A stretch of DNA of 64,000 nucleotides, taken from assembly GCF_001707755.1 (NCBI RefSeq), contig NZ_MBDL01000009.1, forward strand, positions 124,001 through 188,000, in the 5' to 3' direction. The DNA is from Acinetobacter celticus. Lineage in GTDB: Bacteria; Pseudomonadota; Gammaproteobacteria; Pseudomonadales; Moraxellaceae. Under the pieces are notes generated by a model. The model was given only the letters and a program-made list of their open reading frames with translations. It made no database searches and was not told where the DNA came from. The position numbers and the translations under genes were made by a program. Below, piece after piece: positions 1 to 64,000 of the stretch. Every line of letters starts with the position of its first letter. Within the stretch, counting starts at the first letter, position 1.

Positions 1-153
1 CGTTCACGTAACATTTTACAGCGTCGTTGGTTAGACGATGAAAAGTCAACATTGCATGAGTTGGCAGCAGAATACAATGTATCCGCTGAACGTATTCGTC
101 AGCTGGAAAAAAATGCAATGGAAAAAATTAAAGTGGCAATGTCATCGAATTAA
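1..153 (+). CDS. rpoH: RNA polymerase sigma-32 factor (3' end only)
   Basis: Only the last 50 codons are in the window, read in frame 1 and ending at the TAA at 151-153. The fragment carries the sigma region 4.2 helix-turn-helix: a [13 protein letters not shown] stretch and [14 protein letters not shown], which match RpoH tails from memory. RpoH directs RNA polymerase to heat-shock promoters. The window also contains clpB with two sigma-32-like promoters, a typical target. A strong terminator follows at once. Identification rests on a short but very characteristic C-terminus. Confidence 0.9.
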
Positions 154-163
154 AACCACATAT

Positions 164-190
164 AAAAAAAGCACTTCGGTGCTTTTTTTA
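164..190 (+). terminator. Rho-independent terminator of rpoH
   Basis: A-tract, stem AGCAC, loop TTCG, stem GTGCT, then a T-run. It lies 11 nt past the rpoH stop. The A and T tracts extend the stem and could let it work in both directions. Confidence 0.85.
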
Positions 191-375
191 CGTCTATACA
201 ACTTTGATAACACTCAACTTTTCTTAATTAAGTCACACGGCAGATATCAATATATTCGGCTATATATCTGACAAACAATCTGTTTACAAAGTCGATTTAA
301 AGCATTATTTGAGCTTAACCCGATACATGAAATATGCTATGGTTGAGCGCAAAATTTACCAAGGGCGCTTGTTGT

Positions 376-741
376 ATGTGGATTGGAATATCAGCCATTA
401 ACCTTGCTCTAGCAGTGATGCTTGGTGCGTTTGGGGCACATGGATTAAAAAAAATTGCATCAACAGAACAGCTCGTTTGGTGGCAAACGGCAACCGATTA
501 TTTTTTCTATCATGCTTTGGGTCTTTTAGCCTTGGCTATTTTAAGCAAAGTAATTCCACAGCTTCCAATTAAAGCCAGTTTTTTACTCATGCAAGTCGGG
601 ATTGTATTTTTCTGTGGCTCTTTATATGTCATGGCATTAGGCTTACCGCGTATTTTAGGTGCAATTACACCAATAGGTGGTGCACTGATGATTGCAGGTT
701 GGCTCATTTTAGCTTGGAATGCATTTAAATACGCAAAATAA
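376..741 (+). CDS. DUF423 family small membrane protein (YgdD-like)
   Basis: A 121-residue hydrophobic protein with about four membrane segments. The N-terminus (MWIGISAINLALAVMLGAFG, then AHGL) is the typical start of DUF423 proteins of the inner membrane, whose function is unknown. An in-frame ATG exists at 334, but the 14 extra residues are not family-like and have no ribosome-binding site. The ATG at 376 has AAGGG about 10 nt upstream and matches the family start. thiS follows after 18 nt, so it may be co-transcribed with the thiazole genes. Confidence 0.85.
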   Translation: MWIGISAINLALAVMLGAFGAHGLKKIASTEQLVWWQTATDYFFYHALGLLALAILSKVIPQLPIKASFLLMQVGIVFFCGSLYVMALGLPRILGAITPIGGALMIAGWLILAWNAFKYAK

Positions 742-759
742 ACACATTGAGATTTTGGC

Positions 760-957
760 ATGCACATCTACCTCAATGGCGAGCCCCTACACACCGCTTG
801 CCATAATTTACTGGAACTTATTCAAGAACTTGCACTGGAAGGCAAACGCTTTGCAGTCGAGAAAAATGAAATGATTATTCCAAAAAGTAAGTTAGAACAA
901 ACAGCTATTTGCGATGCAGATCGTATTGAAATTATTCATGCCGTCGGTGGCGGTTAA
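760..957 (+). CDS. thiS: Sulfur carrier protein ThiS
   Basis: A 65-residue ubiquitin-fold protein ending in the diagnostic Gly-Gly tail (AVGGG). ThiS is adenylated and thiocarboxylated at its C-terminal glycine and hands sulfur to ThiG in synthesis of the thiazole half of thiamine. Length and tail fit the family. thiG begins 10 nt downstream, so the pair forms a tight operon. I see no good ribosome-binding site at this start; translation may be coupled to the upstream gene. Confidence 0.92.
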
Positions 958-967
958 AGGAACTCCC

Positions 968-1750
968 ATGGAAGATACATTTAAAATTGGTTCACGTACA
1001 TTTAACTCACGCTTATTGGTGGGTACGGGTAAATATAAAAATCTGCAAGAAACGGATTTAGCAATTCAAGCCAGTGGTGCTGAAATTGTAACCGTGGCGA
1101 TTCGCCGAGTGAATATTGGACAGCATCCTGATCAACCCAATTTACTGTCTGTTGTTCCACCAGAAAAATATACAATTTTACCTAATACAGCAGGCTGTTT
1201 TGATGCCAACAGCGCCATTCGTACTTGCATGTTGGCACGCGAACTTTTAGATGGCCACAATTTGGTCAAACTAGAAGTTCTAGGGGATGAAAAAACCTTG
1301 TATCCAAACGTCACAGAAACCTTAAAAGCAGCCCGTACACTCATTGACGATGGCTTTGAGATTATGGTCTATACCTCTGACGACCCAATTGTGGCGCAGG
1401 AGCTTGAAAGTATGGGCTGTGTTGCAATTATGCCTTTGGGCAGTTTAATTGGTTCTGGTTTAGGTATTTTAAACCCACATACTCTTTCTATTATTAAAGA
1501 AAACGCGAAAGTTCCTGTCTTGGTCGACGCAGGCGTTGGCACAGCCAGTGATGCAGCCATTGCAATGGAATTAGGTTGTGACGGTGTATTAATGAATACC
1601 GCGATTGCGGCTGCGCAAAACCCAATTTTAATGGCTTCAGCTATGAGAAAAGCAGTTGAAGCAGGTCGTGAAGCGTTTCTTGCTGGTCGTATGCCACGTA
1701 AGCACATCGCAAATGCAAGTTCACCTGAAACGGGTTATTTCTTTAAATAA
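968..1750 (+). CDS. thiG: Thiazole synthase ThiG
   Basis: A 260-residue TIM-barrel enzyme that condenses 1-deoxyxylulose 5-phosphate, dehydroglycine and ThiS-thiocarboxylate into the thiazole phosphate of thiamine. It shows RLLVGTGKY near the N-terminus, VKLEVLGD around the Schiff-base lysine region, and [14 protein letters not shown], a phosphate-binding loop. A longer frame opens at 914 inside thiS, but the ATG at 968 has AAGGA just upstream and gives the usual ThiG length. A UUCG-loop terminator follows. Confidence 0.95.
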
Positions 1751-1778
1751 CAACTTCATTAGATATCAATAGCCACAG

Positions 1779-1804
1779 CAAAAGGATTCTTCGGAGTCCT
1801 TTTG
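1779..1804 (+). terminator. Terminator after thiG
   Basis: Nine-pair stem (AAAGGA plus TTC against GAG plus TCCTTT, one G-T wobble) closed by a TTCG loop and followed by TTTG. It sits about 30 nt after the thiG stop. Confidence 0.75.
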
Positions 1805-1935
1805 TATATTTAAAAACAAAATAATGCCTTATTTTCTGAGGTTTTCGATATGCTTAATGGATAGCGCTTACTAAACGAAAAGACCTCTACCCCTTAACTA
1901 CCCTAATAAAATAAAAATGCGAGGAATTTAAACCC

Positions 1936-2661
1936 ATGCTAAAACCTCGAAGATTGCTACTCATAATTAACACCCTACTTTTTATCACATTCGCAAATAG
2001 TGCTTTGGCTCAAACAGAAATAAAACTCTCTCTAAAAATGAGCTATCAATCCTTTGTTCCAAACAACTGGAAAATTTTAGAAAAAGTACAAGGCGATTTA
2101 AACCAAGATGGTCAAGCGGATATTGCCCTAATTATTGAAGACACCAATCCAGAGCATTCCGTGGCAAATGCAGGCTTGGGCAGTAACGTACTGAATGTAA
2201 ATGAACGGAAACTTTTGGTTTTATTTAAGCAACCCACTGGCTATCAGCTCATTGCGAGTAATCATTCACTGCCGACGGAAAGCAATCTAGATTCTCCTTG
2301 TTTAGCTGACCCGCTCGGTGAATCTGAAGCTTTGAGCATACAAAAAGGTGTACTCAAAATTTATCTGCACTATTGGCTAAGCTGTGGTTCATGGTATGTA
2401 ACCAATCATATTTATACTTTTCAATATCATGATCATTCATTTAAATTAATTGGTTATGACACAAATGATTTCCACCGTGCATCAGGTGATATCACGGCGC
2501 AAAGTATTAACTTTATGACAGGCAAAGTAAAAACCACGACAGGTGAAAATGAATTTGCTGAAAGCACGCAACCTGTCAAAGTACAATGGTCAACATTAAA
2601 ACAACGCTACGCATTGAAACTTGAGCAGGTACAATTCAATGAACCCCGTGAGTTTGAATAA
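1936..2661 (+). CDS. Secreted hypothetical protein with an FG-GAP/EF-like repeat
   Basis: A 241-residue protein. A positively charged start, a hydrophobic stretch to about residue 20, and SALAQ give a clear Sec signal peptide, so the product is periplasmic or exported. Residues 50-62 contain GDLNQDGQADIAL, a Ca-binding-like loop seen in FG-GAP/VCBS repeats. The pair of cysteines near residues 120-150 could form a disulfide. GAGGA lies 10 nt before the start. Nothing in the context gives a role, and I do not recognise a named family beyond the repeat motif. Confidence 0.75.
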   Translation: MLKPRRLLLIINTLLFITFANSALAQTEIKLSLKMSYQSFVPNNWKILEKVQGDLNQDGQADIALIIEDTNPEHSVANAGLGSNVLNVNERKLLVLFKQPTGYQLIASNHSLPTESNLDSPCLADPLGESEALSIQKGVLKIYLHYWLSCGSWYVTNHIYTFQYHDHSFKLIGYDTNDFHRASGDITAQSINFMTGKVKTTTGENEFAESTQPVKVQWSTLKQRYALKLEQVQFNEPREFE

Positions 2662-2701
2662 AAGTAGCCTATCAATAATTTTTCAAACTCACATCTGTAG
2701 C

Positions 2702-3013
2702 TTATTGCGCTTCTAAAATACGAATTTTTACACTGGCGACAGCACCTTCCGTTGCTTTGGCATGTTGTTGCATACTGACACTGTGCATATGCGCTTCTAA
2801 GTGTTGCATACTCTGCCATTTTTCATACATCATGATTGAAAATGGTACTTTGGTCCGCAATGCACTTTTAACCGCAGGATGATCAATATGCACATCATAG
2901 GTATGACAACCAAGTTCCTGTAATACCTGCTCACGGATATAATGAAATGAATCAAGTACTGTTTTTAAATCTTGTTCTGAATGACAAATAATTTCTGCAA
3001 TCACAGTTAACAT
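2702..3013 (-). CDS. Antibiotic biosynthesis monooxygenase (ABM) domain protein
   Basis: A 103-residue ferredoxin-like-fold protein of the YgiN/putative quinol monooxygenase type, with MLTVIAEI at the start, GCHTYDVHID in the middle and a YEKWQS motif. Such proteins act as dimers on quinols or polyketide-like aromatics. A longer frame starts at 3034, but the ATG at 3013 has AGGAG at good spacing. It lies directly downstream of the quinone reductase mdaB, recalling the E. coli ygiN-mdaB pairing, so a joint role in quinone redox cycling is likely. Confidence 0.8.
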   Translation of the reverse strand: MLTVIAEIICHSEQDLKTVLDSFHYIREQVLQELGCHTYDVHIDHPAVKSALRTKVPFSIMMYEKWQSMQHLEAHMHSVSMQQHAKATEGAVASVKIRILEAQ

Positions 3014-3026
3014 TTTAAGCTCCTGA

Positions 3027-3608
3027 TTAAGCAAAAACTTGCGTCAAATGTTCACGATACTGTGCCATATAAGCTTCAACTTCTGGTGCTTTGATCACAT
3101 CATTGACAATAAATGTCGGTAAAGACTGCATACCTAAAAACTGATTGGCTTTATGAAAAGGTAAATAAACACCATCAACGCCAACCCCTTCAAAAAATTG
3201 ATCAGCTTCTGTAAATGCATCAATCGGTGCATTCCACGTTAAAGACAACATATATTTTTTATCGTGAATTAAACCGCCAGAACCATATTTTTTAGCAGTA
3301 TCTGAACGTGAGCGACCATCACTTGCATATAAAGTTCCATGCCCTTCTGTGAAGATATCATCAATATACTTTTTCACTGTCCACGGTGCGCCCATCCACC
3401 AACCGGGCATCTGATAAATCACTGTATCTGCCCAAAGAATTTTTTGAACTTCTACTTGAGGCGTATCTGGGCTTTCTGCGCGGGTGATTCTAATATTATG
3501 GCCTAACTCGGCTAAAACATTTTCAGCCAATTCAGCTAAGGTGTCATTTAACGTACCATTCGAATGGGCAAACTGTTTAGCGCCATTAATAATTAAGATA
3601 TTACTCAT
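3027..3608 (-). CDS. mdaB: NAD(P)H:quinone oxidoreductase MdaB
   Basis: A 193-residue flavodoxin-fold enzyme reducing quinones by two electrons with bound FAD. The sequence follows E. coli MdaB closely from memory: MSNILIINGAKQFAHSNG, PGWWMGAPWTVKKY, GHGTLYASDGR and GVDGVYLPFHKANQFLGM. AAGG lies about 10 nt before the ATG. The ABM-domain gene follows in the same direction, so the two form a short quinone-handling operon. Length is as expected. Confidence 0.93.
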   Translation of the reverse strand: MSNILIINGAKQFAHSNGTLNDTLAELAENVLAELGHNIRITRAESPDTPQVEVQKILWADTVIYQMPGWWMGAPWTVKKYIDDIFTEGHGTLYASDGRSRSDTAKKYGSGGLIHDKKYMLSLTWNAPIDAFTEADQFFEGVGVDGVYLPFHKANQFLGMQSLPTFIVNDVIKAPEVEAYMAQYREHLTQVFA

Positions 3609-3725
3609 ACAAAAAAACCTTCAATATTTATTTCTGAAGGCACTATAGCGACAACTTTTACTGTGAAAAACTCCCTAATCAGCAAAATATTATTGATTAA
3701 AAATCATGAATTAATATTTCTGAAC

Positions 3726-3752
3726 AAAAAAAGTGCCCGAAAGCACTTTTTT
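3726..3752 (-). terminator. Terminator after the GST gene
   Basis: A-tract, GTGC, loop CCGAAA, GCAC, T-tract. It is placed just after the minus-strand GST stop and before mdaB. Symmetric tracts could terminate either strand. Confidence 0.75.
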
Positions 3753-3767
3753 ATTACAGCAACCCCA

Positions 3768-4379
3768 TTAAGGTATTAACCCTTCATCTCGCATTGCAAT
3801 TTGTACAGACTGACGTTCTGCTACTTTATGGCGAATATGAATAATGTTTTTATATGGTGTTAAATCGTGTTCAATTGAATTAGACCAGTTCGTCAATACA
3901 AAAAGGTAAGCATCTGCAGGGCCAAAATTATCATCTACCAAATAATCATTGTCTGATTCGCCAATAGATTTATCTATATAAGTTAATAAACGGTCAATTT
4001 CAGCATAAGCTTTCTCTTTTGCATCCGTACTTAGTGGGCCACCAAAGAATACGGCATAAGCATCATGCAATTCTGAATTTAAATAACCTAACCATTCTAA
4101 AACTTTAGCACGCCCTAAGCCTGATGGCGGAATTAAATCTTGTTTCGGATCATGCTGTGCAAGAAAAGGTAAAATGGCCACGTTTTCGGTCAAAATCAAA
4201 CCCGGATTAATTTCCAACGCTGGTACATAGCCTTTTGGATTAATCTCGTAATAATCTACGCCCTTTTCAGTTTTATGAGTTTTTAGATCAACACGAACCA
4301 AGTCAAAATCTACATTAATTTCATTTAAAATAATATGCGCGGCCAAAGAACACGCGCCTGGAGAATAATAAAGCTTCAT
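3768..4379 (-). CDS. Glutathione S-transferase (beta-class-like)
   Basis: A 203-residue protein with an N-terminal thioredoxin fold (residues 1-80) and an alpha-helical C-terminal domain. MKLYYSPGACSLAAHI carries the Cys at position 10 typical of bacterial beta-class GST such as E. coli GstA, and NPKGYVPALE is the cis-proline glutathione-binding loop. It conjugates glutathione to electrophiles in the cytosol. It stands alone with its own terminator. The physiological substrate cannot be read from sequence. Confidence 0.88.
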   Translation of the reverse strand: MKLYYSPGACSLAAHIILNEINVDFDLVRVDLKTHKTEKGVDYYEINPKGYVPALEINPGLILTENVAILPFLAQHDPKQDLIPPSGLGRAKVLEWLGYLNSELHDAYAVFFGGPLSTDAKEKAYAEIDRLLTYIDKSIGESDNDYLVDDNFGPADAYLFVLTNWSNSIEHDLTPYKNIIHIRHKVAERQSVQIAMRDEGLIP

Positions 4380-5069
4380 ATCTGATTTGATCCTTGTTAT
4401 TAACTATTCATTGTTTTAAATCGCTTCTGAAAAACTTTCAAGTGATCAGACCTGTAAATTGCAAAAAAAAGCATAAATGTATAAAAACATCTATCCCCTG
4501 AATATTGTCTAAATTACATTTTTTTTCAAGTCAAAATATTAGGCATTTTTACATGCTAAGGTTTTAACATACGCAGGTTTTCAATTTTATGAAAAAATAC
4601 TGTGCTTCAGCTATCGAATATTCAAACCAATGCCCTTGCACATTTAGTCGTTGGGCAAGCGATGACTCTTCTGACTGCTATGATTTAAGCCCTTACAGCT
4701 TATTTTTAAATTGCTAAATCAATCTGCTTTGTTTTTTAAATTGTGGTCTATGGTTTCTTCCATGCTTTGGCTATTTGATTTTTTATTACACAAACCACTG
4801 AACTCAATAAAATAAATAACTTAGGCTATTTATCGCTCTAATGTAGCTGTTCTATATTTATTTTGGTATTTTATTTATACAAAACAAAAAATCATCGGCT
4901 TTTATCGTACATTCATAAATTGGAAATACTTCCGTTCAGGTCATTTTACCACTAGAGCAAGTTGCGCGCGCTCTCATAAAATAAGCCTATTGTGAGCTTT
5001 GAATATAGCTTAGCTCAGTCAGTTCCAATCTTTTGACTGCGTTTATTCATGCAGATAATGCAATAAAAT
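4380..5069. other. Long intergenic region between GST and trmB
   Basis: About 690 bases with no large gene on either strand. The only coding signal I see is a 42-codon ORF (4589-4717) listed separately. The rest is very AT-rich, with no terminator-like hairpin or repeat that I could pair by eye; a promoter for trmB lies at its right edge. Confidence 0.6.
4589..4717 (+). CDS. Possible 42-residue cysteine-containing small protein
   Basis: ATG at 4589 to TAA at 4715. The product has five cysteines (positions 5, 15, 17, 30 and 42), with NQCPCTFSRW and SDCYDLSPYS, ending in LNC. The composition is protein-like and not simply AT-rich translation. AGG lies about 12 nt before the ATG, a weak ribosome-binding site. 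No family recognised, and it may be spurious; the free-standing position and Cys pattern are why it is listed. Confidence 0.35.
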   Translation: MKKYCASAIEYSNQCPCTFSRWASDDSSDCYDLSPYSLFLNC

Positions 5070-5097
5070 TTGACTTGTTCAGCTTAAGACTTAAAAT
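5070..5097 (+). promoter_or_regulatory. Candidate sigma-70 promoter for trmB
   Basis: TTGACT at 5070-5075, a 16-base spacer, TAAAAT at 5092-5097. Transcription would start near 5104, about 27 nt before the trmB ATG. Read by eye only. Confidence 0.5.
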
Positions 5098-5130
5098 ACT
5101 GCATTCAAAATTTTTACATTTGCCAAAGTT

Positions 5131-5847
5131 ATGTCGAACGATCAATTAGACCAGCAAGTTGTAGAGCTGGACAACTTAAGCGAACAACGCGAAATTGTCA
5201 CATTTATGCGTCGCTCAACACCGTTGAATACCTCTCAACGTACTGCGCTTGAACAATATGGTCACTTAATTTTGGAATATCCTGTTGGCGATTTGCGTCA
5301 ACATTTTGAGCACCCAGAACATCCCTTAACGGTAGAAATTGGTTTTGGTATGGGGCGCTCATTGGTTCTTATGGCAAAAGCAAACCCAGAACGTAATTTT
5401 GTCGGTATTGAAGTGCATATTCCAGGTATCGCGCAATGCGTATTTGAAGCAGGTATGGCCGAACTGAAAAACTTGCGTGTTTTAGATGCAGATGCCATTC
5501 AAGTTTTACGTGAAATGCCTGACAACAGCATTGATACGGTTCAACTCTACTTCCCAGATCCTTGGCAGAAAAAACGTCATTTCAAACGTCGTTTTGTTTC
5601 CCATGATCGTATGCCATTGGTTGAGCAAAAACTGAAAATGGGCGGTACATTCCATGCAGCTACTGACTGGGAACCGTATGCAGAATGGATGCTAGATGTT
5701 TTGGATAATCGTCCAAATTTAGAAAATGTAGCGGGTAAAGGCAATAGCTTCCCACGCCCAGACTGGCGTCCACAAACCAAATTTGAACGTCGTGGCCTAG
5801 AAGCTGGACATAAAATTAACGACTTCTTATTTAAGAAAATTGGTTAA
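5131..5847 (+). CDS. trmB: tRNA (guanine-N7-)-methyltransferase TrmB
   Basis: A 238-residue class I SAM methyltransferase that makes m7G46 in tRNA variable loops. Family signatures are VEIGFGMGRSLV (SAM loop), NFVGIEVH, and the TrmB-specific LYFPDPWQKKRHFKRR motif. The C-terminal TKFERRG is also typical. The ribosome-binding site is poor (CAAAG before the ATG). A bidirectional terminator separates it from the convergent aldehyde dehydrogenase gene. Confidence 0.95.
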   Translation: MSNDQLDQQVVELDNLSEQREIVTFMRRSTPLNTSQRTALEQYGHLILEYPVGDLRQHFEHPEHPLTVEIGFGMGRSLVLMAKANPERNFVGIEVHIPGIAQCVFEAGMAELKNLRVLDADAIQVLREMPDNSIDTVQLYFPDPWQKKRHFKRRFVSHDRMPLVEQKLKMGGTFHAATDWEPYAEWMLDVLDNRPNLENVAGKGNSFPRPDWRPQTKFERRGLEAGHKINDFLFKKIG

Positions 5848-5861
5848 TTTTAGCTTCAATT

Positions 5862-5890
5862 AAAAAAGCGCTCTATTTGAGCGCTTTTTT
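5862..5890. terminator. Bidirectional terminator between trmB and the aldehyde dehydrogenase gene
   Basis: Perfect stem GCGCTC/GAGCGC with a TATTT loop, flanked by A6 and T6 tracts, placed between two convergent genes. Confidence 0.85.
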
Positions 5891-5902
5891 ATTCATCAAT
5901 TT

Positions 5903-7330
5903 CTAACGGATAAATAACTTATAAATCCACATTTGAATTGAAGTTCCATAAGGAGGATAAATAAGCTTCATTAAACTAAATTTTGGGCGGACAAAAACAG
6001 ATTTGGCATGACTAAACGTTTTAAAACCTTCATGTCCATGATAATGCCCCATTCCTGAAGGGCCAATGCCTCCAAAAGGTATATCTTCCATGCCAGCCGT
6101 AAGCAAGGTCTCATTCAAACAAACCCCTCCACTATGGGTCTCATGTAACACTTTTTGTTGCTCAGCCTTGTTATAGCCAAAATAATATAAAGCCAATGGT
6201 CGTTCTCGATCATTAATATATTGAATTGCTTCCTCTATTTGGTCATAACAAACAATAGGCAAAATAGGGCCAAAAATTTCATTTTGCATTAAGGCCATAT
6301 CATCTGAAACGTCGGTCAATACAGCATGTGGCATACGGCGACCATCAGACTCTGCTTCTATTTGAATAAGCTGTGCACCCTTTTGTTGTGCATCCAATAA
6401 ATAATGCTGTAAACGTTCAAACTGACGGTCATTGACCACGGCGGTATAGTCGGGGTTATTGCGAATACTGTCGGGATAAAATGCTTTAATCACCTCAAAA
6501 TAGGCTTTGACAAATGCATCCTGCTGACTGCGATGTACCAAGGTATAATCTGGCGCGACACAGGTTTGACCTGCATTCATGGTCTTACCAAAGGCAACCC
6601 GTCGGGCACTTTCTTTTAAATCAGCATCTTTAGCAATAATGACTGGAGATTTGCCACCCAGTTCTAAAGTCACAGGTGTTAAATTGTCGGCAGCAGCATG
6701 CAAAACATGACGCGCCACAGCGGTAGCTCCTGTAAATAATAAATGATCAAATGCTAATTGGGTAAATTTTTGCGCTATTTGTACATCACCAGTAATGACA
6801 TGAATTTGGCTTTCATCAAATTTTGATGCAATTAACTTTTGAAATAGTGCTGAAAACTCAGGAGTGAATTCACTCATTTTCAACATCACACGGTTTCCAG
6901 CCGCCAGTGCCTGAGCCAAAGGCCCAACAGCTAGAAATAAAGGATAATTCCAAGGAACGACAATCCCAACAACGCCCACGGGCTGATACATCACATAAGC
7001 ACTAGCAGGCTGAAATAAAATACCCACATGACGTTTACTTGGCTTCATCCATTTTTTTAAATGCTTCAAACTATGTTTAATACCATTCAAACTGGTCATG
7101 ACTTCAAATAAGCGGGTTTCATCTGTACTACGATTTGAAAAGTCGTGACTAATTGCCGTGGCAATTTCATCCTGATGGGTAATTAAAAGCCCATACAATG
7201 TCTTTAAATCTTCAACACGTTGTTCAAGGCTCGGATAAGTGTGTTGTTTGAATGCCTGTTTTTGCAGTTCAAACGTATGGCTTAAAGCAAAATCATTTTG
7301 ATCGTGATTAAACTGCTGTTCCATTGCCAT
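5903..7330 (-). CDS. Coniferyl-aldehyde-dehydrogenase-type aldehyde dehydrogenase
   Basis: A 475-residue NAD(P)-dependent aldehyde dehydrogenase. It has PWNYPLFL (cofactor fold), TLELGGKSPV with the general-base Glu, AGQTC with the catalytic Cys near residue 280, and a C-terminal GMGHYHGHEGF typical of the coniferyl aldehyde dehydrogenase group. I place the start at the ATG at 7330, downstream of GGAA, instead of the in-frame TTG at 7342. The gene follows a GMC alcohol dehydrogenase by about 75 nt, so the pair probably oxidises an alcohol to a carboxylic acid in two steps. The substrate is unknown. Confidence 0.88.
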   Translation of the reverse strand: MAMEQQFNHDQNDFALSHTFELQKQAFKQHTYPSLEQRVEDLKTLYGLLITHQDEIATAISHDFSNRSTDETRLFEVMTSLNGIKHSLKHLKKWMKPSKRHVGILFQPASAYVMYQPVGVVGIVVPWNYPLFLAVGPLAQALAAGNRVMLKMSEFTPEFSALFQKLIASKFDESQIHVITGDVQIAQKFTQLAFDHLLFTGATAVARHVLHAAADNLTPVTLELGGKSPVIIAKDADLKESARRVAFGKTMNAGQTCVAPDYTLVHRSQQDAFVKAYFEVIKAFYPDSIRNNPDYTAVVNDRQFERLQHYLLDAQQKGAQLIQIEAESDGRRMPHAVLTDVSDDMALMQNEIFGPILPIVCYDQIEEAIQYINDRERPLALYYFGYNKAEQQKVLHETHSGGVCLNETLLTAGMEDIPFGGIGPSGMGHYHGHEGFKTFSHAKSVFVRPKFSLMKLIYPPYGTSIQMWIYKLFIR

Positions 7331-7405
7331 AATTTTTTCCAACTTTTATCTTTATTTATAAAATAAATGAAACAAAATGTGATGTCAGCACAATTCTGTG
7401 TCAGT

Positions 7406-9031
7406 TTAAGCCACTTGTTGCTGTAAATAATACTGACGAATCAAATCTACCGCTTTTTCCGCAATCATAACAACGGGAGCATTGGTGTTGCCATTGATTA
7501 CATTTGGCATAATTGAAGCATCGACCACTCTTAGATTTTGTATACCATAAACTTGTAATTGTGGATTGACCACGGCCATGTCATCTACACCCATTTTACA
7601 GCTACCCACGGGATGATAAACCGTGTCGACACGCTGACGCAGAATAGCTCGAATATCATCATCACTTTTCACGTCTGCTGTAAATAAGTCTTGTTTGTAA
7701 ATTTCAGACAACGCTGGCGACTGCATTAATTTTTGTGTCAATTTAAAGCCTTGAACTAAATCTTCTAAATCTTGTTCATCGGCTAAAAAATTAGGATCAA
7801 TTTTTAATGGATCGCTAATTTTCGGGCCACTCAATTGAATTGATCCTCGACTACGCGGGTTCAGTAAACAGACATGATAAGAGACACCATGGCTTGCATG
7901 AAATTTACGTGCATGATCATCGACCAATGCCACGACAAAATGTAGCTGTAAATTAGGAATGCTTAAAGAAGGATCACTTTTCAAGAAACCGCCACATTCA
8001 GCAAAATTTGAAGTAATCATACCTTTACGTTCACGACGATAACGCTGAATTTGCTTAAACATATCTAAAGAACCCGACATTGAAATACCGAAAGTTCCCT
8101 GAATTTCTTTTACTGTATAACCAAAAATAAAGTCAGGATGGTCATGAAAGTTTTGGCCAACACCTGACAATGAATGTACACAGTCAATCCCATGCTTTTT
8201 CAGTTCTTGTTCAGGGCCAATGCCTGAAAGCATTAAAATTTGTGGCGATTGAATTGCTCCTGCACAAAGCAAAACTTCTTTGGTTGCCTTTATTTGCTTG
8301 ATTTGACCTGTATGATGGATTTCGGCACCAATGGCTATTTTATTTTCAATTAAAATTTTATGAGTAACTGCATGACTAAGTACCGTTAAATTTGGACGAT
8401 TTAAATGCGGTTGCAAATATCCACGAGAAACACTACATCTTTCACCATTCACATGGGTCACTTGATAAACCCCTAAACCTTCCTGTTCTGCCCCATTAAA
8501 ATCATCTAACACGTTATAGCCTTCGGCTTGTGCTGCTGCAATATAGCGCTGATGTAAAGGATTATCCGTGCGTAGATTACTGACTGAAAGTGGCCCCGTA
8601 TTGCCATGATATTTGTTCTGAAGAGATGCATTGTTTTCTGACTTAATAAAATAGGGCAAAACTTCTTGATATGACCAACCTGTATTGCCTAAAGAAGCCC
8701 AATGGTCATAGTCAGCCTGGTTACCTCGAATATAAATCATGGCATTAATATTCGATGAACCACCCAGGCCTTTCCCACGTGGTTGATAGCCTTTGCGGCC
8801 ATTCAAACCTGCTTGAGGTACCGTTTCAAATGCCCAATTATTAATTTTAGTCGGAAGGCTAATCACAGTGGCGGCTGGAACATTCACTGTCCAGTTATTT
8901 CCATCACCACCTGCTTCTATTAAACAAACAGATATATTGGGGTCTTCAGTTAAACGTCCAGCTAAAACGCAACCAGCACTTCCGCCACCAATGACAATAT
9001 AATCAAATTCATTTTGCATTCTTTTTTCCAT
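7406..9031 (-). CDS. GMC-family FAD-dependent alcohol/choline dehydrogenase
   Basis: A 541-residue glucose-methanol-choline oxidoreductase. FDYIVIGGGSAGCVLAGRL is the FAD dinucleotide fold, GLGGSSNINAMIYIRG is GMC signature 1, and GAIQSPQILMLSGIG is signature 2. The C-terminal active site has YHPVGSCKMG (His) and NGNTNAPVVMIAEK (Asn). It resembles AlkJ-type alcohol dehydrogenases linked to the respiratory chain as much as BetA, so choline is not assumed. A second ATG at 9019 is possible. The aldehyde dehydrogenase follows in the same direction. Confidence 0.88.
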   Translation of the reverse strand: MEKRMQNEFDYIVIGGGSAGCVLAGRLTEDPNISVCLIEAGGDGNNWTVNVPAATVISLPTKINNWAFETVPQAGLNGRKGYQPRGKGLGGSSNINAMIYIRGNQADYDHWASLGNTGWSYQEVLPYFIKSENNASLQNKYHGNTGPLSVSNLRTDNPLHQRYIAAAQAEGYNVLDDFNGAEQEGLGVYQVTHVNGERCSVSRGYLQPHLNRPNLTVLSHAVTHKILIENKIAIGAEIHHTGQIKQIKATKEVLLCAGAIQSPQILMLSGIGPEQELKKHGIDCVHSLSGVGQNFHDHPDFIFGYTVKEIQGTFGISMSGSLDMFKQIQRYRRERKGMITSNFAECGGFLKSDPSLSIPNLQLHFVVALVDDHARKFHASHGVSYHVCLLNPRSRGSIQLSGPKISDPLKIDPNFLADEQDLEDLVQGFKLTQKLMQSPALSEIYKQDLFTADVKSDDDIRAILRQRVDTVYHPVGSCKMGVDDMAVVNPQLQVYGIQNLRVVDASIMPNVINGNTNAPVVMIAEKAVDLIRQYYLQQQVA

Positions 9032-9144
9032 AGTCTTTATTTTTATAAATTAAAGGTATGCTATTTTTCTAAAATAGAATAATCGATATTAAAAATACAT
9101 TTGAATAAAGCCATCGAAAATACTTTTATTATCAAGCATCTGTA

Positions 9145-9825
9145 TTACTCAGTTTTTAGGCGCGCAATATAGCCCTGATAAGTGAGTATTTGACAAAAAC
9201 GTTCAACATACCCAAAGCCAGCTTGCTGTAAAAAATTACGTGTCTGTATTTCCGTCAGCGGAAAAAAATCATCTTGCATTCTGCTCAGCATCGCCTGCGT
9301 TTGCTGTTTAGACAGTCCATTTAATTCACAAATCTGCTTTAACCCGTTAGATTGCGACACCGATTCGAACTGCATTAAGTCGAAAGTTAAGAAGATACCG
9401 GTTGCACTTAAGCATTGTTGCGCGCTGTGTAGAAAACACTGTTTTTGATCAAAAGGTACAAAATGCGTCACTAAAATAGATAAAACAGCATCAAATTTTG
9501 GCTGATTGATCAATTGTGTATGCTGTCCCAAAATAAAATGAACACGCTCATCCAAATTCCACGGCGCAACATAGTTTTTAGCTTTTTCTAGCATAGCTGT
9601 TGAAAGTTCCGTGACGGTAAACCGACACTGTGGAAATTGTTGCAACAAATATCCCAACTCATAGCCTGTTCCAGCACCAATAATTAAAATATTGGCGTGT
9701 GTATGTAAATGAGCCTTTAATATCGCCAAAATTTGTAAATGAACAACTTCATAGCCAGGTATTAATTTTCTAATATGCTGATCATAACCATCTACAACCT
9801 GTTGATTATTAAAGTCCTTGGCCAA
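9145..9825 (-). CDS. Class I SAM-dependent methyltransferase
   Basis: A 226-residue Rossmann methyltransferase. ILIIGAGTGYELGYLL is the SAM-binding loop, FTVTELSTAML motif II, and FDAVLSILVTHFV motif IV. Substrate not predictable; it resembles small-molecule methyltransferases. The start is a TTG at 9825: a strong TAGGAG lies nine bases upstream and no in-frame ATG fits it. The DUF2520 gene lies upstream in the same direction. Confidence 0.8.
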   Translation of the reverse strand: MAKDFNNQQVVDGYDQHIRKLIPGYEVVHLQILAILKAHLHTHANILIIGAGTGYELGYLLQQFPQCRFTVTELSTAMLEKAKNYVAPWNLDERVHFILGQHTQLINQPKFDAVLSILVTHFVPFDQKQCFLHSAQQCLSATGIFLTFDLMQFESVSQSNGLKQICELNGLSKQQTQAMLSRMQDDFFPLTEIQTRNFLQQAGFGYVERFCQILTYQGYIARLKTE

Positions 9826-9867
9826 AATTATTTGCTCCTAAATATTTTAAAATTGGTGAGTATTAAC

Positions 9868-10644
9868 TTATGACTGGTGGCGTTTTAAAATTTGCTCACT
9901 GAGCAAGTGATACACTGCTTCTAAATCTGGACGCTGGTCTTGTTTCAACATCTGTGCATGCATTGCAATAATATTTTGATCCCCTCGCATTGCGGGGCCT
10001 GTTTGCATGTTGCGTGGTTCGGCTTGTAACGCTTTTTGCGCTGTTTCTATGATGAGTGGATAAAGTAAACTAAAATCGACCTGTTTCGCATCTACAATTT
10101 GTTTCGCCATGTCATAACAATAATTACTGAAATTACAGGCAAATACAGCAGCCAAATGAAGGCTCAAACGTTGCGCAGAATTATATTGATACACGCGCTG
10201 ACTCAACTCATTGGCCAATTGCAGTAAGGTATTTAAATCTGTCAGATGAGTCGCTTCTATAAATAGAGGTGTACTGTACCAATCAATCTCACGCTCTAAA
10301 CTAAAAGTCTGTAAAGGATAAAATACCCCTGCTCTTGCATGCACTTTCGTCAGTTTTTCAATGTCTGTACTGCCCGAAGTATGCACAATCAAAGTATTGG
10401 GTAAGTACGTATGCACGTGTTGAATAACATCAGATATTGCACTATCACTAACTGCAATAATCAATACATCTATTTCAGCACTCAATTCAGCAAAGGTATG
10501 TACTGCTTCAGCTTTGACCTCTGTTGCCAACTTTTGAGCATGAACAAAGCCTTGACTATAAATTTGTATAATTTGATGGTGCTGTTTTAAGGCATGTACC
10601 AAATGATGAGCAACGCGCCCTGCTCCAATAAAACTAATTCGCAT
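9868..10644 (-). CDS. Rossmann-like/DUF2520 domain protein
   Basis: A 258-residue protein. MRISFIGAGRVAHHLVHAL is an NAD(P)-binding N-terminal domain, DVLIIAVSDSAI and LIVHTSGS follow, and YPLQTFSLER opens the helical DUF2520 C-terminal domain. The family looks like ketopantoate or pyrroline reductases, but no reaction is established for this branch. The frame extends to a TTG at 10683, but the ATG at 10644 starts exactly at the Rossmann strand. Confidence 0.82.
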   Translation of the reverse strand: MRISFIGAGRVAHHLVHALKQHHQIIQIYSQGFVHAQKLATEVKAEAVHTFAELSAEIDVLIIAVSDSAISDVIQHVHTYLPNTLIVHTSGSTDIEKLTKVHARAGVFYPLQTFSLEREIDWYSTPLFIEATHLTDLNTLLQLANELSQRVYQYNSAQRLSLHLAAVFACNFSNYCYDMAKQIVDAKQVDFSLLYPLIIETAQKALQAEPRNMQTGPAMRGDQNIIAMHAQMLKQDQRPDLEAVYHLLSEQILKRHQS

Positions 10645-10684
10645 AATTTGTTCACAGCATTTTATATAACCACAGCATGACAAT

Positions 10685-10712
10685 AAAAAAAGGACGAATC
10701 AATTCGTCCTTT
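10685..10712 (-). terminator. Terminator of the LprI-like lipoprotein gene
   Basis: Perfect 12-base arms (AAAAGGACGAAT against ATTCGTCCTTTT) with a two-base centre and T-tract on the minus strand, 30 nt after the stop at 10742. Confidence 0.85.
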
Positions 10713-10741
10713 TATAAAAATGTCGTTTTGTTCTAATTTAT

Positions 10742-11782
10742 TTAATTAAATAAATTATTTAAATAAACGGAACGCTCATTGGTCTTTTGAATAAAGCATT
10801 TACTGTACTGAATTGCCTGATTTTGGGCATACATTGCATCATTCCAGTCATTCGCTTTCTTTTGATAAGTTTCTAATTCTTTATCATCAATTTGATGAAC
10901 GCTTTTTTGCGCAAGCACTTTGCAGTCCACATCACGTTTTTCAAACCAATCAGATTGATCTTGTTGTAAGGATGTTCTCTGTTCAGCAGTCAAACGATCC
11001 CACGCCACATTTAACTTTTCAACAGCTACTTTTTGCTCACCATCAATTTCTTTTTGACGAACATCTAATGCTTTTTGTGCCAGTTCACGTTGTGCTACAT
11101 CATCTTCAACAGATTTTTTTGAATATTCTTTATTTTTTTCATTTACTTTTAGATAGGACGCATATTGCACCGCTAACTCTGTTAAATGAGCTGCCTCACT
11201 AATAATTTCATGACTTTCCATGGTTAGGCTAATTTCATCTTTATCAGATTTTTCAATGTGATAAATAAAATCAATACCATTTAATTTGTCATTTTTTAAG
11301 GTCAAAGCAGGAAATGAATTATTGAAATAATCTTGCAGTGTGTAGGTTGAATCACTGTCTTCACCTTCACACTCATCACATGGCGCATCCATAAATGCAT
11401 TTTCAGCTCGTTTTTGCAGACCATTTGGTAAAACAGCCGTAATTAACGTACTGCAATCTAAGGTCTTTGCTTGTTCAGGGTTGTCTGTTTTTGTGCTGAT
11501 ATGACCAATTTCAAATTTGATATTCTTACGGATTTTATCCAGCAATGCTTGATCTGCTTCATAGCCAGAATGGCGTAAACGCTGATCTAAATTCTTTAAA
11601 TATTCATCTTTTACATAATCTTGTAATTGTTCAATATTTGCTGGCGCAGTACAACTAAAGTCCGTAACTTGCTGTACCTTAGGTTCTTCAACCACCGTTT
11701 TATCTTTTTTATTTTTAAAATAATCACAGCCTGAAACCAAGACTGTACTGCACATCAAACCGAGAATAATTGCCTTGTTCAT
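10742..11782 (-). CDS. Lipoprotein with LprI-like (DUF1311) C-terminal region
   Basis: A 346-residue protein. From the ATG at 11782, MNKAIILGLMCSTVLVSGCDYF gives a lipoprotein signal peptide with lipobox LVSGC (Cys near residue 19). A lysine-rich linker and two cysteine pairs follow. Residues 240-310 contain VAWDRLTAEQRTSLQQDQSD, close to the LprI/DUF1311 lysozyme-inhibitor-like domain. The long upstream extension to 11860 lacks a start signal. Probably anchored in the outer membrane or facing the periplasm. Inhibition of lysozyme is a family hypothesis only. Confidence 0.72.
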   Translation of the reverse strand: MNKAIILGLMCSTVLVSGCDYFKNKKDKTVVEEPKVQQVTDFSCTAPANIEQLQDYVKDEYLKNLDQRLRHSGYEADQALLDKIRKNIKFEIGHISTKTDNPEQAKTLDCSTLITAVLPNGLQKRAENAFMDAPCDECEGEDSDSTYTLQDYFNNSFPALTLKNDKLNGIDFIYHIEKSDKDEISLTMESHEIISEAAHLTELAVQYASYLKVNEKNKEYSKKSVEDDVAQRELAQKALDVRQKEIDGEQKVAVEKLNVAWDRLTAEQRTSLQQDQSDWFEKRDVDCKVLAQKSVHQIDDKELETYQKKANDWNDAMYAQNQAIQYSKCFIQKTNERSVYLNNLFN

Positions 11783-11943
11783 TTTATCTAAACCATGGTG
11801 TTTTATAATTTTGGTATATTTAAACAAAAAATCTGACTTTACGCCATTACCTTGACCCAAAATCCCTGTTGTTATACATAGATTTTTTGACTTCAGTTAT
11901 AAGTAGCATTCCTTTTTAAGGAATTAGTTAAATCATCTTCCAA

Positions 11944-11974
11944 GAAAAAGGCTCGGATTTAAAAGTCCGAGCCC
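11944..11974 (-). terminator. Terminator of the pyrB-pyrC' operon
   Basis: Stem GGCTCGGA/TCCGAGCC with an eight-base loop and a T5 tract on the minus strand, 58 nt past the pyrC' stop. Confidence 0.8.
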
Positions 11975-12031
11975 CGTATTATTGCAAGCACATAGTATGC
12001 ACTTCACATGACAAGCTAAATAATAAAAGCC

Positions 12032-13267
12032 TTAGCTTGTGAAACTTCTCACAACCTTGCCTTTAACAGTCTGGTTAATTAATGGTGTATTTTTACCATT
12101 TGACACAATACTGCCTTTATTCAGCACCCATTCCAACTCAGGGTCAACCAAAACCCAACCTGACTCTGCAACCCAACGCTCATACATATTTGCCACTTTT
12201 GCAGGTGCGACAGTCACTTTTTCAACCCATGCTAAAGGTTCAAATAAGCCTTCATGAATCAACTGCACACCAAAAGGAACAAAGGTATCAAAAGCAGTGA
12301 AACCCGGTTGTGTTTCGGCAAAAGGTGCCATTTTTGCTGAACTACTAAGCGGTTCATGATGCGTGCTAATCGCGTCAATCACGCCATCTTTTAAACCTTG
12401 GCGCAGTAGGGTTTTGTCTTGTTCTGAACGCAATGGCGGACGAACATGCGCCAGTGAATTAAAACCATCAATGAGTTGATCGGTTAAATGCAATTGATGC
12501 ATAGCCACATCACAGGTTACGGGTAAACCTTTGGCTTTGGCGGTTTTAATCAATTCAACCGAAGCACCACAAGACAATAAACCAAAGTGTGCGCGCACAC
12601 CTGTTACTTCAACCATCAGTAAATATTTGGCAATGGCAAGGGTTTCAGCTAGTGCAGGAATCATAGGAAGGCCCTGACGCGAAGCAACAAAGCCTTCATG
12701 TACACAACCATCTTTGGCAATTTGATGCTCCTCTGCATAGAACACCACTGTCATGTCTAAACCAGCAGCGTATTCTAATGTACGAATGACCACATCATCA
12801 TCAGCAAAGGGTGCATTAGCATTTGAAACAGCTGTACAGCCACCCTTTTTTAAACCGGCCATATTGGCAGGTTGTTTGCCATTTAAACCTTGCGTTTGTG
12901 CGCCAATAACCTGTAAATAAATTCCCCCATCCAACATTGCCTTTTCCACTAGGCCGTGAATTAAAGCACCATTGTCTTGCACAATTGGTTGTGAATCTGG
13001 TGGCGTGAAAACATGCAAAATGCCATTTTCGCGGGCAGCTTTACCTTCAGATTTTAATGTGCCATGTTGTTGCTGGCCGGGTTCACGTAAACGTGCACAT
13101 AAATCGACCATGGTTGGCATTAGCCATTTTCCTTGGCCATCTAGCGTTTCGGCTATGTGATTCGATGATGCAACGCGTTTTCCATTTTCAATAAATACTG
13201 TTTCTACGCTGTCCGTTTGATCAATCGGGTTTAAGACACGTACATTTTCAATTTTTACAATAGTCAT
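12032..13267 (-). CDS. Dihydroorotase-like protein PyrC' (catalytically inactive partner of PyrB)
   Basis: A 411-residue amidohydrolase-fold protein in the dihydroorotase family. Active enzymes carry a metal-binding HxH in a PGFIDxHxHLREPG context; here the segment reads PTMVDLCARLREPG, so both histidines are gone. This matches the non-catalytic PyrC' of pseudomonads and Acinetobacter, which is structurally needed for aspartate transcarbamoylase assembly. It begins 11 nt after pyrB in the same operon. The cell must have a true dihydroorotase elsewhere. Confidence 0.92.
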   Translation of the reverse strand: MTIVKIENVRVLNPIDQTDSVETVFIENGKRVASSNHIAETLDGQGKWLMPTMVDLCARLREPGQQQHGTLKSEGKAARENGILHVFTPPDSQPIVQDNGALIHGLVEKAMLDGGIYLQVIGAQTQGLNGKQPANMAGLKKGGCTAVSNANAPFADDDVVIRTLEYAAGLDMTVVFYAEEHQIAKDGCVHEGFVASRQGLPMIPALAETLAIAKYLLMVEVTGVRAHFGLLSCGASVELIKTAKAKGLPVTCDVAMHQLHLTDQLIDGFNSLAHVRPPLRSEQDKTLLRQGLKDGVIDAISTHHEPLSSSAKMAPFAETQPGFTAFDTFVPFGVQLIHEGLFEPLAWVEKVTVAPAKVANMYERWVAESGWVLVDPELEWVLNKGSIVSNGKNTPLINQTVKGKVVRSFTS

Positions 13268-13278
13268 GACTTTATACC

Positions 13279-14295
13279 TTATCCCGCAATCGCGTCTAAC
13301 AAACCTTTTTCCTGCAATTGGCCCTGCATAGCCAAAGCCAATACCGCCATACGCACCGCAATACCATTGGTCACCTGACGTAAAATGACAGATTGAGGGC
13401 CATCGGCAATACTTGAATCAATTTCTACACCACGGTTCATTGGGCCAGGATGCATCACAATACAATCAGGTTTAGCTAAGGCCAAACGCTCTTTATTCAA
13501 ACCGTACATTTTATAAAATTCAGCTTGAGACGCTAAAGCAGGTGAATCAATGCGTTCATTTTGAATACGTAAGGTAATAATTACATCACAGTCACGAATA
13601 CCGTCTTCCATTTTATTGAATAAACGGACATCTTCGCCAAATTCACTAAAACCATAAGGAAGTAAGGTATTTGGCGCAACCACGCGAATGTCTTTGCATC
13701 CTAATGTTTGTAAGGCAGCAACATCTGAACGGGCAACACGTGAATGTTTAATATCACCAATAATAGCAATACTCATTTCTTCAAATTTTTTCTTAGTTTC
13801 ACGGCGAATCGTCAGCATATCCAACATAGCTTGGGTCGGATGCGCGTGGCGACCGTCTCCTGCATTAATAATGGCGATATGCGGGCACACATCTTTGGCA
13901 ATAAAATGTGGTGCACCTGAAGATGAATGACGTACCACAAAAATATCGGTTGCCATTGCTTCCAAATTCCACAAAGTATCACGCAAGGTCTCACCTTTTG
14001 AGGTGCTTGAACGGGCAATATCAATGTTTAGAACGTTAGCGGAAAGTCGTTTTGCTGCGGCTTCAAATGTGGTGCGGGTACGCGTCGAATTTTCAAAAAA
14101 TAGGTTCATTACCGTGCGACCTTCTAAAAGATTATTGGTAATTAGCTGATTTTGGTCATTAAAAAAGGACTGCGCAGTGTCCAATATTTTTGTGAGGGTT
14201 TCTTTAGAAAGACCTTCGATGGTGAGGAAATGTTTTAAGTTCCCTTCTTGGTTGAGTTGAATCTGACTCGGTGTATGCAATGCCGCCAAGTGCAT
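13279..14295 (-). CDS. pyrB: Aspartate carbamoyltransferase catalytic subunit
   Basis: A 338-residue enzyme of de novo pyrimidine synthesis joining carbamoyl phosphate and aspartate. [13 protein letters not shown] is the carbamoyl-phosphate loop, HPTQAMLD and [11 protein letters not shown] are further signatures. AGGA lies eight bases before the ATG at 14295, and ATTATA at 14324-14329 (TATAAT on the minus strand) is a plausible -10. The length, with an N-terminal extension of about 20 residues, suits the class that forms a complex with PyrC'. Confidence 0.95.
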
Positions 14296-14591
14296 GAGAG
14301 ATTCCTGATTGTTAAGTTAACGTATTATACAGAGAATCACCTTCTTTAGCAGTTGAAGTTTTCAGCAATTAAAATACTTTTTTTTCGAAATAAAATTTAA
14401 ATATAAAAATCCTATGTATTTATTAAATAAGATAATTTAAACAAAATTAGAGGAGTGAAATTATAAAATATCAGTTGCACTACTTCTATTTACTGTTTTA
14501 ACAATGGTTTTAGATTGCACGTTTATAGATAAATAAACAGACCATAAGCAACAAAAACTACTTAAAGTCTGCCCCAAATACTTTATAAAAA

Positions 14592-14945
14592 TTAACGCAG
14601 TGCGCCAATATAATGGTGCGAAACCTGTGCCTTATAAATCTCATCAGCAGTTGCTTCGCTGATATATTCAGGTTCTATCATTTCTAAACTTTCTACTTTT
14701 ACAGGTGTTTCTGAACCCGTGGTTAAATCTAATAAATCATATAAACGCTGAATCAACCGATCTAACTCTAGATCATTGGTTTTCATTGCAATCTCAATTA
14801 CATATTTAGCATATTCTTTATTTTCAACCAAATAGCGTACGTCAACAACATGACCTGTCACTCGACGAAGGCGTGTATAAAATAATGTTGCTACAGAAAA
14901 TGTGTCTGAATCTCGAGTATTTTCGTGCTGTACGACACCTAACAT
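14592..14945 (-). CDS. Conserved-looking hypothetical protein
   Basis: A 117-residue soluble protein without a signal peptide or membrane segment. The ATG at 14945 has AAGGGGAAAG upstream and is preferred to an in-frame start at 14996. The first half looks beta-rich, the middle (ELDRLIQRLYDLLDL) helical. I do not recognise a family. It is alone between pyrB and rlmKL, with about 300 bases on its left in which I see no further gene. Confidence 0.6.
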   Translation of the reverse strand: MLGVVQHENTRDSDTFSVATLFYTRLRRVTGHVVDVRYLVENKEYAKYVIEIAMKTNDLELDRLIQRLYDLLDLTTGSETPVKVESLEMIEPEYISEATADEIYKAQVSHHYIGALR

Positions 14946-15193
14946 ATCTTTCCCCTTGCCCAATAAAATAAAAACTAAAATGACACCACTTTTCAAATTG
15001 CAGAAGCAAATACCATCTTAAATAAGCAAGTTGCATACCAATAACGTGATCATTCTTTTGATTAAAATACAACCACCTTTTCTATGTCATAAAAAATGAT
15101 TGATATTTATCAAACAACCGATGCAGATGATCCGCCCAAATAGTCGAAAATACGTTAAAATGTCCGATTGCTTTTTTGCTTTTGGAAATTTAC

Positions 15194-17398
15194 ATGAATT
15201 CGAAACCGCGTCTTTCTACATACTGGGTCACCTGTGCAGATGGACTTGAAACCTTACTCCGCGAGGAAATTGAGGGTTTAGGTGTTCAAAATATTGAGCA
15301 ATTTCCGGGTCGTTTGGTTTTCAAAGGCACTTTAGAAAATGCGTATCGCGTTTGTCTGTGGTCACGTTTAGCATCACGCGTTTTAATGCCAATTCATACG
15401 CATGAACTTGAATTTACCCACGATGCACGTGATGTTGCTGAAGAGCTCTATGAAGGTGCAATTGCCTTTGACTGGTCGCTTATTTTTGCACCACAAAGTA
15501 CATTTGCTGTACGTCTACATATTGAACGTGACATTAAGGTCAACAGTCAATTCGCGACTTTACGTGTAAAAGACGGTGTGGTTGATTCATTTATGGAAGC
15601 TGTCGGCAAACGCCCAAGCATCGATATTAAACAGCCAGAAATTACCATGTATGTATTGGCAGGTAAAACTGAGCATACCTATTGCCTAGATTTATCTGGT
15701 GATTCTCTACATAAACGCGGATATCGCCGTTTTATGACAGATGCGCCGATTAAAGAAAACTTAGCGGCAGCTATTCTACAAAAAGCAAAATTAAAAGAAC
15801 GTGATCCTGAAATTTTCTTAGACCCAATGTGTGGTTCGGGTACATTTGTTATTGAATCATTGATGATTCTCACTGACCGTGCACCTGGTTTAGTACGTCG
15901 TTTTGGTTTTAATGGTTGGAATGGCCATGATCATGATTTGTGGATGAGTATTAAAGCTGAAGCCACTGAACGTCATGAAAAAGCACTACAAAACCCACTC
16001 CCAAAATTTTATGCCTACGACGCCGACTGGGAAGCTGTTAAAGCGACCAAACAAAATATTATTGCTGCAGGTTTTGAATCGGTATTAGATCAAATCAAAA
16101 TTGAAGAACGTACTTTAGCAGACTGGCCAAATTTTGAAGCCGAAGGTAAACGTGCACTGATTGTAACCAACCCACCGTATGGCGAGCGCCTTGGTGAAAA
16201 AGCATCAAATCGTGCACTGTACTTAGGTTTATCTGCATTATTGCAAAAAAACTTCCCGAACCAGTATGCTGCTGTTATTGCTTCTGCCGTTGAACAAGCC
16301 GATGTTTTGGCCTTTAATGAGCCACAAATTTTGCGCTTAATGAATGGTAAATTGCCAATTTACATTCGTTTCGGCACAATCAAACCTGCACCTGTGAGCC
16401 TTCCATTTTTAGCGGAATGGCAACTACAGCAGTTTGAAGCGATTGAAGGTGCGGAAGACTTCACCAATCGTTTGCAAAAAAATATGCAAGCTTTGAAAAA
16501 ATGGGCTGTTAAAGAAAATATTTATTGCCTACGTTTATATGATGCCGATTTACCTGACTTTAATGTCGCAGTCGATTTGTATGGCGACCGTTTGCATGTG
16601 CAAGAATATGCGCCACCTAAAATTATTGACCCAGAAAAAGCCAAAAAGCGTTTTAATTTAGCTTTAGCGTCTATTCGTGCTGTTACAGGTTTACCACGTG
16701 ATGCAATCTTTATTAAGACACGCGCCCGCCAAGAAGGTAAAACCCAGTATTCGAAACAAAGTACTGCTTCAAAACGCTTTATTGTACAAGAAGGCAAAGC
16801 CAAAGTTTTAGTCAACTTAACCGACTATTTAGACACCGGCTTATTCCTTGACCATCGTCAAATGCGCTTACGCATTGCGGCAGAGGCCAAAGGTAAACAC
16901 TTCTTGAACTTATATAGCTACACATCTACAGCCAGCGTCCATGCTGCGTTAGGTGGTGCTGCCAGTACGACCAGTGTCGACCTTTCAAATACCTATTTGA
17001 ATTGGTCTAAAGAAAACTTTGTCTTAAATGGTCTGACTGTTGATCATGTCGATCAACAACATCAATTCTTCGCAAGCGATTGCTTTGAATGGTTAAAAGA
17101 AGGTCATGAGCAATATGAATTGATCTTTATTGACCCACCAACCTTCTCGAACTCTAAAAAGTTTTATGGCACATTTGATGTCCAACGCGACCATAACTCT
17201 TTACTTAAACGCGCCATGAACCGTTTAACAACAGAAGGTACGCTGTATTTCTCAAATAACTATCGCGGTTTTGAGATGGACGAAGAAGTTCAAGCCATGT
17301 TTGATGTACAAGAAATCAGTAGTGAGACGATTGGTCCCGATTTCAAACGGAATCAAAAAATCCATCGTGCTTGGAAAATTACCCATCCTCCAGTTTAA
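15194..17398 (+). CDS. rlmKL: Bifunctional 23S rRNA methyltransferase RlmKL
   Basis: A 734-residue fused enzyme making m2G2445 (RlmL half) and m7G2069 (RlmK half) in 23S rRNA. The N-terminus has a THUMP domain (roughly 50-165), then a first methyltransferase with DPMCGSGTF and TNPPYGERLG, then a second SAM domain with FLNLYSYTSTASVHA and FIDPPTFSNSKK. The start is taken at 15194, where MNSKPRLSTYWVTC matches the family; the frame reaches a TTG at 15176. Full length and intact. Confidence 0.95.
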   Translation: MNSKPRLSTYWVTCADGLETLLREEIEGLGVQNIEQFPGRLVFKGTLENAYRVCLWSRLASRVLMPIHTHELEFTHDARDVAEELYEGAIAFDWSLIFAPQSTFAVRLHIERDIKVNSQFATLRVKDGVVDSFMEAVGKRPSIDIKQPEITMYVLAGKTEHTYCLDLSGDSLHKRGYRRFMTDAPIKENLAAAILQKAKLKERDPEIFLDPMCGSGTFVIESLMILTDRAPGLVRRFGFNGWNGHDHDLWMSIKAEATERHEKALQNPLPKFYAYDADWEAVKATKQNIIAAGFESVLDQIKIEERTLADWPNFEAEGKRALIVTNPPYGERLGEKASNRALYLGLSALLQKNFPNQYAAVIASAVEQADVLAFNEPQILRLMNGKLPIYIRFGTIKPAPVSLPFLAEWQLQQFEAIEGAEDFTNRLQKNMQALKKWAVKENIYCLRLYDADLPDFNVAVDLYGDRLHVQEYAPPKIIDPEKAKKRFNLALASIRAVTGLPRDAIFIKTRARQEGKTQYSKQSTASKRFIVQEGKAKVLVNLTDYLDTGLFLDHRQMRLRIAAEAKGKHFLNLYSYTSTASVHAALGGAASTTSVDLSNTYLNWSKENFVLNGLTVDHVDQQHQFFASDCFEWLKEGHEQYELIFIDPPTFSNSKKFYGTFDVQRDHNSLLKRAMNRLTTEGTLYFSNNYRGFEMDEEVQAMFDVQEISSETIGPDFKRNQKIHRAWKITHPPV

Positions 17399-17403
17399 GA
17401 CTC

Positions 17404-17440
17404 AAAAAGATGAAGCGCATTAATTGCGCTTCATCTTTTT
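17404..17440. terminator. Bidirectional terminator between rlmKL and the DUF945 gene
   Basis: Long perfect arms (AAAAAGATGAAGCGCA and its complement) around a short AT loop, placed between convergent genes and flanked by T-runs. Confidence 0.85.
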
Positions 17441-17472
17441 TTATTTATGCAAAAAATACTGATTGATAGATT

Positions 17473-18762
17473 TTACTGATCAGGCTTTAAAAACATTTTT
17501 TGACCAAACTGATAGTCCAGCAACATTTTCATATGATCACCAGATCGCTTCGCTTGTCCCGAAGATTCTAAAGAGCTAAACATATTTTCAATATCTTGAT
17601 CCGTCATTTTTCGCGCGGACGTTGCTTGAGCAAAACCATTACTCATGGTTTTAAACAAATTTTTATCAAACTCTAATTCTGCTTTAAATGACAATAAACT
17701 CGGAAGCATTTTGCCAAATGCTTGTACGGAACCATGATGTCCGGGCATTATTTTACCGGTTAAATTGGCTTTAGCGGTTCCGCTACCAACACTCATTTGG
17801 TTATTGGAAGAAAAATCAAAGCCGTCATTAATGATTTTTAAAAATGCATTTGATGCTTCTTGCTTAAGTAATTCCGTTCCCACACAACTTTTTTTCGACT
17901 TTTGCAATACAGAGGAAAATTCTTGAAGACGTTGCAAATTTATATTCTTCATTTCTAAATTCATCACAATATCTTTCGCTACTAGTGAATGAGGCACACT
18001 CAATTCGCCAATTTTAAAGGTACTATCAACAGCAACTCTATTCTCCTCAATTCGTGTATCCCAAAGCATTTCCAAATTTTTAATGCCTCCAGACAAGTCC
18101 GAATCTAAGCGTTGAAAAGAAGTGATTAAAAAACGTGTTTTACCTGAATCAAAGACAGCATCACCCAGACCTTGTGTGGTTTCTAATTTTAAACCTTGCG
18201 CCAAAATTTGATTACGCCCCTCTACCATCGTAAATGCAGGAATATCCATTTCCAACTTCGTAATTTCAGGCTTATCTTTAAAGTTTGAGTCGCTATAAAC
18301 ACGAATAAGGCTTGGATCTAATCTTAAATAGATACCATCAGTACGTGTATCAACTTTAGGCACATTTACAGTGGTTAATGACTGACCTAACCAATTGATT
18401 TGTGTATTCGCTTGTTGCTCTCCGCGTAGAAACATCTTGGCTTTTTCATTTCCAGACTTAAACACATAGGTAGAATCGATTTGGTATCCTTTCCAGTTTT
18501 TTTGGATTTTATCCCGACCTTCTAGAACAAGCACATCATTCGCCTTACAAGGGTCTAAAGCCAATATCATGACCCAATCTGCACTCCCACTAAAAGTATT
18601 CATCTTAAAATTACTGTATTGAATTTTAAGATCGTCTGAGGTCTGCGCAAGTTGCGCCTGCTCATAATACGTTGATATTTTTTGATCTGCATACCAATTC
18701 GCACTGACCGCGGAAGCGACTACAGTGATAACACTTCCAATAACCCAAATGATTTTTGACAT
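17473..18762 (-). CDS. DUF945 (YdgA-like) periplasmic protein
   Basis: A 429-residue protein with an N-terminal signal/anchor (KIIWVIGSVITVVASAVSA) followed by an ANWYADQKI stretch, the usual opening of DUF945 proteins. The remainder is beta-rich and probably periplasmic. The family has no settled biochemical role. Length is near that of family members. It has its own start, with the shared terminator on its far side. Confidence 0.8.
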   Translation of the reverse strand: MSKIIWVIGSVITVVASAVSANWYADQKISTYYEQAQLAQTSDDLKIQYSNFKMNTFSGSADWVMILALDPCKANDVLVLEGRDKIQKNWKGYQIDSTYVFKSGNEKAKMFLRGEQQANTQINWLGQSLTTVNVPKVDTRTDGIYLRLDPSLIRVYSDSNFKDKPEITKLEMDIPAFTMVEGRNQILAQGLKLETTQGLGDAVFDSGKTRFLITSFQRLDSDLSGGIKNLEMLWDTRIEENRVAVDSTFKIGELSVPHSLVAKDIVMNLEMKNINLQRLQEFSSVLQKSKKSCVGTELLKQEASNAFLKIINDGFDFSSNNQMSVGSGTAKANLTGKIMPGHHGSVQAFGKMLPSLLSFKAELEFDKNLFKTMSNGFAQATSARKMTDQDIENMFSSLESSGQAKRSGDHMKMLLDYQFGQKMFLKPDQ

Positions 18763-18876
18763 TTTTGGCTCTTTTTCTGATTATTTTGAATCAGTATACT
18801 TAATTTTATTTACAAAAAAATACATTAAACCTATAAAAGTACAGAATTAATTTTTGTATTTATCAATTCAAGCGAT

Positions 18877-20046
18877 TTATATCCGTCCTGTTTTGAAATA
18901 ACTGATTTTTGAACCGTCAAATAATTCATACGGTTTGCCTTGGAAGCTATGAAAAGCATGAATGGCGTGAATCACATGAGAGGATGTATGACTCATTTGA
19001 TGAATTCGTGGATCTGTCTTAGCCAAGGTAATACAAAAGGCATTCTTACGTTTTAAACGCGTTTGTTCTTGGGCATGAAACAATAAACTATTAAAAACCC
19101 CTTTATCAGATGGATGGCAGAGCGCGCTATGTAACATCAGATAATCAAAAGCGCGCTCTTTTTTAGGCAAAACTAATGCGCCCTTCACACCTGCATACAA
19201 GTTATAAAAAGGCCTGATGAGTTTAAGTAACCATGAATAATGCACCACTTTGGTTTGTTTAAAAGACTGTTGATTCCATAAGCCATAAATACCGACCATT
19301 TTATTTTCATGATTATAAATCAAATAAAAATCATCCATTTTCATGCCCAACCAAAATGGATGCTCACCATGTGCTAAATCAGAAAATTCATAATTGGGCA
19401 AAAAGTTGTAATGTGCTTTCATTGACTGCACAAATGCATTCGCATCTGCAATTTTATTGATGCTCAGTGGTTCAAATTGATAATGATCAAACGCTGCAGG
19501 TTTTTGAACTTGAGAAACAGTAAATGTTTGAATATCATCATAGAAATAAGGTGATGGAAAACCTGTTTTCGTTTCGTGCAATATGCGCCGTGCAGGTAAA
19601 TTATCAACCAAAATAATACTTTCCAGCATACTGTCTTGTGGCAATTCATCACGCAGATAATCCATCAGTAAACGTAAAATATTCTGACCTCTAAACTTTT
19701 GATTTAAGCGTAAATCAGCCACATAACGTAGCACATCTGGCTGTTGATTTATATAACAATATTTCCAACCTAAATTCATCATTCCGACTATTTTATCTGG
19801 TTGATTATCTGGAACAACAACTCGAATATCTGGTCGATTATATTGCGCATGTGACGCTGCCAAATAGCTCGGGTAGCGCTCAAAAGCTAGCGTCATTCCA
19901 TTACTGGGCATGGTTTCCGCAATAAGTTGCACCAGTTGCTCATCATCTGCTTTGGTTGCTGGTCGCACATGGAAATTTGGAACATTGGCTGACGAATATA
20001 CTGTTCTCGTATTTTCAACCGAAATATTCATAGCATCTGAATTCAT
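18877..20046 (-). CDS. GNAT-family N-acetyltransferase-like protein
   Basis: A 389-residue protein. An N-terminal GNAT domain (about 25-180) contains FHVRPATKADDEQLVQLI and VADLRLNQKFRGQNILRLL, a recognisable but degenerate acetyl-CoA loop (RGQNI). The second half looks like another acyltransferase-like domain without clear motifs. AAGGA precedes the ATG at 20046. It directly follows the broken GH3 gene in the same direction by about 10 nt, so the two were probably one operon. Acceptor substrate unknown. Confidence 0.78.
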   Translation of the reverse strand: MNSDAMNISVENTRTVYSSANVPNFHVRPATKADDEQLVQLIAETMPSNGMTLAFERYPSYLAASHAQYNRPDIRVVVPDNQPDKIVGMMNLGWKYCYINQQPDVLRYVADLRLNQKFRGQNILRLLMDYLRDELPQDSMLESIILVDNLPARRILHETKTGFPSPYFYDDIQTFTVSQVQKPAAFDHYQFEPLSINKIADANAFVQSMKAHYNFLPNYEFSDLAHGEHPFWLGMKMDDFYLIYNHENKMVGIYGLWNQQSFKQTKVVHYSWLLKLIRPFYNLYAGVKGALVLPKKERAFDYLMLHSALCHPSDKGVFNSLLFHAQEQTRLKRKNAFCITLAKTDPRIHQMSHTSSHVIHAIHAFHSFQGKPYELFDGSKISYFKTGRI

Positions 20047-20056
20047 ATTCCTTTAC

Positions 20057-20816
20057 TCAATCTATTTTTGTTTTCATTTTTTTTAAAGGTTCAGGCTTAA
20101 TATTGCCTTCAATCATGCCATTATGCATGGCCAAGGTTTTATAATATTGCCATGCATCATCTACATGCTTAATTTCTAGTGCGTCTAATTGCCCCAAATC
20201 TCGCGCCAGTTCATAATGAAAATTACGCTTTAATTGTCGGTCAAGGTCTTCTACATTCGGCTGGTGTAAGGCATTGCCTTCACTTAATAAAATGTAATGT
20301 GGTTTTTTAACTGTGCAATGTTCAATGCCCAACAAGCTTATTGGCACATAATCTGCTCGCTTAAAACCATCAAGTACGTGTACCGCCAAATGATGATCGA
20401 GTTTTTCACCGACCATATCAACTGTCATTTTACAACCAAGAAATCTAAAACATGGGACTTGCTGATAGAACCCTGTAACTTCAAGCTCATCTTCAATTAC
20501 ATACCGAATTAAACCAGACCCTGAAGTAATCTGGGCTAACAATATCCGCTAAATTCAACTGCCAACTTGGTACAATTTGGTCAGTTCCTTGAAGTAAGAA
20601 CTCATAAAAATGTGATTGATAACTTAATGGATATTGATTTTCATACGGAATGGTGACGACGGCTTCAGTTGCCCACAATCCCTTACCTTCAAATGCCACA
20701 TTGGCAATACGTGCTTGCAGTGGTGTTGCCCATGCTGTCGCACCCGCTGTGTCCCAACTTGAAATTAGAGTTAACTTAAATTCCATCATAATATTTATTC
20801 TCTGTTGCTCTATCAT
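20057..20816 (-). pseudogene. Truncated and frameshifted GH3-family (acyl-adenylate amido synthetase-like) gene
   Basis: Two frames together read as the C-terminal part of a GH3 protein. The upstream part (20493-20816) has ISSWDTAGATAW, FEGKGLWATEA and SHFYEFL; the downstream part (20057-20542) has ITSGSGLIRY, EDELEVTGFYQQVPCFRFLG and VGEKLD, matching the family's AGLYRYRxGD/VTGF/PxFRF block. The frame changes near 20530-20545; two missing bases would restore a PVITSG join. The N-terminal half or more, including the ATP-binding region, is absent. GH3 enzymes in plants join amino acids to auxin or jasmonate; the bacterial role is not settled. The remnant still encodes two ORFs but is surely non-functional. 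Confidence 0.72.
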
Positions 20817-20960
20817 TCAATGAGCAATATTTTTTTTGTATAATAATTTTTTATAAGTTGGTTCCAACACGGGACGAACGGCGACCATATTAGTTCTAGC
20901 ATTTAAAAAAATGCAATCAGGTTTACATATTTATATAAAAAATACGACGGACGTAAAATA

Positions 20961-20988
20961 AAAAAACCTAGCAAATGCTAGGTTTTTT
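20961..20988 (-). terminator. Terminator of clpB
   Basis: Stem AACCTAGC/GCTAGGTT, AAAT loop, with A- and T-tracts on both sides, 35 nt after the clpB stop. Confidence 0.85.
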
Positions 20989-21022
20989 TATTTATCTTTA
21001 CTGAAAAATGGATTTTAAGTCA

Positions 21023-23602
21023 TTAATTTAACTTTAATTTCCCAAAGTTAAGATGGCCATTTTCTCCTTGAATGACAATGGTATCACCTGCTTGGAATTC
21101 TCCAGACAAGATTTTTTGAGCCAATGTATTTTCTATCTGTTGCTGTATGGCACGTTTTAATGGACGAGCACCATATATAGGGTCAAAACCAGCATCGATT
21201 AATTGATCAAATGCACTATCATCAATCGTTAGGCTCATGTCTTTTTCACTTAATCTTTCGCGTAAACGAGCCAATTGGATATCAGCAATACCACGAATTT
21301 GCGATTTTTTAAGTGAATGGAAAATCACCAACTCATCAATACGGTTAATAAACTCTGGGCGGAAATGCTGTGTAACTGCATTCATCACCACGGCACGGAC
21401 TTCCACATCTGTCGCCACATCGCCCAATTCACGTACATCGCTTGAACCTAGGTTCGATGTCATCACAATGACCGTATTTTTAAAGTCAATCACACGGCCT
21501 TGCGAGTCTGTTAGGCGTCCGTCATCTAAAACTTGAAGCAAGATATTAAATACATCTGGATGCGCTTTCTCCACCTCATCAAATAGCACAACGCTATAAG
21601 GTTTACGGCGCACAGCTTCAGTTAATACACCACCTTCTTCATAGCCGACATAACCCGGAGGCGCACCCACCAAACGACTGACGGAATGTTTTTCCATAAA
21701 TTCAGACATATCAATACGCACCATGGCATCATCGCTGTCAAACAAGAAGCTCGCCAAGGCTTTGGTCAGCTCTGTTTTACCAACACCTGTTGGCCCTAAG
21801 AATAAGAACGAACCACTTGGGCGATTCGGATCTGATAAGCCTGCACGTGAGCGACGAACCGCATTTGAAACGGCAATAACAGCTTCATCCTGACCCACAA
21901 CACGGTTATGCAAATAGTCTTCCATCCGCAAGAGTTTTTCACGTTCACCCTGCATCATTTTAGCTACAGGTATACCTGTAGCCGCACTAACGACTTCGGC
22001 AATTTCGTTGTCGGTTACTTTATTACGAAGCAGTTTTGGCGCTTCATTTTCTTCGGCAGCTTCAATACGTTCTAACTCTTTTTGCAAATCTGGAATGACA
22101 CCATATTGCAGACGACCTGCTTCACCCAAATTACCTTCACGCTGCGCTTTTTCTAAAGCAAGACGCGCCTGATCCAATTTAATTTGAATGTCTTTGTTGC
22201 CTTCAACCAGTGCTTTGTCTGCACGCCAGACTTCTTCCAAATCATTGTATTCGGACTGAACTTCTTGAATTTGCTGTGCCAAATGATCTACAGCAGCTTT
22301 ACTGCCAACATCATCATCTTTTTTCACCACTTCAAGTTGCATTTTTAACTGAATTAAACGGCGTTCTAGTTTATCCAAGGCTTCTGGTTTTGAATCCAGC
22401 TCCATTTTAATACGCGAAGCGGCTTCATCAATCAGGTCAATGGCTTTATCAGGCAATTGACGGTCTGTAATATAACGATGCGACATTTTTGCAGCTGCAA
22501 TAATCGCCGAATCTAAAATTTGCACACCATGATGCGTTGCATAACGATCTTTTAGGCCACGCAAAATTGCAATAGTGTCTTCAACACTTGGCTCATCGAC
22601 CAACACCTTTTGGAAACGACGTTCTAAGGCCGCATCTTTTTCAATGAATTGACGGTATTCATCTAAAGTGGTTGCACCGACACAGCGAAGCTCACCACGT
22701 GCTAAAGCAGGTTTGAGCATATTACCTGCATCCATCGCGCCTTCGCCTTTACCAGCGCCCACCAAGGTATGTAACTCATCAATAAACAGAATGACTGCTC
22801 CATCCTGTTTCGATAAGTCTTTCAACACCGCTTTTAGACGTTCTTCAAATTCACCGCGATATTTAGCACCTGCTAACAAAGACCCAATATCTAAAGATAA
22901 AACACGTTTACCTTTCAAGCTTTCAGGCACTTCGCCGTTAACAATACGTTGGGCTAAACCTTCAACAATGGCGGTTTTACCCACACCCGGCTCACCAATT
23001 AATACTGGATTGTTTTTTGTACGGCGTGATAAGACTTGCACTGTACGACGAATTTCGTCATCACGACCAATGACAGGGTCTAACTTTCCTGCCAGTGCGC
23101 GCTCGGTGAGGTCAACCGTATATTTATTTAATGAGTCGCGTTGATCTTCATGATTATTGCTCATGACTTTTTCATCACCTCTAATTTTTGTAATGACATT
23201 ACGTAAGCTATCGACTTTAAGGCCAGCACTGCTTAAAAGAGCTTTAGTCGCACCCACTTCAGCTAGGCTCAGTATCACCCAGTCTGTAGATAAAAATTCA
23301 TCACCTGCTTTTTGGGCAAAACTGTCTGCTAAGTTCAGCGCTTTTACAGCCTCTGGGCTCAAATTAATATCGCCAGTTGGATTGGCCAGCGTTGGCGCAT
23401 CTTGTATCGCTTGTTGCAATTTGCTTTTCAGCTCAGGCAGATTTACACCCGATTGTTGTAACAAACTGAGATTAGAAGCTTCTTCTAATAAAGTGGATAA
23501 AATGTGTATACCGTCAATAGCGGTATGGTCTTTACCCATCGCTAGAGATTGGGCATCTGAGAGAGCTTGTTGCAATCGATTTGTAAATTTTTCAAAACGC
23601 AT
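21023..23602 (-). CDS. clpB: ATP-dependent disaggregase ClpB
   Basis: An 859-residue AAA+ chaperone that, with DnaK, pulls proteins out of aggregates. It has the N-terminal Clp repeat domain (1-145), AAA-1 with [10 protein letters not shown] and arginine-finger region, the middle coiled coil (about 405-525), and AAA-2 with [10 protein letters not shown] and [13 protein letters not shown]. Length equals E. coli ClpB within two residues. Two sigma-32-like promoters lie upstream, as expected for a heat-shock gene. Long antisense frames inside it are shadows. Confidence 0.97.
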
Positions 23603-23641
23603 TCTTGTTATTCCTCACAACAAATTGTGTACTTAATGGAT

Positions 23642-23669
23642 ATATGGGAACGGTTCATCATTTTTCAAA
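23642..23669 (-). promoter_or_regulatory. Proximal sigma-32 (heat-shock) promoter of clpB
   Basis: On the minus strand: TTTGAAA, 13 bases, TCCCATAT. The consensus is CTTGAAA-N11-16-CCCCATNT, so one base differs in each half. The expected start of transcription is about 35 nt before the clpB ATG. Confidence 0.7.
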
Positions 23670-23729
23670 CAATATTTTAATATATTTTTCAGAAACTTAA
23701 CTCGGTTAAAATATTAAACCTTGATCATA

Positions 23730-23758
23730 ATATGGGTATAAAAAAAATTGATTTCAAG
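23730..23758 (-). promoter_or_regulatory. Distal sigma-32 promoter of clpB
   Basis: On the minus strand: CTTGAAA (perfect -35), 14 bases, ACCCATAT (one mismatch). It lies about 90 bases upstream of the proximal site. Tandem heat-shock promoters fit clpB. Confidence 0.65.
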
Positions 23759-23838
23759 TGATAAATAGTATTTTTTTCAACAAATTGTGAATAAAGCACT
23801 TGTCAGATTTAAAATGCTACTCACTATAACGTTTTATA

Positions 23839-23871
23839 CTGAAGAATAAAAAACGCTTATTTATTCTTCAG
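23839..23871 (-). terminator. Terminator-like hairpin after the aldo/keto reductase gene
   Basis: Perfect 12-base arms (CTGAAGAATAAA and complement) with a nine-base loop, nine nt beyond the minus-strand stop. The following sequence is only weakly T-rich on that strand. Confidence 0.55.
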
Positions 23872-23880
23872 TCAAATAAA

Positions 23881-24930
23881 TTAAGGTGCAGGATTCGGTT
23901 GCTGACGGTGAATAGCTTCAATGCCTTGCAAAATATCTTCAGATAAATTGATTTCAAAAGCATCAATATTTTCTTTCAGCTGAGCTAAATTCGTCGCGCC
24001 AATAATAGTACTGGTCACAAAAAACTGCTGTTTAATAAAAGCCAATGCCAGTTGGGTCAAACTCAAACTATGTTTTTCTGCCAACTGTGCATACTGCTCT
24101 GTCGCCCATTCACTTTGTGGGTTGCTATAACGGCTAAAACGACTAAATAAAGTCACACGCGCATTGGCAGGACGCGCGCCATGACGGAATTTCCCTGTTA
24201 AATAACCAAAAGCTAAAGGTGAATATGCCAGTAAACCGACATTTTCATACTTCGCAATTTCTGACATACCAATTTCATAAGTACGGTTCAATAGATTATA
24301 TGGGTTTTGTACAGAAACCACTTTTTCTAGACCCAGTTTTTCTGCCAAATGAAGAAACTTTAAAGTGCCCCAAGGCGTTTCATTTGATAAACCAATCGCG
24401 CGGATGCGACCTTTTTTAACTTCATCACTTAAAGCCAATAAGGTTTCTTCTAAAGCAGTGACTTCCTGATCATTATTGGCTTCAGCATTATCGTAGCCTA
24501 GTTTTCCAAAGAAATTTGTTGGGCGCTGTGGCCAATGCAATTGATATAAATCAATATAATCAGTTTTAAGCCGTTGTAAATTACCATCTAAAGCAGAGGC
24601 AATTTCTGTTGCTGTATAACGTGTTTGCCCATTACGAATCTGGCTTCCTCCTTGTGAAGGGCCTGCGATTTTTGTTGCCAAAATAACATTGTCACGCCCA
24701 CCCCTTTCTGCAAACCAGTTGCCAATAATGCGTTCTGTTGCACCTTGCGTTTCAGGTTTTGGCGGTACAGGATACATTTCCGCTGTATCCCAAAAATTCA
24801 GCCCCCGTTCTAAAGCATAATCTAACTGTGCAAAACCTTCTGCTTGCGTATTTTGCTCACCAAAGGTCATTGTACCCAGACAAATTTCTGGCACTAAAAT
24901 TCCAGTATTGGCTAAAGGTTTAAATTGCAT
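23881..24930 (-). CDS. NADP(H)-dependent aldo/keto reductase, Tas-like
   Basis: A 349-residue AKR TIM-barrel oxidoreductase. GTMTFGEQN, WDTAEMYPVPPKPETQG, DLYQLHWPQRPTNFFGKLGY and SVQNPYNLLNR follow E. coli Tas nearly block for block. The catalytic Asp/Tyr (D..EMY), Lys and His are present. The start is set at the ATG at 24930, which has AAGGATGAG upstream; the frame opens earlier at 24990. The native carbonyl substrate is unknown. Confidence 0.9.
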   Translation of the reverse strand: MQFKPLANTGILVPEICLGTMTFGEQNTQAEGFAQLDYALERGLNFWDTAEMYPVPPKPETQGATERIIGNWFAERGGRDNVILATKIAGPSQGGSQIRNGQTRYTATEIASALDGNLQRLKTDYIDLYQLHWPQRPTNFFGKLGYDNAEANNDQEVTALEETLLALSDEVKKGRIRAIGLSNETPWGTLKFLHLAEKLGLEKVVSVQNPYNLLNRTYEIGMSEIAKYENVGLLAYSPLAFGYLTGKFRHGARPANARVTLFSRFSRYSNPQSEWATEQYAQLAEKHSLSLTQLALAFIKQQFFVTSTIIGATNLAQLKENIDAFEINLSEDILQGIEAIHRQQPNPAP

Positions 24931-25054
24931 AAAACGTCTCATCCTTAAACAGTTGCAGTGAAATTTAATAAACTGAATTAACTTAACCAATTCTAAGTTC
25001 TAGGTTAAATCATTATTTTTTAAATTTTGTCGATATTTGTTAGAATATAGGCAT

Positions 25055-25087
25055 AAAAAAAGCAAACCCGAAGATTTGCTTTTTTTA
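25055..25087 (-). terminator. Terminator of the crp/vfr gene
   Basis: Stem AGCAAA/TTTGCT with an eight-base loop and long A and T tracts, 13 nt after the stop. Confidence 0.8.
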
Positions 25088-25099
25088 GTTCGCTATAAC

Positions 25100-25810
25100 T
25101 TATTCATCATCTTCCGTGTCATCTGATGAAACGTCATTATTGGCGTCTAAAGACACATCAAAAATGAGAATAGCTTTACCCTCTGTTTCAATCATGCCTT
25201 GTTCTTCTAAAGTTTTAAGAACACGGCCGACCATCTCACGTGAACAACCCACAATACGGCCAATTTCTTGACGCGTAATGCGAATTTGACGTCCATTTGG
25301 CAAAATCATCGCTTCTGGTTGCGAAGATAAGTCAATTAAACAACGTGCAATACGGCCTGAAACATCAATAAATGCTAAGTCTGTAACTTTACGCGTCGTG
25401 TTTTTCAAGCGACGGACTAACTGTGCAAAAACAGCATAGCTTAAGTCTGGATATTGCTTACTTAATTCATGGAAATTTTCATAAGTCACTTCGGCAATTT
25501 CACAGACATCACGTGTGCGGACTTCCGCAGTACGCTGTGCATTTGTTTCGAAGAGACCCATTTCCCCAAAAAAGTCCCCCGCATTCAAATACGCAACAAC
25601 AATTTCTCGCTCATCATCTTCACTTAAAATGATGGATACAGACCCCTTCAAAATCAAATATAAAGATTTGGATTCTGATCCTGCATCAATAATCGTTGTA
25701 CGTTTTGGATATCGATTAATATAAGCACGTTTTAATAATGCTTTAACTGACTCAGGTAACTGACCTGGAGACAGTGCATCTGTGCTCAATTGTGAAAAGT
25801 TTGAAGTCAT
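25100..25810 (-). CDS. cAMP receptor-type global regulator (Crp/Vfr)
   Basis: A 236-residue CRP/FNR-family protein. The cyclic-nucleotide domain has LKGSVSIIL and GDFFGEMGLF with the AQRTAEVRT phosphate-binding cassette. The C-terminal winged helix has RQEIGRIVGCSREMVGRVLKTLEEQG, a standard Crp recognition helix. Compared with E. coli Crp it has an N-terminal extension of about 20 residues and a very acidic tail (DTEDDE end). It is divergent from an OsmC gene, as crp and yhfA are in enterobacteria. Vfr is the pseudomonad name. Confidence 0.9.
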   Translation of the reverse strand: MTSNFSQLSTDALSPGQLPESVKALLKRAYINRYPKRTTIIDAGSESKSLYLILKGSVSIILSEDDEREIVVAYLNAGDFFGEMGLFETNAQRTAEVRTRDVCEIAEVTYENFHELSKQYPDLSYAVFAQLVRRLKNTTRKVTDLAFIDVSGRIARCLIDLSSQPEAMILPNGRQIRITRQEIGRIVGCSREMVGRVLKTLEEQGMIETEGKAILIFDVSLDANNDVSSDDTEDDE

Positions 25811-25956
25811 GCTAACGGTTCCGAATATGGATAATTTATAGATCGCACAGACCTAAAATGAACTTGTCACACTGAAGAGATGAAATTCCTTCTCAACTCA
25901 ATTTATGGTAGTGTACAGGCACTTCGTAAATTTATAGCTTTTTTCAGGTAGTTGCA

Positions 25957-26388
25957 ATGCAAACAAGTGTTCATTGGCTAGAGAATGTCGCTTTTGAGGC
26001 AAAAACTCAGAGCGGTCACAGCGTTATCATGGATGGTTCAGCAGAATACGGTGGTGAAAATCGCGGACCCCGTCCAATGGAACTCATTTTAACGGGTTTA
26101 GGTGGCTGTGCATCTTTTGATATTGTCACTATTTTAAAGAAAGCTCGCCAAGAAATTACCGATGTTCGCTGTGAATTAAAAGCTGAACGTGCTGATACAA
26201 TTCCTGCCGTTTTCACTAAAATTCATTTGCATTTTGTGGTGACTGGTAAAGCAGTAAAAGAGAAACAAGTGGCTAAGGCTATTGAATTATCTGCTGAGAA
26301 ATACTGTTCTGCCAGTAAAATGCTGATGGACGGTGGTGTCGAAATTACCCATGATTTTGAAATTTTAGAAACTGTTGAAAGTGAATAA
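25957..26388 (+). CDS. OsmC family peroxiredoxin-like protein (YhfA-type)
   Basis: A 143-residue OsmC/Ohr-fold protein. Two conserved cysteines are visible, in GLGGCASFDIV (about residue 52) and SAEKYCSASKM (about 115). OsmC proteins detoxify organic hydroperoxides with this pair; the YhfA branch has no proven substrate. It lies back to back with crp/vfr. A hairpin terminator follows. The next gene downstream also has an OsmC domain. Confidence 0.9.
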   Translation: MQTSVHWLENVAFEAKTQSGHSVIMDGSAEYGGENRGPRPMELILTGLGGCASFDIVTILKKARQEITDVRCELKAERADTIPAVFTKIHLHFVVTGKAVKEKQVAKAIELSAEKYCSASKMLMDGGVEITHDFEILETVESE

Positions 26389-26426
26389 ATAATCACTTGT
26401 TATTGTTGCTCAGCCAAATCTTAATG

Positions 26427-26458
26427 AAAAACCGAGTTCATCGATGAATTCGGTTTTT
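26427..26458 (+). terminator. Terminator after the OsmC gene
   Basis: Arms AAAACCGA-TTCAT / ATGAA-TCGGTTTT with one G-T position, ending in a T-run, 40 nt after the stop. A weaker hairpin (AACCTGA/TCAGGTT, 26573-26594) lies further on. Confidence 0.75.
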
Positions 26459-26671
26459 TAATGTGTACAGTCGATTTTCTATTTTATGCCATTATCCAAA
26501 GGCGTTAAAACATTCCAAACACCCCATTTAAAGCGTCTAAGATATCAAGATAAACGTTCCGTCAAAATAAAAAACCTGAACTTAAAATCAGGTTAAATAG
26601 TGCAAAATACCCATCTGGTTTTCCTTCTTTTTAGATATTTTTTATAAACCGCTTAGAAAGAAGCACAAAAG

Positions 26672-26700
26672 TTATCAATTAAGAGAAATCCCTCTATAAT
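26672..26700 (+). promoter_or_regulatory. Sigma-70 promoter of the OsmC-YcaO gene
   Basis: TTATCA at 26672-26677, exactly 17 bases, perfect TATAAT at 26695-26700. The transcript would begin near 26707 and have a leader of about 150 bases. Confidence 0.65.
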
Positions 26701-26716
26701 ATCGGCCATGACAATT

Positions 26717-26752
26717 GAGAGTCCGTTTTGGCCACAGGCAAACGGATAACTC
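26717..26752 (+). promoter_or_regulatory. Leader hairpin upstream of the OsmC-YcaO gene
   Basis: TCCGTTT (26722-26728) pairs with AAACGGA (26740-26746); GAG and CTC extend the base and an inner GCC/GGC with ACA loop may cap it. It starts some 10 nt after the predicted transcription start and has no T-run, so it is not a terminator. Function unknown. Confidence 0.5.
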
Positions 26753-26858
26753 TAACCACACTCTATTAAGTCAATTTCTTCTTTGTGATTCGGCTTATGA
26801 ATCAATCTTTAAAATTTTATCTGTCAGCCATGACACATAAAAATCGTTAGGTGCTTGC

Positions 26859-29060
26859 ATGGAAATCAAGGTCAATTATCTCGACAATCTTCGACAAGAA
26901 GCGAAGTTTGATGACTTCACAGTAATCGCCGATCAACCCATTCGCTATAAAGGTGATGGATCTGCACCAGGACCATTCGACTATTTTCTTGCATCATCGG
27001 CTTTATGTGCCGCATACTTTGTCAAAGTTTACTGCGCTGCCCGTGATATTCCGACCGATAATATTCGTTTGTCGCAGAATAATATTGTCGATCCTGAAAA
27101 CCGCTATAAACAAATTTTTAAAATTCAGGTTGAACTTCCTGCAGATATTTCGGAAAAAGATCGTCAAGGTATTTTACGTTCCATTGACCGTTGCACCGTT
27201 AAAAAAGTCATTCAAACTGGCCCCGAATTTATTATTGAAGAAGTTGAAAGTATTGATTCCGATGCTCAAGCATTATTAATACCGAGTCTAACGTCAGAAA
27301 GTAGCACCTATATTGCAGGCAAAGACCTGCCTTTAGAAGAAACCATTGCCAATATGTCTGCTATTTTAGCGGGCTTAGGCATGAAGATTGAAATTGCTTC
27401 TTGGCGCAATATTGTACCCAATGTTTGGTCTTTACATATTCGTGATGCACAATCACCAATGTGTTTTACCAATGGTAAAGGTTCAACCAAAGAAAGTGCC
27501 CTAGCTTCTGCTTTAGGCGAATTCATTGAACGTCTGAACTGTAACTTTTTCTATAATGATCAATTTTGGGGTGAAGAGATTGCCCAAGCTGAATTTGTTC
27601 ATTACCCAGATGAAAAATGGTTTAAACCCGGCCCAGAGGGTGAACTACCGAAAGAAATTTTAGATGAATACTGTCTAGAAATTTATGACCCTGAAGAGGA
27701 ATTACTAGGTACACATTTATACGACACCAATTCAGGCAATACTGAACGTGGTATTTGTTCCCTACCTTTTGTACGTCAGTCCGATGGTGAAACTGTTTAT
27801 TTCCCTTCAAATTTGATTGAAAACTTATATTTAAGTAATGGGATGAGCGCGGGAAATACCTTAGCTGAAGCTCAGGTGCAATGTTTATCTGAAATATTTG
27901 AACGTGCTGTTAAACGCGAAATTCTAGAAGGCGAAATTGCACTTCCTGATGTACCTGAAGAAGTACTTGCAAAATACCCAAGTATTGTCGAAGGCATTAA
28001 AGGCATAGAAGCTCAAGGCTTTCCTGTACTGGTCAAAGATGCATCCTTAGGTGGTAAATACCCTGTGATGTGTGTGACTTTAATGAACCCACGTACAGGT
28101 GGTGTATTTGCATCGTTTGGTGCACACCCTAAATTAGAAGTGGCGCTGGAACGTAGCTTAACAGAGCTTTTACAAGGTCGTAGTTTTGAAGGTCTAAATG
28201 ATCTACCAAAACCAACATTTAGTAGCAATGCCGTTACCGAACCTAATAATTTTGTAGAGCATTTTATTGATTCTAGTGGTGTCGTGTCTTGGCATTTCTT
28301 TAGTTCAAAAGCAGAACATGCCTTTGTTGAATGGGACTTTACCAGCCAAAGCGAACATGCCAATGCAGATGAAGCTACACAAATGTTTAGCATTCTTGAA
28401 GACATGGGCAAAGAAGCCTATATGGCGGTATATCAACACTTAGATGCAACGGCTTGTCGTATTTTAGTTCCCGGTTATTCTGAAGTTTATTTGGTTGAAG
28501 ATTTGGTCTGGGACAATACCAATAAAGCATTATTATTCCGTGAAGATATCTTAAATTTACACCGTTTAGATGATGAACAATTAGAAGCCCTCGTTGAACG
28601 CCTAGAAGAGGTTGAGGTCGATGATTACACTGAAATTAAAACCCTGATTGGTATTGAATTTGATGACAATACTGTTTGGGGTCAGCTGACTATTTTAGAA
28701 TTGAAACTTCTCATTTATATGGCATTACAGCAATTTGAAGAAGCTCAAGATTTGGTGGGACAATTCCTACAATACAATACCAATACGGTTCAACGTGGTT
28801 TGTTCTATCAGTGTATGAATGTTGTTTTGGAAGTCGAATTAGACGATGAACTTGATTTGAATGATTATGAAACCAACTTCCGTCGCATGTTTGGTGATGA
28901 ACGTATGGATGCGGTGATCGGTTCAATGGAAGGTAGCGTGCGTTTCTATGGTTTGACTGAAACCAATATGAAACTTGAGGGTCTTGACCGTCATTTACGT
29001 CTCATTGAGAGCTATAAAAAACTGCATGTAGCACGCGCTAAATTTGCAAATTTAGCGTAA
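26859..29060 (+). CDS. OsmC domain/YcaO domain fusion protein
   Basis: A 733-residue protein. Residues 1-140 form an OsmC-like domain (YKGDGSAPGPFDYFLASSALCAA), and about 150-600 a YcaO domain with ASALGEFIERLNCNFF and QVQCLSEIFERAVKREI; the C-terminal ~130 residues are helical and acidic. YcaO proteins use ATP to activate amide backbones; E. coli YcaO is linked to RimO methylthiolation of ribosomal protein S12. The OsmC fusion is a known subfamily architecture. A terminator ends this single-gene unit. Confidence 0.9.
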   Translation: MEIKVNYLDNLRQEAKFDDFTVIADQPIRYKGDGSAPGPFDYFLASSALCAAYFVKVYCAARDIPTDNIRLSQNNIVDPENRYKQIFKIQVELPADISEKDRQGILRSIDRCTVKKVIQTGPEFIIEEVESIDSDAQALLIPSLTSESSTYIAGKDLPLEETIANMSAILAGLGMKIEIASWRNIVPNVWSLHIRDAQSPMCFTNGKGSTKESALASALGEFIERLNCNFFYNDQFWGEEIAQAEFVHYPDEKWFKPGPEGELPKEILDEYCLEIYDPEEELLGTHLYDTNSGNTERGICSLPFVRQSDGETVYFPSNLIENLYLSNGMSAGNTLAEAQVQCLSEIFERAVKREILEGEIALPDVPEEVLAKYPSIVEGIKGIEAQGFPVLVKDASLGGKYPVMCVTLMNPRTGGVFASFGAHPKLEVALERSLTELLQGRSFEGLNDLPKPTFSSNAVTEPNNFVEHFIDSSGVVSWHFFSSKAEHAFVEWDFTSQSEHANADEATQMFSILEDMGKEAYMAVYQHLDATACRILVPGYSEVYLVEDLVWDNTNKALLFREDILNLHRLDDEQLEALVERLEEVEVDDYTEIKTLIGIEFDDNTVWGQLTILELKLLIYMALQQFEEAQDLVGQFLQYNTNTVQRGLFYQCMNVVLEVELDDELDLNDYETNFRRMFGDERMDAVIGSMEGSVRFYGLTETNMKLEGLDRHLRLIESYKKLHVARAKFANLA

Positions 29061-29074
29061 TACAATTGCAGTTT

Positions 29075-29115
29075 AAAAGAGCAATCCAAAATACTTGGAT
29101 TGCTCTTTTATTTTT
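29075..29115 (+). terminator. Terminator of the OsmC-YcaO gene
   Basis: GAGCAATCCAA, five-base loop, TTGGATTGCTC, then TTTTATTTTT, starting 18 nt after the stop. Confidence 0.9.
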
Positions 29116-29277
29116 ATCATAAATAACACTTATGCCATCAAACCCTTTCATTTTTTCTAAAAAAGCAGGACTGATCATCTGTACGCTTTTTTTTCTGTTC
29201 CAATAAAGGATGTATCTCGGTTAAATCGCTTTTAATAGCAACGTTCAAGGTTAAATTAAACGACGCTACCTCTACCC

Positions 29278-30684
29278 TTATTTCATGAGTTTTTTCGCTA
29301 AATAATCTGGATTTAAAAAGACCATACTAATCAGCCCAACTATAATCATATAAATTCCAATATATTCAAAACCATGGTTCATACCAATAATCAGCTTTTC
29401 TGCCATTTCTGGAGCCAATGCAATACCTTTAGCTGGTTGTACATAACCTGCGACATCCATTAAATATCCCACCATCGTTGGCGATACAATCCCGCCAATT
29501 GATGAAGTTGCAACCAATGTTGCCATGACTGCTGCACGTTGTTTTGAACTGACACTAAAGCCAACGGCCATAGTCGCGAGTGGAAAACACATGGCAAAAC
29601 CTGCAGCAATTGTAATCAGTAAAATACAGATTGCACCACTTAGAAATGGAATAAGGTAAAAAGCAATACCAGAAATAAACACCAGCAAGCCAAAAACCAG
29701 ACCCAATGAAATATGAACTGTCGCGCCCTTTTTCATTAAAATTCTAGAAAAATAGCCCGCACTCGCCAAACTAATTGCACCTAAAATCCACGGTAGACTT
29801 GAAACAGTCGCAATTATTTCAGGTGAAAATGTCCCAATTGAAGCAATATATTTCGGTGCCCACGTCGTTAAAAAACCCAATGACCAAAAACAGCCTAAAC
29901 CTGCTAAAAATGATGCAAAGAACATTTTTGAAAAAAAGATTTTAAAAATGGGAACAGTTTTTAAAACATCGACATATTTCACAATACTTTTACAATTCGG
30001 ATCATATACAACGGGTACTGCTTGAAGTTTTTGATCTGTTTCTTCACGATTAAAATGACTATATGGGCCTTCTTTAAACACCATTGCCCAAAGCACTGTC
30101 CAAACTAATCCGACCAAACCCAGAAAACCAAAGGCCCATCTCCAACCTAAATCGGGGTGTGCAATAATATAAGCAAGAATTGGTGCTGCAACCACGGGAC
30201 CAATGGTCGTTCCAGATGCAACCAAACTACTTGGAAAACCCCGTGTAGATGGCTCGAACCAACCTTGAACGTGGGTTAATGATATTGATGATGCAGGCCC
30301 TTCGGCTGCGCCAAGTACAATTCGAGTGACGAGAAGTGCCATAGCACCGCCACCTAATAGCATTGGAAATTGTAATACAGCCCAGCTAATGCCCATAACT
30401 AAAATGAGCCATCTGGTTTGTACTTTTTCGGCAATAAACCCCACAATAATGCCCGATACTGCGAATAAGAAAAAAAATGAGCTACCAATAAAACCAAATT
30501 GTGTACTGGTCATGCCCAGTTCGGACATCACCGATTCTGCCACCAAACCTAATACAGCTTTGTCTGCAAAATTAATCATTTGGAATAAAATGAGGAGTCC
30601 AGTAATTAGCCATGCACGATTCAAAGTTTTTTTAGATATCCCTCTTTTTGTCTCTATTTCTGATCGATCCACCTGCATATTCAT
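29278..30684 (-). CDS. MFS transporter of the anion:cation symporter (ACS) type
   Basis: A 468-residue protein with about 12 membrane segments. NFADKAVLGLVAESVMSELGMT near residue 40 and RIVLGAAEGPASSISL are ACS-family signatures (DxxxR region and RxxxGxxEG). ACS members import organic anions such as aromatic acids, hexuronates or muconate. Position next to the porin and catM suggests uptake of an aromatic acid or muconate. It is separated from the porin gene by nearly 400 bases, so it may have its own promoter. Confidence 0.85.
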   Translation of the reverse strand: MNMQVDRSEIETKRGISKKTLNRAWLITGLLILFQMINFADKAVLGLVAESVMSELGMTSTQFGFIGSSFFFLFAVSGIIVGFIAEKVQTRWLILVMGISWAVLQFPMLLGGGAMALLVTRIVLGAAEGPASSISLTHVQGWFEPSTRGFPSSLVASGTTIGPVVAAPILAYIIAHPDLGWRWAFGFLGLVGLVWTVLWAMVFKEGPYSHFNREETDQKLQAVPVVYDPNCKSIVKYVDVLKTVPIFKIFFSKMFFASFLAGLGCFWSLGFLTTWAPKYIASIGTFSPEIIATVSSLPWILGAISLASAGYFSRILMKKGATVHISLGLVFGLLVFISGIAFYLIPFLSGAICILLITIAAGFAMCFPLATMAVGFSVSSKQRAAVMATLVATSSIGGIVSPTMVGYLMDVAGYVQPAKGIALAPEMAEKLIIGMNHGFEYIGIYMIIVGLISMVFLNPDYLAKKLMK

Positions 30685-31079
30685 TTTATCTTCCTTAATT
30701 TAAAATGTATTTGAGAAACTTTTATTTAAAAGTCAAAGGTATTGGTTGTATTAAAGAGGTTGTCTTTGCTTCATTTTCAAGGTTGTTTATTCACCATATT
30801 TTCAATTTTTCGCTACAGTTCAGCCTCCCAATTAGATATCGAGTTTTAAAGGGATATGAACTATTACAAAGAGTGCTGTGATTAAAGCGGTGATGAATTA
30901 AAAAATAGAAAAATTCAAGCAAGGATATTGATAGATAAAACTTAAGTTTAAATATAAAGACCTCTTTAAAATGCGGATAAAATTATCAACAGAGATCTAA
31001 ATATTTAAACTTTAGGGATAATGATCACTTCTTTTTTTACAATTAGACTGTCTTGTATTTTTCTGTACATTCAAAGACA
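30685..31079. other. Intergenic region between the porin and MFS genes
   Basis: About 395 AT-rich bases. No ORF of credible length, no clear Rho-independent terminator after the porin, and no ATAC-N7-GTAT site seen. It must hold the MFS promoter on the minus strand, but I could not pick one with confidence. Confidence 0.5.
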
Positions 31080-32345
31080 TTAAAATTTAAAGGTATAGCT
31101 CGTAATAATACGGTCTTCTACAAAATCTGTTCCAGGAGTATCTCCTGCTCCATATTTAATATCCGCGCGAATGTGTCTCCATTCCAAACCTAAACCTTTT
31201 AGTTTTCCTTCAGGAATGACGTAATTTACAATGACATTTTTCTCGATTTCTTTATTGTCTTTAAAACCCGAACGATATATTTCACTACCGTTCAAATAGC
31301 GCAATCCCAACTTCAGACCTGGCACACCCGCATTTTTAAAGTCATAGCTATATGTCGCATGCCATGTCAGCTCTTTTGCTTTGTAAAAAGCCAAAGTTGA
31401 CCAGCTTTGTAGATACGCTTGTGGCACATAGCCTGCCAATAATGGAATCGCATCGTCTCCCATATTTTTTTGTATACCCGCAGTCAATGAACTGCCACCA
31501 TTTTGAACCGTCGCCTGCAAACCTACAGATTGTGCATCAATACTGCCAAAATAAGCATCACCATCTTCTTTATAGTTAAAATAGCGAGTATCTACTTTCA
31601 GCTTCGTGGCATTGATCTGCTCTGAATAAGCGGCATTTACATAATGTTGCTGATAGATATCTTCCAGTTGGCCAAACCAATACGATCCAGAAATTTTTGG
31701 TGTGAAATTATAATCCAACCCAATAAAGTTCATTCCATCACTTTCTTTATTTGGGTCTGTATTGCCCCCCAAACTCATTTTTTTAAATTCATCATCATCA
31801 CGGGCATTAATATGCGTAAAGCGCCCTGCCGATATTTTTAAGTTTTTAATTTCTTTACTTTCTAGCATTGCACCTGCAAAAGTTGTGACCAACTGACGCG
31901 AATCATCAATGAACAACACAGGTGTTTTAGGCAATAATTCGCCGACTTTAAGTTCAGTATTTTGATATTTAAGCTTTAAGGTCGCGCCTAATTTTAAGAA
32001 ATTACGTTCCTGACGTTTTGCTGCCTGATCATACTTAAAGACCGTATCTAAACGCTCTTCATTATGATCACCCAATCTCACGGCATATTGAAAACCCAAA
32101 TCTAAACCAAGCTGAACCGGTGTATCGGTATAACCAGACTCAAAACGACCACTCAAGCCTTGAGACCAACTTCCTAAATCTTGATTTGTTCCTTCAAAAT
32201 CTCGTTCAACATAAAAATTCCTTAAGTAGATGGACTTTTGACTGTCTTCGAAAAAATTGGCGTGCGCAACATTCAACCCAGCAATGCTAAAAAATGAAAA
32301 TAACACTGCTTTTTGAACTGTGCGTTTTGAATATAAGCTATACAT
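31080..32345 (-). CDS. OprD-family outer-membrane porin
   Basis: A 421-residue beta-barrel protein. A signal peptide ends near HANFF; after it come FFEDSQKSIYLRNFYVERDFEG and GSWSQGLSGRFESGYTDTPVQ, hallmark OprD openings, and the chain ends in an aromatic residue (YTFKF) as outer-membrane barrels do. OprD/OpdK porins pass small carboxylates, including benzoate-like acids. Between catM and the MFS gene, a role in aromatic acid entry is likely but not proven. Confidence 0.88.
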   Translation of the reverse strand: MYSLYSKRTVQKAVLFSFFSIAGLNVAHANFFEDSQKSIYLRNFYVERDFEGTNQDLGSWSQGLSGRFESGYTDTPVQLGLDLGFQYAVRLGDHNEERLDTVFKYDQAAKRQERNFLKLGATLKLKYQNTELKVGELLPKTPVLFIDDSRQLVTTFAGAMLESKEIKNLKISAGRFTHINARDDDEFKKMSLGGNTDPNKESDGMNFIGLDYNFTPKISGSYWFGQLEDIYQQHYVNAAYSEQINATKLKVDTRYFNYKEDGDAYFGSIDAQSVGLQATVQNGGSSLTAGIQKNMGDDAIPLLAGYVPQAYLQSWSTLAFYKAKELTWHATYSYDFKNAGVPGLKLGLRYLNGSEIYRSGFKDNKEIEKNVIVNYVIPEGKLKGLGLEWRHIRADIKYGAGDTPGTDFVEDRIITSYTFKF

Positions 32346-32632
32346 GGAAATCCTTTCCTACATCCGTATTGTTTTCTCATCCACTATGCAAACACCATCA
32401 TTTGCCTGTCTGATCTGGATGCTGACTTATTCCAATAAAACTTTTTAATATTAAAATTTAATATAATTTCAAAACTAAAAAGAAAAATTAGAATAGCCCT
32501 GATTATTTGAATTATCAATGTAATTTTCCATATCCTATTAAGTATATAATTATACCTTTTTCGTCATAATAGAATTATTTGGAATAAATAAAGGAAAATA
32601 AACACTGAATTTTTATCGATTGTTCGATCGGC

Positions 32633-33550
<918 letters not shown>

Positions 33551-33555
33551 TTAAC

Positions 33556-33570
33556 ATACCTTTTAAGTAT
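33556..33570. promoter_or_regulatory. CatM/BenM operator
   Basis: ATAC at 33556-33559, seven bases, GTAT at 33567-33570. This is the established CatM/BenM recognition pattern, placed six bases beyond the catM start codon and about 85 bases upstream of catB, so it can serve autoregulation and catB activation. A weaker half-site (ATAC at 33577-33580) follows. Confidence 0.75.
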
Positions 33571-33653
33571 CTAAAAATACCAATTTAGCTATAGTTAAGG
33601 ATATTACATTAAATTAGGGTATATAAATGATTTAATGTATAAGAATATAGAAG

Positions 33654-34763
33654 ATGTATAAAACGATAGAAACCATGCTTGTAGAGATTCCTACAATCCG
33701 CCCACATAAAATGGCTGTGGCGACAATGCAGACACAAACCTTAGTTTTGGTCAAAATAACCACCAATGACGGTTTCACTGGATGGGGCGAAGCGACCACC
33801 ATTGGCGGTTTAGGTTATGGCGAAGAAAGCCCTGAAAGTATTAAAACCAATATTGATACCTATTTTAGCCCGCTCTTGAAATCGCTGTATGGACTAAATA
33901 TTGCGCAAATAATGCAGACGATTAAAAAAAATATTAATGGTAATCGCTTTGCAAAATGTGCCATTCAAACCGCCCTCTTAGATATTCACGCACAACGTTT
34001 AGCTTTGCCATTGAGCGAAATTTTAGGCGGTCGCTTACGTGATTCTATTCCTGTACTTTGGGTACTGGCTTCTGGTGATACAGAAAAAGATATTGCCGAA
34101 GCACAGAAAATGATTGAAGCTAAACGTCATAATATTTTCAAGCTTAAAATTGGTTCTCGCTCAGTTGAAGCCGATGTTGAACATGTATTAGCCATTAAAA
34201 AAGCCTTAGGAAAAGACATTTCAATTCGTGTCGATGTAAACCGTGCATGGTCTGAACTTGAAGCCATTAAAGGGATTCAAGCGTTACAAGATGGTGGCAT
34301 TGACCTCATTGAACAGCCTTGTGCGATTGATAATATTGATGCCATGCAACGCCTTACTCGCAAGTTTGATATTGCCATTATGGCTGATGAGTCTCTAATG
34401 GGGCCAAACACTGCTTTTCAATTGGCGAAACGCAATGCAGCCTCTGTTTTCGCTGTTAAAGTTGCACAATCTGGCGGTCTAATCGAAAGTTGCGAAGTCG
34501 GAAAAATCGCTCAACTTGCTGGTATTAATTTATACGGTGGCACAATGCTAGAAGGCCCTGTAGGAACTATCGCATCGGCACATGTGTTTTCAACATTTGA
34601 TAATTTGGCTTATGGTACGGAGCTATTCGGCCCATTATTACTCACTGAAGAAATTTTAAAAACGCCACTTCAATATCAGAACTTTGAATTACAAATTCCT
34701 CAAAGCGCAGGACTTGGTATTGAATTAGATGAAAACAAGATTGACCACTTACGTCATCAGTAA
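33654..34763 (+). CDS. catB: Muconate cycloisomerase
   Basis: A 369-residue enolase-superfamily enzyme turning cis,cis-muconate into muconolactone. The barrel carries the KxK base pair (FKLKIGSR), the metal ligands in DVNRAW, IEQPCAIDN and ADESL, and the second lysine in FAVKVAQSGG. Length matches the family. It is the first gene of the cat operon, under the CatM site; catC follows after 15 nt. Confidence 0.96.
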   Translation: MYKTIETMLVEIPTIRPHKMAVATMQTQTLVLVKITTNDGFTGWGEATTIGGLGYGEESPESIKTNIDTYFSPLLKSLYGLNIAQIMQTIKKNINGNRFAKCAIQTALLDIHAQRLALPLSEILGGRLRDSIPVLWVLASGDTEKDIAEAQKMIEAKRHNIFKLKIGSRSVEADVEHVLAIKKALGKDISIRVDVNRAWSELEAIKGIQALQDGGIDLIEQPCAIDNIDAMQRLTRKFDIAIMADESLMGPNTAFQLAKRNAASVFAVKVAQSGGLIESCEVGKIAQLAGINLYGGTMLEGPVGTIASAHVFSTFDNLAYGTELFGPLLLTEEILKTPLQYQNFELQIPQSAGLGIELDENKIDHLRHQ

Positions 34764-34778
34764 TTAAAGGAACAGAAT

Positions 34779-35069
34779 ATGCTTTTCCAAGTACGTATGG
34801 ATGTAAATATCCCTCGTGATCTACCCGCTGAACAAGTCAATGAAATTAAGGCTGTTGAAAAAGCCTACTCACAAGATTTACAGCGTCAGGGCAAGTGGCG
34901 TCATATTTGGCGTATCACAGGACAGTATTCAAATATCAGTATTTTTGATGTAGAAAGTAATGAAGAGCTACACAATATTTTGCAAGGTCTTCCGCTTTAT
35001 CCTTATATGAACATTGAGGTTATGGCACTAAACCGTCACCCGTCTTCAATTCGTGAAGATGACACCTGA
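34779..35069 (+). CDS. catC: Muconolactone delta-isomerase
   Basis: A 96-residue enzyme of the homodecameric CatC family converting muconolactone to 3-oxoadipate enol-lactone. MLFQVRMDVNIPRDLP, GKWRHIWRITGQYSNISIFDV and LPLYPYMNIEVMAL are full-length family signatures. AAAGGAAC precedes the ATG. It is separated from catA by 120 bases holding a perfect hairpin. Confidence 0.96.
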   Translation: MLFQVRMDVNIPRDLPAEQVNEIKAVEKAYSQDLQRQGKWRHIWRITGQYSNISIFDVESNEELHNILQGLPLYPYMNIEVMALNRHPSSIREDDT

Positions 35070-35085
35070 TTTTTAATCCTACACA

Positions 35086-35103
35086 GCCCAAAAGGTTTTG
35101 GGC
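35086..35103 (+). promoter_or_regulatory. Hairpin between catC and catA
   Basis: GCCCAAAA-GG-TTTTGGGC, a perfect 8-base-pair stem, followed by CATG, not a T-run. Probably an mRNA processing or stability element, not a terminator. Confidence 0.5.
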
Positions 35104-35189
35104 CATGTAAACAAAAAAATGTGGTCTATAAAAGCAAGCTGAACGCACGCCGATAAGCCCACAAAACTACATACTCAAGGAACAAAAGT

Positions 35190-36110
35190 ATGAACCGTCA
35201 AGAAATCGATGCATTAGTTAAACAAATGAACGTGGATACAGCGACTGGTGAAGTCCATCCTCGTGTACAACAAGTCGTTGTACGTTTGCTTGGTGATTTT
35301 TTCCAAGCCATTCAAGATTTAGATTTAACTCAAACTGAAGTTTGGAAAGGTTTGGAATATATCGTTGATTCTAGTAAATCAAATGAATTGGGTCTTTTGG
35401 CTGCAGGTCTTGGCTTAGAGCATTTCTTAGATCTTCATGCTGATGAAGTTGATGCGAAAGCAGGCATTACCGGTGGTACGCCACGTACCATCGAAGGTCC
35501 ACTCTATGTTGCTGGTGCACCTGAATCAGTTGGCTTTGCACGTATGGATGACGGTTCTGAATCTGACTATGTCGATACCTTATTCATTGAAGGCGTTGTG
35601 ACTGATACTGACGGTCAAATTATTCCAAATGCTAAAGTTGAAGTTTGGCATGCCAACAGCTTAGGTAACTATTCATTCTTTGATAGTTCACAATCTGAAT
35701 TCAACCTTCGTCGCAGTATCTTAACAGATACGAATGGTCAATATGTTGCTCAAACAACGATGCCTGTCGGTTATGGTTGCCCACCAGAAGGTACAACACA
35801 AGCGTTATTAAACAAGCTTGGTCGTCATGGTCAACGCCCTTCTCATGTGCATTACTTTATCTCTGCACCAGGCTATCGCAAGTTAACAACTCAGTTCAAC
35901 ATTGAAGGTGACAAATACCTTTGGGATGACTTTGCATTCGCTACACGTGAAGGCTTAATCGCTTCTGTAACTGACATTACTGATCCTGCTGAACTGGCTA
36001 AACGCGGTCAGGACAAACCAGTTAAACACATCACTTTTGATTTCAAACTGGTAAAAGACCTTGCTACAGCACCAACGTCTGAAGTTGATCGTCGTCGCGT
36101 TAGCGCTTAA
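35190..36110 (+). CDS. catA: Catechol 1,2-dioxygenase
   Basis: A 306-residue intradiol dioxygenase cleaving catechol to cis,cis-muconate with non-heme Fe(III). The helical N-terminal dimer domain is followed by the beta-sandwich with iron ligands Tyr161 (GNYSFFD), Tyr195 (VGYGCP), His219 and His221 (SHVHYF). CAAGGAAC lies before the ATG. In A. baylyi catA is apart from catBCIJFD and beside ben; here it is inside the operon between catC and catI, with its own hairpins on both sides. Confidence 0.96.
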   Translation: MNRQEIDALVKQMNVDTATGEVHPRVQQVVVRLLGDFFQAIQDLDLTQTEVWKGLEYIVDSSKSNELGLLAAGLGLEHFLDLHADEVDAKAGITGGTPRTIEGPLYVAGAPESVGFARMDDGSESDYVDTLFIEGVVTDTDGQIIPNAKVEVWHANSLGNYSFFDSSQSEFNLRRSILTDTNGQYVAQTTMPVGYGCPPEGTTQALLNKLGRHGQRPSHVHYFISAPGYRKLTTQFNIEGDKYLWDDFAFATREGLIASVTDITDPAELAKRGQDKPVKHITFDFKLVKDLATAPTSEVDRRRVSA

Positions 36111-36124
36111 GTCAATGATTTCCA

Positions 36125-36157
36125 CTGCAAGGCATGGCAAATGTCTTGCAGTATTTT
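36125..36157 (+). terminator. Terminator-like hairpin between catA and catI
   Basis: CTGCAAG (36125-36131) pairs with CTTGCAG (36145-36151), with an inner CAT/ATG, followed by TATTTTTAG. It may cause partial termination, lowering expression of catIJFD relative to catBCA. Confidence 0.6.
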
Positions 36158-36232
36158 TAGATTTTTATCATTAAATTTTCAATTAATTTTTTAATGCTAA
36201 AGATTTGCTTATTGCTCTTTAAGGCTCACAAC

Positions 36233-36919
36233 ATGATTGATAAAAGCACATCATCTTTAACAGAAGCACTTTCCCAAATTAAGGATGGCTCGACCATCAT
36301 GATTGGTGGCTTCGGAACAGCTGGTCAACCCGCTGAACTCATTGACGGGCTGATTGAATTAGGCGTCAAAGACTTAGTTATCATTAACAATAACGCTGGT
36401 AATGGTGATTATGGTTTGGCCAAACTGCTTAAAACAGGTGCAGTACGTAAAATCATTTGCTCTTTCCCACGTCAATCCGACTCTTGGGTTTTTGATGAAT
36501 TGTTCCGTGCTGGCAAAATTGAATTAGAACTGGTTCCACAAGGCAACTTGGCTTGTCGTATTCAAGCCGCAGGCATGGGTTTAGGTCCTATTTATACTCC
36601 AACAGGTTTTGGGACTTTACTGGCTGAAGGTAAACCGACTTTAAACTACGACGGCAAAGACTTCGTCTTAGAAAACCCAATCAAAGCAGACTTTGCTCTC
36701 ATTAAAGCCCATCAAGGCGACCGTTGGGGTAACTTGGTGTACAACAAATCTGCACGTAATTTTGGCCCGATCATGGCCATGGCTGCAGAGGTCACCATTG
36801 CGCAAGTGTCTGAAGTGGTTGAACTCGGTGCTTTAGATCCTGAGCACATCATCACTGCGGGTATTTTTGTCCAGCATGTGGTTGCTGTTGGCAAAAAACA
36901 ACTTGAACAATCGGCCTAA
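36233..36919 (+). CDS. catI: 3-oxoadipate CoA-transferase subunit A
   Basis: A 228-residue alpha subunit. DGSTIMIGGFGTAGQPAELI is the CoA-transferase glycine-rich start and NNAGNGDYGLAKLL follows the family. It moves CoA from succinyl-CoA to 3-oxoadipate together with CatJ. The start is at 36233, with AAGG nine bases upstream and the expected 228-residue length, not the frame opening at 36194. catJ follows after 17 nt. Confidence 0.94.
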   Translation: MIDKSTSSLTEALSQIKDGSTIMIGGFGTAGQPAELIDGLIELGVKDLVIINNNAGNGDYGLAKLLKTGAVRKIICSFPRQSDSWVFDELFRAGKIELELVPQGNLACRIQAAGMGLGPIYTPTGFGTLLAEGKPTLNYDGKDFVLENPIKADFALIKAHQGDRWGNLVYNKSARNFGPIMAMAAEVTIAQVSEVVELGALDPEHIITAGIFVQHVVAVGKKQLEQSA

Positions 36920-36936
36920 GACCTGAGGATTAAACT

Positions 36937-37590
36937 ATGAGCTATAGCAAACTCTCCCGCGATCAAATTGCAGAACGTGTGGCGCAAGATATTCCAGATG
37001 GTGCTTATGTTAATTTAGGCATTGGTTTACCGACCAAGATTTCCAATTATTTACCTGCAGACAAAGACGTGTTCTTACATTCTGAAAATGGGCTATTGGC
37101 CTTTGGCCCACCACCTGCCAAAGGTGAAGAAGACCCTGAGCTGATTAATGCTGGTAAAGAATTCGTGACCTTACTTGAAGGCGGTGCTTATTTTCATCAT
37201 GGTGACTCTTTTGCCATGATGCGTGGTGGTCACCTTGATATTGCTGTGTTGGGTGCTTTCCAAGTGGCTGAAAATGGCGACTTGGCCAACTGGCATACCG
37301 GCGCACCCGATGCGATTCCTGCCGTTGGCGGCGCCATGGATTTGGCAGTCGGTGCAAAGAAAGTCTTTATCACCACCGATCATGTGACTAAAAAAGGCGA
37401 ACCAAAGATTGTCGCTGAACTGGCTTATCCTGCGACAGGGTTGAAATGTGTCGATCGTATCTACACTGACCTGTGTGTGATTGATGTTACGGCTGAAGGC
37501 ATGAAAGTCATTGAGAAAGTGGAAGGTCTTTCATTTGCAGAATTGCAGGCAATGACTGGTGCCAAACTGATTGATGCAACTCAGGGTTAA
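36937..37590 (+). CDS. catJ: 3-oxoadipate CoA-transferase subunit B
   Basis: A 217-residue beta subunit. VNLGIGLPTKISNY and the active-site glutamate motif HSENGLLAFGPPP mark the catalytic CoA-transferase subunit; GGHLDIAVLGAFQV follows. It acts with CatI. A palindromic repeat element fills most of the 128 bases before catF. Confidence 0.94.
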   Translation: MSYSKLSRDQIAERVAQDIPDGAYVNLGIGLPTKISNYLPADKDVFLHSENGLLAFGPPPAKGEEDPELINAGKEFVTLLEGGAYFHHGDSFAMMRGGHLDIAVLGAFQVAENGDLANWHTGAPDAIPAVGGAMDLAVGAKKVFITTDHVTKKGEPKIVAELAYPATGLKCVDRIYTDLCVIDVTAEGMKVIEKVEGLSFAELQAMTGAKLIDATQG

Positions 37591-37605
37591 TTTTTAAGAT
37601 TTATT

Positions 37606-37702
37606 AAATCCCCCTAAATCCCCCTTTGAAAAAGGGGGACTTGCCAGAACAACTGGATTGAGAGTCTCCCTCCTTTATTAAAGGAGGGATTAAGGGAGGA
37701 TT
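37606..37702. repeat. REP-like palindromic element between catJ and catF
   Basis: An imperfect inverted repeat about 97 bases long. The outer arms run from AATCCCCCTAAATCCCCC (37607 on) to the GGGAGGATT end at 37702. Nested hairpins are CCCCCTTTGAAAAAGGGGG (37620 on) and CCTCCTTTATTAAAGGAGG (37669 on). G- and C-tracts stand out sharply against the AT-rich genome. A shorter relative occurs between catF and catD. It resembles intergenic repeats dispersed in Acinetobacter genomes. Confidence 0.75.
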
Positions 37703-37718
37703 CGAGAGAAAAGCTAAA

Positions 37719-38921
37719 ATGAAAAACGCTTATATCGTAGATGCGATTCGTACCCCATTTGGTCGTTATGCAGGTGGTTTAGCCCCTGTCCGTACCGATG
37801 ATTTGGGTGCCATTCCAATTCAAGCCTTGATGCAACGTAATCCATCGGTGAACTGGGCATTGGTCGATGACATCATTTATGGTTGTGCCAACCAAGCCGG
37901 TGAAGATAACCGTAATATCGGCCGTATGTCGGCACTTTTAGCAGGTGTGCCGTATCAAGTGCCTGCCACCACAGTGAATCGTTTATGTGGTTCATCCCTC
38001 GATGCCGTTGCCATGGCAGCACGTGCCATTAAAGCTGGTGAAGCAGATTTGATTATTGCTGGCGGTGTAGAAAGCATGAGCCGTGCGCCTTTGGTGATGG
38101 GTAAATCTGACACTGCTTTTGGTCGTGCTCAGAAACTTGAAGACACCACCATGGGTTGGCGTTTTATCAATCCAAAGTTGAAAGAGCTGTATGGTGTTGA
38201 AACCATGCCACAAACTGCTGAAAACGTGGCAACGCAGTTCAATATTCACCGTGCCGATCAAGATCAGTTTGCGCTCACTAGCCAACAACGTACCGCAGAT
38301 GCGCAAGCCCGTGGTTTCTTCGACAAAGAAATTGTACCTGTAAGCATTCCGCAGCGTAAAGGTGAGCCTGTGGTCATCGCCAAGGATGAACATCCACGTG
38401 CCACCACCATTGAAGCCTTGACCAAACTTAAACCTGTAGTGAAAGCCGAAGGTTCTGTAACAGCAGGCAACGCTTCAGGTATTAATGATGGTGCAGCAGC
38501 GTTGTTGATTGCATCTGATGATGCGATTGAAAAGTATGGCTTGAAAGCGCGTGCCAAAATTATTGCTGCAACCACTGTTGGTGTTGAACCGCGCATTATG
38601 GGCTTTGCTCCTGCACCTGCGATCAAAAAACTATTGGCTCAAACCGGTTTAACGCTTGAGCAAATGGACGTGATTGAGCTGAATGAAGCCTTTGCAGCGC
38701 AAGCTTTGGCGGTGACGCGTGATCTAGGCATTGCTGATGGTTCAGACAAAGTCAATCCGAATGGTGGTGCCATTGCCTTGGGCCATCCACTGGGTGCTTC
38801 GGGTGCGCGTTTGGTCACGACGGCCTTGAATCAGTTGGAAGCCACGGGTGGAACCTATGCCTTGTGTTCAATGTGTATTGGCGTGGGTCAAGGTATTGCG
38901 CTGATTATTCAACGGGTTTAA
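37719..38921 (+). CDS. catF: 3-oxoadipyl-CoA thiolase
   Basis: A 400-residue thiolase splitting 3-oxoadipyl-CoA into succinyl-CoA and acetyl-CoA. Nucleophile Cys90 in [11 protein letters not shown], His356 in [16 protein letters not shown] and Cys386 in SMCIGVGQG are all present. Length is exactly that of PcaF/CatF enzymes. The ribosome-binding site is GAGAGAAAAG close to the edge of the repeat element. It is the last enzymatic step although not the last gene. Confidence 0.95.
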
Positions 38922-38944
38922 CCAATCATAACTATTTAAGATAT

Positions 38945-38981
38945 TTCCCCTCCTTTTTTAAAGGGAGGTCGAGAGGGATTT
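38945..38981. repeat. Shorter palindromic element between catF and catD
   Basis: CCTCCTTTTTTAAAGGGAGG hairpin followed by GAGAGGGATTT, resembling the right half of the 37606-37702 element. Its right end supplies the GAGAGGG that serves as ribosome-binding site for catD. Confidence 0.65.
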
Positions 38982-38982
38982 A

Positions 38983-39759
38983 ATGCCAAAATTTATATCC
39001 AATGATGCGGAAATTAATTACCAAACATTTGGTGATGCGAGTCAACCTGCGATTATTTTTTCTAATTCGTTAGGTACCCAATTGAATATGTGGCAACCGC
39101 AGATTAGTTTTTTTGAAAAGAAATTCTACGTCATTTGCTACGATACCCGTGGACATGGTGCATCATCTGCGCCTCAAGGGCCGTACAGTATTGAACAATT
39201 GGGCACAGATGTCGTTCACTTACTCGATCATCTAAATATCGAAAAAGCCAGCTTTTGTGGCATTTCTATGGGTGGGCTTACAGGTCAATGGCTGGCCATT
39301 CATCACCCTGAACGCTTTAACCACGTGATTGTTTGCAACACGGCAGCAAAAATTGGTCAAGAGCAAGCATGGAACGACCGTGCACAACTTGTTCGTGAAC
39401 AAGGCTTAAAACCGATTGCAGAAACGGCAGCATCACGTTGGTTTACCGAACCCTTTATCCGAAGCAACACAGCAATTGTAGAATCTTTGAGTAACGATCT
39501 TGGTGCTGGCAGCCCAGAAGGTTATGCAAGTTGTTGTGAAGCTTTGGCTAAAGCGGACTTACGTGCAGATCTAAAAACAATAACCGTGCCTGTGCTGATC
39601 ATTGCAGGTCAACAAGACCCTGTCACCACAGTGGCAGATGCACAATATTTGGTCAATCAGATTCCAAATAGTCAGTTGATTGAAATTAATGCCTCACATA
39701 TTTCAAATATAGAATGTCCAGAAGATTTTTCTCACGCTTTAAACACTACTTTTCATTAA
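38983..39759 (+). CDS. catD: 3-oxoadipate enol-lactonase
   Basis: A 258-residue alpha/beta-hydrolase hydrolysing 3-oxoadipate enol-lactone to 3-oxoadipate. The triad is visible: Ser95 in CGISMGGLTG, Asp in AGQQDPVT (about 210) and His in NASHISNIE (about 238). YDTRGHGASSAP is the oxyanion-side loop. Its ribosome-binding site lies in a repeat element. Two hairpins downstream end the operon. Confidence 0.94.
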   Translation: MPKFISNDAEINYQTFGDASQPAIIFSNSLGTQLNMWQPQISFFEKKFYVICYDTRGHGASSAPQGPYSIEQLGTDVVHLLDHLNIEKASFCGISMGGLTGQWLAIHHPERFNHVIVCNTAAKIGQEQAWNDRAQLVREQGLKPIAETAASRWFTEPFIRSNTAIVESLSNDLGAGSPEGYASCCEALAKADLRADLKTITVPVLIIAGQQDPVTTVADAQYLVNQIPNSQLIEINASHISNIECPEDFSHALNTTFH

Positions 39760-39776
39760 TATTGATTTTCTGCTTT

Positions 39777-39806
39777 AGATGTAATGTAGGCACATTACAT
39801 CTTTTT
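39777..39806 (+). terminator. Terminator of the cat operon
   Basis: AGATGTAATGT, AGGC loop, ACATTACATCT, TTTTATT. Perfect 11-base arms, 17 nt after catD. Confidence 0.88.
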
Positions 39807-39822
39807 ATTGGCATAAACTTAA

Positions 39823-39863
39823 TAAAAAAAAGATTAAATCACTAAGCAATTTAATCTTTTTTT
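39823..39863 (-). terminator. Terminator of the liv/aldolase operon
   Basis: A8, GATTAAAT, nine-base loop, ATTTAATC, T7. It sits 30 nt past the minus-strand aldolase stop; the symmetric tracts also back up the cat terminator. Confidence 0.75.
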
Positions 39864-39894
39864 GACAATACTATCTGCATAAAAAATCACATCA

Positions 39895-40644
39895 TTATTT
39901 TTTTGATTCATGCATTTTGCGTACCATCGCATCAAAAAATTTCGTTGCAAAACCACTTTCAGTAATGAGCATTGCGGTTAAATCCGTACACTTTTGCTTT
40001 ACATCTTCACTCAAAGGGAAATCTTCTCCGCCCAAAGCTCCAGCCTGACATTGAATTTCAGCAGCGCGTTGCACAGTCCACAATAAGAAAAATGCTTTTT
40101 CTATACTGCTCTCCCCCACAGCAATACCATGATTACGCAATACTAAAATATGCTTATCTGCTAGATGCTGAATCATCCGCTGTTTTTCTTCCTGAAATAA
40201 GGTAATTCCTTCAAAAGCATGATAAGCGACTCGACCATATAACTGTGCGCCATAGAAACTATCATAAGAAAAACCATTTTTTTTCTGCACCACAGCACTA
40301 ATTGGTGTTGTATGGGTATGAATCAAACAGCGAATATCATGTCTAGCGCCATGCACTGCACTGTGCAAGGCAAAGCCTGCGGGGTTTGCATCATATTCAG
40401 AAGGTTCTACTTTATTGCCCTCTAAATCGACTTTCAGTAAATTTTCTGGCGTCACTTCACTATAATTTAACCCGAAAGGATTGACTAAGTAATGATTCTC
40501 ATCGCCAGGTAATCGTGCTGAAATATGATTAAAAATAGTTTCAGTCCAGCTAAAATAATCAACCAAATGGTAACAATGCGCTAATTTTACCCGTAGCTCC
40601 CATTCCTGCTGACTCATATTCAAGGGTTGAATGCTCGCGTTCAT
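39895..40644 (-). CDS. Class II aldolase/adducin-family protein
   Basis: A 249-residue protein. Metal-ligand motifs CLIHTHTTP (about 102-106) and LRNHGIAV are the zinc sites of class II aldolases, and FNHISARLPG and NPFGLNYSEVT are typical of the family. Many members are decarboxylases, epimerases or aldolases, so the reaction is open. It is the last gene of the minus-strand operon begun by livK, 12 nt after the ketopantoate-reductase-like gene. A role in processing a small acid released from the imported compound is a guess. Confidence 0.82.
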   Translation of the reverse strand: MNASIQPLNMSQQEWELRVKLAHCYHLVDYFSWTETIFNHISARLPGDENHYLVNPFGLNYSEVTPENLLKVDLEGNKVEPSEYDANPAGFALHSAVHGARHDIRCLIHTHTTPISAVVQKKNGFSYDSFYGAQLYGRVAYHAFEGITLFQEEKQRMIQHLADKHILVLRNHGIAVGESSIEKAFFLLWTVQRAAEIQCQAGALGGEDFPLSEDVKQKCTDLTAMLITESGFATKFFDAMVRKMHESKK

Positions 40645-40656
40645 AAAAATCCTTTT

Positions 40657-41649
40657 TTAATGTTTCAGTGATTGCTCACTCAAATAAGCGGTTAAATTAC
40701 AAATATGCTTGGTGACTGGCATAGGACAATTAAATTGCTCTGCCAACTCAAAAACTGCTTCCGCTATTCCTGCCATTTCTAAGGGCTGTTTTTTTTGATA
40801 ATCATGCCACATGGATGTATGCACATTTCCCATGTCTGCACCCAACTGTAAAAAAGTCACGGGGTCAATCGTAATGCGTGCACCATAACTGGCAGCCACT
40901 TGACGAACTTCTTGGGTAATTTGCAAAGCTATTTCATGTAAGCGCGGGTGCGCGTAAATATCTTTTAAAGTAGCACCTGTCACTACAGAAAGTGGGTTTG
41001 AACTTAAGTTCGCCATCACCTTAGTCCAAATCTGGTCTCGAATTTGATCAGTAACTCTTAACTCAATACCTGTATCTGCAAAAAGATTTTGAATGGCTTC
41101 TAAGCGCGTCGTCACTTGATTATTTGGCTCGCCCAAAATCAGCAAATATGGATTATCCGATTCCACCTTGCCATATGACTTTAATTTTGCAGTGATAAAC
41201 ACCACTGCACCCATTAAGTTCGCCAAAGGAAATTGTTCAATCAATTGCCTATTTTCATCCAAACAGCGAATCGTTTGAATATCATCATTGTTCTGCCCAT
41301 GATAAAAATACCAAAATGGCAGACCATTCATAAGTGGAATAACCACAGTTTCAGCATGCACAGCCTGTTGAATAGAGGTTGTAACCTGATGAAGCGCATT
41401 CGATTTTGTAGCAATAAAAATAAGATCTTGTGGTTCAAGTTCTGCAATGTCTTGCACCACCCGATAGGGCGTCAACTGATATTCACCTGTTAAATCTTTT
41501 AGATGAATCCCTTGCTTCGATAACGCCTGAAAATTATCACCACGTGCAATTAAACTCACTCGTTCACAGCCCGCTAAAATTAGACGGGCTGCCAGTGTAC
41601 AGCCAATTGCACCTGCGCCTAAAATAGAAATTTTGGTCTCTTTCTTCAT
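40657..41649 (-). CDS. Ketopantoate reductase (PanE/ApbA)-family oxidoreductase
   Basis: A 330-residue NADP-dependent 2-hydroxyacid/2-oxoacid reductase-like protein. ISILGAGAIGCTLAARL is the Rossmann loop, DLIFIATKSNAL and WTKVMANLSSNPLSVVTG carry the family's catalytic Lys and Asn-Ser region. True PanE acts in pantothenate synthesis, but position between an ABC importer and an aldolase suggests a catabolic reductase acting on another 2-oxo acid. Neighbour gaps are 12 and 25 nt. Confidence 0.83.
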   Translation of the reverse strand: MKKETKISILGAGAIGCTLAARLILAGCERVSLIARGDNFQALSKQGIHLKDLTGEYQLTPYRVVQDIAELEPQDLIFIATKSNALHQVTTSIQQAVHAETVVIPLMNGLPFWYFYHGQNNDDIQTIRCLDENRQLIEQFPLANLMGAVVFITAKLKSYGKVESDNPYLLILGEPNNQVTTRLEAIQNLFADTGIELRVTDQIRDQIWTKVMANLSSNPLSVVTGATLKDIYAHPRLHEIALQITQEVRQVAASYGARITIDPVTFLQLGADMGNVHTSMWHDYQKKQPLEMAGIAEAVFELAEQFNCPMPVTKHICNLTAYLSEQSLKH

Positions 41650-41674
41650 AAGGCGCTCCCGCTTAAATGCACAA

Positions 41675-42448
41675 TCAAATAGACAAAATGTCCTGATGTT
41701 TACTGTTAATCCCTAAATAGCTTTCAATAATTCTAGGGTCTTCAACTAAATCTTGACCCGTTCCTTGCATAGACAATTCGCCCATTTCTAATACATAGGC
41801 ATAGTCTGCTAACTTCAAGGCTGCACGTGCATTTTGCTCTACCAATAAAATGGACACCCCTTGACCGCGTAGCTGATCAATAATTTTAAAAATCTCTCGG
41901 GTAATTAAAGGTGCTAAACCCAGACTTGGTTCATCAAGCATCAACAGTTTGGGTTTGGCCATGAGCGCACGTCCAACAGCAAGCATTTGCCGCTCACCTC
42001 CAGATAACGTGCCAGCTTCTTGAATTCGGCGCTCTTTTAAGCGCGGGAAAATACTATAAACTTCATCTAGCGTTTCTTTTAAACTGCGGTCGCCATGTCG
42101 ATAACGCTGAAATCCACCTAGCATGAGATTGTCCTCAATACTCATGCTACTGAACAATTCTCTTTTTTCAGGAACTAAGCCCAATCCCCGCACCACCATG
42201 CGCTCTATAGGCGGGCATTGTTCAACACTGCCATCAAACTCAACATCACCTTTTGAAGCAAGCACGCCCATAATTGCAGAAAGTAAGGTGGTTTTTCCTG
42301 CACCATTTGGGCCAACCACAGATACAATCTGCCCCTCGTTTACCCGCATATTGAAGTTCATTAGTGCATCGACTTTGCCATAGGCAACGCTTAAATTACT
42401 CACTTCTAATAAGCATTTTCCTTGCGTATTTTCTGCTATTGCACTCAT
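41675..42448 (-). CDS. ABC transporter ATP-binding protein, LivF type
   Basis: A 257-residue ATPase. Walker A GPNGAGKTTL, signature LSGGERQMLAVGRAL, Walker B LLMLDEPSLGLAP and the switch His region (LLVEQNARAAL) are intact and of the LivF class. It pairs with the ATPase fused to the upstream permease. It overlaps that gene by 4 bases (ATGA), so translation is coupled. Confidence 0.9.
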   Translation of the reverse strand: MSAIAENTQGKCLLEVSNLSVAYGKVDALMNFNMRVNEGQIVSVVGPNGAGKTTLLSAIMGVLASKGDVEFDGSVEQCPPIERMVVRGLGLVPEKRELFSSMSIEDNLMLGGFQRYRHGDRSLKETLDEVYSIFPRLKERRIQEAGTLSGGERQMLAVGRALMAKPKLLMLDEPSLGLAPLITREIFKIIDQLRGQGVSILLVEQNARAALKLADYAYVLEMGELSMQGTGQDLVEDPRIIESYLGINSKHQDILSI

Positions 42449-44247
42449 GCTGCGCCTCCTAAATAGGCTTCTAAAACGGCATCGTTCTTTTGCACGTCCT
42501 CTGGTAAACCTTCTGCAATTTTTTCGCCAAACTCCATCACCACAACGTGATCAACCAAATTCATTACAAAGTCCATGTCATGCTCTACCAATAAAGTCGC
42601 CATGCCTTCTGCTTTCAGTTTCATTAAAAGCTCGGCCAAAGCCTGCTTTTCTTTTAAACGTAGGCCTGCAGCAGGTTCATCCAATAGCAATAAGCTTGGG
42701 TGAGCACATAAAGCACGCGCAATTTCCAAAATTCGCTGTTGTCCTAATGCCAAATTTCCAGCTTCGGTATAAAGATAATCACCTAAACCAACTCGCTCTA
42801 ATTGAAATTTTGCTTCATTTAATAAGTTGTTTTCTTCTTCACGATCTAATCTGAACAAAGATGCCCAAACGCCTTTTTCACCACGTAAATGCGCACCAAT
42901 CACCACATTTTCTAACACCGTCATTTCTGGCAAAATTTTGACGTGTTGAAAAGTTCGGCTTAATCCTTTTTTAGCAATCTCACGCGATAACATGCCATTA
43001 ATTTTTTCACCTAAAAAGATCACTTCGCCACTGGTCGGCACATCTACACCAGACAGTTGATTAAACATGGTGCTCTTCCCTGCGCCATTTGGCCCAATCA
43101 GCGCCAGAATCTCTCCAGCATGAATTTTTAAGTTCATGTTGTTATTGGCAACCAAACCACCAAACTTCTTCGTGACATTTTTCGCTTCTAAAATTAAAGT
43201 TCCTTTTTTGGGTAAATCTAATGTTGGAAGCGCATGAGTCGGTGCCGTTAGTTTGGTATGCAAATCTGTGGCTTTAAAACGCTGTGGGATGAGTTTAACC
43301 AGCATTGGCCATAAACCCGATGGTGCTTTTTGCATCAAAATAACAATCATTAAACCAAAGACAATGGTTTCATACTGCCCATCATTACCAAAAATAATAG
43401 GCATTAAATCTTGTAGCCATTGGCGCATCATGGTGAAAATACCTGCACCAAATATTGCGCCCCAAATACTGCCTACGCCACCAAGTAAAGCCATAAACAA
43501 ATAATCAATACCCATTTGCAAACCAAACGGTGTTGGGTTGATAAATGATTGATTATGCGCATATAACCAGCCTGAAATAGAGGCAAAAACTGAAGATATA
43601 ATAAAGACGACCATTTTAGATCTAAAGGTATTTACCCCCATAGATTCCGCCATGACTTGACCACCTTTGAGTGCTCGTATTGCACGGCCTTCTCTGGAAT
43701 TTAACAAATTTTTAGTCAAAATAATGGCCACAAACAAAATTAGCCAAATGAGATAAAACATTTTATTGCTGGTGTCTAAGGCATAGCCTGCAATAGAAAT
43801 ACTTGGAATATTCGAAATACCCGAATGTCCGCCTAAACTTTCAATCGTTGAGAAAAAATAATACAGCGATATCCCCCAAGCAATAGTGCCTAAAGGTAAA
43901 TAATGTCCAGACAGTTTTAAGGTTAAGCCCCCCACAAGAAATGCAGAAACAACCGTTAAAATAATACCTAAAATCAGTCCTGCCCATGGGCTACCACCTG
44001 TCCACATTAAGAACTGGGGTAACTGTTCTGTCACTGTTAAATAGGCTGTCGAATAAGCACCAATTCCAACCAAAGCGGCTTGACCAAAGCTGGTCATACC
44101 GCCAACACCCGTCAATAGCACTAAACCAAGAACCACTAAAGCATTCAATCCAATATAGTTCAGAAGCGTTACTTGATAAGCGGGTAAGATGAACGGGCTC
44201 AGGGCCATGAGCACAGCAAAGCCCATAAATAAATATTTAGACTTCAT
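42445..44247 (-). CDS. Fused ABC permease and ATP-binding protein (LivM-LivG type)
   Basis: A 600-residue fusion. Residues 1-310 form a LivM permease with eight or more membrane segments and the GREGRAIRALKGG-type coupling helix (seen as NSREGRAIRALKGG). Residues 345-600 form a LivG ATPase with GPNGAGKSTM, a divergent signature LALGQQRILEIARAL, LLLLDEPAAGL and LLVEHDMDFVM. In E. coli these are separate proteins. It overlaps livH and livF by 4 bases each. Confidence 0.9.
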   Translation of the reverse strand: MKSKYLFMGFAVLMALSPFILPAYQVTLLNYIGLNALVVLGLVLLTGVGGMTSFGQAALVGIGAYSTAYLTVTEQLPQFLMWTGGSPWAGLILGIILTVVSAFLVGGLTLKLSGHYLPLGTIAWGISLYYFFSTIESLGGHSGISNIPSISIAGYALDTSNKMFYLIWLILFVAIILTKNLLNSREGRAIRALKGGQVMAESMGVNTFRSKMVVFIISSVFASISGWLYAHNQSFINPTPFGLQMGIDYLFMALLGGVGSIWGAIFGAGIFTMMRQWLQDLMPIIFGNDGQYETIVFGLMIVILMQKAPSGLWPMLVKLIPQRFKATDLHTKLTAPTHALPTLDLPKKGTLILEAKNVTKKFGGLVANNNMNLKIHAGEILALIGPNGAGKSTMFNQLSGVDVPTSGEVIFLGEKINGMLSREIAKKGLSRTFQHVKILPEMTVLENVVIGAHLRGEKGVWASLFRLDREEENNLLNEAKFQLERVGLGDYLYTEAGNLALGQQRILEIARALCAHPSLLLLDEPAAGLRLKEKQALAELLMKLKAEGMATLLVEHDMDFVMNLVDHVVVMEFGEKIAEGLPEDVQKNDAVLEAYLGGAA

Positions 44248-45281
44248 TCATGGTCCTCCTCAATGTGACGAGACGTTAAAGATTTCCAAAGCAAAAATGG
44301 AATAATGAGGGTAAAGACAATAATTTCTTTATAATCGCTGGCCCAAAACATAGAAAATGCTTCAATAATACCAACAGCGACAGAACCAGCAGCAGCCACT
44401 GGAAAGCTTGCCAAACCGCCAATAATTGCGCCAACAAAGCCTTTTAGGCTAATAATAAAACCAGAGTCATAATACAGTGTGGTAATTGGTGCAATTAAAA
44501 TACCCGCAAATGCACCCATAAAGGCAGCCATTGCAAAGGTAATTTTGCCTGCAAAAATTGGAGAGATTCCCATGAGCTGCGCGCCCACCCGATTCACCGC
44601 AGTGGCCCTTAAGGCTTTGCCGTAAAGCGTCTTGCCAAAGAAATACCACAACACAATGATCATGCTGAAAAAAGCCACAATAATGTAAAGTGTTTGACTG
44701 TTAACAGCCAAGCTTCCCACTTGATATACAGCGTCACTAAATGGTTTCGTTTGTGCACCATCTGGGCCAAAAATTAATAAACCAATACCCACCAGAGACA
44801 CATGCACAGCAATAGAAACAATCAGTAGCACTAATGATTTAGCAGCCACTAAAGGCTGAAAGAATAAACGATAAATTTGCGGGCCAAGCGGTGTAATTAT
44901 AGCCAAAGCCAGTAACACTTGAATTAGCATTGGTAAGCTTGCCAATGGCAGTAAATACATGGCACCAACAACTAAAGCAATATAAACCGCCCAGAGACTA
45001 TGGCTTCTTAAATTAAATGGAGTCTTATTTTTTAAACTTGCATACACATCAAGAAGTAGCTGAACAGCAAAGAAGATGACCAACAACCATACAATACGGC
45101 TTGGTGTTCCAGCTTGAATAGAGGCAAGTGTCAGTGCGCCAAAAACACTAAATTCACCTAAAGGAATGAGCAAAATTCGGGTGACAGTAAAAACCAATAA
45201 AATACATAAGGCGAGCAATGCATAAATTGCTCCACTGGTAATACCATCCTGCCCAAGAATTAATGCGATGTCTAAATCCAT
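44244..45281 (-). CDS. ABC permease, LivH type
   Basis: A 345-residue membrane protein with about eight helices. LGQDGITSGAIYALLALCIL is the typical LivH opening and GKTLYGKALRATAVNRVGAQLMGI the cytoplasmic coupling loop. The ATG at 45281 (AAGGATCAGG upstream) is chosen over an in-frame TTG at 45314. Substrate range is set by the binding protein encoded next. Confidence 0.88.
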   Translation of the reverse strand: MDLDIALILGQDGITSGAIYALLALCILLVFTVTRILLIPLGEFSVFGALTLASIQAGTPSRIVWLLVIFFAVQLLLDVYASLKNKTPFNLRSHSLWAVYIALVVGAMYLLPLASLPMLIQVLLALAIITPLGPQIYRLFFQPLVAAKSLVLLIVSIAVHVSLVGIGLLIFGPDGAQTKPFSDAVYQVGSLAVNSQTLYIIVAFFSMIIVLWYFFGKTLYGKALRATAVNRVGAQLMGISPIFAGKITFAMAAFMGAFAGILIAPITTLYYDSGFIISLKGFVGAIIGGLASFPVAAAGSVAVGIIEAFSMFWASDYKEIIVFTLIIPFLLWKSLTSRHIEEDHE

Positions 45282-45376
45282 GACCGCCTGATCCTTGCTA
45301 TTTTTCAGGGGCAAACGCTCCCTAAGAGCTATTACACCCTGAATTTGATAGCAGATTAATTAATTAAAAAAACTTA

Positions 45377-46519
45377 TTACTTCAGCAATTTCCATTGACC
45401 ATTTTTCACAGTCACCATGACTCGTCCGCGCTTGTCAAAACCGCTATGATCCATTGGTGTCATGTTATAAACACCTTGTGTTCCAGCAAGCTCTTTGGTT
45501 TGTTCCAATGCTGTACGTAAGGCTTGGCGGAATTGAACACTGCCTGGTTTTGCCTGCTTTAATGCCACTGGAATCGCCTTTTCTAAAAGCAATCCTGCAT
45601 CATAAACATTCGCACCAAATGTCGCGGGATATTCACCATACGTCTTTTTGTAATTGTTCATGTATTTCAAAGCAACGGCTTTGGAAGGATGCGTATTATC
45701 AATTTCATTAATGACTAGCATCAGACTGGCAGCCAAAATCGTGTTATCCACTTTTTTGCCACCCAACTTTAAAAACTGATCTAAAGCTGCACCATGTGTT
45801 TGATAAATTTGTCCACGATAACCACGATCATATAAAGCAACTTGCGGTGTCACAGCAGAACTGCCCGGTGCCGCGATTAAAATAGCTTGTGGTTTACCTG
45901 CAATCAGTTTCAGTGCCTGTCCAGTCAATGAGGTATCTTGGCGCTGAAAAGACTCTTTCTGCGTAATTTTAATCCCTTTGCTGGCGGCTAAATTAGCAAC
46001 AACTTTACTCCAGTTTTCACCATAAGGGTCTGCTGTACCAATAAAACCTAATGTTTTGATCTTACGCTTAACCATGTCCTCAACTAACGCTTGAGCAATC
46101 AAATCATCATTCTGAGTGGTTTTGAATACCCATTTTTTTTGCGTATCCATTGGTAAAACAACCGTTGATGTTCCAACAGGTGCAAGCAAAGGAACTTGTG
46201 CTTTGGCAATAATCCCAATCACAGCACTGGCATTTGGCGATCCAGATGGCCCAATAATGGCATCTACATTGCTTTCACTAATCAATTTATTAATTGCTTT
46301 TACGCTTGCTGTTGGGTCACTGGCATCATCTAAAGAAATATAAGTGACTTTTTCACCGCCAATGGTTTTCGGAAGTAACGCAACTGTATTTTTTTGCGGA
46401 ATTCCGACCATCGCCACTGGGCCTGTAGATGAGCTGACAACACCAATACGTATTTCAGCATGAGTGGTTACTGAACCTGCGGCTAGAGCAGAAACAAGCA
46501 ATATTTTATTGATTTTCAT
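45377..46519 (-). CDS. Periplasmic substrate-binding protein of the branched-chain/aromatic ABC class
   Basis: A 380-residue type I periplasmic-binding protein. The ATG at 46519 follows GGAG and gives the signal peptide MKINKILLVSALAAGSVTTHA. IRIGVVSSSTGPVAMVG, DDASDPTASVKAINKLI and IGPSGSPNASAVIGI are Peripla_BP_6 family landmarks. Relatives bind branched-chain amino acids, amides or aromatic acids. Because it sits between cat and iac, an aromatic or indolic acid is the leading guess. First gene of a six-gene operon. Confidence 0.86.
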   Translation of the reverse strand: MKINKILLVSALAAGSVTTHAEIRIGVVSSSTGPVAMVGIPQKNTVALLPKTIGGEKVTYISLDDASDPTASVKAINKLISESNVDAIIGPSGSPNASAVIGIIAKAQVPLLAPVGTSTVVLPMDTQKKWVFKTTQNDDLIAQALVEDMVKRKIKTLGFIGTADPYGENWSKVVANLAASKGIKITQKESFQRQDTSLTGQALKLIAGKPQAILIAAPGSSAVTPQVALYDRGYRGQIYQTHGAALDQFLKLGGKKVDNTILAASLMLVINEIDNTHPSKAVALKYMNNYKKTYGEYPATFGANVYDAGLLLEKAIPVALKQAKPGSVQFRQALRTALEQTKELAGTQGVYNMTPMDHSGFDKRGRVMVTVKNGQWKLLK

Positions 46520-46916
46520 ATGACAAACTCCATTTATCATTCATTAATGAGTCTCACGACTTTATTTTTTATAACATAAATACATGTAATTTTCTTGTTA
46601 TTTTTTAAAAATCTCATTTATTTTTAAAATTAATCTTTAGAATATATTTCATTTAAAAATAACTAAGCTAAAACAGGCCTTTACAGAAAAATTTTTGTGT
46701 CAATTTCAGAAAGCATTATCAAAATTAAAAAATCACTTTTAAATACAGAATCTTAACGACATTGGATTGCAGAAGGTATAACTATATACCTCTCCAATAG
46801 TGGAAAATTACATGGATAAGTAGTAAAAAATTAAAGCAATGAACAAGGCATGTTCATAAGTGAATTAACCACTTTGAATCAGTGGTTATAGCTCGTTAAT
46901 TCACTTCTAAATCATA
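46520..46916. promoter_or_regulatory. Divergent regulatory region between the liv operon and the acylase, with stacked dyads
   Basis: Three dyads lie on the acylase side: AGGTATA-ACTA-TATACCT (46774-46791) inside a wider ATTGG/CCAAT pair (46761-46798); TGAACA-AGGCA-TGTTCA (46840-46856); and a long stem with outer arms AAGTGAATTAA (46858-46868) and TTAATTCACTT (46896-46906) enclosing AACCACT/AGTGGTT. The last ends 10 nt before the ATG and would form a strong mRNA leader hairpin. No identified regulator binds these; promoters could not be assigned. Confidence 0.55.
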
Positions 46917-49415
46917 ATGAAAGCAAGGATCTCTGAATTGAAAAATCATCTACTGAATAATCAGCCTCATTATAAAAATGCTTTAATTCGATACGGCGTT
47001 TTAGGTTTAAGTTGCATGTTTCTCGCAGGTTGTAGCTCCTCTTCAACTTTAGATCCCACATCTATTCAAAAACAAGTCACCATTAAGCGCGATAATTTTG
47101 GCACACCGCATGTATATGCAGACAATACATTCGGGCTTTTTTATGGATATGGCTATGCTGTCGCAACAGATCGTTTATTTCAAATGGAAATGTCCAAACG
47201 AACGGGTCAAGGTACGGTAGCTGAAGTTCTAGGGCCAGACTACCTGCAATATGATATTGCAACCCATAGTCGTTTTAACCCTGAAAATATTAAGCAGCAA
47301 CTTGCACAACTATCACCTGAAGATCGTGCAATTTTTGAAGGCTATGCCGCTGGTTTCAATAAAAGAATCAAAGAAATTCTAGAAAACCCTGAACTCATGC
47401 CAAAAGAATTTATTGATTATGATTTCAAGCCATCCACTTGGCAGTCCGAAGACATTGCTATGATTTGGGTGGGCTTAATTTTAAATCGCTTTTTTGCAGC
47501 AAGTTCAGAAATTTCTAATTTAGACCTGCTAACTCAACTGCAAAAAGAAAAAGGCCAAGACGAAGGTTTAAAAGTTTATCAGCAACTGCGCTGGCTAGAT
47601 GACCCGAGCGCTCCAACGATTATCCAATCAGAACAAAAACCTCAGTTTTCAGCACAGCAAAAGCAAGTTTTCAAGAAAGTTCGACCTATTTCAAAACAAA
47701 CGGCAGAAAACTATTTAACTCAAGCCCGTATTGCCTTAGGCAAAGGTGTTATTGATGGTGTGCCAACGGCAAGCAATGCTTGGGTGCTAAAAGGCGATAA
47801 AACCATTGAAGGGCAAGCGGTTTTATATAATGGCCCTCAACAAGGATGGTACACCCCTGCCATTACCTACAGTATTGGCTTACATGGTGCTGGCTATAAT
47901 TTAACTGGTATTACGCCTGTCGGTCTGCCGGCTATTTTATTTGGAACGAATGGCAAAATTGCATGGGGTTCTACTGTCGGTTCATTAGATACCAATGATT
48001 TCTATCAGTTGAAGCTCAACCCGAGTAATCCTAAAGAATATTTCTACCAAGGCGCATATATTCCCCTTGAACATCGCCAAGTGAAAATTAAAGTACGTCA
48101 ACAAACAGATCATATTTTAGATGTTTATAAAAGCAAACAAGGCTTCGTCAATGCATGGGATGAGAAAAATCAAATTGCGTATGCGCAAAGACGCAGCTGG
48201 GAAGGTGTTGAAGTCGAAACCTTGTTAGGCTGGGCAAATGCAGCCAAAGCAACCAACTGGGAAGAATTCCTGAAGCAAGCCAATCGTGTCGCCGCATCCA
48301 TCACTTGGTTTTATGCAGACACAAACGATAATATTGGGGTCGCAGCCTTAGGTCGTTTACCGATCCGCCCAGAAAATCAACATCCGCAGCTTCCTGCCCA
48401 AGGTGATGGTTCGATGGAATGGCAAGGTTTTTATGATTTCTCTCATAATCCCAAAGAATACAATCCAGAAAAAGGTTATATCGCCAGCTGGAACAATAAA
48501 GCATATGCAGGTTTACGTTCAGACTCATCGAATTTTTCTCATGTAGACCGCGTCAATGAGCTACTTGAACCGCTTGAAAGTAAACAAAAGCTGAGCCAAC
48601 AAGAAATTTGGGACATTAATAAAACTGGTGCATGGGCTGATCTCAACGCACGTTATTTTGTACCATCGATGATTAAAGCCGCGCAAAATCCGAAAGCATC
48701 CGAAGCTGTAAAAAAAGTAGCGCCTTTACTGGCCTCTTGGGATTACAAACTCCATCCAGATCATGATGCTAAATATTATCAAGGTGCATCCCCTGCCATT
48801 ATGCGCGCATGGCTGAATCAAATGATTCAATTGGTCTTAAAACCGAATTTATCAGAAAGCATTTACATGCGTTATACCGATACGCTTTATCCAACTAATT
48901 TAGACCCACGCAGTGCCCAACCCGCCAGCGCATCAAAATTAATTTGGAACGCACTGCAAGGAAAACAATCGGGCGTTCCTCAACAGATTGACTTCTTAAA
49001 GGGACAATCTCCTGACGACGTGGTTTTAATTGCGCTTGAAAATGCTTTGGCAGCGCTATCTAACCAATACAACTCTACAGATCCAAATGATTGGAAGCTT
49101 TCTGTTGCGACCATGGGCTTCTCGGCCAAAAATTCAGTCGGTATTCCATGGGCCGATCTAGCACATCAACAGCAATTAAATACTTACGGTAATACAGGCA
49201 GTGCCTCTTTTAGAGTGGTATTGAACCCAAATCAAGTCACTATGTGTTCAATTTTAGCCCCAGGTCAAAGTGGCTTTATTAATAAAAATGGTAAACCTGA
49301 TGCTCATTTTGCAGATCAATTGTCATTGTTTGAAAACTATGAATGTAAAGAAGATGCTGTTGATCAACAGAAGATTGATAAAAACAGTAAGCAGAGTATT
49401 ACTTTGAAGTATTAA
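46917..49415 (+). CDS. Penicillin acylase-family Ntn-hydrolase lipoprotein
   Basis: An 832-residue precursor. GVLGLSCMFLAGCSSS gives a lipobox with Cys39, so it is lipid-anchored in the envelope. The alpha part carries YADNTFGLFYGYGYAVATDRLFQM; self-cleavage is expected before Ser286 (TA|SNAWVLKG), the N-terminal nucleophile of the beta chain. Family members cleave amides: penicillin G, acyl-homoserine lactones, other N-acyl amides. The ATG has no ribosome-binding site, while a TTG at 46938 has AAGGA eight bases upstream and keeps the lipobox, so the true product may be seven residues shorter. Adjacent to iac genes, hydrolysis of auxin-amino acid conjugates is possible but untested. Confidence 0.87.
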   Translation: MKARISELKNHLLNNQPHYKNALIRYGVLGLSCMFLAGCSSSSTLDPTSIQKQVTIKRDNFGTPHVYADNTFGLFYGYGYAVATDRLFQMEMSKRTGQGTVAEVLGPDYLQYDIATHSRFNPENIKQQLAQLSPEDRAIFEGYAAGFNKRIKEILENPELMPKEFIDYDFKPSTWQSEDIAMIWVGLILNRFFAASSEISNLDLLTQLQKEKGQDEGLKVYQQLRWLDDPSAPTIIQSEQKPQFSAQQKQVFKKVRPISKQTAENYLTQARIALGKGVIDGVPTASNAWVLKGDKTIEGQAVLYNGPQQGWYTPAITYSIGLHGAGYNLTGITPVGLPAILFGTNGKIAWGSTVGSLDTNDFYQLKLNPSNPKEYFYQGAYIPLEHRQVKIKVRQQTDHILDVYKSKQGFVNAWDEKNQIAYAQRRSWEGVEVETLLGWANAAKATNWEEFLKQANRVAASITWFYADTNDNIGVAALGRLPIRPENQHPQLPAQGDGSMEWQGFYDFSHNPKEYNPEKGYIASWNNKAYAGLRSDSSNFSHVDRVNELLEPLESKQKLSQQEIWDINKTGAWADLNARYFVPSMIKAAQNPKASEAVKKVAPLLASWDYKLHPDHDAKYYQGASPAIMRAWLNQMIQLVLKPNLSESIYMRYTDTLYPTNLDPRSAQPASASKLIWNALQGKQSGVPQQIDFLKGQSPDDVVLIALENALAALSNQYNSTDPNDWKLSVATMGFSAKNSVGIPWADLAHQQQLNTYGNTGSASFRVVLNPNQVTMCSILAPGQSGFINKNGKPDAHFADQLSLFENYECKEDAVDQQKIDKNSKQSITLKY

Positions 49416-49448
49416 TCTTTAGAACATGCTGATCTTTCATTTTTAATC

Positions 49449-49485
49449 TAGGTCTGTCATAGAAGAATATGACAGACCTATTCTC
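49449..49485 (+). terminator. Hairpin terminator after the acylase gene
   Basis: Perfect 13-base arms (TAGGTCTGTCATA and complement) with loop GAAGAA, then TTCTCTATCT. Strong stem, modest T-run. Confidence 0.65.
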
Positions 49486-49814
49486 TATCTGACTCATCTC
49501 ATAAATATTCTTCTTCTCAATGATCGATTAATATTTAATATTTTTCACTCATGCGTAAAATACATAACGAAATAAATCATCTTTATAAAATTTCAATGCA
49601 AGAGCTGTATTGAGCTTTTGGGCAATTTTAAAATAGGGTTAATTTTGTTCAATTAAGCAGTCTAAACAATGAAAATGTCTATTAAAAAATACTTAAAAAT
49701 CAGAGCTAATTTTAATAAAGTGTTAGAGGTACATCATTTTTTGCAAGCGTACTGCTAGTCTACTTAGACTAAAAAACGGCTACTCTCATAAGCTATTGTT
49801 ATTGGTTATTATTA
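49486..49814. other. Intergenic space between the acylase and iacG
   Basis: AT-rich, between two convergent terminators. No credible ORF. A small inverted repeat TAGTCTA-CT-TAGACTA occurs at 49756-49771 with no assigned role. Confidence 0.5.
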
Positions 49815-49858
49815 TAATAAAAAAATAGGCAACTATTGCTTTTCAACATTAGTTGCCT
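49815..49858 (-). terminator. Terminator of the iac operon
   Basis: On the minus strand AGGCAACTA, loop, TAGTTGCCT, then ATTTTTTTATT, just after the iacG stop at 49870. Confidence 0.85.
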
Positions 49859-49869
49859 AGTGGTTTAAC

Positions 49870-50892
<1,023 letters not shown>

Positions 50893-50902
50893 TTATCTTT
50901 AT

Positions 50903-51859
50903 TTAAATATCTAAAACGAGACGTGCCGATTTAGCCCGAGAACAGCACACCAATATTTGTTCATTGCTGGCTTTCTCTTCATCGGTAAAATACACATCAC
51001 GGTGATCTGGTTCACCTTCAATCACATCGCACATGCATGTTCCGCAAACCCCTTGCTCACATGACATTTCGATCTCAATGCCTTCGCGTGCCAAAGCTTG
51101 TAAAATGGTTTCTTCAGCATTCACCATAATAATTTTGCCACTTTGTTGAGCAAAAACCTCAAAAGCATCGCCACCCGTTTCCACGTTTACCTGAAAATAT
51201 TCTTTGTGAATTTGATTTTCAGGAAATTCCTGTGTAAGCGCTAAATTAATCACCCAATCCATAAATCCATTCGGGCCACAGGTATAAATATGACTTTCTA
51301 CATCAATATCTTGTATGGCTGATTGGAAAAACTCACGGTGACTGGCACCTTCGGATTTAAAATGGAAAGTGGTAAATTGAGCCAGTTCCCCATTTTTAAT
51401 TTCATCGACAAAAGCACAGCGTTCTGGACTTGCACCACAATAATGCAACTCAAAAGACTCGCCTTGATGAGCCAACTGATAAGCCATCGTAATCAGTGGT
51501 GTAATGCCTATTCCACCGCCAATCAATACTGAATGCTTGGCTTTCACCAAAGAAAAAAGGTTCTTCGGTTCACTGACCTGAATATGCATACCATCTTTTA
51601 AATCATCAAAAGCAGATACAGAGCCACCGCGTGACTCAGGATCTCGCAAAATTCCTAAGCGAAAAATGCCTGTTTCACTCGGGTTTTGACAAAGTGAATA
51701 CTGTCGCACCATGCCGTTCGGCAAATGCACATCAATATGTGCACCTGCTTCAATTTTAGGTAAAGTTGTAGATGTTGCAGATTCAAATTCCATGACTGCA
51801 ATATTTTCGCCTTCTACATGGCGGTTTTTGACAACAACATTATAAAGTTCAGTCATCAT
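50903..51859 (-). CDS. iacF: Rieske dioxygenase reductase component IacF
   Basis: A 318-residue phthalate-dioxygenase-reductase-type electron carrier. Flavin-binding RQYSLCQNP, NAD-binding SVLIGGGIGITPLITMA, and a C-terminal plant-type [2Fe-2S] domain with CEQGVCGTC and a final Cys in QILVCC. It passes electrons from NADH to the IacC/IacD oxygenase. GGGAG precedes the ATG. Gaps of 31 and 76 nt to neighbours. Confidence 0.9.
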   Translation of the reverse strand: MMTELYNVVVKNRHVEGENIAVMEFESATSTTLPKIEAGAHIDVHLPNGMVRQYSLCQNPSETGIFRLGILRDPESRGGSVSAFDDLKDGMHIQVSEPKNLFSLVKAKHSVLIGGGIGITPLITMAYQLAHQGESFELHYCGASPERCAFVDEIKNGELAQFTTFHFKSEGASHREFFQSAIQDIDVESHIYTCGPNGFMDWVINLALTQEFPENQIHKEYFQVNVETGGDAFEVFAQQSGKIIMVNAEETILQALAREGIEIEMSCEQGVCGTCMCDVIEGEPDHRDVYFTDEEKASNEQILVCCSRAKSARLVLDI

Positions 51860-51890
51860 GAATCTCCCTTTTATGCATCAAGCCCAAGGC

Positions 51891-52628
51891 TTAACGCATA
51901 AATAATCCGCCGTTAATATCCCACGTTGCACCTGTTACGAAACTGGCATTTGGACTGGCCAATAACGCACATGTTTCAGCAATAAATTCCATACTGCCCA
52001 AAGCTTTGACAGGAATATTCTGAATAAACTGTGCCATTTTTTCATCCGATACCACGCTATGCACAATTGGAGATTCCATTGGGCCTGGTGCGACCGCATT
52101 GACAGTGACACCTTTGGCAGCAAACTCTTTGGCAAAAATTTTCGTCAGGGTCACAATGGCACCTTTCGTTGCTGCATAATGCGCCCCCGTTGCTGTACCG
52201 CCGTTTTGACCCGCTAAGGACGCCATATTGACAATACGGCCATAACCTTTATCTGCCATATATTTGCCAATAATTTGACAAGACTGAAATGTACCGCGCT
52301 GATTCACTTGAGTAATCCAGTCAAAATCAGCCGCAGTAATCTCTAAAACAGGCGTTGCTTTAGTAACTGTCGCGTTATTTATTAACACATCAAGTTTGGA
52401 AAATTTCTCTTCAATCCATTGCACAGCAGCATGAAAGTCTGCCTCAACAGAAATATCTAGCTTCAAAGGAAACATATTATTAGCATTTACACTGCGCACT
52501 TTAGCTGCTTCAGCTTTTTCTAATGTGCTTGCAGATAAAATCACTTGATGACCTTGGCTAGCAAAGTATTCTGCAATGACATTTCCCAAACCCGATGCTG
52601 CACCAGTCACTAAAACAACCTGTTTCAT
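51891..52628 (-). CDS. iacE: Short-chain dehydrogenase IacE
   Basis: A 245-residue SDR. TGAASGLG is the cofactor loop, NNATVTKATP the NNAG-like strand, and NMASLAGQNGGTATGAHYAATKG holds the catalytic Ser, Tyr and Lys. In iac pathways IacE acts on an oxidised indole-acetate intermediate on the way to dioxindole-3-acetate (from memory of published work). Tight operon position between iacD and iacF supports the assignment. Confidence 0.88.
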   Translation of the reverse strand: MKQVVLVTGAASGLGNVIAEYFASQGHQVILSASTLEKAEAAKVRSVNANNMFPLKLDISVEADFHAAVQWIEEKFSKLDVLINNATVTKATPVLEITAADFDWITQVNQRGTFQSCQIIGKYMADKGYGRIVNMASLAGQNGGTATGAHYAATKGAIVTLTKIFAKEFAAKGVTVNAVAPGPMESPIVHSVVSDEKMAQFIQNIPVKALGSMEFIAETCALLASPNASFVTGATWDINGGLFMR

Positions 52629-52637
52629 GTTCTTCTC

Positions 52638-53123
52638 CTAAAGAATGTAACTGATACCAGCCAAAGTATCGGTAGAATTGACTAAGTTAATAATTTTACG
52701 ATTAATTTTAAAACCTTGTTCAGCATCTCGAATCAAGTGAAACGTCACATCTGCGGTATAGTGTTTCAAGTTTTCTTTGCGGAACTCACGTAAGTTTTGC
52801 GCGCAACGTAAAATGATTTCATCATCTTCATCTTTGATAATACGAATACGAGACACACTACGCACGGTATTGGCTTTTGGAGAAGTTGAAATGGCTTCAC
52901 CATTGTCTAAACGGTTTACTCGTAATTGACGCATATGATGATTGTCATAGGCATAGTTCAAATTATTTTCATAATCCGTCAAAGCTGGATCAATAGGAAT
53001 AATATATACGCCTGTTTTATTCCACAGATTTAACCATGCTTCATGTTCATAATGGTCGAGCATATCCGCTTCGGCCCAAATAAAAGCAGTCACTTCATTC
53101 AATAAATTTAAATCGATTTTCAT
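52638..53123 (-). CDS. iacD: Ring-hydroxylating dioxygenase small subunit IacD
   Basis: A 161-residue beta subunit of the NTF2-fold class that packs with Rieske alpha subunits. EVTAFIWAEADMLDHYEHEAWLNLW and SVSRIRIIKDEDDEI are typical. It has a structural role in the alpha3beta3 oxygenase. It begins 10 nt after iacC. Confidence 0.9.
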   Translation of the reverse strand: MKIDLNLLNEVTAFIWAEADMLDHYEHEAWLNLWNKTGVYIIPIDPALTDYENNLNYAYDNHHMRQLRVNRLDNGEAISTSPKANTVRSVSRIRIIKDEDDEIILRCAQNLREFRKENLKHYTADVTFHLIRDAEQGFKINRKIINLVNSTDTLAGISYIL

Positions 53124-53133
53124 TGCTCTCTCC

Positions 53134-54411
53134 TTAAGCCGTCATCAACTTTTTCCACTGCTGATACGCAGCCCGCATACCTGTTTCAGCACTGACATCA
53201 CTTTTTAAACCATCTTCAGTTTTTACTTCACCTGGTAGGCCACGATTGAGCATGATCCATAAGTCATCACCTGCACTGGCACCATGTTGTACACGCTCCC
53301 ATGCTTCTGCATCATCAGGTGTACCAAAACCAAATGGGCCTTGGAAATGTTCATGTAAGCGTAAGCGGTATTGGTTGGCCGTTTGTGGCCCACCATCCAT
53401 GGTAATTACAGAATGATGAATTTCTGTTTTATCAACGGCAATTGGTTGCATCACACGGAAGAACGCCATTGAACACGCAATATTTGGGAAAATATTTAAG
53501 TTAAAACCAGAACCACCTACAGCACGAACAATACGACGCACCTCCAACTCTTCATGACCTTCATCACGCAAAGCCTGAGCCAAATCTTCAAAACGTTCTT
53601 GAATAGGACGTTCCATCAATTCTTCTTCAAGATCGACCAATTCAGGAATCATCACCATCACACTGTGACCATTGCCTAAATCTTCAACAAAACCAGGCTG
53701 ATTATCAAAGTTAAAGAGTTCTTCGGTTTTCTCATCCACAGAGCTTAAGAATGATTTATGCACCAATGGGAAGTGATAGGCATCAGTGGTATTTTCTAAC
53801 TGAATTTTCCAGTTACCAGGGAAGGTAAAACGATGTTCGCCCAGAACTTTGATTGGATAGCCCGCACCCTGTTTCATAAACAGGTCAATCCATTTTTTCG
53901 CAGCACCAAGGAAATCTTCTAACGGCTCAACATCTTGGTTGAACGAGGCAAAAATCATACCGTTGTATTCTTCAACACGCAGGCTAATCAAAGGTAATTC
54001 AGACTTATCTAAGCATTCACCATAGCTTTCAGGAGATGGCACACCACGCAAGCTACCGTCTAAGGCATAGCTCCAACCGTGGTAAGGACATACAAAACTA
54101 TTGGTTTTCCCTTTTTTATGCTCACAAACTGTAGCAGCACGGTGACGGCAACGGTTCAGTAATACATGAACTTTCTTTTTACGGTCACGTACTGCAACCA
54201 CAGGTTGCTTACCGATATTCATGGTTTTATAACTACCCGCATCTGGAATTTCGCTGGCATGCGCAACCCAAACCCAAGTGCTGTAATAGATTTTTTCCAT
54301 TTCATCATCAAAGATTTTTTCATCTTTATACAAAGAAGTATGTGCGCGGTCTGATTGCACGAGTTCATTGTAGTCAATATCAATATTTTGCATTGGGATG
54401 ATACTGTTCAT
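53134..54411 (-). CDS. iacC: Rieske ring-hydroxylating dioxygenase large subunit IacC
   Basis: A 425-residue alpha subunit. Rieske cluster ligands are Cys88, His90 (NRCRHRA) and Cys108, His111 (CPYHGW). Mononuclear iron ligands are His213 and His218 (DAYHFPLVHKSF), with bridging Asp210. In the iac pathway this oxygenase leads from dioxindole-3-acetate toward catechol. Length and context with iacD and iacF are as expected. Confidence 0.92.
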   Translation of the reverse strand: MNSIIPMQNIDIDYNELVQSDRAHTSLYKDEKIFDDEMEKIYYSTWVWVAHASEIPDAGSYKTMNIGKQPVVAVRDRKKKVHVLLNRCRHRAATVCEHKKGKTNSFVCPYHGWSYALDGSLRGVPSPESYGECLDKSELPLISLRVEEYNGMIFASFNQDVEPLEDFLGAAKKWIDLFMKQGAGYPIKVLGEHRFTFPGNWKIQLENTTDAYHFPLVHKSFLSSVDEKTEELFNFDNQPGFVEDLGNGHSVMVMIPELVDLEEELMERPIQERFEDLAQALRDEGHEELEVRRIVRAVGGSGFNLNIFPNIACSMAFFRVMQPIAVDKTEIHHSVITMDGGPQTANQYRLRLHEHFQGPFGFGTPDDAEAWERVQHGASAGDDLWIMLNRGLPGEVKTEDGLKSDVSAETGMRAAYQQWKKLMTA

Positions 54412-54441
54412 GTTAATGATCCTTTTAAATTTATCCTTGAA

Positions 54442-54969
54442 TTATTTCTGAGACGGTACTGGCAGTGTCGCTGTACTGTTCCAATGAGAGACTGGTCGGC
54501 TAAAAATATTTTCCGTTTGAAAATGCTTAATTTTCCAGTGTCCGTCCTGTTGTTGCTTAAATGTCACAGTGAGTTTGGCTGCATTTAAATGGCTCTGATT
54601 CTCTCTGAATGTTGAGGTTTGCAACATCAACCAAGTTGCTTTTGCATGCGTATCTTCAACATAGATTTGTTCTGAACTGACAAAATGTGCGTTCATCACG
54701 AAATGCGATTCTTTTTGGGTATAGCCCTGAAACATGTCGTGAATTGCTTGACGTGAACTAAAATGACCGAAAGATTGTGCATATTTTTCGCCAATGCCTT
54801 CCCAAATACTGTCTTCGTCAAACAAATCCATTAATTCATTTAAGTCAGTATTGGCATCTAAAGCATCACAAATTTCCATATAACGATTTATGCAGTTTCG
54901 AATTGCAACGTGCGCTTCCAATTCTGCTAAGCGTTGTAAAATTGCGGTCAAATCCATTTTGTCATTCAT
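54442..54969 (-). CDS. iacI: SnoaL/NTF2-like protein of the iac operon
   Basis: A 175-residue NTF2-like-fold protein; ELEAHVAIRNCINRYMEICDALD and LMDLFDEDSIWEG are SnoaL_4-type features, and FGHFSSRQAIHDMF follows. Published iac clusters contain two small genes of unclear role, iacB and iacI; the SnoaL-like fold points to iacI, which I assign tentatively. It lies 30 nt from both iacA and iacC. No separate iacB is visible. Confidence 0.7.
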   Translation of the reverse strand: MNDKMDLTAILQRLAELEAHVAIRNCINRYMEICDALDANTDLNELMDLFDEDSIWEGIGEKYAQSFGHFSSRQAIHDMFQGYTQKESHFVMNAHFVSSEQIYVEDTHAKATWLMLQTSTFRENQSHLNAAKLTVTFKQQQDGHWKIKHFQTENIFSRPVSHWNSTATLPVPSQK

Positions 54970-54999
54970 TCTAAATACTCGCGTATGAAGCCAATTTGC

Positions 55000-56166
55000 T
55001 TATAAATAGCCCGGTGCTGGTTTTAAGCCAAAGCTGATTAAACCTGCATTTTGTAAAGTTGCATCTCCCATAAAGGCATGCTGAGTCACCACATTGGTGT
55101 CATTCACAAAACGGCTAAATACATTGTTGGTATAAATGGCGGTCATCCCTGCGAGCATTTGCATTTTTCGGGCAACGCGGGCAGCAACACGGGCAGCATG
55201 AGTGCAAGACAGACGCATATCACTGATTTGTTCCGCAGTTGGGGTGCGACCTGCAACGACTTCACTCCAAACGTTATCCATAGTTTCATAAAACCATGTA
55301 CGCGCAGCTTTAAACTCAGCTTCTGCTTGTGCAAATTCATACTGAGTTACAGGACGGTTTGCAATTTCTGCACCACCCGTAATAGAAGCCTTTCCTGGGG
55401 CGAGGTTCTTAAATTCATCTAAAGCAGCAGCAGCTACACCAATCCCCACGACTGTTAAGACCTGAGTTGCAAGTGACAAAGACGGATATTTAAAAAATGG
55501 CTCTGGAAGTTTAGACGGCTCTCCGCGTACAAATGTCCACTCTTTCGCGACCAAAACATCTTCAACGATGAGGTCATGACTTCCCGTTCCTTTTAAGCCC
55601 ACGGTATCCCAAGTCATTTCAATTTTTACTTTTTTTGCAGACATGACGGCCATGCGGGGCAAGCCTTGTGCTTCATTGCCCTTTTGTGGCGCAATACCGA
55701 CACCAACAATATCGGCGCCCATGCAACCACTAGAAAATTTCCAGCGCCCTTTAACAACCAGACCTTCATCGGTCATTTCTGCTGGCTGTGGTGGAAAAAT
55801 ACCGCCTGCAAAAACAATATCAGGGGAATCTTTATAAAGCTCTTTGAGCGTTTCTTCTGGCAAACTTCCTAAATAAGCGGGGCTCATACCAAAACTGGCT
55901 ACCCATCCGACAGAACCATCGGCCATAGATAATTTTTCTATCAACTCGCAAAACGTACGTGGCGAAATTTCAGAACCACCAAAACGCTTCGGAACAAATG
56001 CACGATATACACCTAATTTTTTTAATTTTTCAATAATGTCCTGACTGACATAAGCTTGATTATCAAATTCACCCGTACATGCACGTTCACGGATTTCCTG
56101 ACACAAAGCCGTCAAATCTACTGCGGTATTATCCATTACAAAATCCTTTGTAGATAAATCATTCAT
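55000..56166 (-). CDS. iacA: Acyl-CoA-dehydrogenase-fold flavin monooxygenase IacA
   Basis: A 388-residue protein of the acyl-CoA dehydrogenase superfamily, monooxygenase (HpaB/DszC-like) branch, without the acyl-CoA catalytic Glu context. MADGSVGWVASFGMSPAYLGSL and KFSSGCMGADIVG fit this group. It starts IAA breakdown by oxygenating the indole ring with reduced flavin from IacG. A strong AAGGAG lies seven bases before the ATG at 56166; a second ATG at 56136 also has AAAGGA. Confidence 0.9.
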   Translation of the reverse strand: MNDLSTKDFVMDNTAVDLTALCQEIRERACTGEFDNQAYVSQDIIEKLKKLGVYRAFVPKRFGGSEISPRTFCELIEKLSMADGSVGWVASFGMSPAYLGSLPEETLKELYKDSPDIVFAGGIFPPQPAEMTDEGLVVKGRWKFSSGCMGADIVGVGIAPQKGNEAQGLPRMAVMSAKKVKIEMTWDTVGLKGTGSHDLIVEDVLVAKEWTFVRGEPSKLPEPFFKYPSLSLATQVLTVVGIGVAAAALDEFKNLAPGKASITGGAEIANRPVTQYEFAQAEAEFKAARTWFYETMDNVWSEVVAGRTPTAEQISDMRLSCTHAARVAARVARKMQMLAGMTAIYTNNVFSRFVNDTNVVTQHAFMGDATLQNAGLISFGLKPAPGYL

Positions 56167-56184
56167 TCGTTAACTCCTTGTAAC

Positions 56185-57297
56185 TTATTGCGTTGCCTTC
56201 ATGACAAATTCAGCAATTGCACAAAGCTGTTCATCCGCATTTTTTTTAGCAACGATTTGCAATCCAACAGGTAAACCTTGTTTTGTCTCTAAAGGCACTG
56301 AAATTGCAGGATGCCCCGACAAATTAAATGGACGAACCAGCCCAGTTAAATTCAAAAATGCAACTGTATTTTCTGCATCTGCAACTAGTGGTGGAATTTG
56401 TGGCAAGGTTGGTAACAACAATGCATCGTATTGGCTCAGTAAAGCATCTACTTCTTGGGTGAAACGCTCTTTCACTTGTGCAGCTTCTGTAACCTGTTGC
56501 TGCGTCGTTTCAGAGGCTTGCAGTAAACGAGCATGAACATCTGAACCCAAAAGACCCGTTTCAGTTAAAGCACCATACGCCTGCCAGTTTTCAAAGTTGA
56601 TAATTTGCATACCCGCATGAAATGCATCATCAAAAGATGCAAGGTCTACATTCACTACAGTTAATCCAGCTTGCACAAGATATTCAGCAATACATGTATT
56701 CACTTCGTCACTGGCCGGCACATTAAGTATTGCAAGCTTAGGCGCTTGCTCTAGGGCTTTTGCAGGGTGAAAACTTGGATCAATAATCTGCATAGCGGTT
56801 TCAATCATCTGAACTGAATTTGCAAATGGGCCAACGCAGTCTAATGAACTACTGTCAGGATGCACGCCTTCACGGCTTACACGGCCAAAAGTAGGCTTTA
56901 AACCAAAAACACCACAGCAGGCTGCTGGCATACGAATTGAACCACCGGTATCTGTACCTAAAGTGAAATCAGCCAGTTTTGCTGCCACAGCGGCAGCCGA
57001 ACCGCTTGATGATCCACCTGGAATGAGTGCGGGATATTTAGGATTAAGCGCAGTGCCAAAAGCACGGTTAATGCCAGTAATGCCAAAGGCCAATTCATGC
57101 AAATTTGTTTTAGCGGTAATTTGACAGTCTGCAGCTAAAATACGATCAACCACAACAGCATTTTGCGTAGCCACAGGAACATGCTCTAGCGCCTTACTTC
57201 CTGCTACAGTCTGAAAACCTTGAATATCGATAGAGTCTTTAACCATTACAGTGAACTTTCCTGACCCTAATTGGACATCCTTTGCCACAATATTCAT
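56185..57297 (-). CDS. iacH: Amidase-signature protein IacH
   Basis: A 370-residue amidase-signature hydrolase. The Ser-cisSer-Lys triad is visible: Lys in VMVKDSIDIQG near residue 20, cis-Ser and nucleophile in IPGGSSSGSAAAV and GTDTGGSIRMPA. It lacks the usual 60-70 residue N-terminal segment of amidases, as short members do. First gene of the iac operon. It may open a lactam ring or cleave an IAA amide; its step is not certain in the literature I recall. Confidence 0.85.
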   Translation of the reverse strand: MNIVAKDVQLGSGKFTVMVKDSIDIQGFQTVAGSKALEHVPVATQNAVVVDRILAADCQITAKTNLHELAFGITGINRAFGTALNPKYPALIPGGSSSGSAAAVAAKLADFTLGTDTGGSIRMPAACCGVFGLKPTFGRVSREGVHPDSSSLDCVGPFANSVQMIETAMQIIDPSFHPAKALEQAPKLAILNVPASDEVNTCIAEYLVQAGLTVVNVDLASFDDAFHAGMQIINFENWQAYGALTETGLLGSDVHARLLQASETTQQQVTEAAQVKERFTQEVDALLSQYDALLLPTLPQIPPLVADAENTVAFLNLTGLVRPFNLSGHPAISVPLETKQGLPVGLQIVAKKNADEQLCAIAEFVMKATQ

Positions 57298-57329
57298 TCA
57301 CTTTTCCATGTATTTTTATATATAGGACT

Positions 57330-57358
57330 AATATCTGAAAAAGCAATGTAATTGTCAA
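57330..57358 (-). promoter_or_regulatory. Promoter of the iac operon
   Basis: On the minus strand: perfect TTGACA (57353-57358), 17 bases, GATATT (57330-57335). Transcription would begin near 57323, 26 nt before iacH. An inverted repeat TGTAAT-N15-ATTACA (57347-57373) covers the -35 box. Confidence 0.65.
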
Positions 57359-57425
57359 GTATTTTTCATTACAGAGAACAAAGAAAATATTTTTTATTTT
57401 TGTATAATGTCACTATCTGTTTTCA

Positions 57426-57441
57426 CAAAGTTATCACTTTG
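57426..57441. promoter_or_regulatory. Candidate IacR (MarR) operator next to the iacR start
   Basis: CAAAGT-TATC-ACTTTG, a perfect 6-base-arm palindrome ending two bases before the iacR ATG and just downstream of a TATAAT at 57403-57408. Position suits autorepression. Binding is inferred. Confidence 0.45.
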
Positions 57442-57443
57442 CC

Positions 57444-57911
57444 ATGCTTACTCATTTAGAAAATTTTCTGCCCAACAATGAACCTAGCAGTCTACAAAGC
57501 TATCCTTTTTTCTGGATTTCCCAAGTCAATGGGAAATATACACAGCTCATTGAGAAGTCTATAAAAAAATTAGGAATAGACAATACACGACGTAAAATTA
57601 TTTTAAGTACCAATGCATTAGGACAAGCTAGTATTACTGAAATTGCCAATTTATCGACCCTTAAACTGACTACTGCAACCAAGGCTATTTATCGCCTAGT
57701 TGAAGATGACATTGTCGAGGTTTTTTCTTCCGAATCTGACGAACGCATCTCTATGGTCAAGTTGACAGAAAAAGGAAAAAAGTTGGTAGAGCAAATTAAT
57801 CAAATCAGCCAAGTGACACTTTCAGGTATTCTAAATGCATTTGAAGATGAAGAATTAATTCAAATCAACGCGCAGATGAAAAAAATATTTGAGCTAATGC
57901 CATCTAGCTAA
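57444..57911 (+). CDS. iacR: MarR-family regulator IacR
   Basis: A 155-residue winged helix protein. GQASITEIANLSTLKLTTATKAIYRLVED is the recognition region and [21 protein letters not shown] the wing of MarR proteins. It is divergent from iacH over 146 bases, as in known iac loci, where IacR represses iac genes and IAA relieves it. No Shine-Dalgarno sequence is visible, so the transcript may be nearly leaderless. Confidence 0.88.
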   Translation: MLTHLENFLPNNEPSSLQSYPFFWISQVNGKYTQLIEKSIKKLGIDNTRRKIILSTNALGQASITEIANLSTLKLTTATKAIYRLVEDDIVEVFSSESDERISMVKLTEKGKKLVEQINQISQVTLSGILNAFEDEELIQINAQMKKIFELMPSS

Positions 57912-57931
57912 GAGATTAAATAGCCTTAATC

Positions 57932-57964
57932 AAAAAAGCCCATTATGGCAAATGGGTTTGTTTT
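57932..57964 (+). terminator. Terminator of iacR
   Basis: AAAAAGCCCATT, five-base loop, AATGGGTTTGTTTT. It starts 20 nt after the iacR stop. Confidence 0.65.
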
Positions 57965-58157
57965 ACGAGTGATTGATTCGGCTTGGTGGCAACATTAGAT
58001 GTTTCAATTCTACTGAGAAAGGTTTGCAACACCTGTCGCTTATAAGCAGGAATATCCATGTCTTCATTTTGCCCAGCGTGGTCAAAAAGGGTTTAAATAC
58101 CTGCACTGCTTGATCTGAAGTTTGTTCCGAATGACTTAATTCCACCAATAAAATCTA
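57943..58157 (-). pseudogene. Remnant of a small unidentified gene
   Basis: Two minus-strand frames join into one sensible peptide: first HSEQTSDQAVQVFKPF, then, one frame over, FDHAGQNEDMDIPAYKRQVL and FLSRIETSNVATKPNQS, ending at a TAA at 57943-57945. One extra T in the run of Ts near 58088 would restore the frame. A stop codon bounds it upstream. It looks like the eroded C-terminal end of a gene I do not recognise. Confidence 0.4.
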
Positions 58158-58217
58158 AGATTGAAAAATAACAAAGCAACAGATTCAGCATTTATGCCTA
58201 TAAGCAAAAAATTTATA

Positions 58218-58252
58218 TAAAAAAGCAGAACTTACGCCCTGCTCTTTTTATC
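58218..58252 (-). terminator. Terminator of the M48 protease gene
   Basis: On the minus strand GAGCAG, ten-base loop, CTGCTT and T-run, about 35 nt after the stop at 58286. Confidence 0.75.
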
Positions 58253-58285
58253 GAAATAAAGATCTAAATTTTACTTTAAGATGTT

Positions 58286-59065
58286 TTATTTACGTTGATT
58301 ATAAATTTGTTGCGCTACTGGTAAGTTCTTACGCATAGCTTCAATACGCTGACCATTTGATGGATGCGTCGATAAGAACGAAGAACCGCCAGCCCCTTCT
58401 AGCTTATTCATTTTTTCCCAAAGTGTAATAGCCGCTTGTGGGTTATAACCCGCTCTTGCCATGAGCAATAAACCACCTTGGTCTGCACGACTTTCAAGGT
58501 TACGTGAATACGGCAAACCCACACCGACCTGACTACCCAACTGCGCGGCTGCTGTACCCAACTGACCCACATTACTACCAGCTGCGCTTAAACCAATGTT
58601 TAATGCCAAATCTGTCAGGGCTTGAGCGCCAATCTTGCTTTTTGAATGCTCTTCTAAAGCATGCACCATTTCATGTCCCATAATGGCCGCAATTTCAGCA
58701 TCGGTTAAGTTTAAACGGGTCACAATTCCCGTATAAACCACAACTTTCCCCCCAGGTGCTACAAATGCATTCAGCTCATTTGACTTAAAGACAGACAATT
58801 GCCATTGGAAAGGCTGACCTGTCTGATTCATTTGATCTGCATACGGTTTTAAACGTAAAAATACACTATTCACACGCTTATAAACGCTAGAGGATGTATC
58901 TAGCTGATTTTTTGCCCGTGCTTCACTGACCATTTGATTATAACTTTGCGCTGCCGATGCATTTAATGTTGCCGTGTCCGCACCAGCCATATCTGCAACA
59001 GTGGCACAGCCCGAAAGCATGACTGTCACTAGTGCACAGGCACTCATTAAAATATTTTTATTCAT
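58286..59065 (-). CDS. M48-family metalloprotease lipoprotein (LoiP/YggG-like)
   Basis: A 259-residue zinc protease. VTVMLSGCATV is a lipobox with Cys20. Zinc motif HEMVH at 131-135 follows the DAEIAAIMG helix, and the third ligand lies in NLESRADQGGLLLM. Such proteins act at the outer membrane in protein quality control. Intact, with its own terminator. Confidence 0.9.
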   Translation of the reverse strand: MNKNILMSACALVTVMLSGCATVADMAGADTATLNASAAQSYNQMVSEARAKNQLDTSSSVYKRVNSVFLRLKPYADQMNQTGQPFQWQLSVFKSNELNAFVAPGGKVVVYTGIVTRLNLTDAEIAAIMGHEMVHALEEHSKSKIGAQALTDLALNIGLSAAGSNVGQLGTAAAQLGSQVGVGLPYSRNLESRADQGGLLLMARAGYNPQAAITLWEKMNKLEGAGGSSFLSTHPSNGQRIEAMRKNLPVAQQIYNQRK

Positions 59066-59180
59066 TATTTAAAACTCCAAAACTGTACTTAAACCACATT
59101 TAAGTTGCCCTAATTATATTCTTTAGATTTAGGTAGTTAAATGAAGACAAAGCAGTTTCTGATAGGATTTATGTAAACTT

Positions 59181-59489
59181 TTAGGCTAAAAACTGAATGT
59201 AGAGCCAATAAGCCAAACAGCAACCATTCAATACCAAGTAGAACTGACATAACGGCTCGACTTTTGCTTCCAGAGCTTCACTTTTACGTTTAAAAAATAG
59301 ATACGCATTTTGAATGAGAACAATTGGTACTAAAATGCAGGCAATAATGACAGATAAACCAATCAACGCATTATAAATAATTTCTGGATTCTGCGTTTGT
59401 GCGCGGATAATGATCATCGCAATTGTGGGTGCACCACCCATGGCAAAAAGCAAAGAATAAAAAATGGTTCCCGCTATGTATTTCTGCAT
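59181..59489 (-). CDS. Small inner-membrane hypothetical protein
   Basis: A 102-residue protein with about three hydrophobic segments (5-28, 40-65, 82-100) and a charged loop KRKSEALEAKVE between the second and third. No family recognised. It lies alone between the M48 gene and purA, both on the same strand. Confidence 0.6.
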   Translation of the reverse strand: MQKYIAGTIFYSLLFAMGGAPTIAMIIIRAQTQNPEIIYNALIGLSVIIACILVPIVLIQNAYLFFKRKSEALEAKVEPLCQFYLVLNGCCLAYWLYIQFLA

Positions 59490-59707
59490 CCTGCATCGCC
59501 TGAAATATGATTGGCTTGCATTCTAACAATTCTGCATGTCTTGTACAGTAAACAAAACTGAAACTTTAGTCTTGATTTATTCCTTGAAATATTCAAGTCC
59601 CTAAATAGCGTTCAATTGCCTTAGATCAGCACATTAAAGTCACTAAAATCATCTATTTCAACAAGAATCGTTTTCTTTTAATGTATAACAACCCTTTTCA
59701 GTGATCA

Positions 59708-59734
59708 ATAAAAAAGCCCTGCAAATGCAGGGCT
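59708..59734 (-). terminator. Terminator of hisZ-purA
   Basis: AGCCCTGC, AAAT loop, GCAGGGCT, T-run on the minus strand, 24 nt past the purA stop. Confidence 0.85.
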
Positions 59735-59757
59735 TCTGGGTCATTATTCTAAGCCGA

Positions 59758-61128
<1,371 letters not shown>

Positions 61129-61148
61129 CTAAACATTCAGCTATGCAA

Positions 61149-62315
61149 CTAAATTGTTTCGACTTTCCACTCACCCGCTACAAGAACCATTTGGTGTGTT
61201 GCATTCGGAATCGAGTTTAAACCATCATTACCTAATAATTGAATTACACTAAAGCCTTGGTCACGAACATTTGCGATTGCTTCAAGCAACGCTTTGTCTG
61301 TGCCCTTCGGTGCAACAACTGTATGAATTTGCTTAAATTGACCTGCACTCAGTGCATATAAGTCACAAGAAAACCCTGTTGCTGGACGCGCACGTCCAAA
61401 GTGTTCACCAATACCATCATAGCGCCCACCTTGAGCCAATGGGGCTGCGCGGTTTGGTGCATAGACTGCATACATTAAACCAGTGTGATAATGGTATGAA
61501 CGAAGTTCTACAACATCTATACCAATATGAAGTTCTGGCCAACGCGCTTGAATTTCTGACTGGGTCTTTTTCACAACATCAAATGCACTTTTAAATTCGA
61601 CATCAGCAATAATTTCAGCACTTAAATTGTTTTGAAGTGCATCTAAATCACTTGCATAACGACCAAGATTGTAGAAATCTGCACCGAATTTTAAGGTTTG
61701 TGTAAATTCAGCAAGTTCAGGTAAAGCTTTACGTTGATACAAATCTGAAAGTCGACGCTCGGTCGCTTTAGATAGGCCTGCATGCTTGACTAAGCTGCGG
61801 AACAAACCCACATGCCCTAAATCTAGATGGATACCATTTGCCAAACCTGCTTTTTGAAGCAAACTTAACATGACGTCAACCATTTCAACGTCAGCATCAA
61901 TACTGTCTGAACCAAATAATTCTGCACCCAATTGCAATGGGGCACGTGTGGTATTAAAACCCTGAGGTTTCGTATGTAAAACCGTGCCAGCGTAACAATA
62001 ACGTGCTACGCCTTCCACTGGATGTACATGCGCATCGATACGGGCCACTTGTGGTGTCATATCGGCACGCACACCAAGCAATCGACCAGATAATTGGTCA
62101 ATAACTTTAAAAGTGGCTAAGTCTAAATCTTGATTCGATTCTGAAAGAGAAGAAAGAGATTCGATGTATTCGATAAATGGCGTGTACACCAGCTGAAAAC
62201 CTCGAGATGCGAGGAAATCTAATGCTTCACGGCGCAAAATTTCAATCACTTGCGCTTGTTCTGGTAATACATCAGCTACACCATCAGGTAATAACCATGT
62301 CTCTGAAATGGGCAT
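61149..62315 (-). CDS. hisZ: ATP phosphoribosyltransferase regulatory subunit HisZ
   Basis: A 388-residue HisRS-like protein that pairs with short HisG to form ATP phosphoribosyltransferase, the first step of histidine synthesis. WLLPDGVADVLPEQA, FKVIDQLSGRLLGVRADMTPQVARI and GGRYDGIGEHFGRARPATGFS are typical of HisZ, not of true HisRS. It is upstream of purA, a common gammaproteobacterial pairing. Its leader contains a terminator-like hairpin. Confidence 0.95.
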   Translation of the reverse strand: MPISETWLLPDGVADVLPEQAQVIEILRREALDFLASRGFQLVYTPFIEYIESLSSLSESNQDLDLATFKVIDQLSGRLLGVRADMTPQVARIDAHVHPVEGVARYCYAGTVLHTKPQGFNTTRAPLQLGAELFGSDSIDADVEMVDVMLSLLQKAGLANGIHLDLGHVGLFRSLVKHAGLSKATERRLSDLYQRKALPELAEFTQTLKFGADFYNLGRYASDLDALQNNLSAEIIADVEFKSAFDVVKKTQSEIQARWPELHIGIDVVELRSYHYHTGLMYAVYAPNRAAPLAQGGRYDGIGEHFGRARPATGFSCDLYALSAGQFKQIHTVVAPKGTDKALLEAIANVRDQGFSVIQLLGNDGLNSIPNATHQMVLVAGEWKVETI

Positions 62316-62356
62316 GTTGTAAACCTAAATACTTGTCAGCGCGGAACGAATCCGCA

Positions 62357-62384
62357 TAAAAAAATCGGGAACACACCCGATTTC
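62357..62384 (-). terminator. Terminator-like hairpin in the hisZ leader
   Basis: On the minus strand ATCGGG, TGTGTT loop, CCCGAT, T7. It lies about 40 nt upstream of the hisZ ATG, with no minus-strand gene upstream of it in the preceding 1 kb. A second hairpin GCGGA/TCCGC (62341-62355) follows directly. Either a leader attenuator or the end of an unannotated small RNA. Confidence 0.6.
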
Positions 62385-62634
62385 TCATAGTCTATCACGT
62401 TCGTTTTCAGCATGCACCAGACAATTTAGGAAAATAATCATTAATAATGCCAAATAAAACTTCTGAACGTTTTTGACGTAGGTAGAAGTTGAAAAAGTCA
62501 GTTTTAATCAATGAATAACATCACAAGGTCTAAGCCTTTACAGTCGCTATCTGGGACAACCACGAACATCGCTAAATCCATTGATAATTTTTATTCAATT
62601 GGTTGTTTTTTCTTATATTTCCAATTAAGAAAGA

Positions 62635-62665
62635 CTTACATTTTTTTTTGCGTATATCTTATAAT
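62635..62665 (+). promoter_or_regulatory. Candidate promoter of the 62751 gene
   Basis: Perfect TATAAT at 62660-62665 with a loose CTTACA at 62635-62640 (19-base spacing). The start of transcription would be near 62672, giving an 80-base leader. The rest of the 62385-62634 interval shows no gene. Confidence 0.4.
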
Positions 62666-62750
62666 TTCGCTGAATTAAACAGCAATACATATAAACAATA
62701 GCGCTTTATTCAATGCGCTTATAACATTATTTTCTTAGGGGAAAAATCAG

Positions 62751-63269
62751 ATGGAATTACACAGTAATCTGTATTACAAGCATAAAAATGTGCAAATAAT
62801 GTCAAATATTGACCGCTTATTTAAAGAACATCATGGCAATGCAGATACATTTACTGCTGTCGCAATTGAACTAAACCCACACTGTGGACAAGAACTTGCC
62901 GAAGATATTTTAAATACGGTTGATAATATTGAATTTGATTTAGGCCCAGAATCATTATGCTCAGTTGAAGGCTATTCAATTGCTCATTTTGTGCATGGTT
63001 CAGCGGGTGATGAATTTGTTGAAGCAATTCTGCTTTTCTTAAAAGCATTGGTTCCAGATATTCATGCTCAAGCATGGGGCTGTGGAGACGATGACCCTTG
63101 GGAATTTTGGTTTAAATTTAATGGCGATGAACTTATTCGTGAAGATGATGAACCCTTCAATGACCCAGAAGAAGACCAAGAGATTAAAGCCAATATTTAT
63201 CTGTGGTGGCATACTGATATGCCCAAAAACATTAAAGAAGGTTTTTTAAACGAAAAAGCTGAACAATAA
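62751..63269 (+). CDS. Acidic hypothetical protein
   Basis: A 172-residue soluble protein. TTAGGGG lies 12 bases before the ATG; an internal ATG (MSNIDRLF) at residue 17 is an alternative start. Features are a strongly acidic C-terminal third (EDDEPFNDPEEDQE), several tryptophans (AWGCGDDDPWEFWFKF, YLWWHTD), and no signal peptide or membrane segment. I do not recognise a family; its surface charge recalls DNA mimics or immunity proteins, but nothing in the neighbourhood supports that. Confidence 0.65.
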   Translation: MELHSNLYYKHKNVQIMSNIDRLFKEHHGNADTFTAVAIELNPHCGQELAEDILNTVDNIEFDLGPESLCSVEGYSIAHFVHGSAGDEFVEAILLFLKALVPDIHAQAWGCGDDDPWEFWFKFNGDELIREDDEPFNDPEEDQEIKANIYLWWHTDMPKNIKEGFLNEKAEQ

Positions 63270-63311
63270 AAAAAACAATGCCTAAGATGCGTATACGTAT
63301 TCTTAGGCATT
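63270..63311 (-). terminator. Terminator-like inverted repeat
   Basis: AATGCCTAAGA (63277-63287) against TCTTAGGCATT (63301-63311) with an AT-rich centre; on the minus strand it is followed by GTTTTTTTT. It also lies directly after the plus-strand gene ending at 63269, so may serve both sides. Confidence 0.65.
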
Positions 63312-63338
63312 CATCCTATATTTAAAACATAAACTCAA

Positions 63339-63476
63339 TTATTTACAACATTGGCAATTCTGTGCTGAGCTTAACTTTTGCAATGGTATTTCTGTTTTGA
63401 CATTTTGCATATTGATAATTTTATTTAAACGTTGGGTTTTAAATTTCCGACATGTATCTAGATCTACCATCAACAT
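63339..63476 (-). CDS. Possible 45-residue small protein with a C-terminal Cys cluster
   Basis: ATG at 63476 (or 63470) to TAA at 63339-63341. The product is basic, contains TCRKFKTQRLNKIINMQNV and ends NCQCCK. It lies between a membrane-protein gene and a terminator on the same strand, which would make it the second gene of that unit. No close ribosome-binding site and no family recognised. Confidence 0.35.
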   Translation of the reverse strand: MLMVDLDTCRKFKTQRLNKIINMQNVKTEIPLQKLSSAQNCQCCK

Positions 63477-63504
63477 ACATAAAAAAAGTCGCAAACCCCT
63501 GCCA

Positions 63505-63813
63505 TTATTCGCCTTTCGGATCCACTATTTTTGCCAATAAAGTAACCAACTCAGCATTCTGTAATTCAACCTGTTGCAATTTGTGCGAGGTATGATCCAT
63601 CGCTTCTTGCTGTACATGCATTTTTTTGGCGAGATCTTGCATAATTTCCAAGGTCTTTTTTAGGTTTTCCTCTAAATGAACAATTTTTTCTTCCAAATGT
63701 AGATTGGCTGATATTTCAGCATTATCTTCTTGATTATTAAACTGTAACCAAATAAGAAAAATAACCGCCAAGGCAAGTAAAAAAATAAATCCCCACAATA
63801 AAATCATCAGCAT
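63505..63813 (-). CDS. Membrane-anchored coiled-coil hypothetical protein
   Basis: A 102-residue protein. Residues 1-24 form one membrane helix (LLWGFIFLLALAVIFLIWLQF); residues 38-92 are a heptad-like coiled coil (LEEKIVHLEENLKKTLEIMQ, then LQQVELQNAELVTLL). Such small proteins often act as scaffolds at the inner membrane. An AAAGAG lies before the ATG pair at 63813 and 63807. Not recognised as a named family. Confidence 0.6.
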   Translation of the reverse strand: MLMILLWGFIFLLALAVIFLIWLQFNNQEDNAEISANLHLEEKIVHLEENLKKTLEIMQDLAKKMHVQQEAMDHTSHKLQQVELQNAELVTLLAKIVDPKGE

Positions 63814-63966
63814 CGCTCTTTTAATCTTTAATTGACTTTATCTTAACCAATTTTTAAATCAATATTTTCAGAAAAAACAACAATTTCATATTTTTTCGAC
63901 TAAAAACATCGATCACCTGCCAAAATGTATTCTAATCATAGTTTTTTAATTTCGATACGACCAAAT

Positions 63967-63988
63967 AGAAGCATCCGAAGATGCTTCT
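63967..63988. terminator. Hairpin at the window edge
   Basis: AGAAGCATC, CGAA loop (TTCG on the minus strand), GATGCTTCT. Flanking T-runs are poor, but the UUCG tetraloop on the minus strand suggests the terminator of a gene beyond the window. Confidence 0.45.
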
Positions 63989-64000
63989 TAACGCCTTTAA

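Follow-up and report, generated by a model that had tools for sequence, protein, structure and literature searches.

An indole-acetate gene block of Acinetobacter celticus with candidate feeder modules between iac and cat

The closest described relatives of the locus are the iac clusters of Acinetobacter baumannii ATCC 19606 and A. lactucae NRRL B-41902, in which iacR accompanies iacHABICDEFG (PMC12502551, in excerpt). In ATCC 19606 the cat genes lie close to iac (PMC11676955, in excerpt), and the iac–cat linkage itself is already published (excerpts of PMC11676955 and PMC7225977). The excerpted text of a report on A. pittii (PMC7296048) contains "iacB" once. In Marinomonas MWYL1 and NFXS50, genes for a class II aldolase, a 2-dehydropantoate 2-reductase and a Liv-type ABC importer adjoin iac and iacR, and in some Marinomonas strains an alpha-hydroxy-acid dehydrogenase also lies in the cluster. 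The authors leave the function of the aldolase, reductase and Liv neighbourhood unknown, and the same excerpts (PMC11373566) give no counterpart of aldolase and reductase in the Pseudomonas putida 1290 cluster. That strain did not grow on indole-3-lactate or indole-3-pyruvate (PMC7225977, in excerpt). The Variovorax iad operon combines auxin genes with an ABC importer and the aromatic-acid type solute-binding protein IadK2 (PMC10374108, in excerpt). Auxin-removing bacteria can reverse root growth inhibition (PMC9613470, in excerpt), and the published iac work covered here, as excerpted, concerned free indole-3-acetate (IAA).

The window analysed here is a 64,000-nucleotide stretch of A. celticus (contig NZ_MBDL01000009.1, positions 124,001 to 188,000). 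It shares iacR and the order iacH-A-I-C-D-E-F-G with ATCC 19606 and NRRL B-41902, and nearby cat genes with ATCC 19606, but the iacB of the published order is missing. The aldolase, reductase and Liv genes beside iac are as in Marinomonas, whose published table, in contrast, lists no acylase and whose cat genes are elsewhere (excerpts of PMC11373566). An importer with an aromatic-acid type binding protein recalls Variovorax, although iad ends at anthranilate (PMC9613470, in excerpt), unlike iac/cat. The first-pass annotation had placed catBCAIJFD, the iac operon with iacR and, between them, an ABC importer, two accessory enzymes and an envelope acylase here, and had linked an upper (iac) to a lower (cat) pathway. 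All listed genes, with the importer now typed as Liv, the two enzymes as an aldolase/KPR pair and the iac set as iacHAICDEFG, were recovered as unbroken ORFs in their places, and both gene sets are indeed present in one block. Its picture of a self-contained auxin island stood as regards linkage, co-occurrence and a porin tie, and fell short on completeness. We see about an even chance that the whole block forms a single modular island for indole-acetate (auxin), in which the iac–cat slot holds exchangeable feeder modules, with substrates, co-regulation and flux direction that we infer from sequence.

The genes iacG-F-E-D-C-I-A-H (49870..57297, minus strand) were assigned by ORFs, family matches and gene order, and the MarR regulator iacR (57444..57911, plus strand) by a Pfam match. 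The families present in iac order were reductases, SDR, Rieske alpha/beta, SnoaL, monooxygenase, amidase and MarR. Thus iacA, C, D, E, F, G, H, I and iacR occur together, and iacC and iacD are adjacent, matching the survey described in the excerpts of PMC9613470. By homology, these genes would convert IAA to catechol through the established pathway. No iacB was found at the locus, where the iacA–iacI gap is 30 bp, and an iacB query that was positive in 37 of 175 genomes of the genus (E 1e-10) gave no match in this genome. The "complete" route first annotated is thus not supported; the locus is an iacB-less variant and not a canonical iac cluster. iacB is absent from 33 of 70 iacA genomes, and only two changes are needed on the IacA tree, so this looks like an old, tolerated loss. 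The IacA-only tree was used because in a concatenated IacA/C/E tree four or five rows sat on branches too long to be plausible.

At the other end of the block, catM (32633..33550, minus strand), a LysR regulator, scored 580.7 bits with NF040710 (curated cut-off 580). It is followed by catBCAIJFD (33654..39759, plus strand), identified by ORFs and family matches to muconate cycloisomerase, catechol 1,2-dioxygenase, muconolactone isomerase, 3-oxoacid CoA-transferase A and B, 3-oxoadipyl-CoA thiolase and enol-lactonase. All members of the beta-ketoadipate cluster (catM, B, C, A, I, J, F and D) are present and, assigned by homology to the established pathway, would carry catechol to succinyl-CoA and acetyl-CoA. 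An ATAC-N7-GTAT sequence, which we take to be the CatM-bound motif, lies before catB (33556..33570, plus strand).

We surveyed 175 Acinetobacter genomes with fixed E-value limits, 70 with iacA and 105 without. livK was found in 23/70 and 0/105 (Fisher 5e-11, relatedness ignored), and the acylase gene in 22/70 and 0/105 (Fisher 2e-10, relatedness again ignored). The co-occurrence of the liv and acylase genes with iac, a check set beforehand, was thereby confirmed, with iacA in 23/23 livK carriers and 22/22 acylase carriers. livK lies 6.5–17 kb downstream of iacA on the same strand in 21 of the 23, and the G072 copy is on one contig with iacF-iacG. The acylase copies of G087 and G149 and the liv copy of G111 do not adjoin iac. 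As 47/70 iacA genomes are without livK and 48/70 without acylase, neither is needed for IAA use. On the IacA tree we counted 15 changes for the acylase, 9 for feaR and 6 for liv.

The importer consists of a LivF-type ATPase (41675..42448, profile match), a LivM-LivG permease-ATPase (42445..44247; LivG part by match, permease part by length and gene order), a LivH-type permease (44244..45314, profile and Pfam match) and a LivK-type solute-binding protein (45377..46540, Pfam Peripla_BP_6), all on the minus strand. The set has the binding protein, two permeases and two ATPases of a Liv/HAAT importer. The Liv-type genes first annotated are therefore present, although LivM and LivG form one fused protein of 600 aa. 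The solved structures nearest to LivK are 3sg0 and 4dqd, which presumably bind aromatic 2-oxo acids. The likeliest cargo of the livKH(MG)F importer is an indolic or aromatic acid. LivK was rejected as an IadK2 orthologue on pocket residues. Among the IAA contacts compared (S104, N126, F168, W172 and R199), S104 and R199 are kept, F168 is replaced by Thr, W172 by Tyr, and N126 by Gly or Thr depending on the alignment, leaving LivK without part of the Variovorax IAA pocket. Structure 7ylt was taken as IadK2 because a single offset accommodates these five contact residues, though not Thr125. A class-wide search (369 genomes, E 1e-60) gave only two other livK copies, beside genes unlike iac.

Between the importer and cat lie ald (39895..40644, minus strand), a class II aldolase/adducin-family enzyme (Pfam Aldolase_II and iac-linked relatives), and kpr (40657..41649, minus strand), a ketopantoate-reductase-family oxidoreductase (KPR; family matches and conserved K, N, S and E). 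In six of six kpr rows G10, G12, G15, N107, K209, S278 and E290 are invariant (aligned-row numbering, the protein's own minus one), giving the family's GxGxxG and Lys/Asn/Ser/Glu, which we take to be its catalytic residues. Our reference for ald was FucA, with, as we assume, a His metal triad and catalytic Glu73 (FucA numbering). The HxH and NHG histidines are invariant and the Glu73 position is Gly in 6/6, so a fuculose-type class II aldolase was rejected. Among the best 80 of 452 ald relatives, at least two iac genes lay within 10 kb at 51 loci, and a KPR gene was present at 66; iac linkage was seen at 49 of the 66 loci with KPR vs 2 of the 14 without. TRAP importers occurred at 29 of these 80 loci and Liv importers at 19. 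A TRAP or Liv importer was still present at 10 of the 29 loci with fewer than two iac genes, which shows that iac need not be visible where the set occurs, either because contigs end or because another pathway is served. In Thioclava, iacHABICDEFG-TRAP-kpr-ald forms one run, and on a Delftia plasmid kpr adjoins iacG. An aromatic aminotransferase gene accompanies kpr and ald at L131, L180, L193 and L201, and ald at L182, where no KPR was seen; iac is also present at L180 and L182. In Novosphingobium EMRT-2, aminotransferase-kpr-ald lies about 280 kb from iacA on the same plasmid. The importer-KPR-aldolase set probably handles indole 2-oxo and 2-hydroxy acids: KPR as a 2-oxo/2-hydroxy acid oxidoreductase, together with the metal-dependent class II aldolase-fold enzyme, would bring indole-3-lactate- or indole-3-pyruvate-type side chains to IAA.

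The acylase gene (46917..49415, plus strand) encodes a penicillin-G-acylase-type (PGA) Ntn hydrolase, with a Pfam Penicil_amidase match, a PGA structure match at 1e-166 and Ser286 at the B1 nucleophile position. A lipobox-like LAGC close to the N-terminus suggests that it is probably a lipoprotein. Compared with the penicillin G acylases 4pem, 7reo and 3k3w, presumably from Kluyvera and Alcaligenes, it keeps the Ser nucleophile, Q-B23, F-B57, W-B154, I-B177, N-B241 and R-B263. It differs from them in its lipobox-like N-terminus, its iac linkage and three pocket sites, where Phe B24 is replaced by Gln, Ala B69 by Val and B71 by Ser, in 21/21 intact aligned acylases; we take Phe B24 to be part of the PGA phenylacetyl pocket. 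A PvdQ-type quorum-quenching acylase was rejected (NF051460 92.8 bits, curated cut-off 950). A. baumannii NZ_CP064203.1 carries an 82% identical acylase about 12 kb from iacA, and a Novosphingobium rosa acylase near an ald is 49% identical with the same Gln and Val. The most likely substrates of this putative envelope lipoprotein are arylacetyl amides, chiefly indole-3-acetyl-amino-acid conjugates, whose hydrolysis would release IAA.

The OprD-family porin (31080..32345, minus strand; Pfam OprD 2e-104), first annotated as part of the system, is tied to the acylase by a 38-bp promoter element common to these two genes only. The element, GTATRA-NN-ATATAC..ATGGAAAATTACAT, lies upstream of oprD (32518..32555, minus strand, 0 mismatches) and of the acylase (46776..46813, plus strand, 1 mismatch). 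A scan of the 3.09-Mb genome allowing up to 3 mismatches gave these two sites and no other, and the reversed pattern, as a control, gave 0. It was found in 42/175 Acinetobacter genomes, all with iacA; the displaced G149 acylase keeps it, and it is absent at the G087 acylase. The acylase and porin are probably co-regulated. Our literature searches did not meet a PGA-type probable-lipoprotein acylase with an altered pocket and a 38-bp element shared with oprD, which may still be in print. Neither iacH nor livK is preceded by the element, and acylase/OprD may thus respond to a signal other than that of liv. CatM control of acylase and oprD was rejected, as ATAC-N7-GTAT occurred in 0/22 acylase and 0/23 oprD upstream rows, compared with 6/7 catB and 2/25 livK rows (the window genome stands twice among the acylase rows, G075 twice among the oprD and livK rows). 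Comparison of the iacH and livK promoters gave a short common match, GAAAATTACAT before livK (46584..46594, minus strand), a weak piece of evidence, and GACAATTACAT overlapping the TTGACA box of iacH (57346..57356, minus strand). The derived 11-mer GAMAATTACAT occurs in exactly four promoters of the window (expected 0.22; 0/100 shuffles reach 4), but with one mismatch allowed it is at chance (6 vs 6.4 expected), and the wider sequence divides the four promoters, the 38 bp being common to acylase and oprD and not to iacH and livK. IacR was therefore rejected as a whole-block regulator, and joint liv/iac control is not claimed.

In plants, much of the auxin is bound in amide conjugates or kept as related indolic acids. 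The intervening genes accompany auxin genes in relatives, and for the importer and the two enzymes this holds in distant bacteria as well, a pattern that suggests the feeding of auxin-related compounds into the pathway. It is possible, though less likely than not, that in Acinetobacter a porin and an envelope lipoprotein of the penicillin acylase family, both under one private promoter element (with an MFS permease in relatives), are dedicated to stored plant auxin and free IAA from amide conjugates. On the same reading the importer-KPR-aldolase set, which stands next to iac in three proteobacterial classes with exchangeable ABC or TRAP importers, would act as a portable adaptor that opens iac catabolism to indole-3-lactate and indole-3-pyruvate as well. 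If so, substrate range and not the core pathway would explain the differences among iac loci, and iac neighbours now "of unknown function" would become concretely testable.

Liv might instead import IAA itself, as thought for IadK2/ABC in Variovorax, with kpr-ald acting on an iac-pathway product (the side-chain fragment, or an intermediate resembling isatin or isatinate on the way from dioxindole-acetate (DOAA) to catechol). IadK2 binds IAA with nanomolar affinity and the DOAA-to-catechol steps are unassigned in published accounts (both as excerpted); the replacement of Liv by TRAP beside iac and the Delftia kpr-iacG adjacency also fit. The LivK differences at F168, N126 and W172 (Tyr) argue against it, as do the aminotransferase genes at five ald loci, which point upstream of IAA. 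Moreover, the 47/70 iacA genomes without livK indicate that no universal core step depends on the set, and we consider this reading unlikely. We hold it equally improbable that the acylase has a different role (the scavenging of aromatic amides, phenylacetyl ones included, or acyl-homoserine lactone breakdown) and sits in the island by regional convenience only. Phenylacetyl amides are the preferred substrates in the PGA family, most residues of the pocket match PGA, and two copies lie away from iac, one (G087) without the promoter element; against this, all 22 carriers have iacA, three pocket sites are altered in 21/21, the PvdQ score is far under the cut-off, and the element, kept by the displaced G149 copy, is confined to iacA genomes.

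Acinetobacter groups catabolic genes, and the modules come and go on the IacA tree, as would be expected if the neighbours were a neutral by-product of such clustering without shared function. This is very unlikely given the kpr-ald-importer set beside iac in other classes, the restriction of liv and acylase to iacA genomes and the unique common promoter element. Decay of iac in this species through iacB loss, with a non-functional route to catechol, is just as remote. It would fit the absence of iacB from locus and genome and the proposal that IacB works with IacE (PMC9613470, in excerpt), but the remaining iac ORFs are unbroken, and the lack of iacB in 33/70 iacA genomes with two tree changes speaks for tolerance.

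Under the modular-island reading, other Acinetobacter slots offer further candidate feeders. Among 75 loci we counted feaR in 41, aldehyde dehydrogenase in 37, amine oxidase in 29 and GMC oxidoreductase in 28, genes that would fit tryptamine, tryptophol or indole-acetaldehyde as substrates. In four genomes, a homologue of the ACS transporter encoded at 29278-30684 has the acylase gene on one side and catD on the other.

The genome that holds the window measures 3.09 Mb (15 contigs, 99.99% complete), and the ORF check of the window returned each gene of the first-pass annotation as an uninterrupted ORF at its reported position. An M48 peptidase gene followed by the core genes purA and hisZ (58286-62315) borders the block on the iac side. 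Among 175 Acinetobacter genomes, with gene presence called at set E-value limits, iacA was found in 70, livK in 23, the acylase in 22, the aldolase in 24 and a catA-type gene in 138. The earlier proposal that the Liv-type importer and acylase genes go together with iac was borne out, as iacA was present in every livK-positive (23/23) and acylase-positive (22/22) genome (Fisher, 5e-11 and 2e-10, respectively, in tests that ignore relatedness). It was also present in 23/24 aldolase-positive genomes, the remaining one (G004) having its aldolase on a 6.2-kb contig. In 21/23 genomes livK lay on the same strand as iacA, 6.5-17 kb downstream of it; for the acylase the distance was 7-16 kb downstream, with the gene on the opposite strand, in 19/22. 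The distance exceptions were liv at 170 kb from iacA in G111 and the acylase at 40 kb in G087 and 75 kb in G149. One G072 contig begins in a partial iacE, continues through iacF and iacG and reaches the acylase and liv genes; IS-like genes were noted at a break after iacE in this genome. Damaged copies were also seen, the acylase being broken in G006 and livMG broken or split in G035 (among loci L062, L091, L043 and L110); in G035 the promoter element described below also accompanies a short ORF resembling the acylase. iacA with liv-kpr-ald occurred on three Acinetobacter plasmids (L127, L128, L105): pTS134338, pYUSHP14-1 and a 309,964-bp plasmid of strain NCu2D-2.

In the accessible parts of published work, iac, cat and their linkage (PMC11676955, PMC7225977) and aldolase-KPR-ABC genes beside iac in Marinomonas (PMC11373566) are already described. 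The literature searched yielded neither a penicillin G acylase (PGA)-type acylase at iac nor an element common to acylase and oprD (subscription papers lay mostly outside it), nor TRAP in place of Liv beside iac-kpr-ald, nor an iacB-less half of Acinetobacter iac loci; such absence is weak evidence.

Stretches of up to 20 kb downstream of iacA were fetched from all 70 iacA-positive genomes, some being shortened by contig ends. The commonest arrangement was iac, a feeder zone and then cat on the opposite strand, with catB, catD or catF inside the fetched stretch in at least 40/70; in other iacA-positive genomes unrelated genes come after iac. The 75 loci of this survey held genes for a FeaR-type regulator (41), a StyD/FeaB-like aldehyde dehydrogenase (37), a copper amine oxidase (29), a 437-aa protein beside the amine oxidase (29; e.g. 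L053:8170-9483) and a GMC oxidoreductase (28). The 437-aa protein had no match in Pfam (E 1e-3) or NCBIfam (E 1e-30). These genes downstream of iac (loci L039-L108) are fitting for conversion of tryptamine or tryptophol to indole-3-acetate (IAA). No such copper amine oxidase was found in the window's genome, compared with 49/175 genus genomes with one; two of the 49 (G003, G010) have no iacA, so its occurrence extends beyond the iac-bearing genomes. In Martelella, Gemmobacter and Novosphingobium, too, plasmid-borne iac clusters have genes for GMC, aldehyde dehydrogenase or amine-oxidising enzymes in their vicinity. On the IacA tree, 15 changes were counted for the acylase, 9 for feaR, 6 for liv and 2 for iacB. 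We read the space between iac and cat as a slot for feeder modules, which would import or convert auxin precursors. A 28% identical relative of the 437-aa protein adjoins iac in Azospirillum lipoferum 4B, and in eight loci (L048 and seven others) a TauD-family dioxygenase gene is found close to ald, in most cases immediately following it. The window itself encodes, at 5903-9031, an MdlD-like aldehyde dehydrogenase paired with a GMC oxidoreductase; their identities to the enzymes of the feeder type are 27% and 41%. Four genomes (L046, L047, L052, L061) carry, between acylase and catD, a homologue of the ACS transporter of the window (68% identity in G172).

The route to catechol had been called complete. 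The other iac genes are indeed present; iacB is missing, leaving a gap between iacA and iacI (54970-54999), and the claim holds only if IacB is dispensable. iacB directly follows iacA in 37/175 genomes and is absent from 33/70 iacA-positive genomes, the window's included; a loss this common suggests, and does not prove, that IacB is dispensable. IacG (49870-50886; 338 aa) resembles the p-hydroxyphenylacetate hydroxylase reductase, and a short RutF-like flavin reductase replaces it in four genomes (L060, L064, L095, L106).

An element, GTATRA-NN-ATATAC-YT-N8-ATGGAAAATTACAT, was found in front of both the acylase gene and the cat-side porin gene oprD; the pattern was derived from these two upstream groups, and its occurrence there is by construction. 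Independently of that construction, no third site was present in the window's genome at up to 3 mismatches. Sites occurred in 42/175 genomes, all iacA-positive, and in 0/105 iacA-negative genomes, and a reversed-pattern control gave no match across the 175. The 81 sites were distributed over the acylase (21), the cat side (21), the iacR side (29), other contigs (7) and elsewhere (3). A third site class precedes an MFS permease gene in 6/6 loci inspected; of these, four belong to the 29 iacR-side sites at 4-12 kb and the other two lie at 3 kb. The element looks like the mark of a small uptake regulon of porin, permease and acylase. Three observations count against this simple picture: the element is missing from the G087 acylase and from most liv-linked oprD copies, and G101 keeps a site with no acylase.

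By family and closest structures the acylase is of the penicillin G acylase type. In an alignment of 21 copies, excluding the broken G006 copy, the nucleophile and most pocket residues were as in PGA in 21/21, whereas Gln replaced Phe at B24, and B69 and B71 were Val and Ser, also in 21/21. Judged from these residues, the altered pocket might fit indole better than a phenyl ring. The Novosphingobium rosa acylase (49% identical) also has Gln-B24 and Val-B69; two genes separate it from an aldolase of the ald family, and no iacA or iacC was visible on that contig piece.

The closest solved structures to LivK were 3sg0 and 4dqd, followed by 7ylt and a protein group of the R. palustris type. The IAA contacts of Variovorax IadK2, from the available part of PMC10374108, were transferred to LivK through 7ylt. 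Ser104 and Arg199 were kept, Trp172 was replaced by Tyr and Phe168 by Thr, and the position of Asn126 was not Asn (Gly or Thr, depending on the alignment). Acinetobacter LivK copies agreed among themselves at these positions, and Liv-type proteins recovered by the aldolase scan shared the APVG stretch and the Arg with them. By contact residues LivK is not an orthologue of IadK2; it looks like an aromatic-acid binder.

Outside Acinetobacter, a Thioclava plasmid carries iacHABICDEFG, a TRAP importer, kpr and ald in a single run. The aldolase-alignment scan of named genomes gave 452 relatives, and neighbourhoods were taken from the best 80, which are skewed to Thioclava because a Thioclava protein headed the query. 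Links were counted within 10-kb flanks (KPR identity cut-off 34%), so that contig ends and flank size hide some. Among these best 80 of 452, at least two iac genes were found in 51 loci, iacA together with iacC in 38 and KPR in 66; iac linkage was seen in 49/66 loci with KPR versus 2/14 without. TRAP importers were found at 29 loci (21 of them iac-linked), Liv-type ones at 19 (17 iac-linked) and neither at 32 (13 iac-linked). Catalytic residues were kept in KPR. The aldolase kept its metal histidines and has Gly at the position that, by FucA numbering, corresponds to the catalytic Glu; a plain retro-aldol role is therefore doubtful. Our preferred, unproven role for kpr-ald is side-chain conversion of indole 2-oxo or 2-hydroxy acids, because an aromatic aminotransferase gene accompanies the aldolase in 4/80 loci and in Novosphingobium EMRT-2 (KPR also in 4 of these 5), and because P. 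putida 1290, with no ald or kpr counterpart in the published table as far as accessible (PMC11373566), is reported in the available part of PMC7225977 not to grow on indole-3-lactate or -pyruvate. The accessible part of the Marinomonas report lists the aldolase, reductase and ABC genes adjoining iac as of unknown function, with an alpha-hydroxy-acid dehydrogenase gene also at iac in some strains (PMC11373566).

On a conjugative IncP plasmid of Delftia acidovorans (L134), iacA-iacE-iacF-iacG-kpr adjoins an IS1071-type transposase, with no iacC, iacD, iacH or iacI within the 21 kb examined. On an Azospirillum B510 plasmid (L126), with no other iac genes within the 29 kb examined, an IacH-like amidase (53%) is divergent from a livKHMGF-MarR set (LivK 66%).
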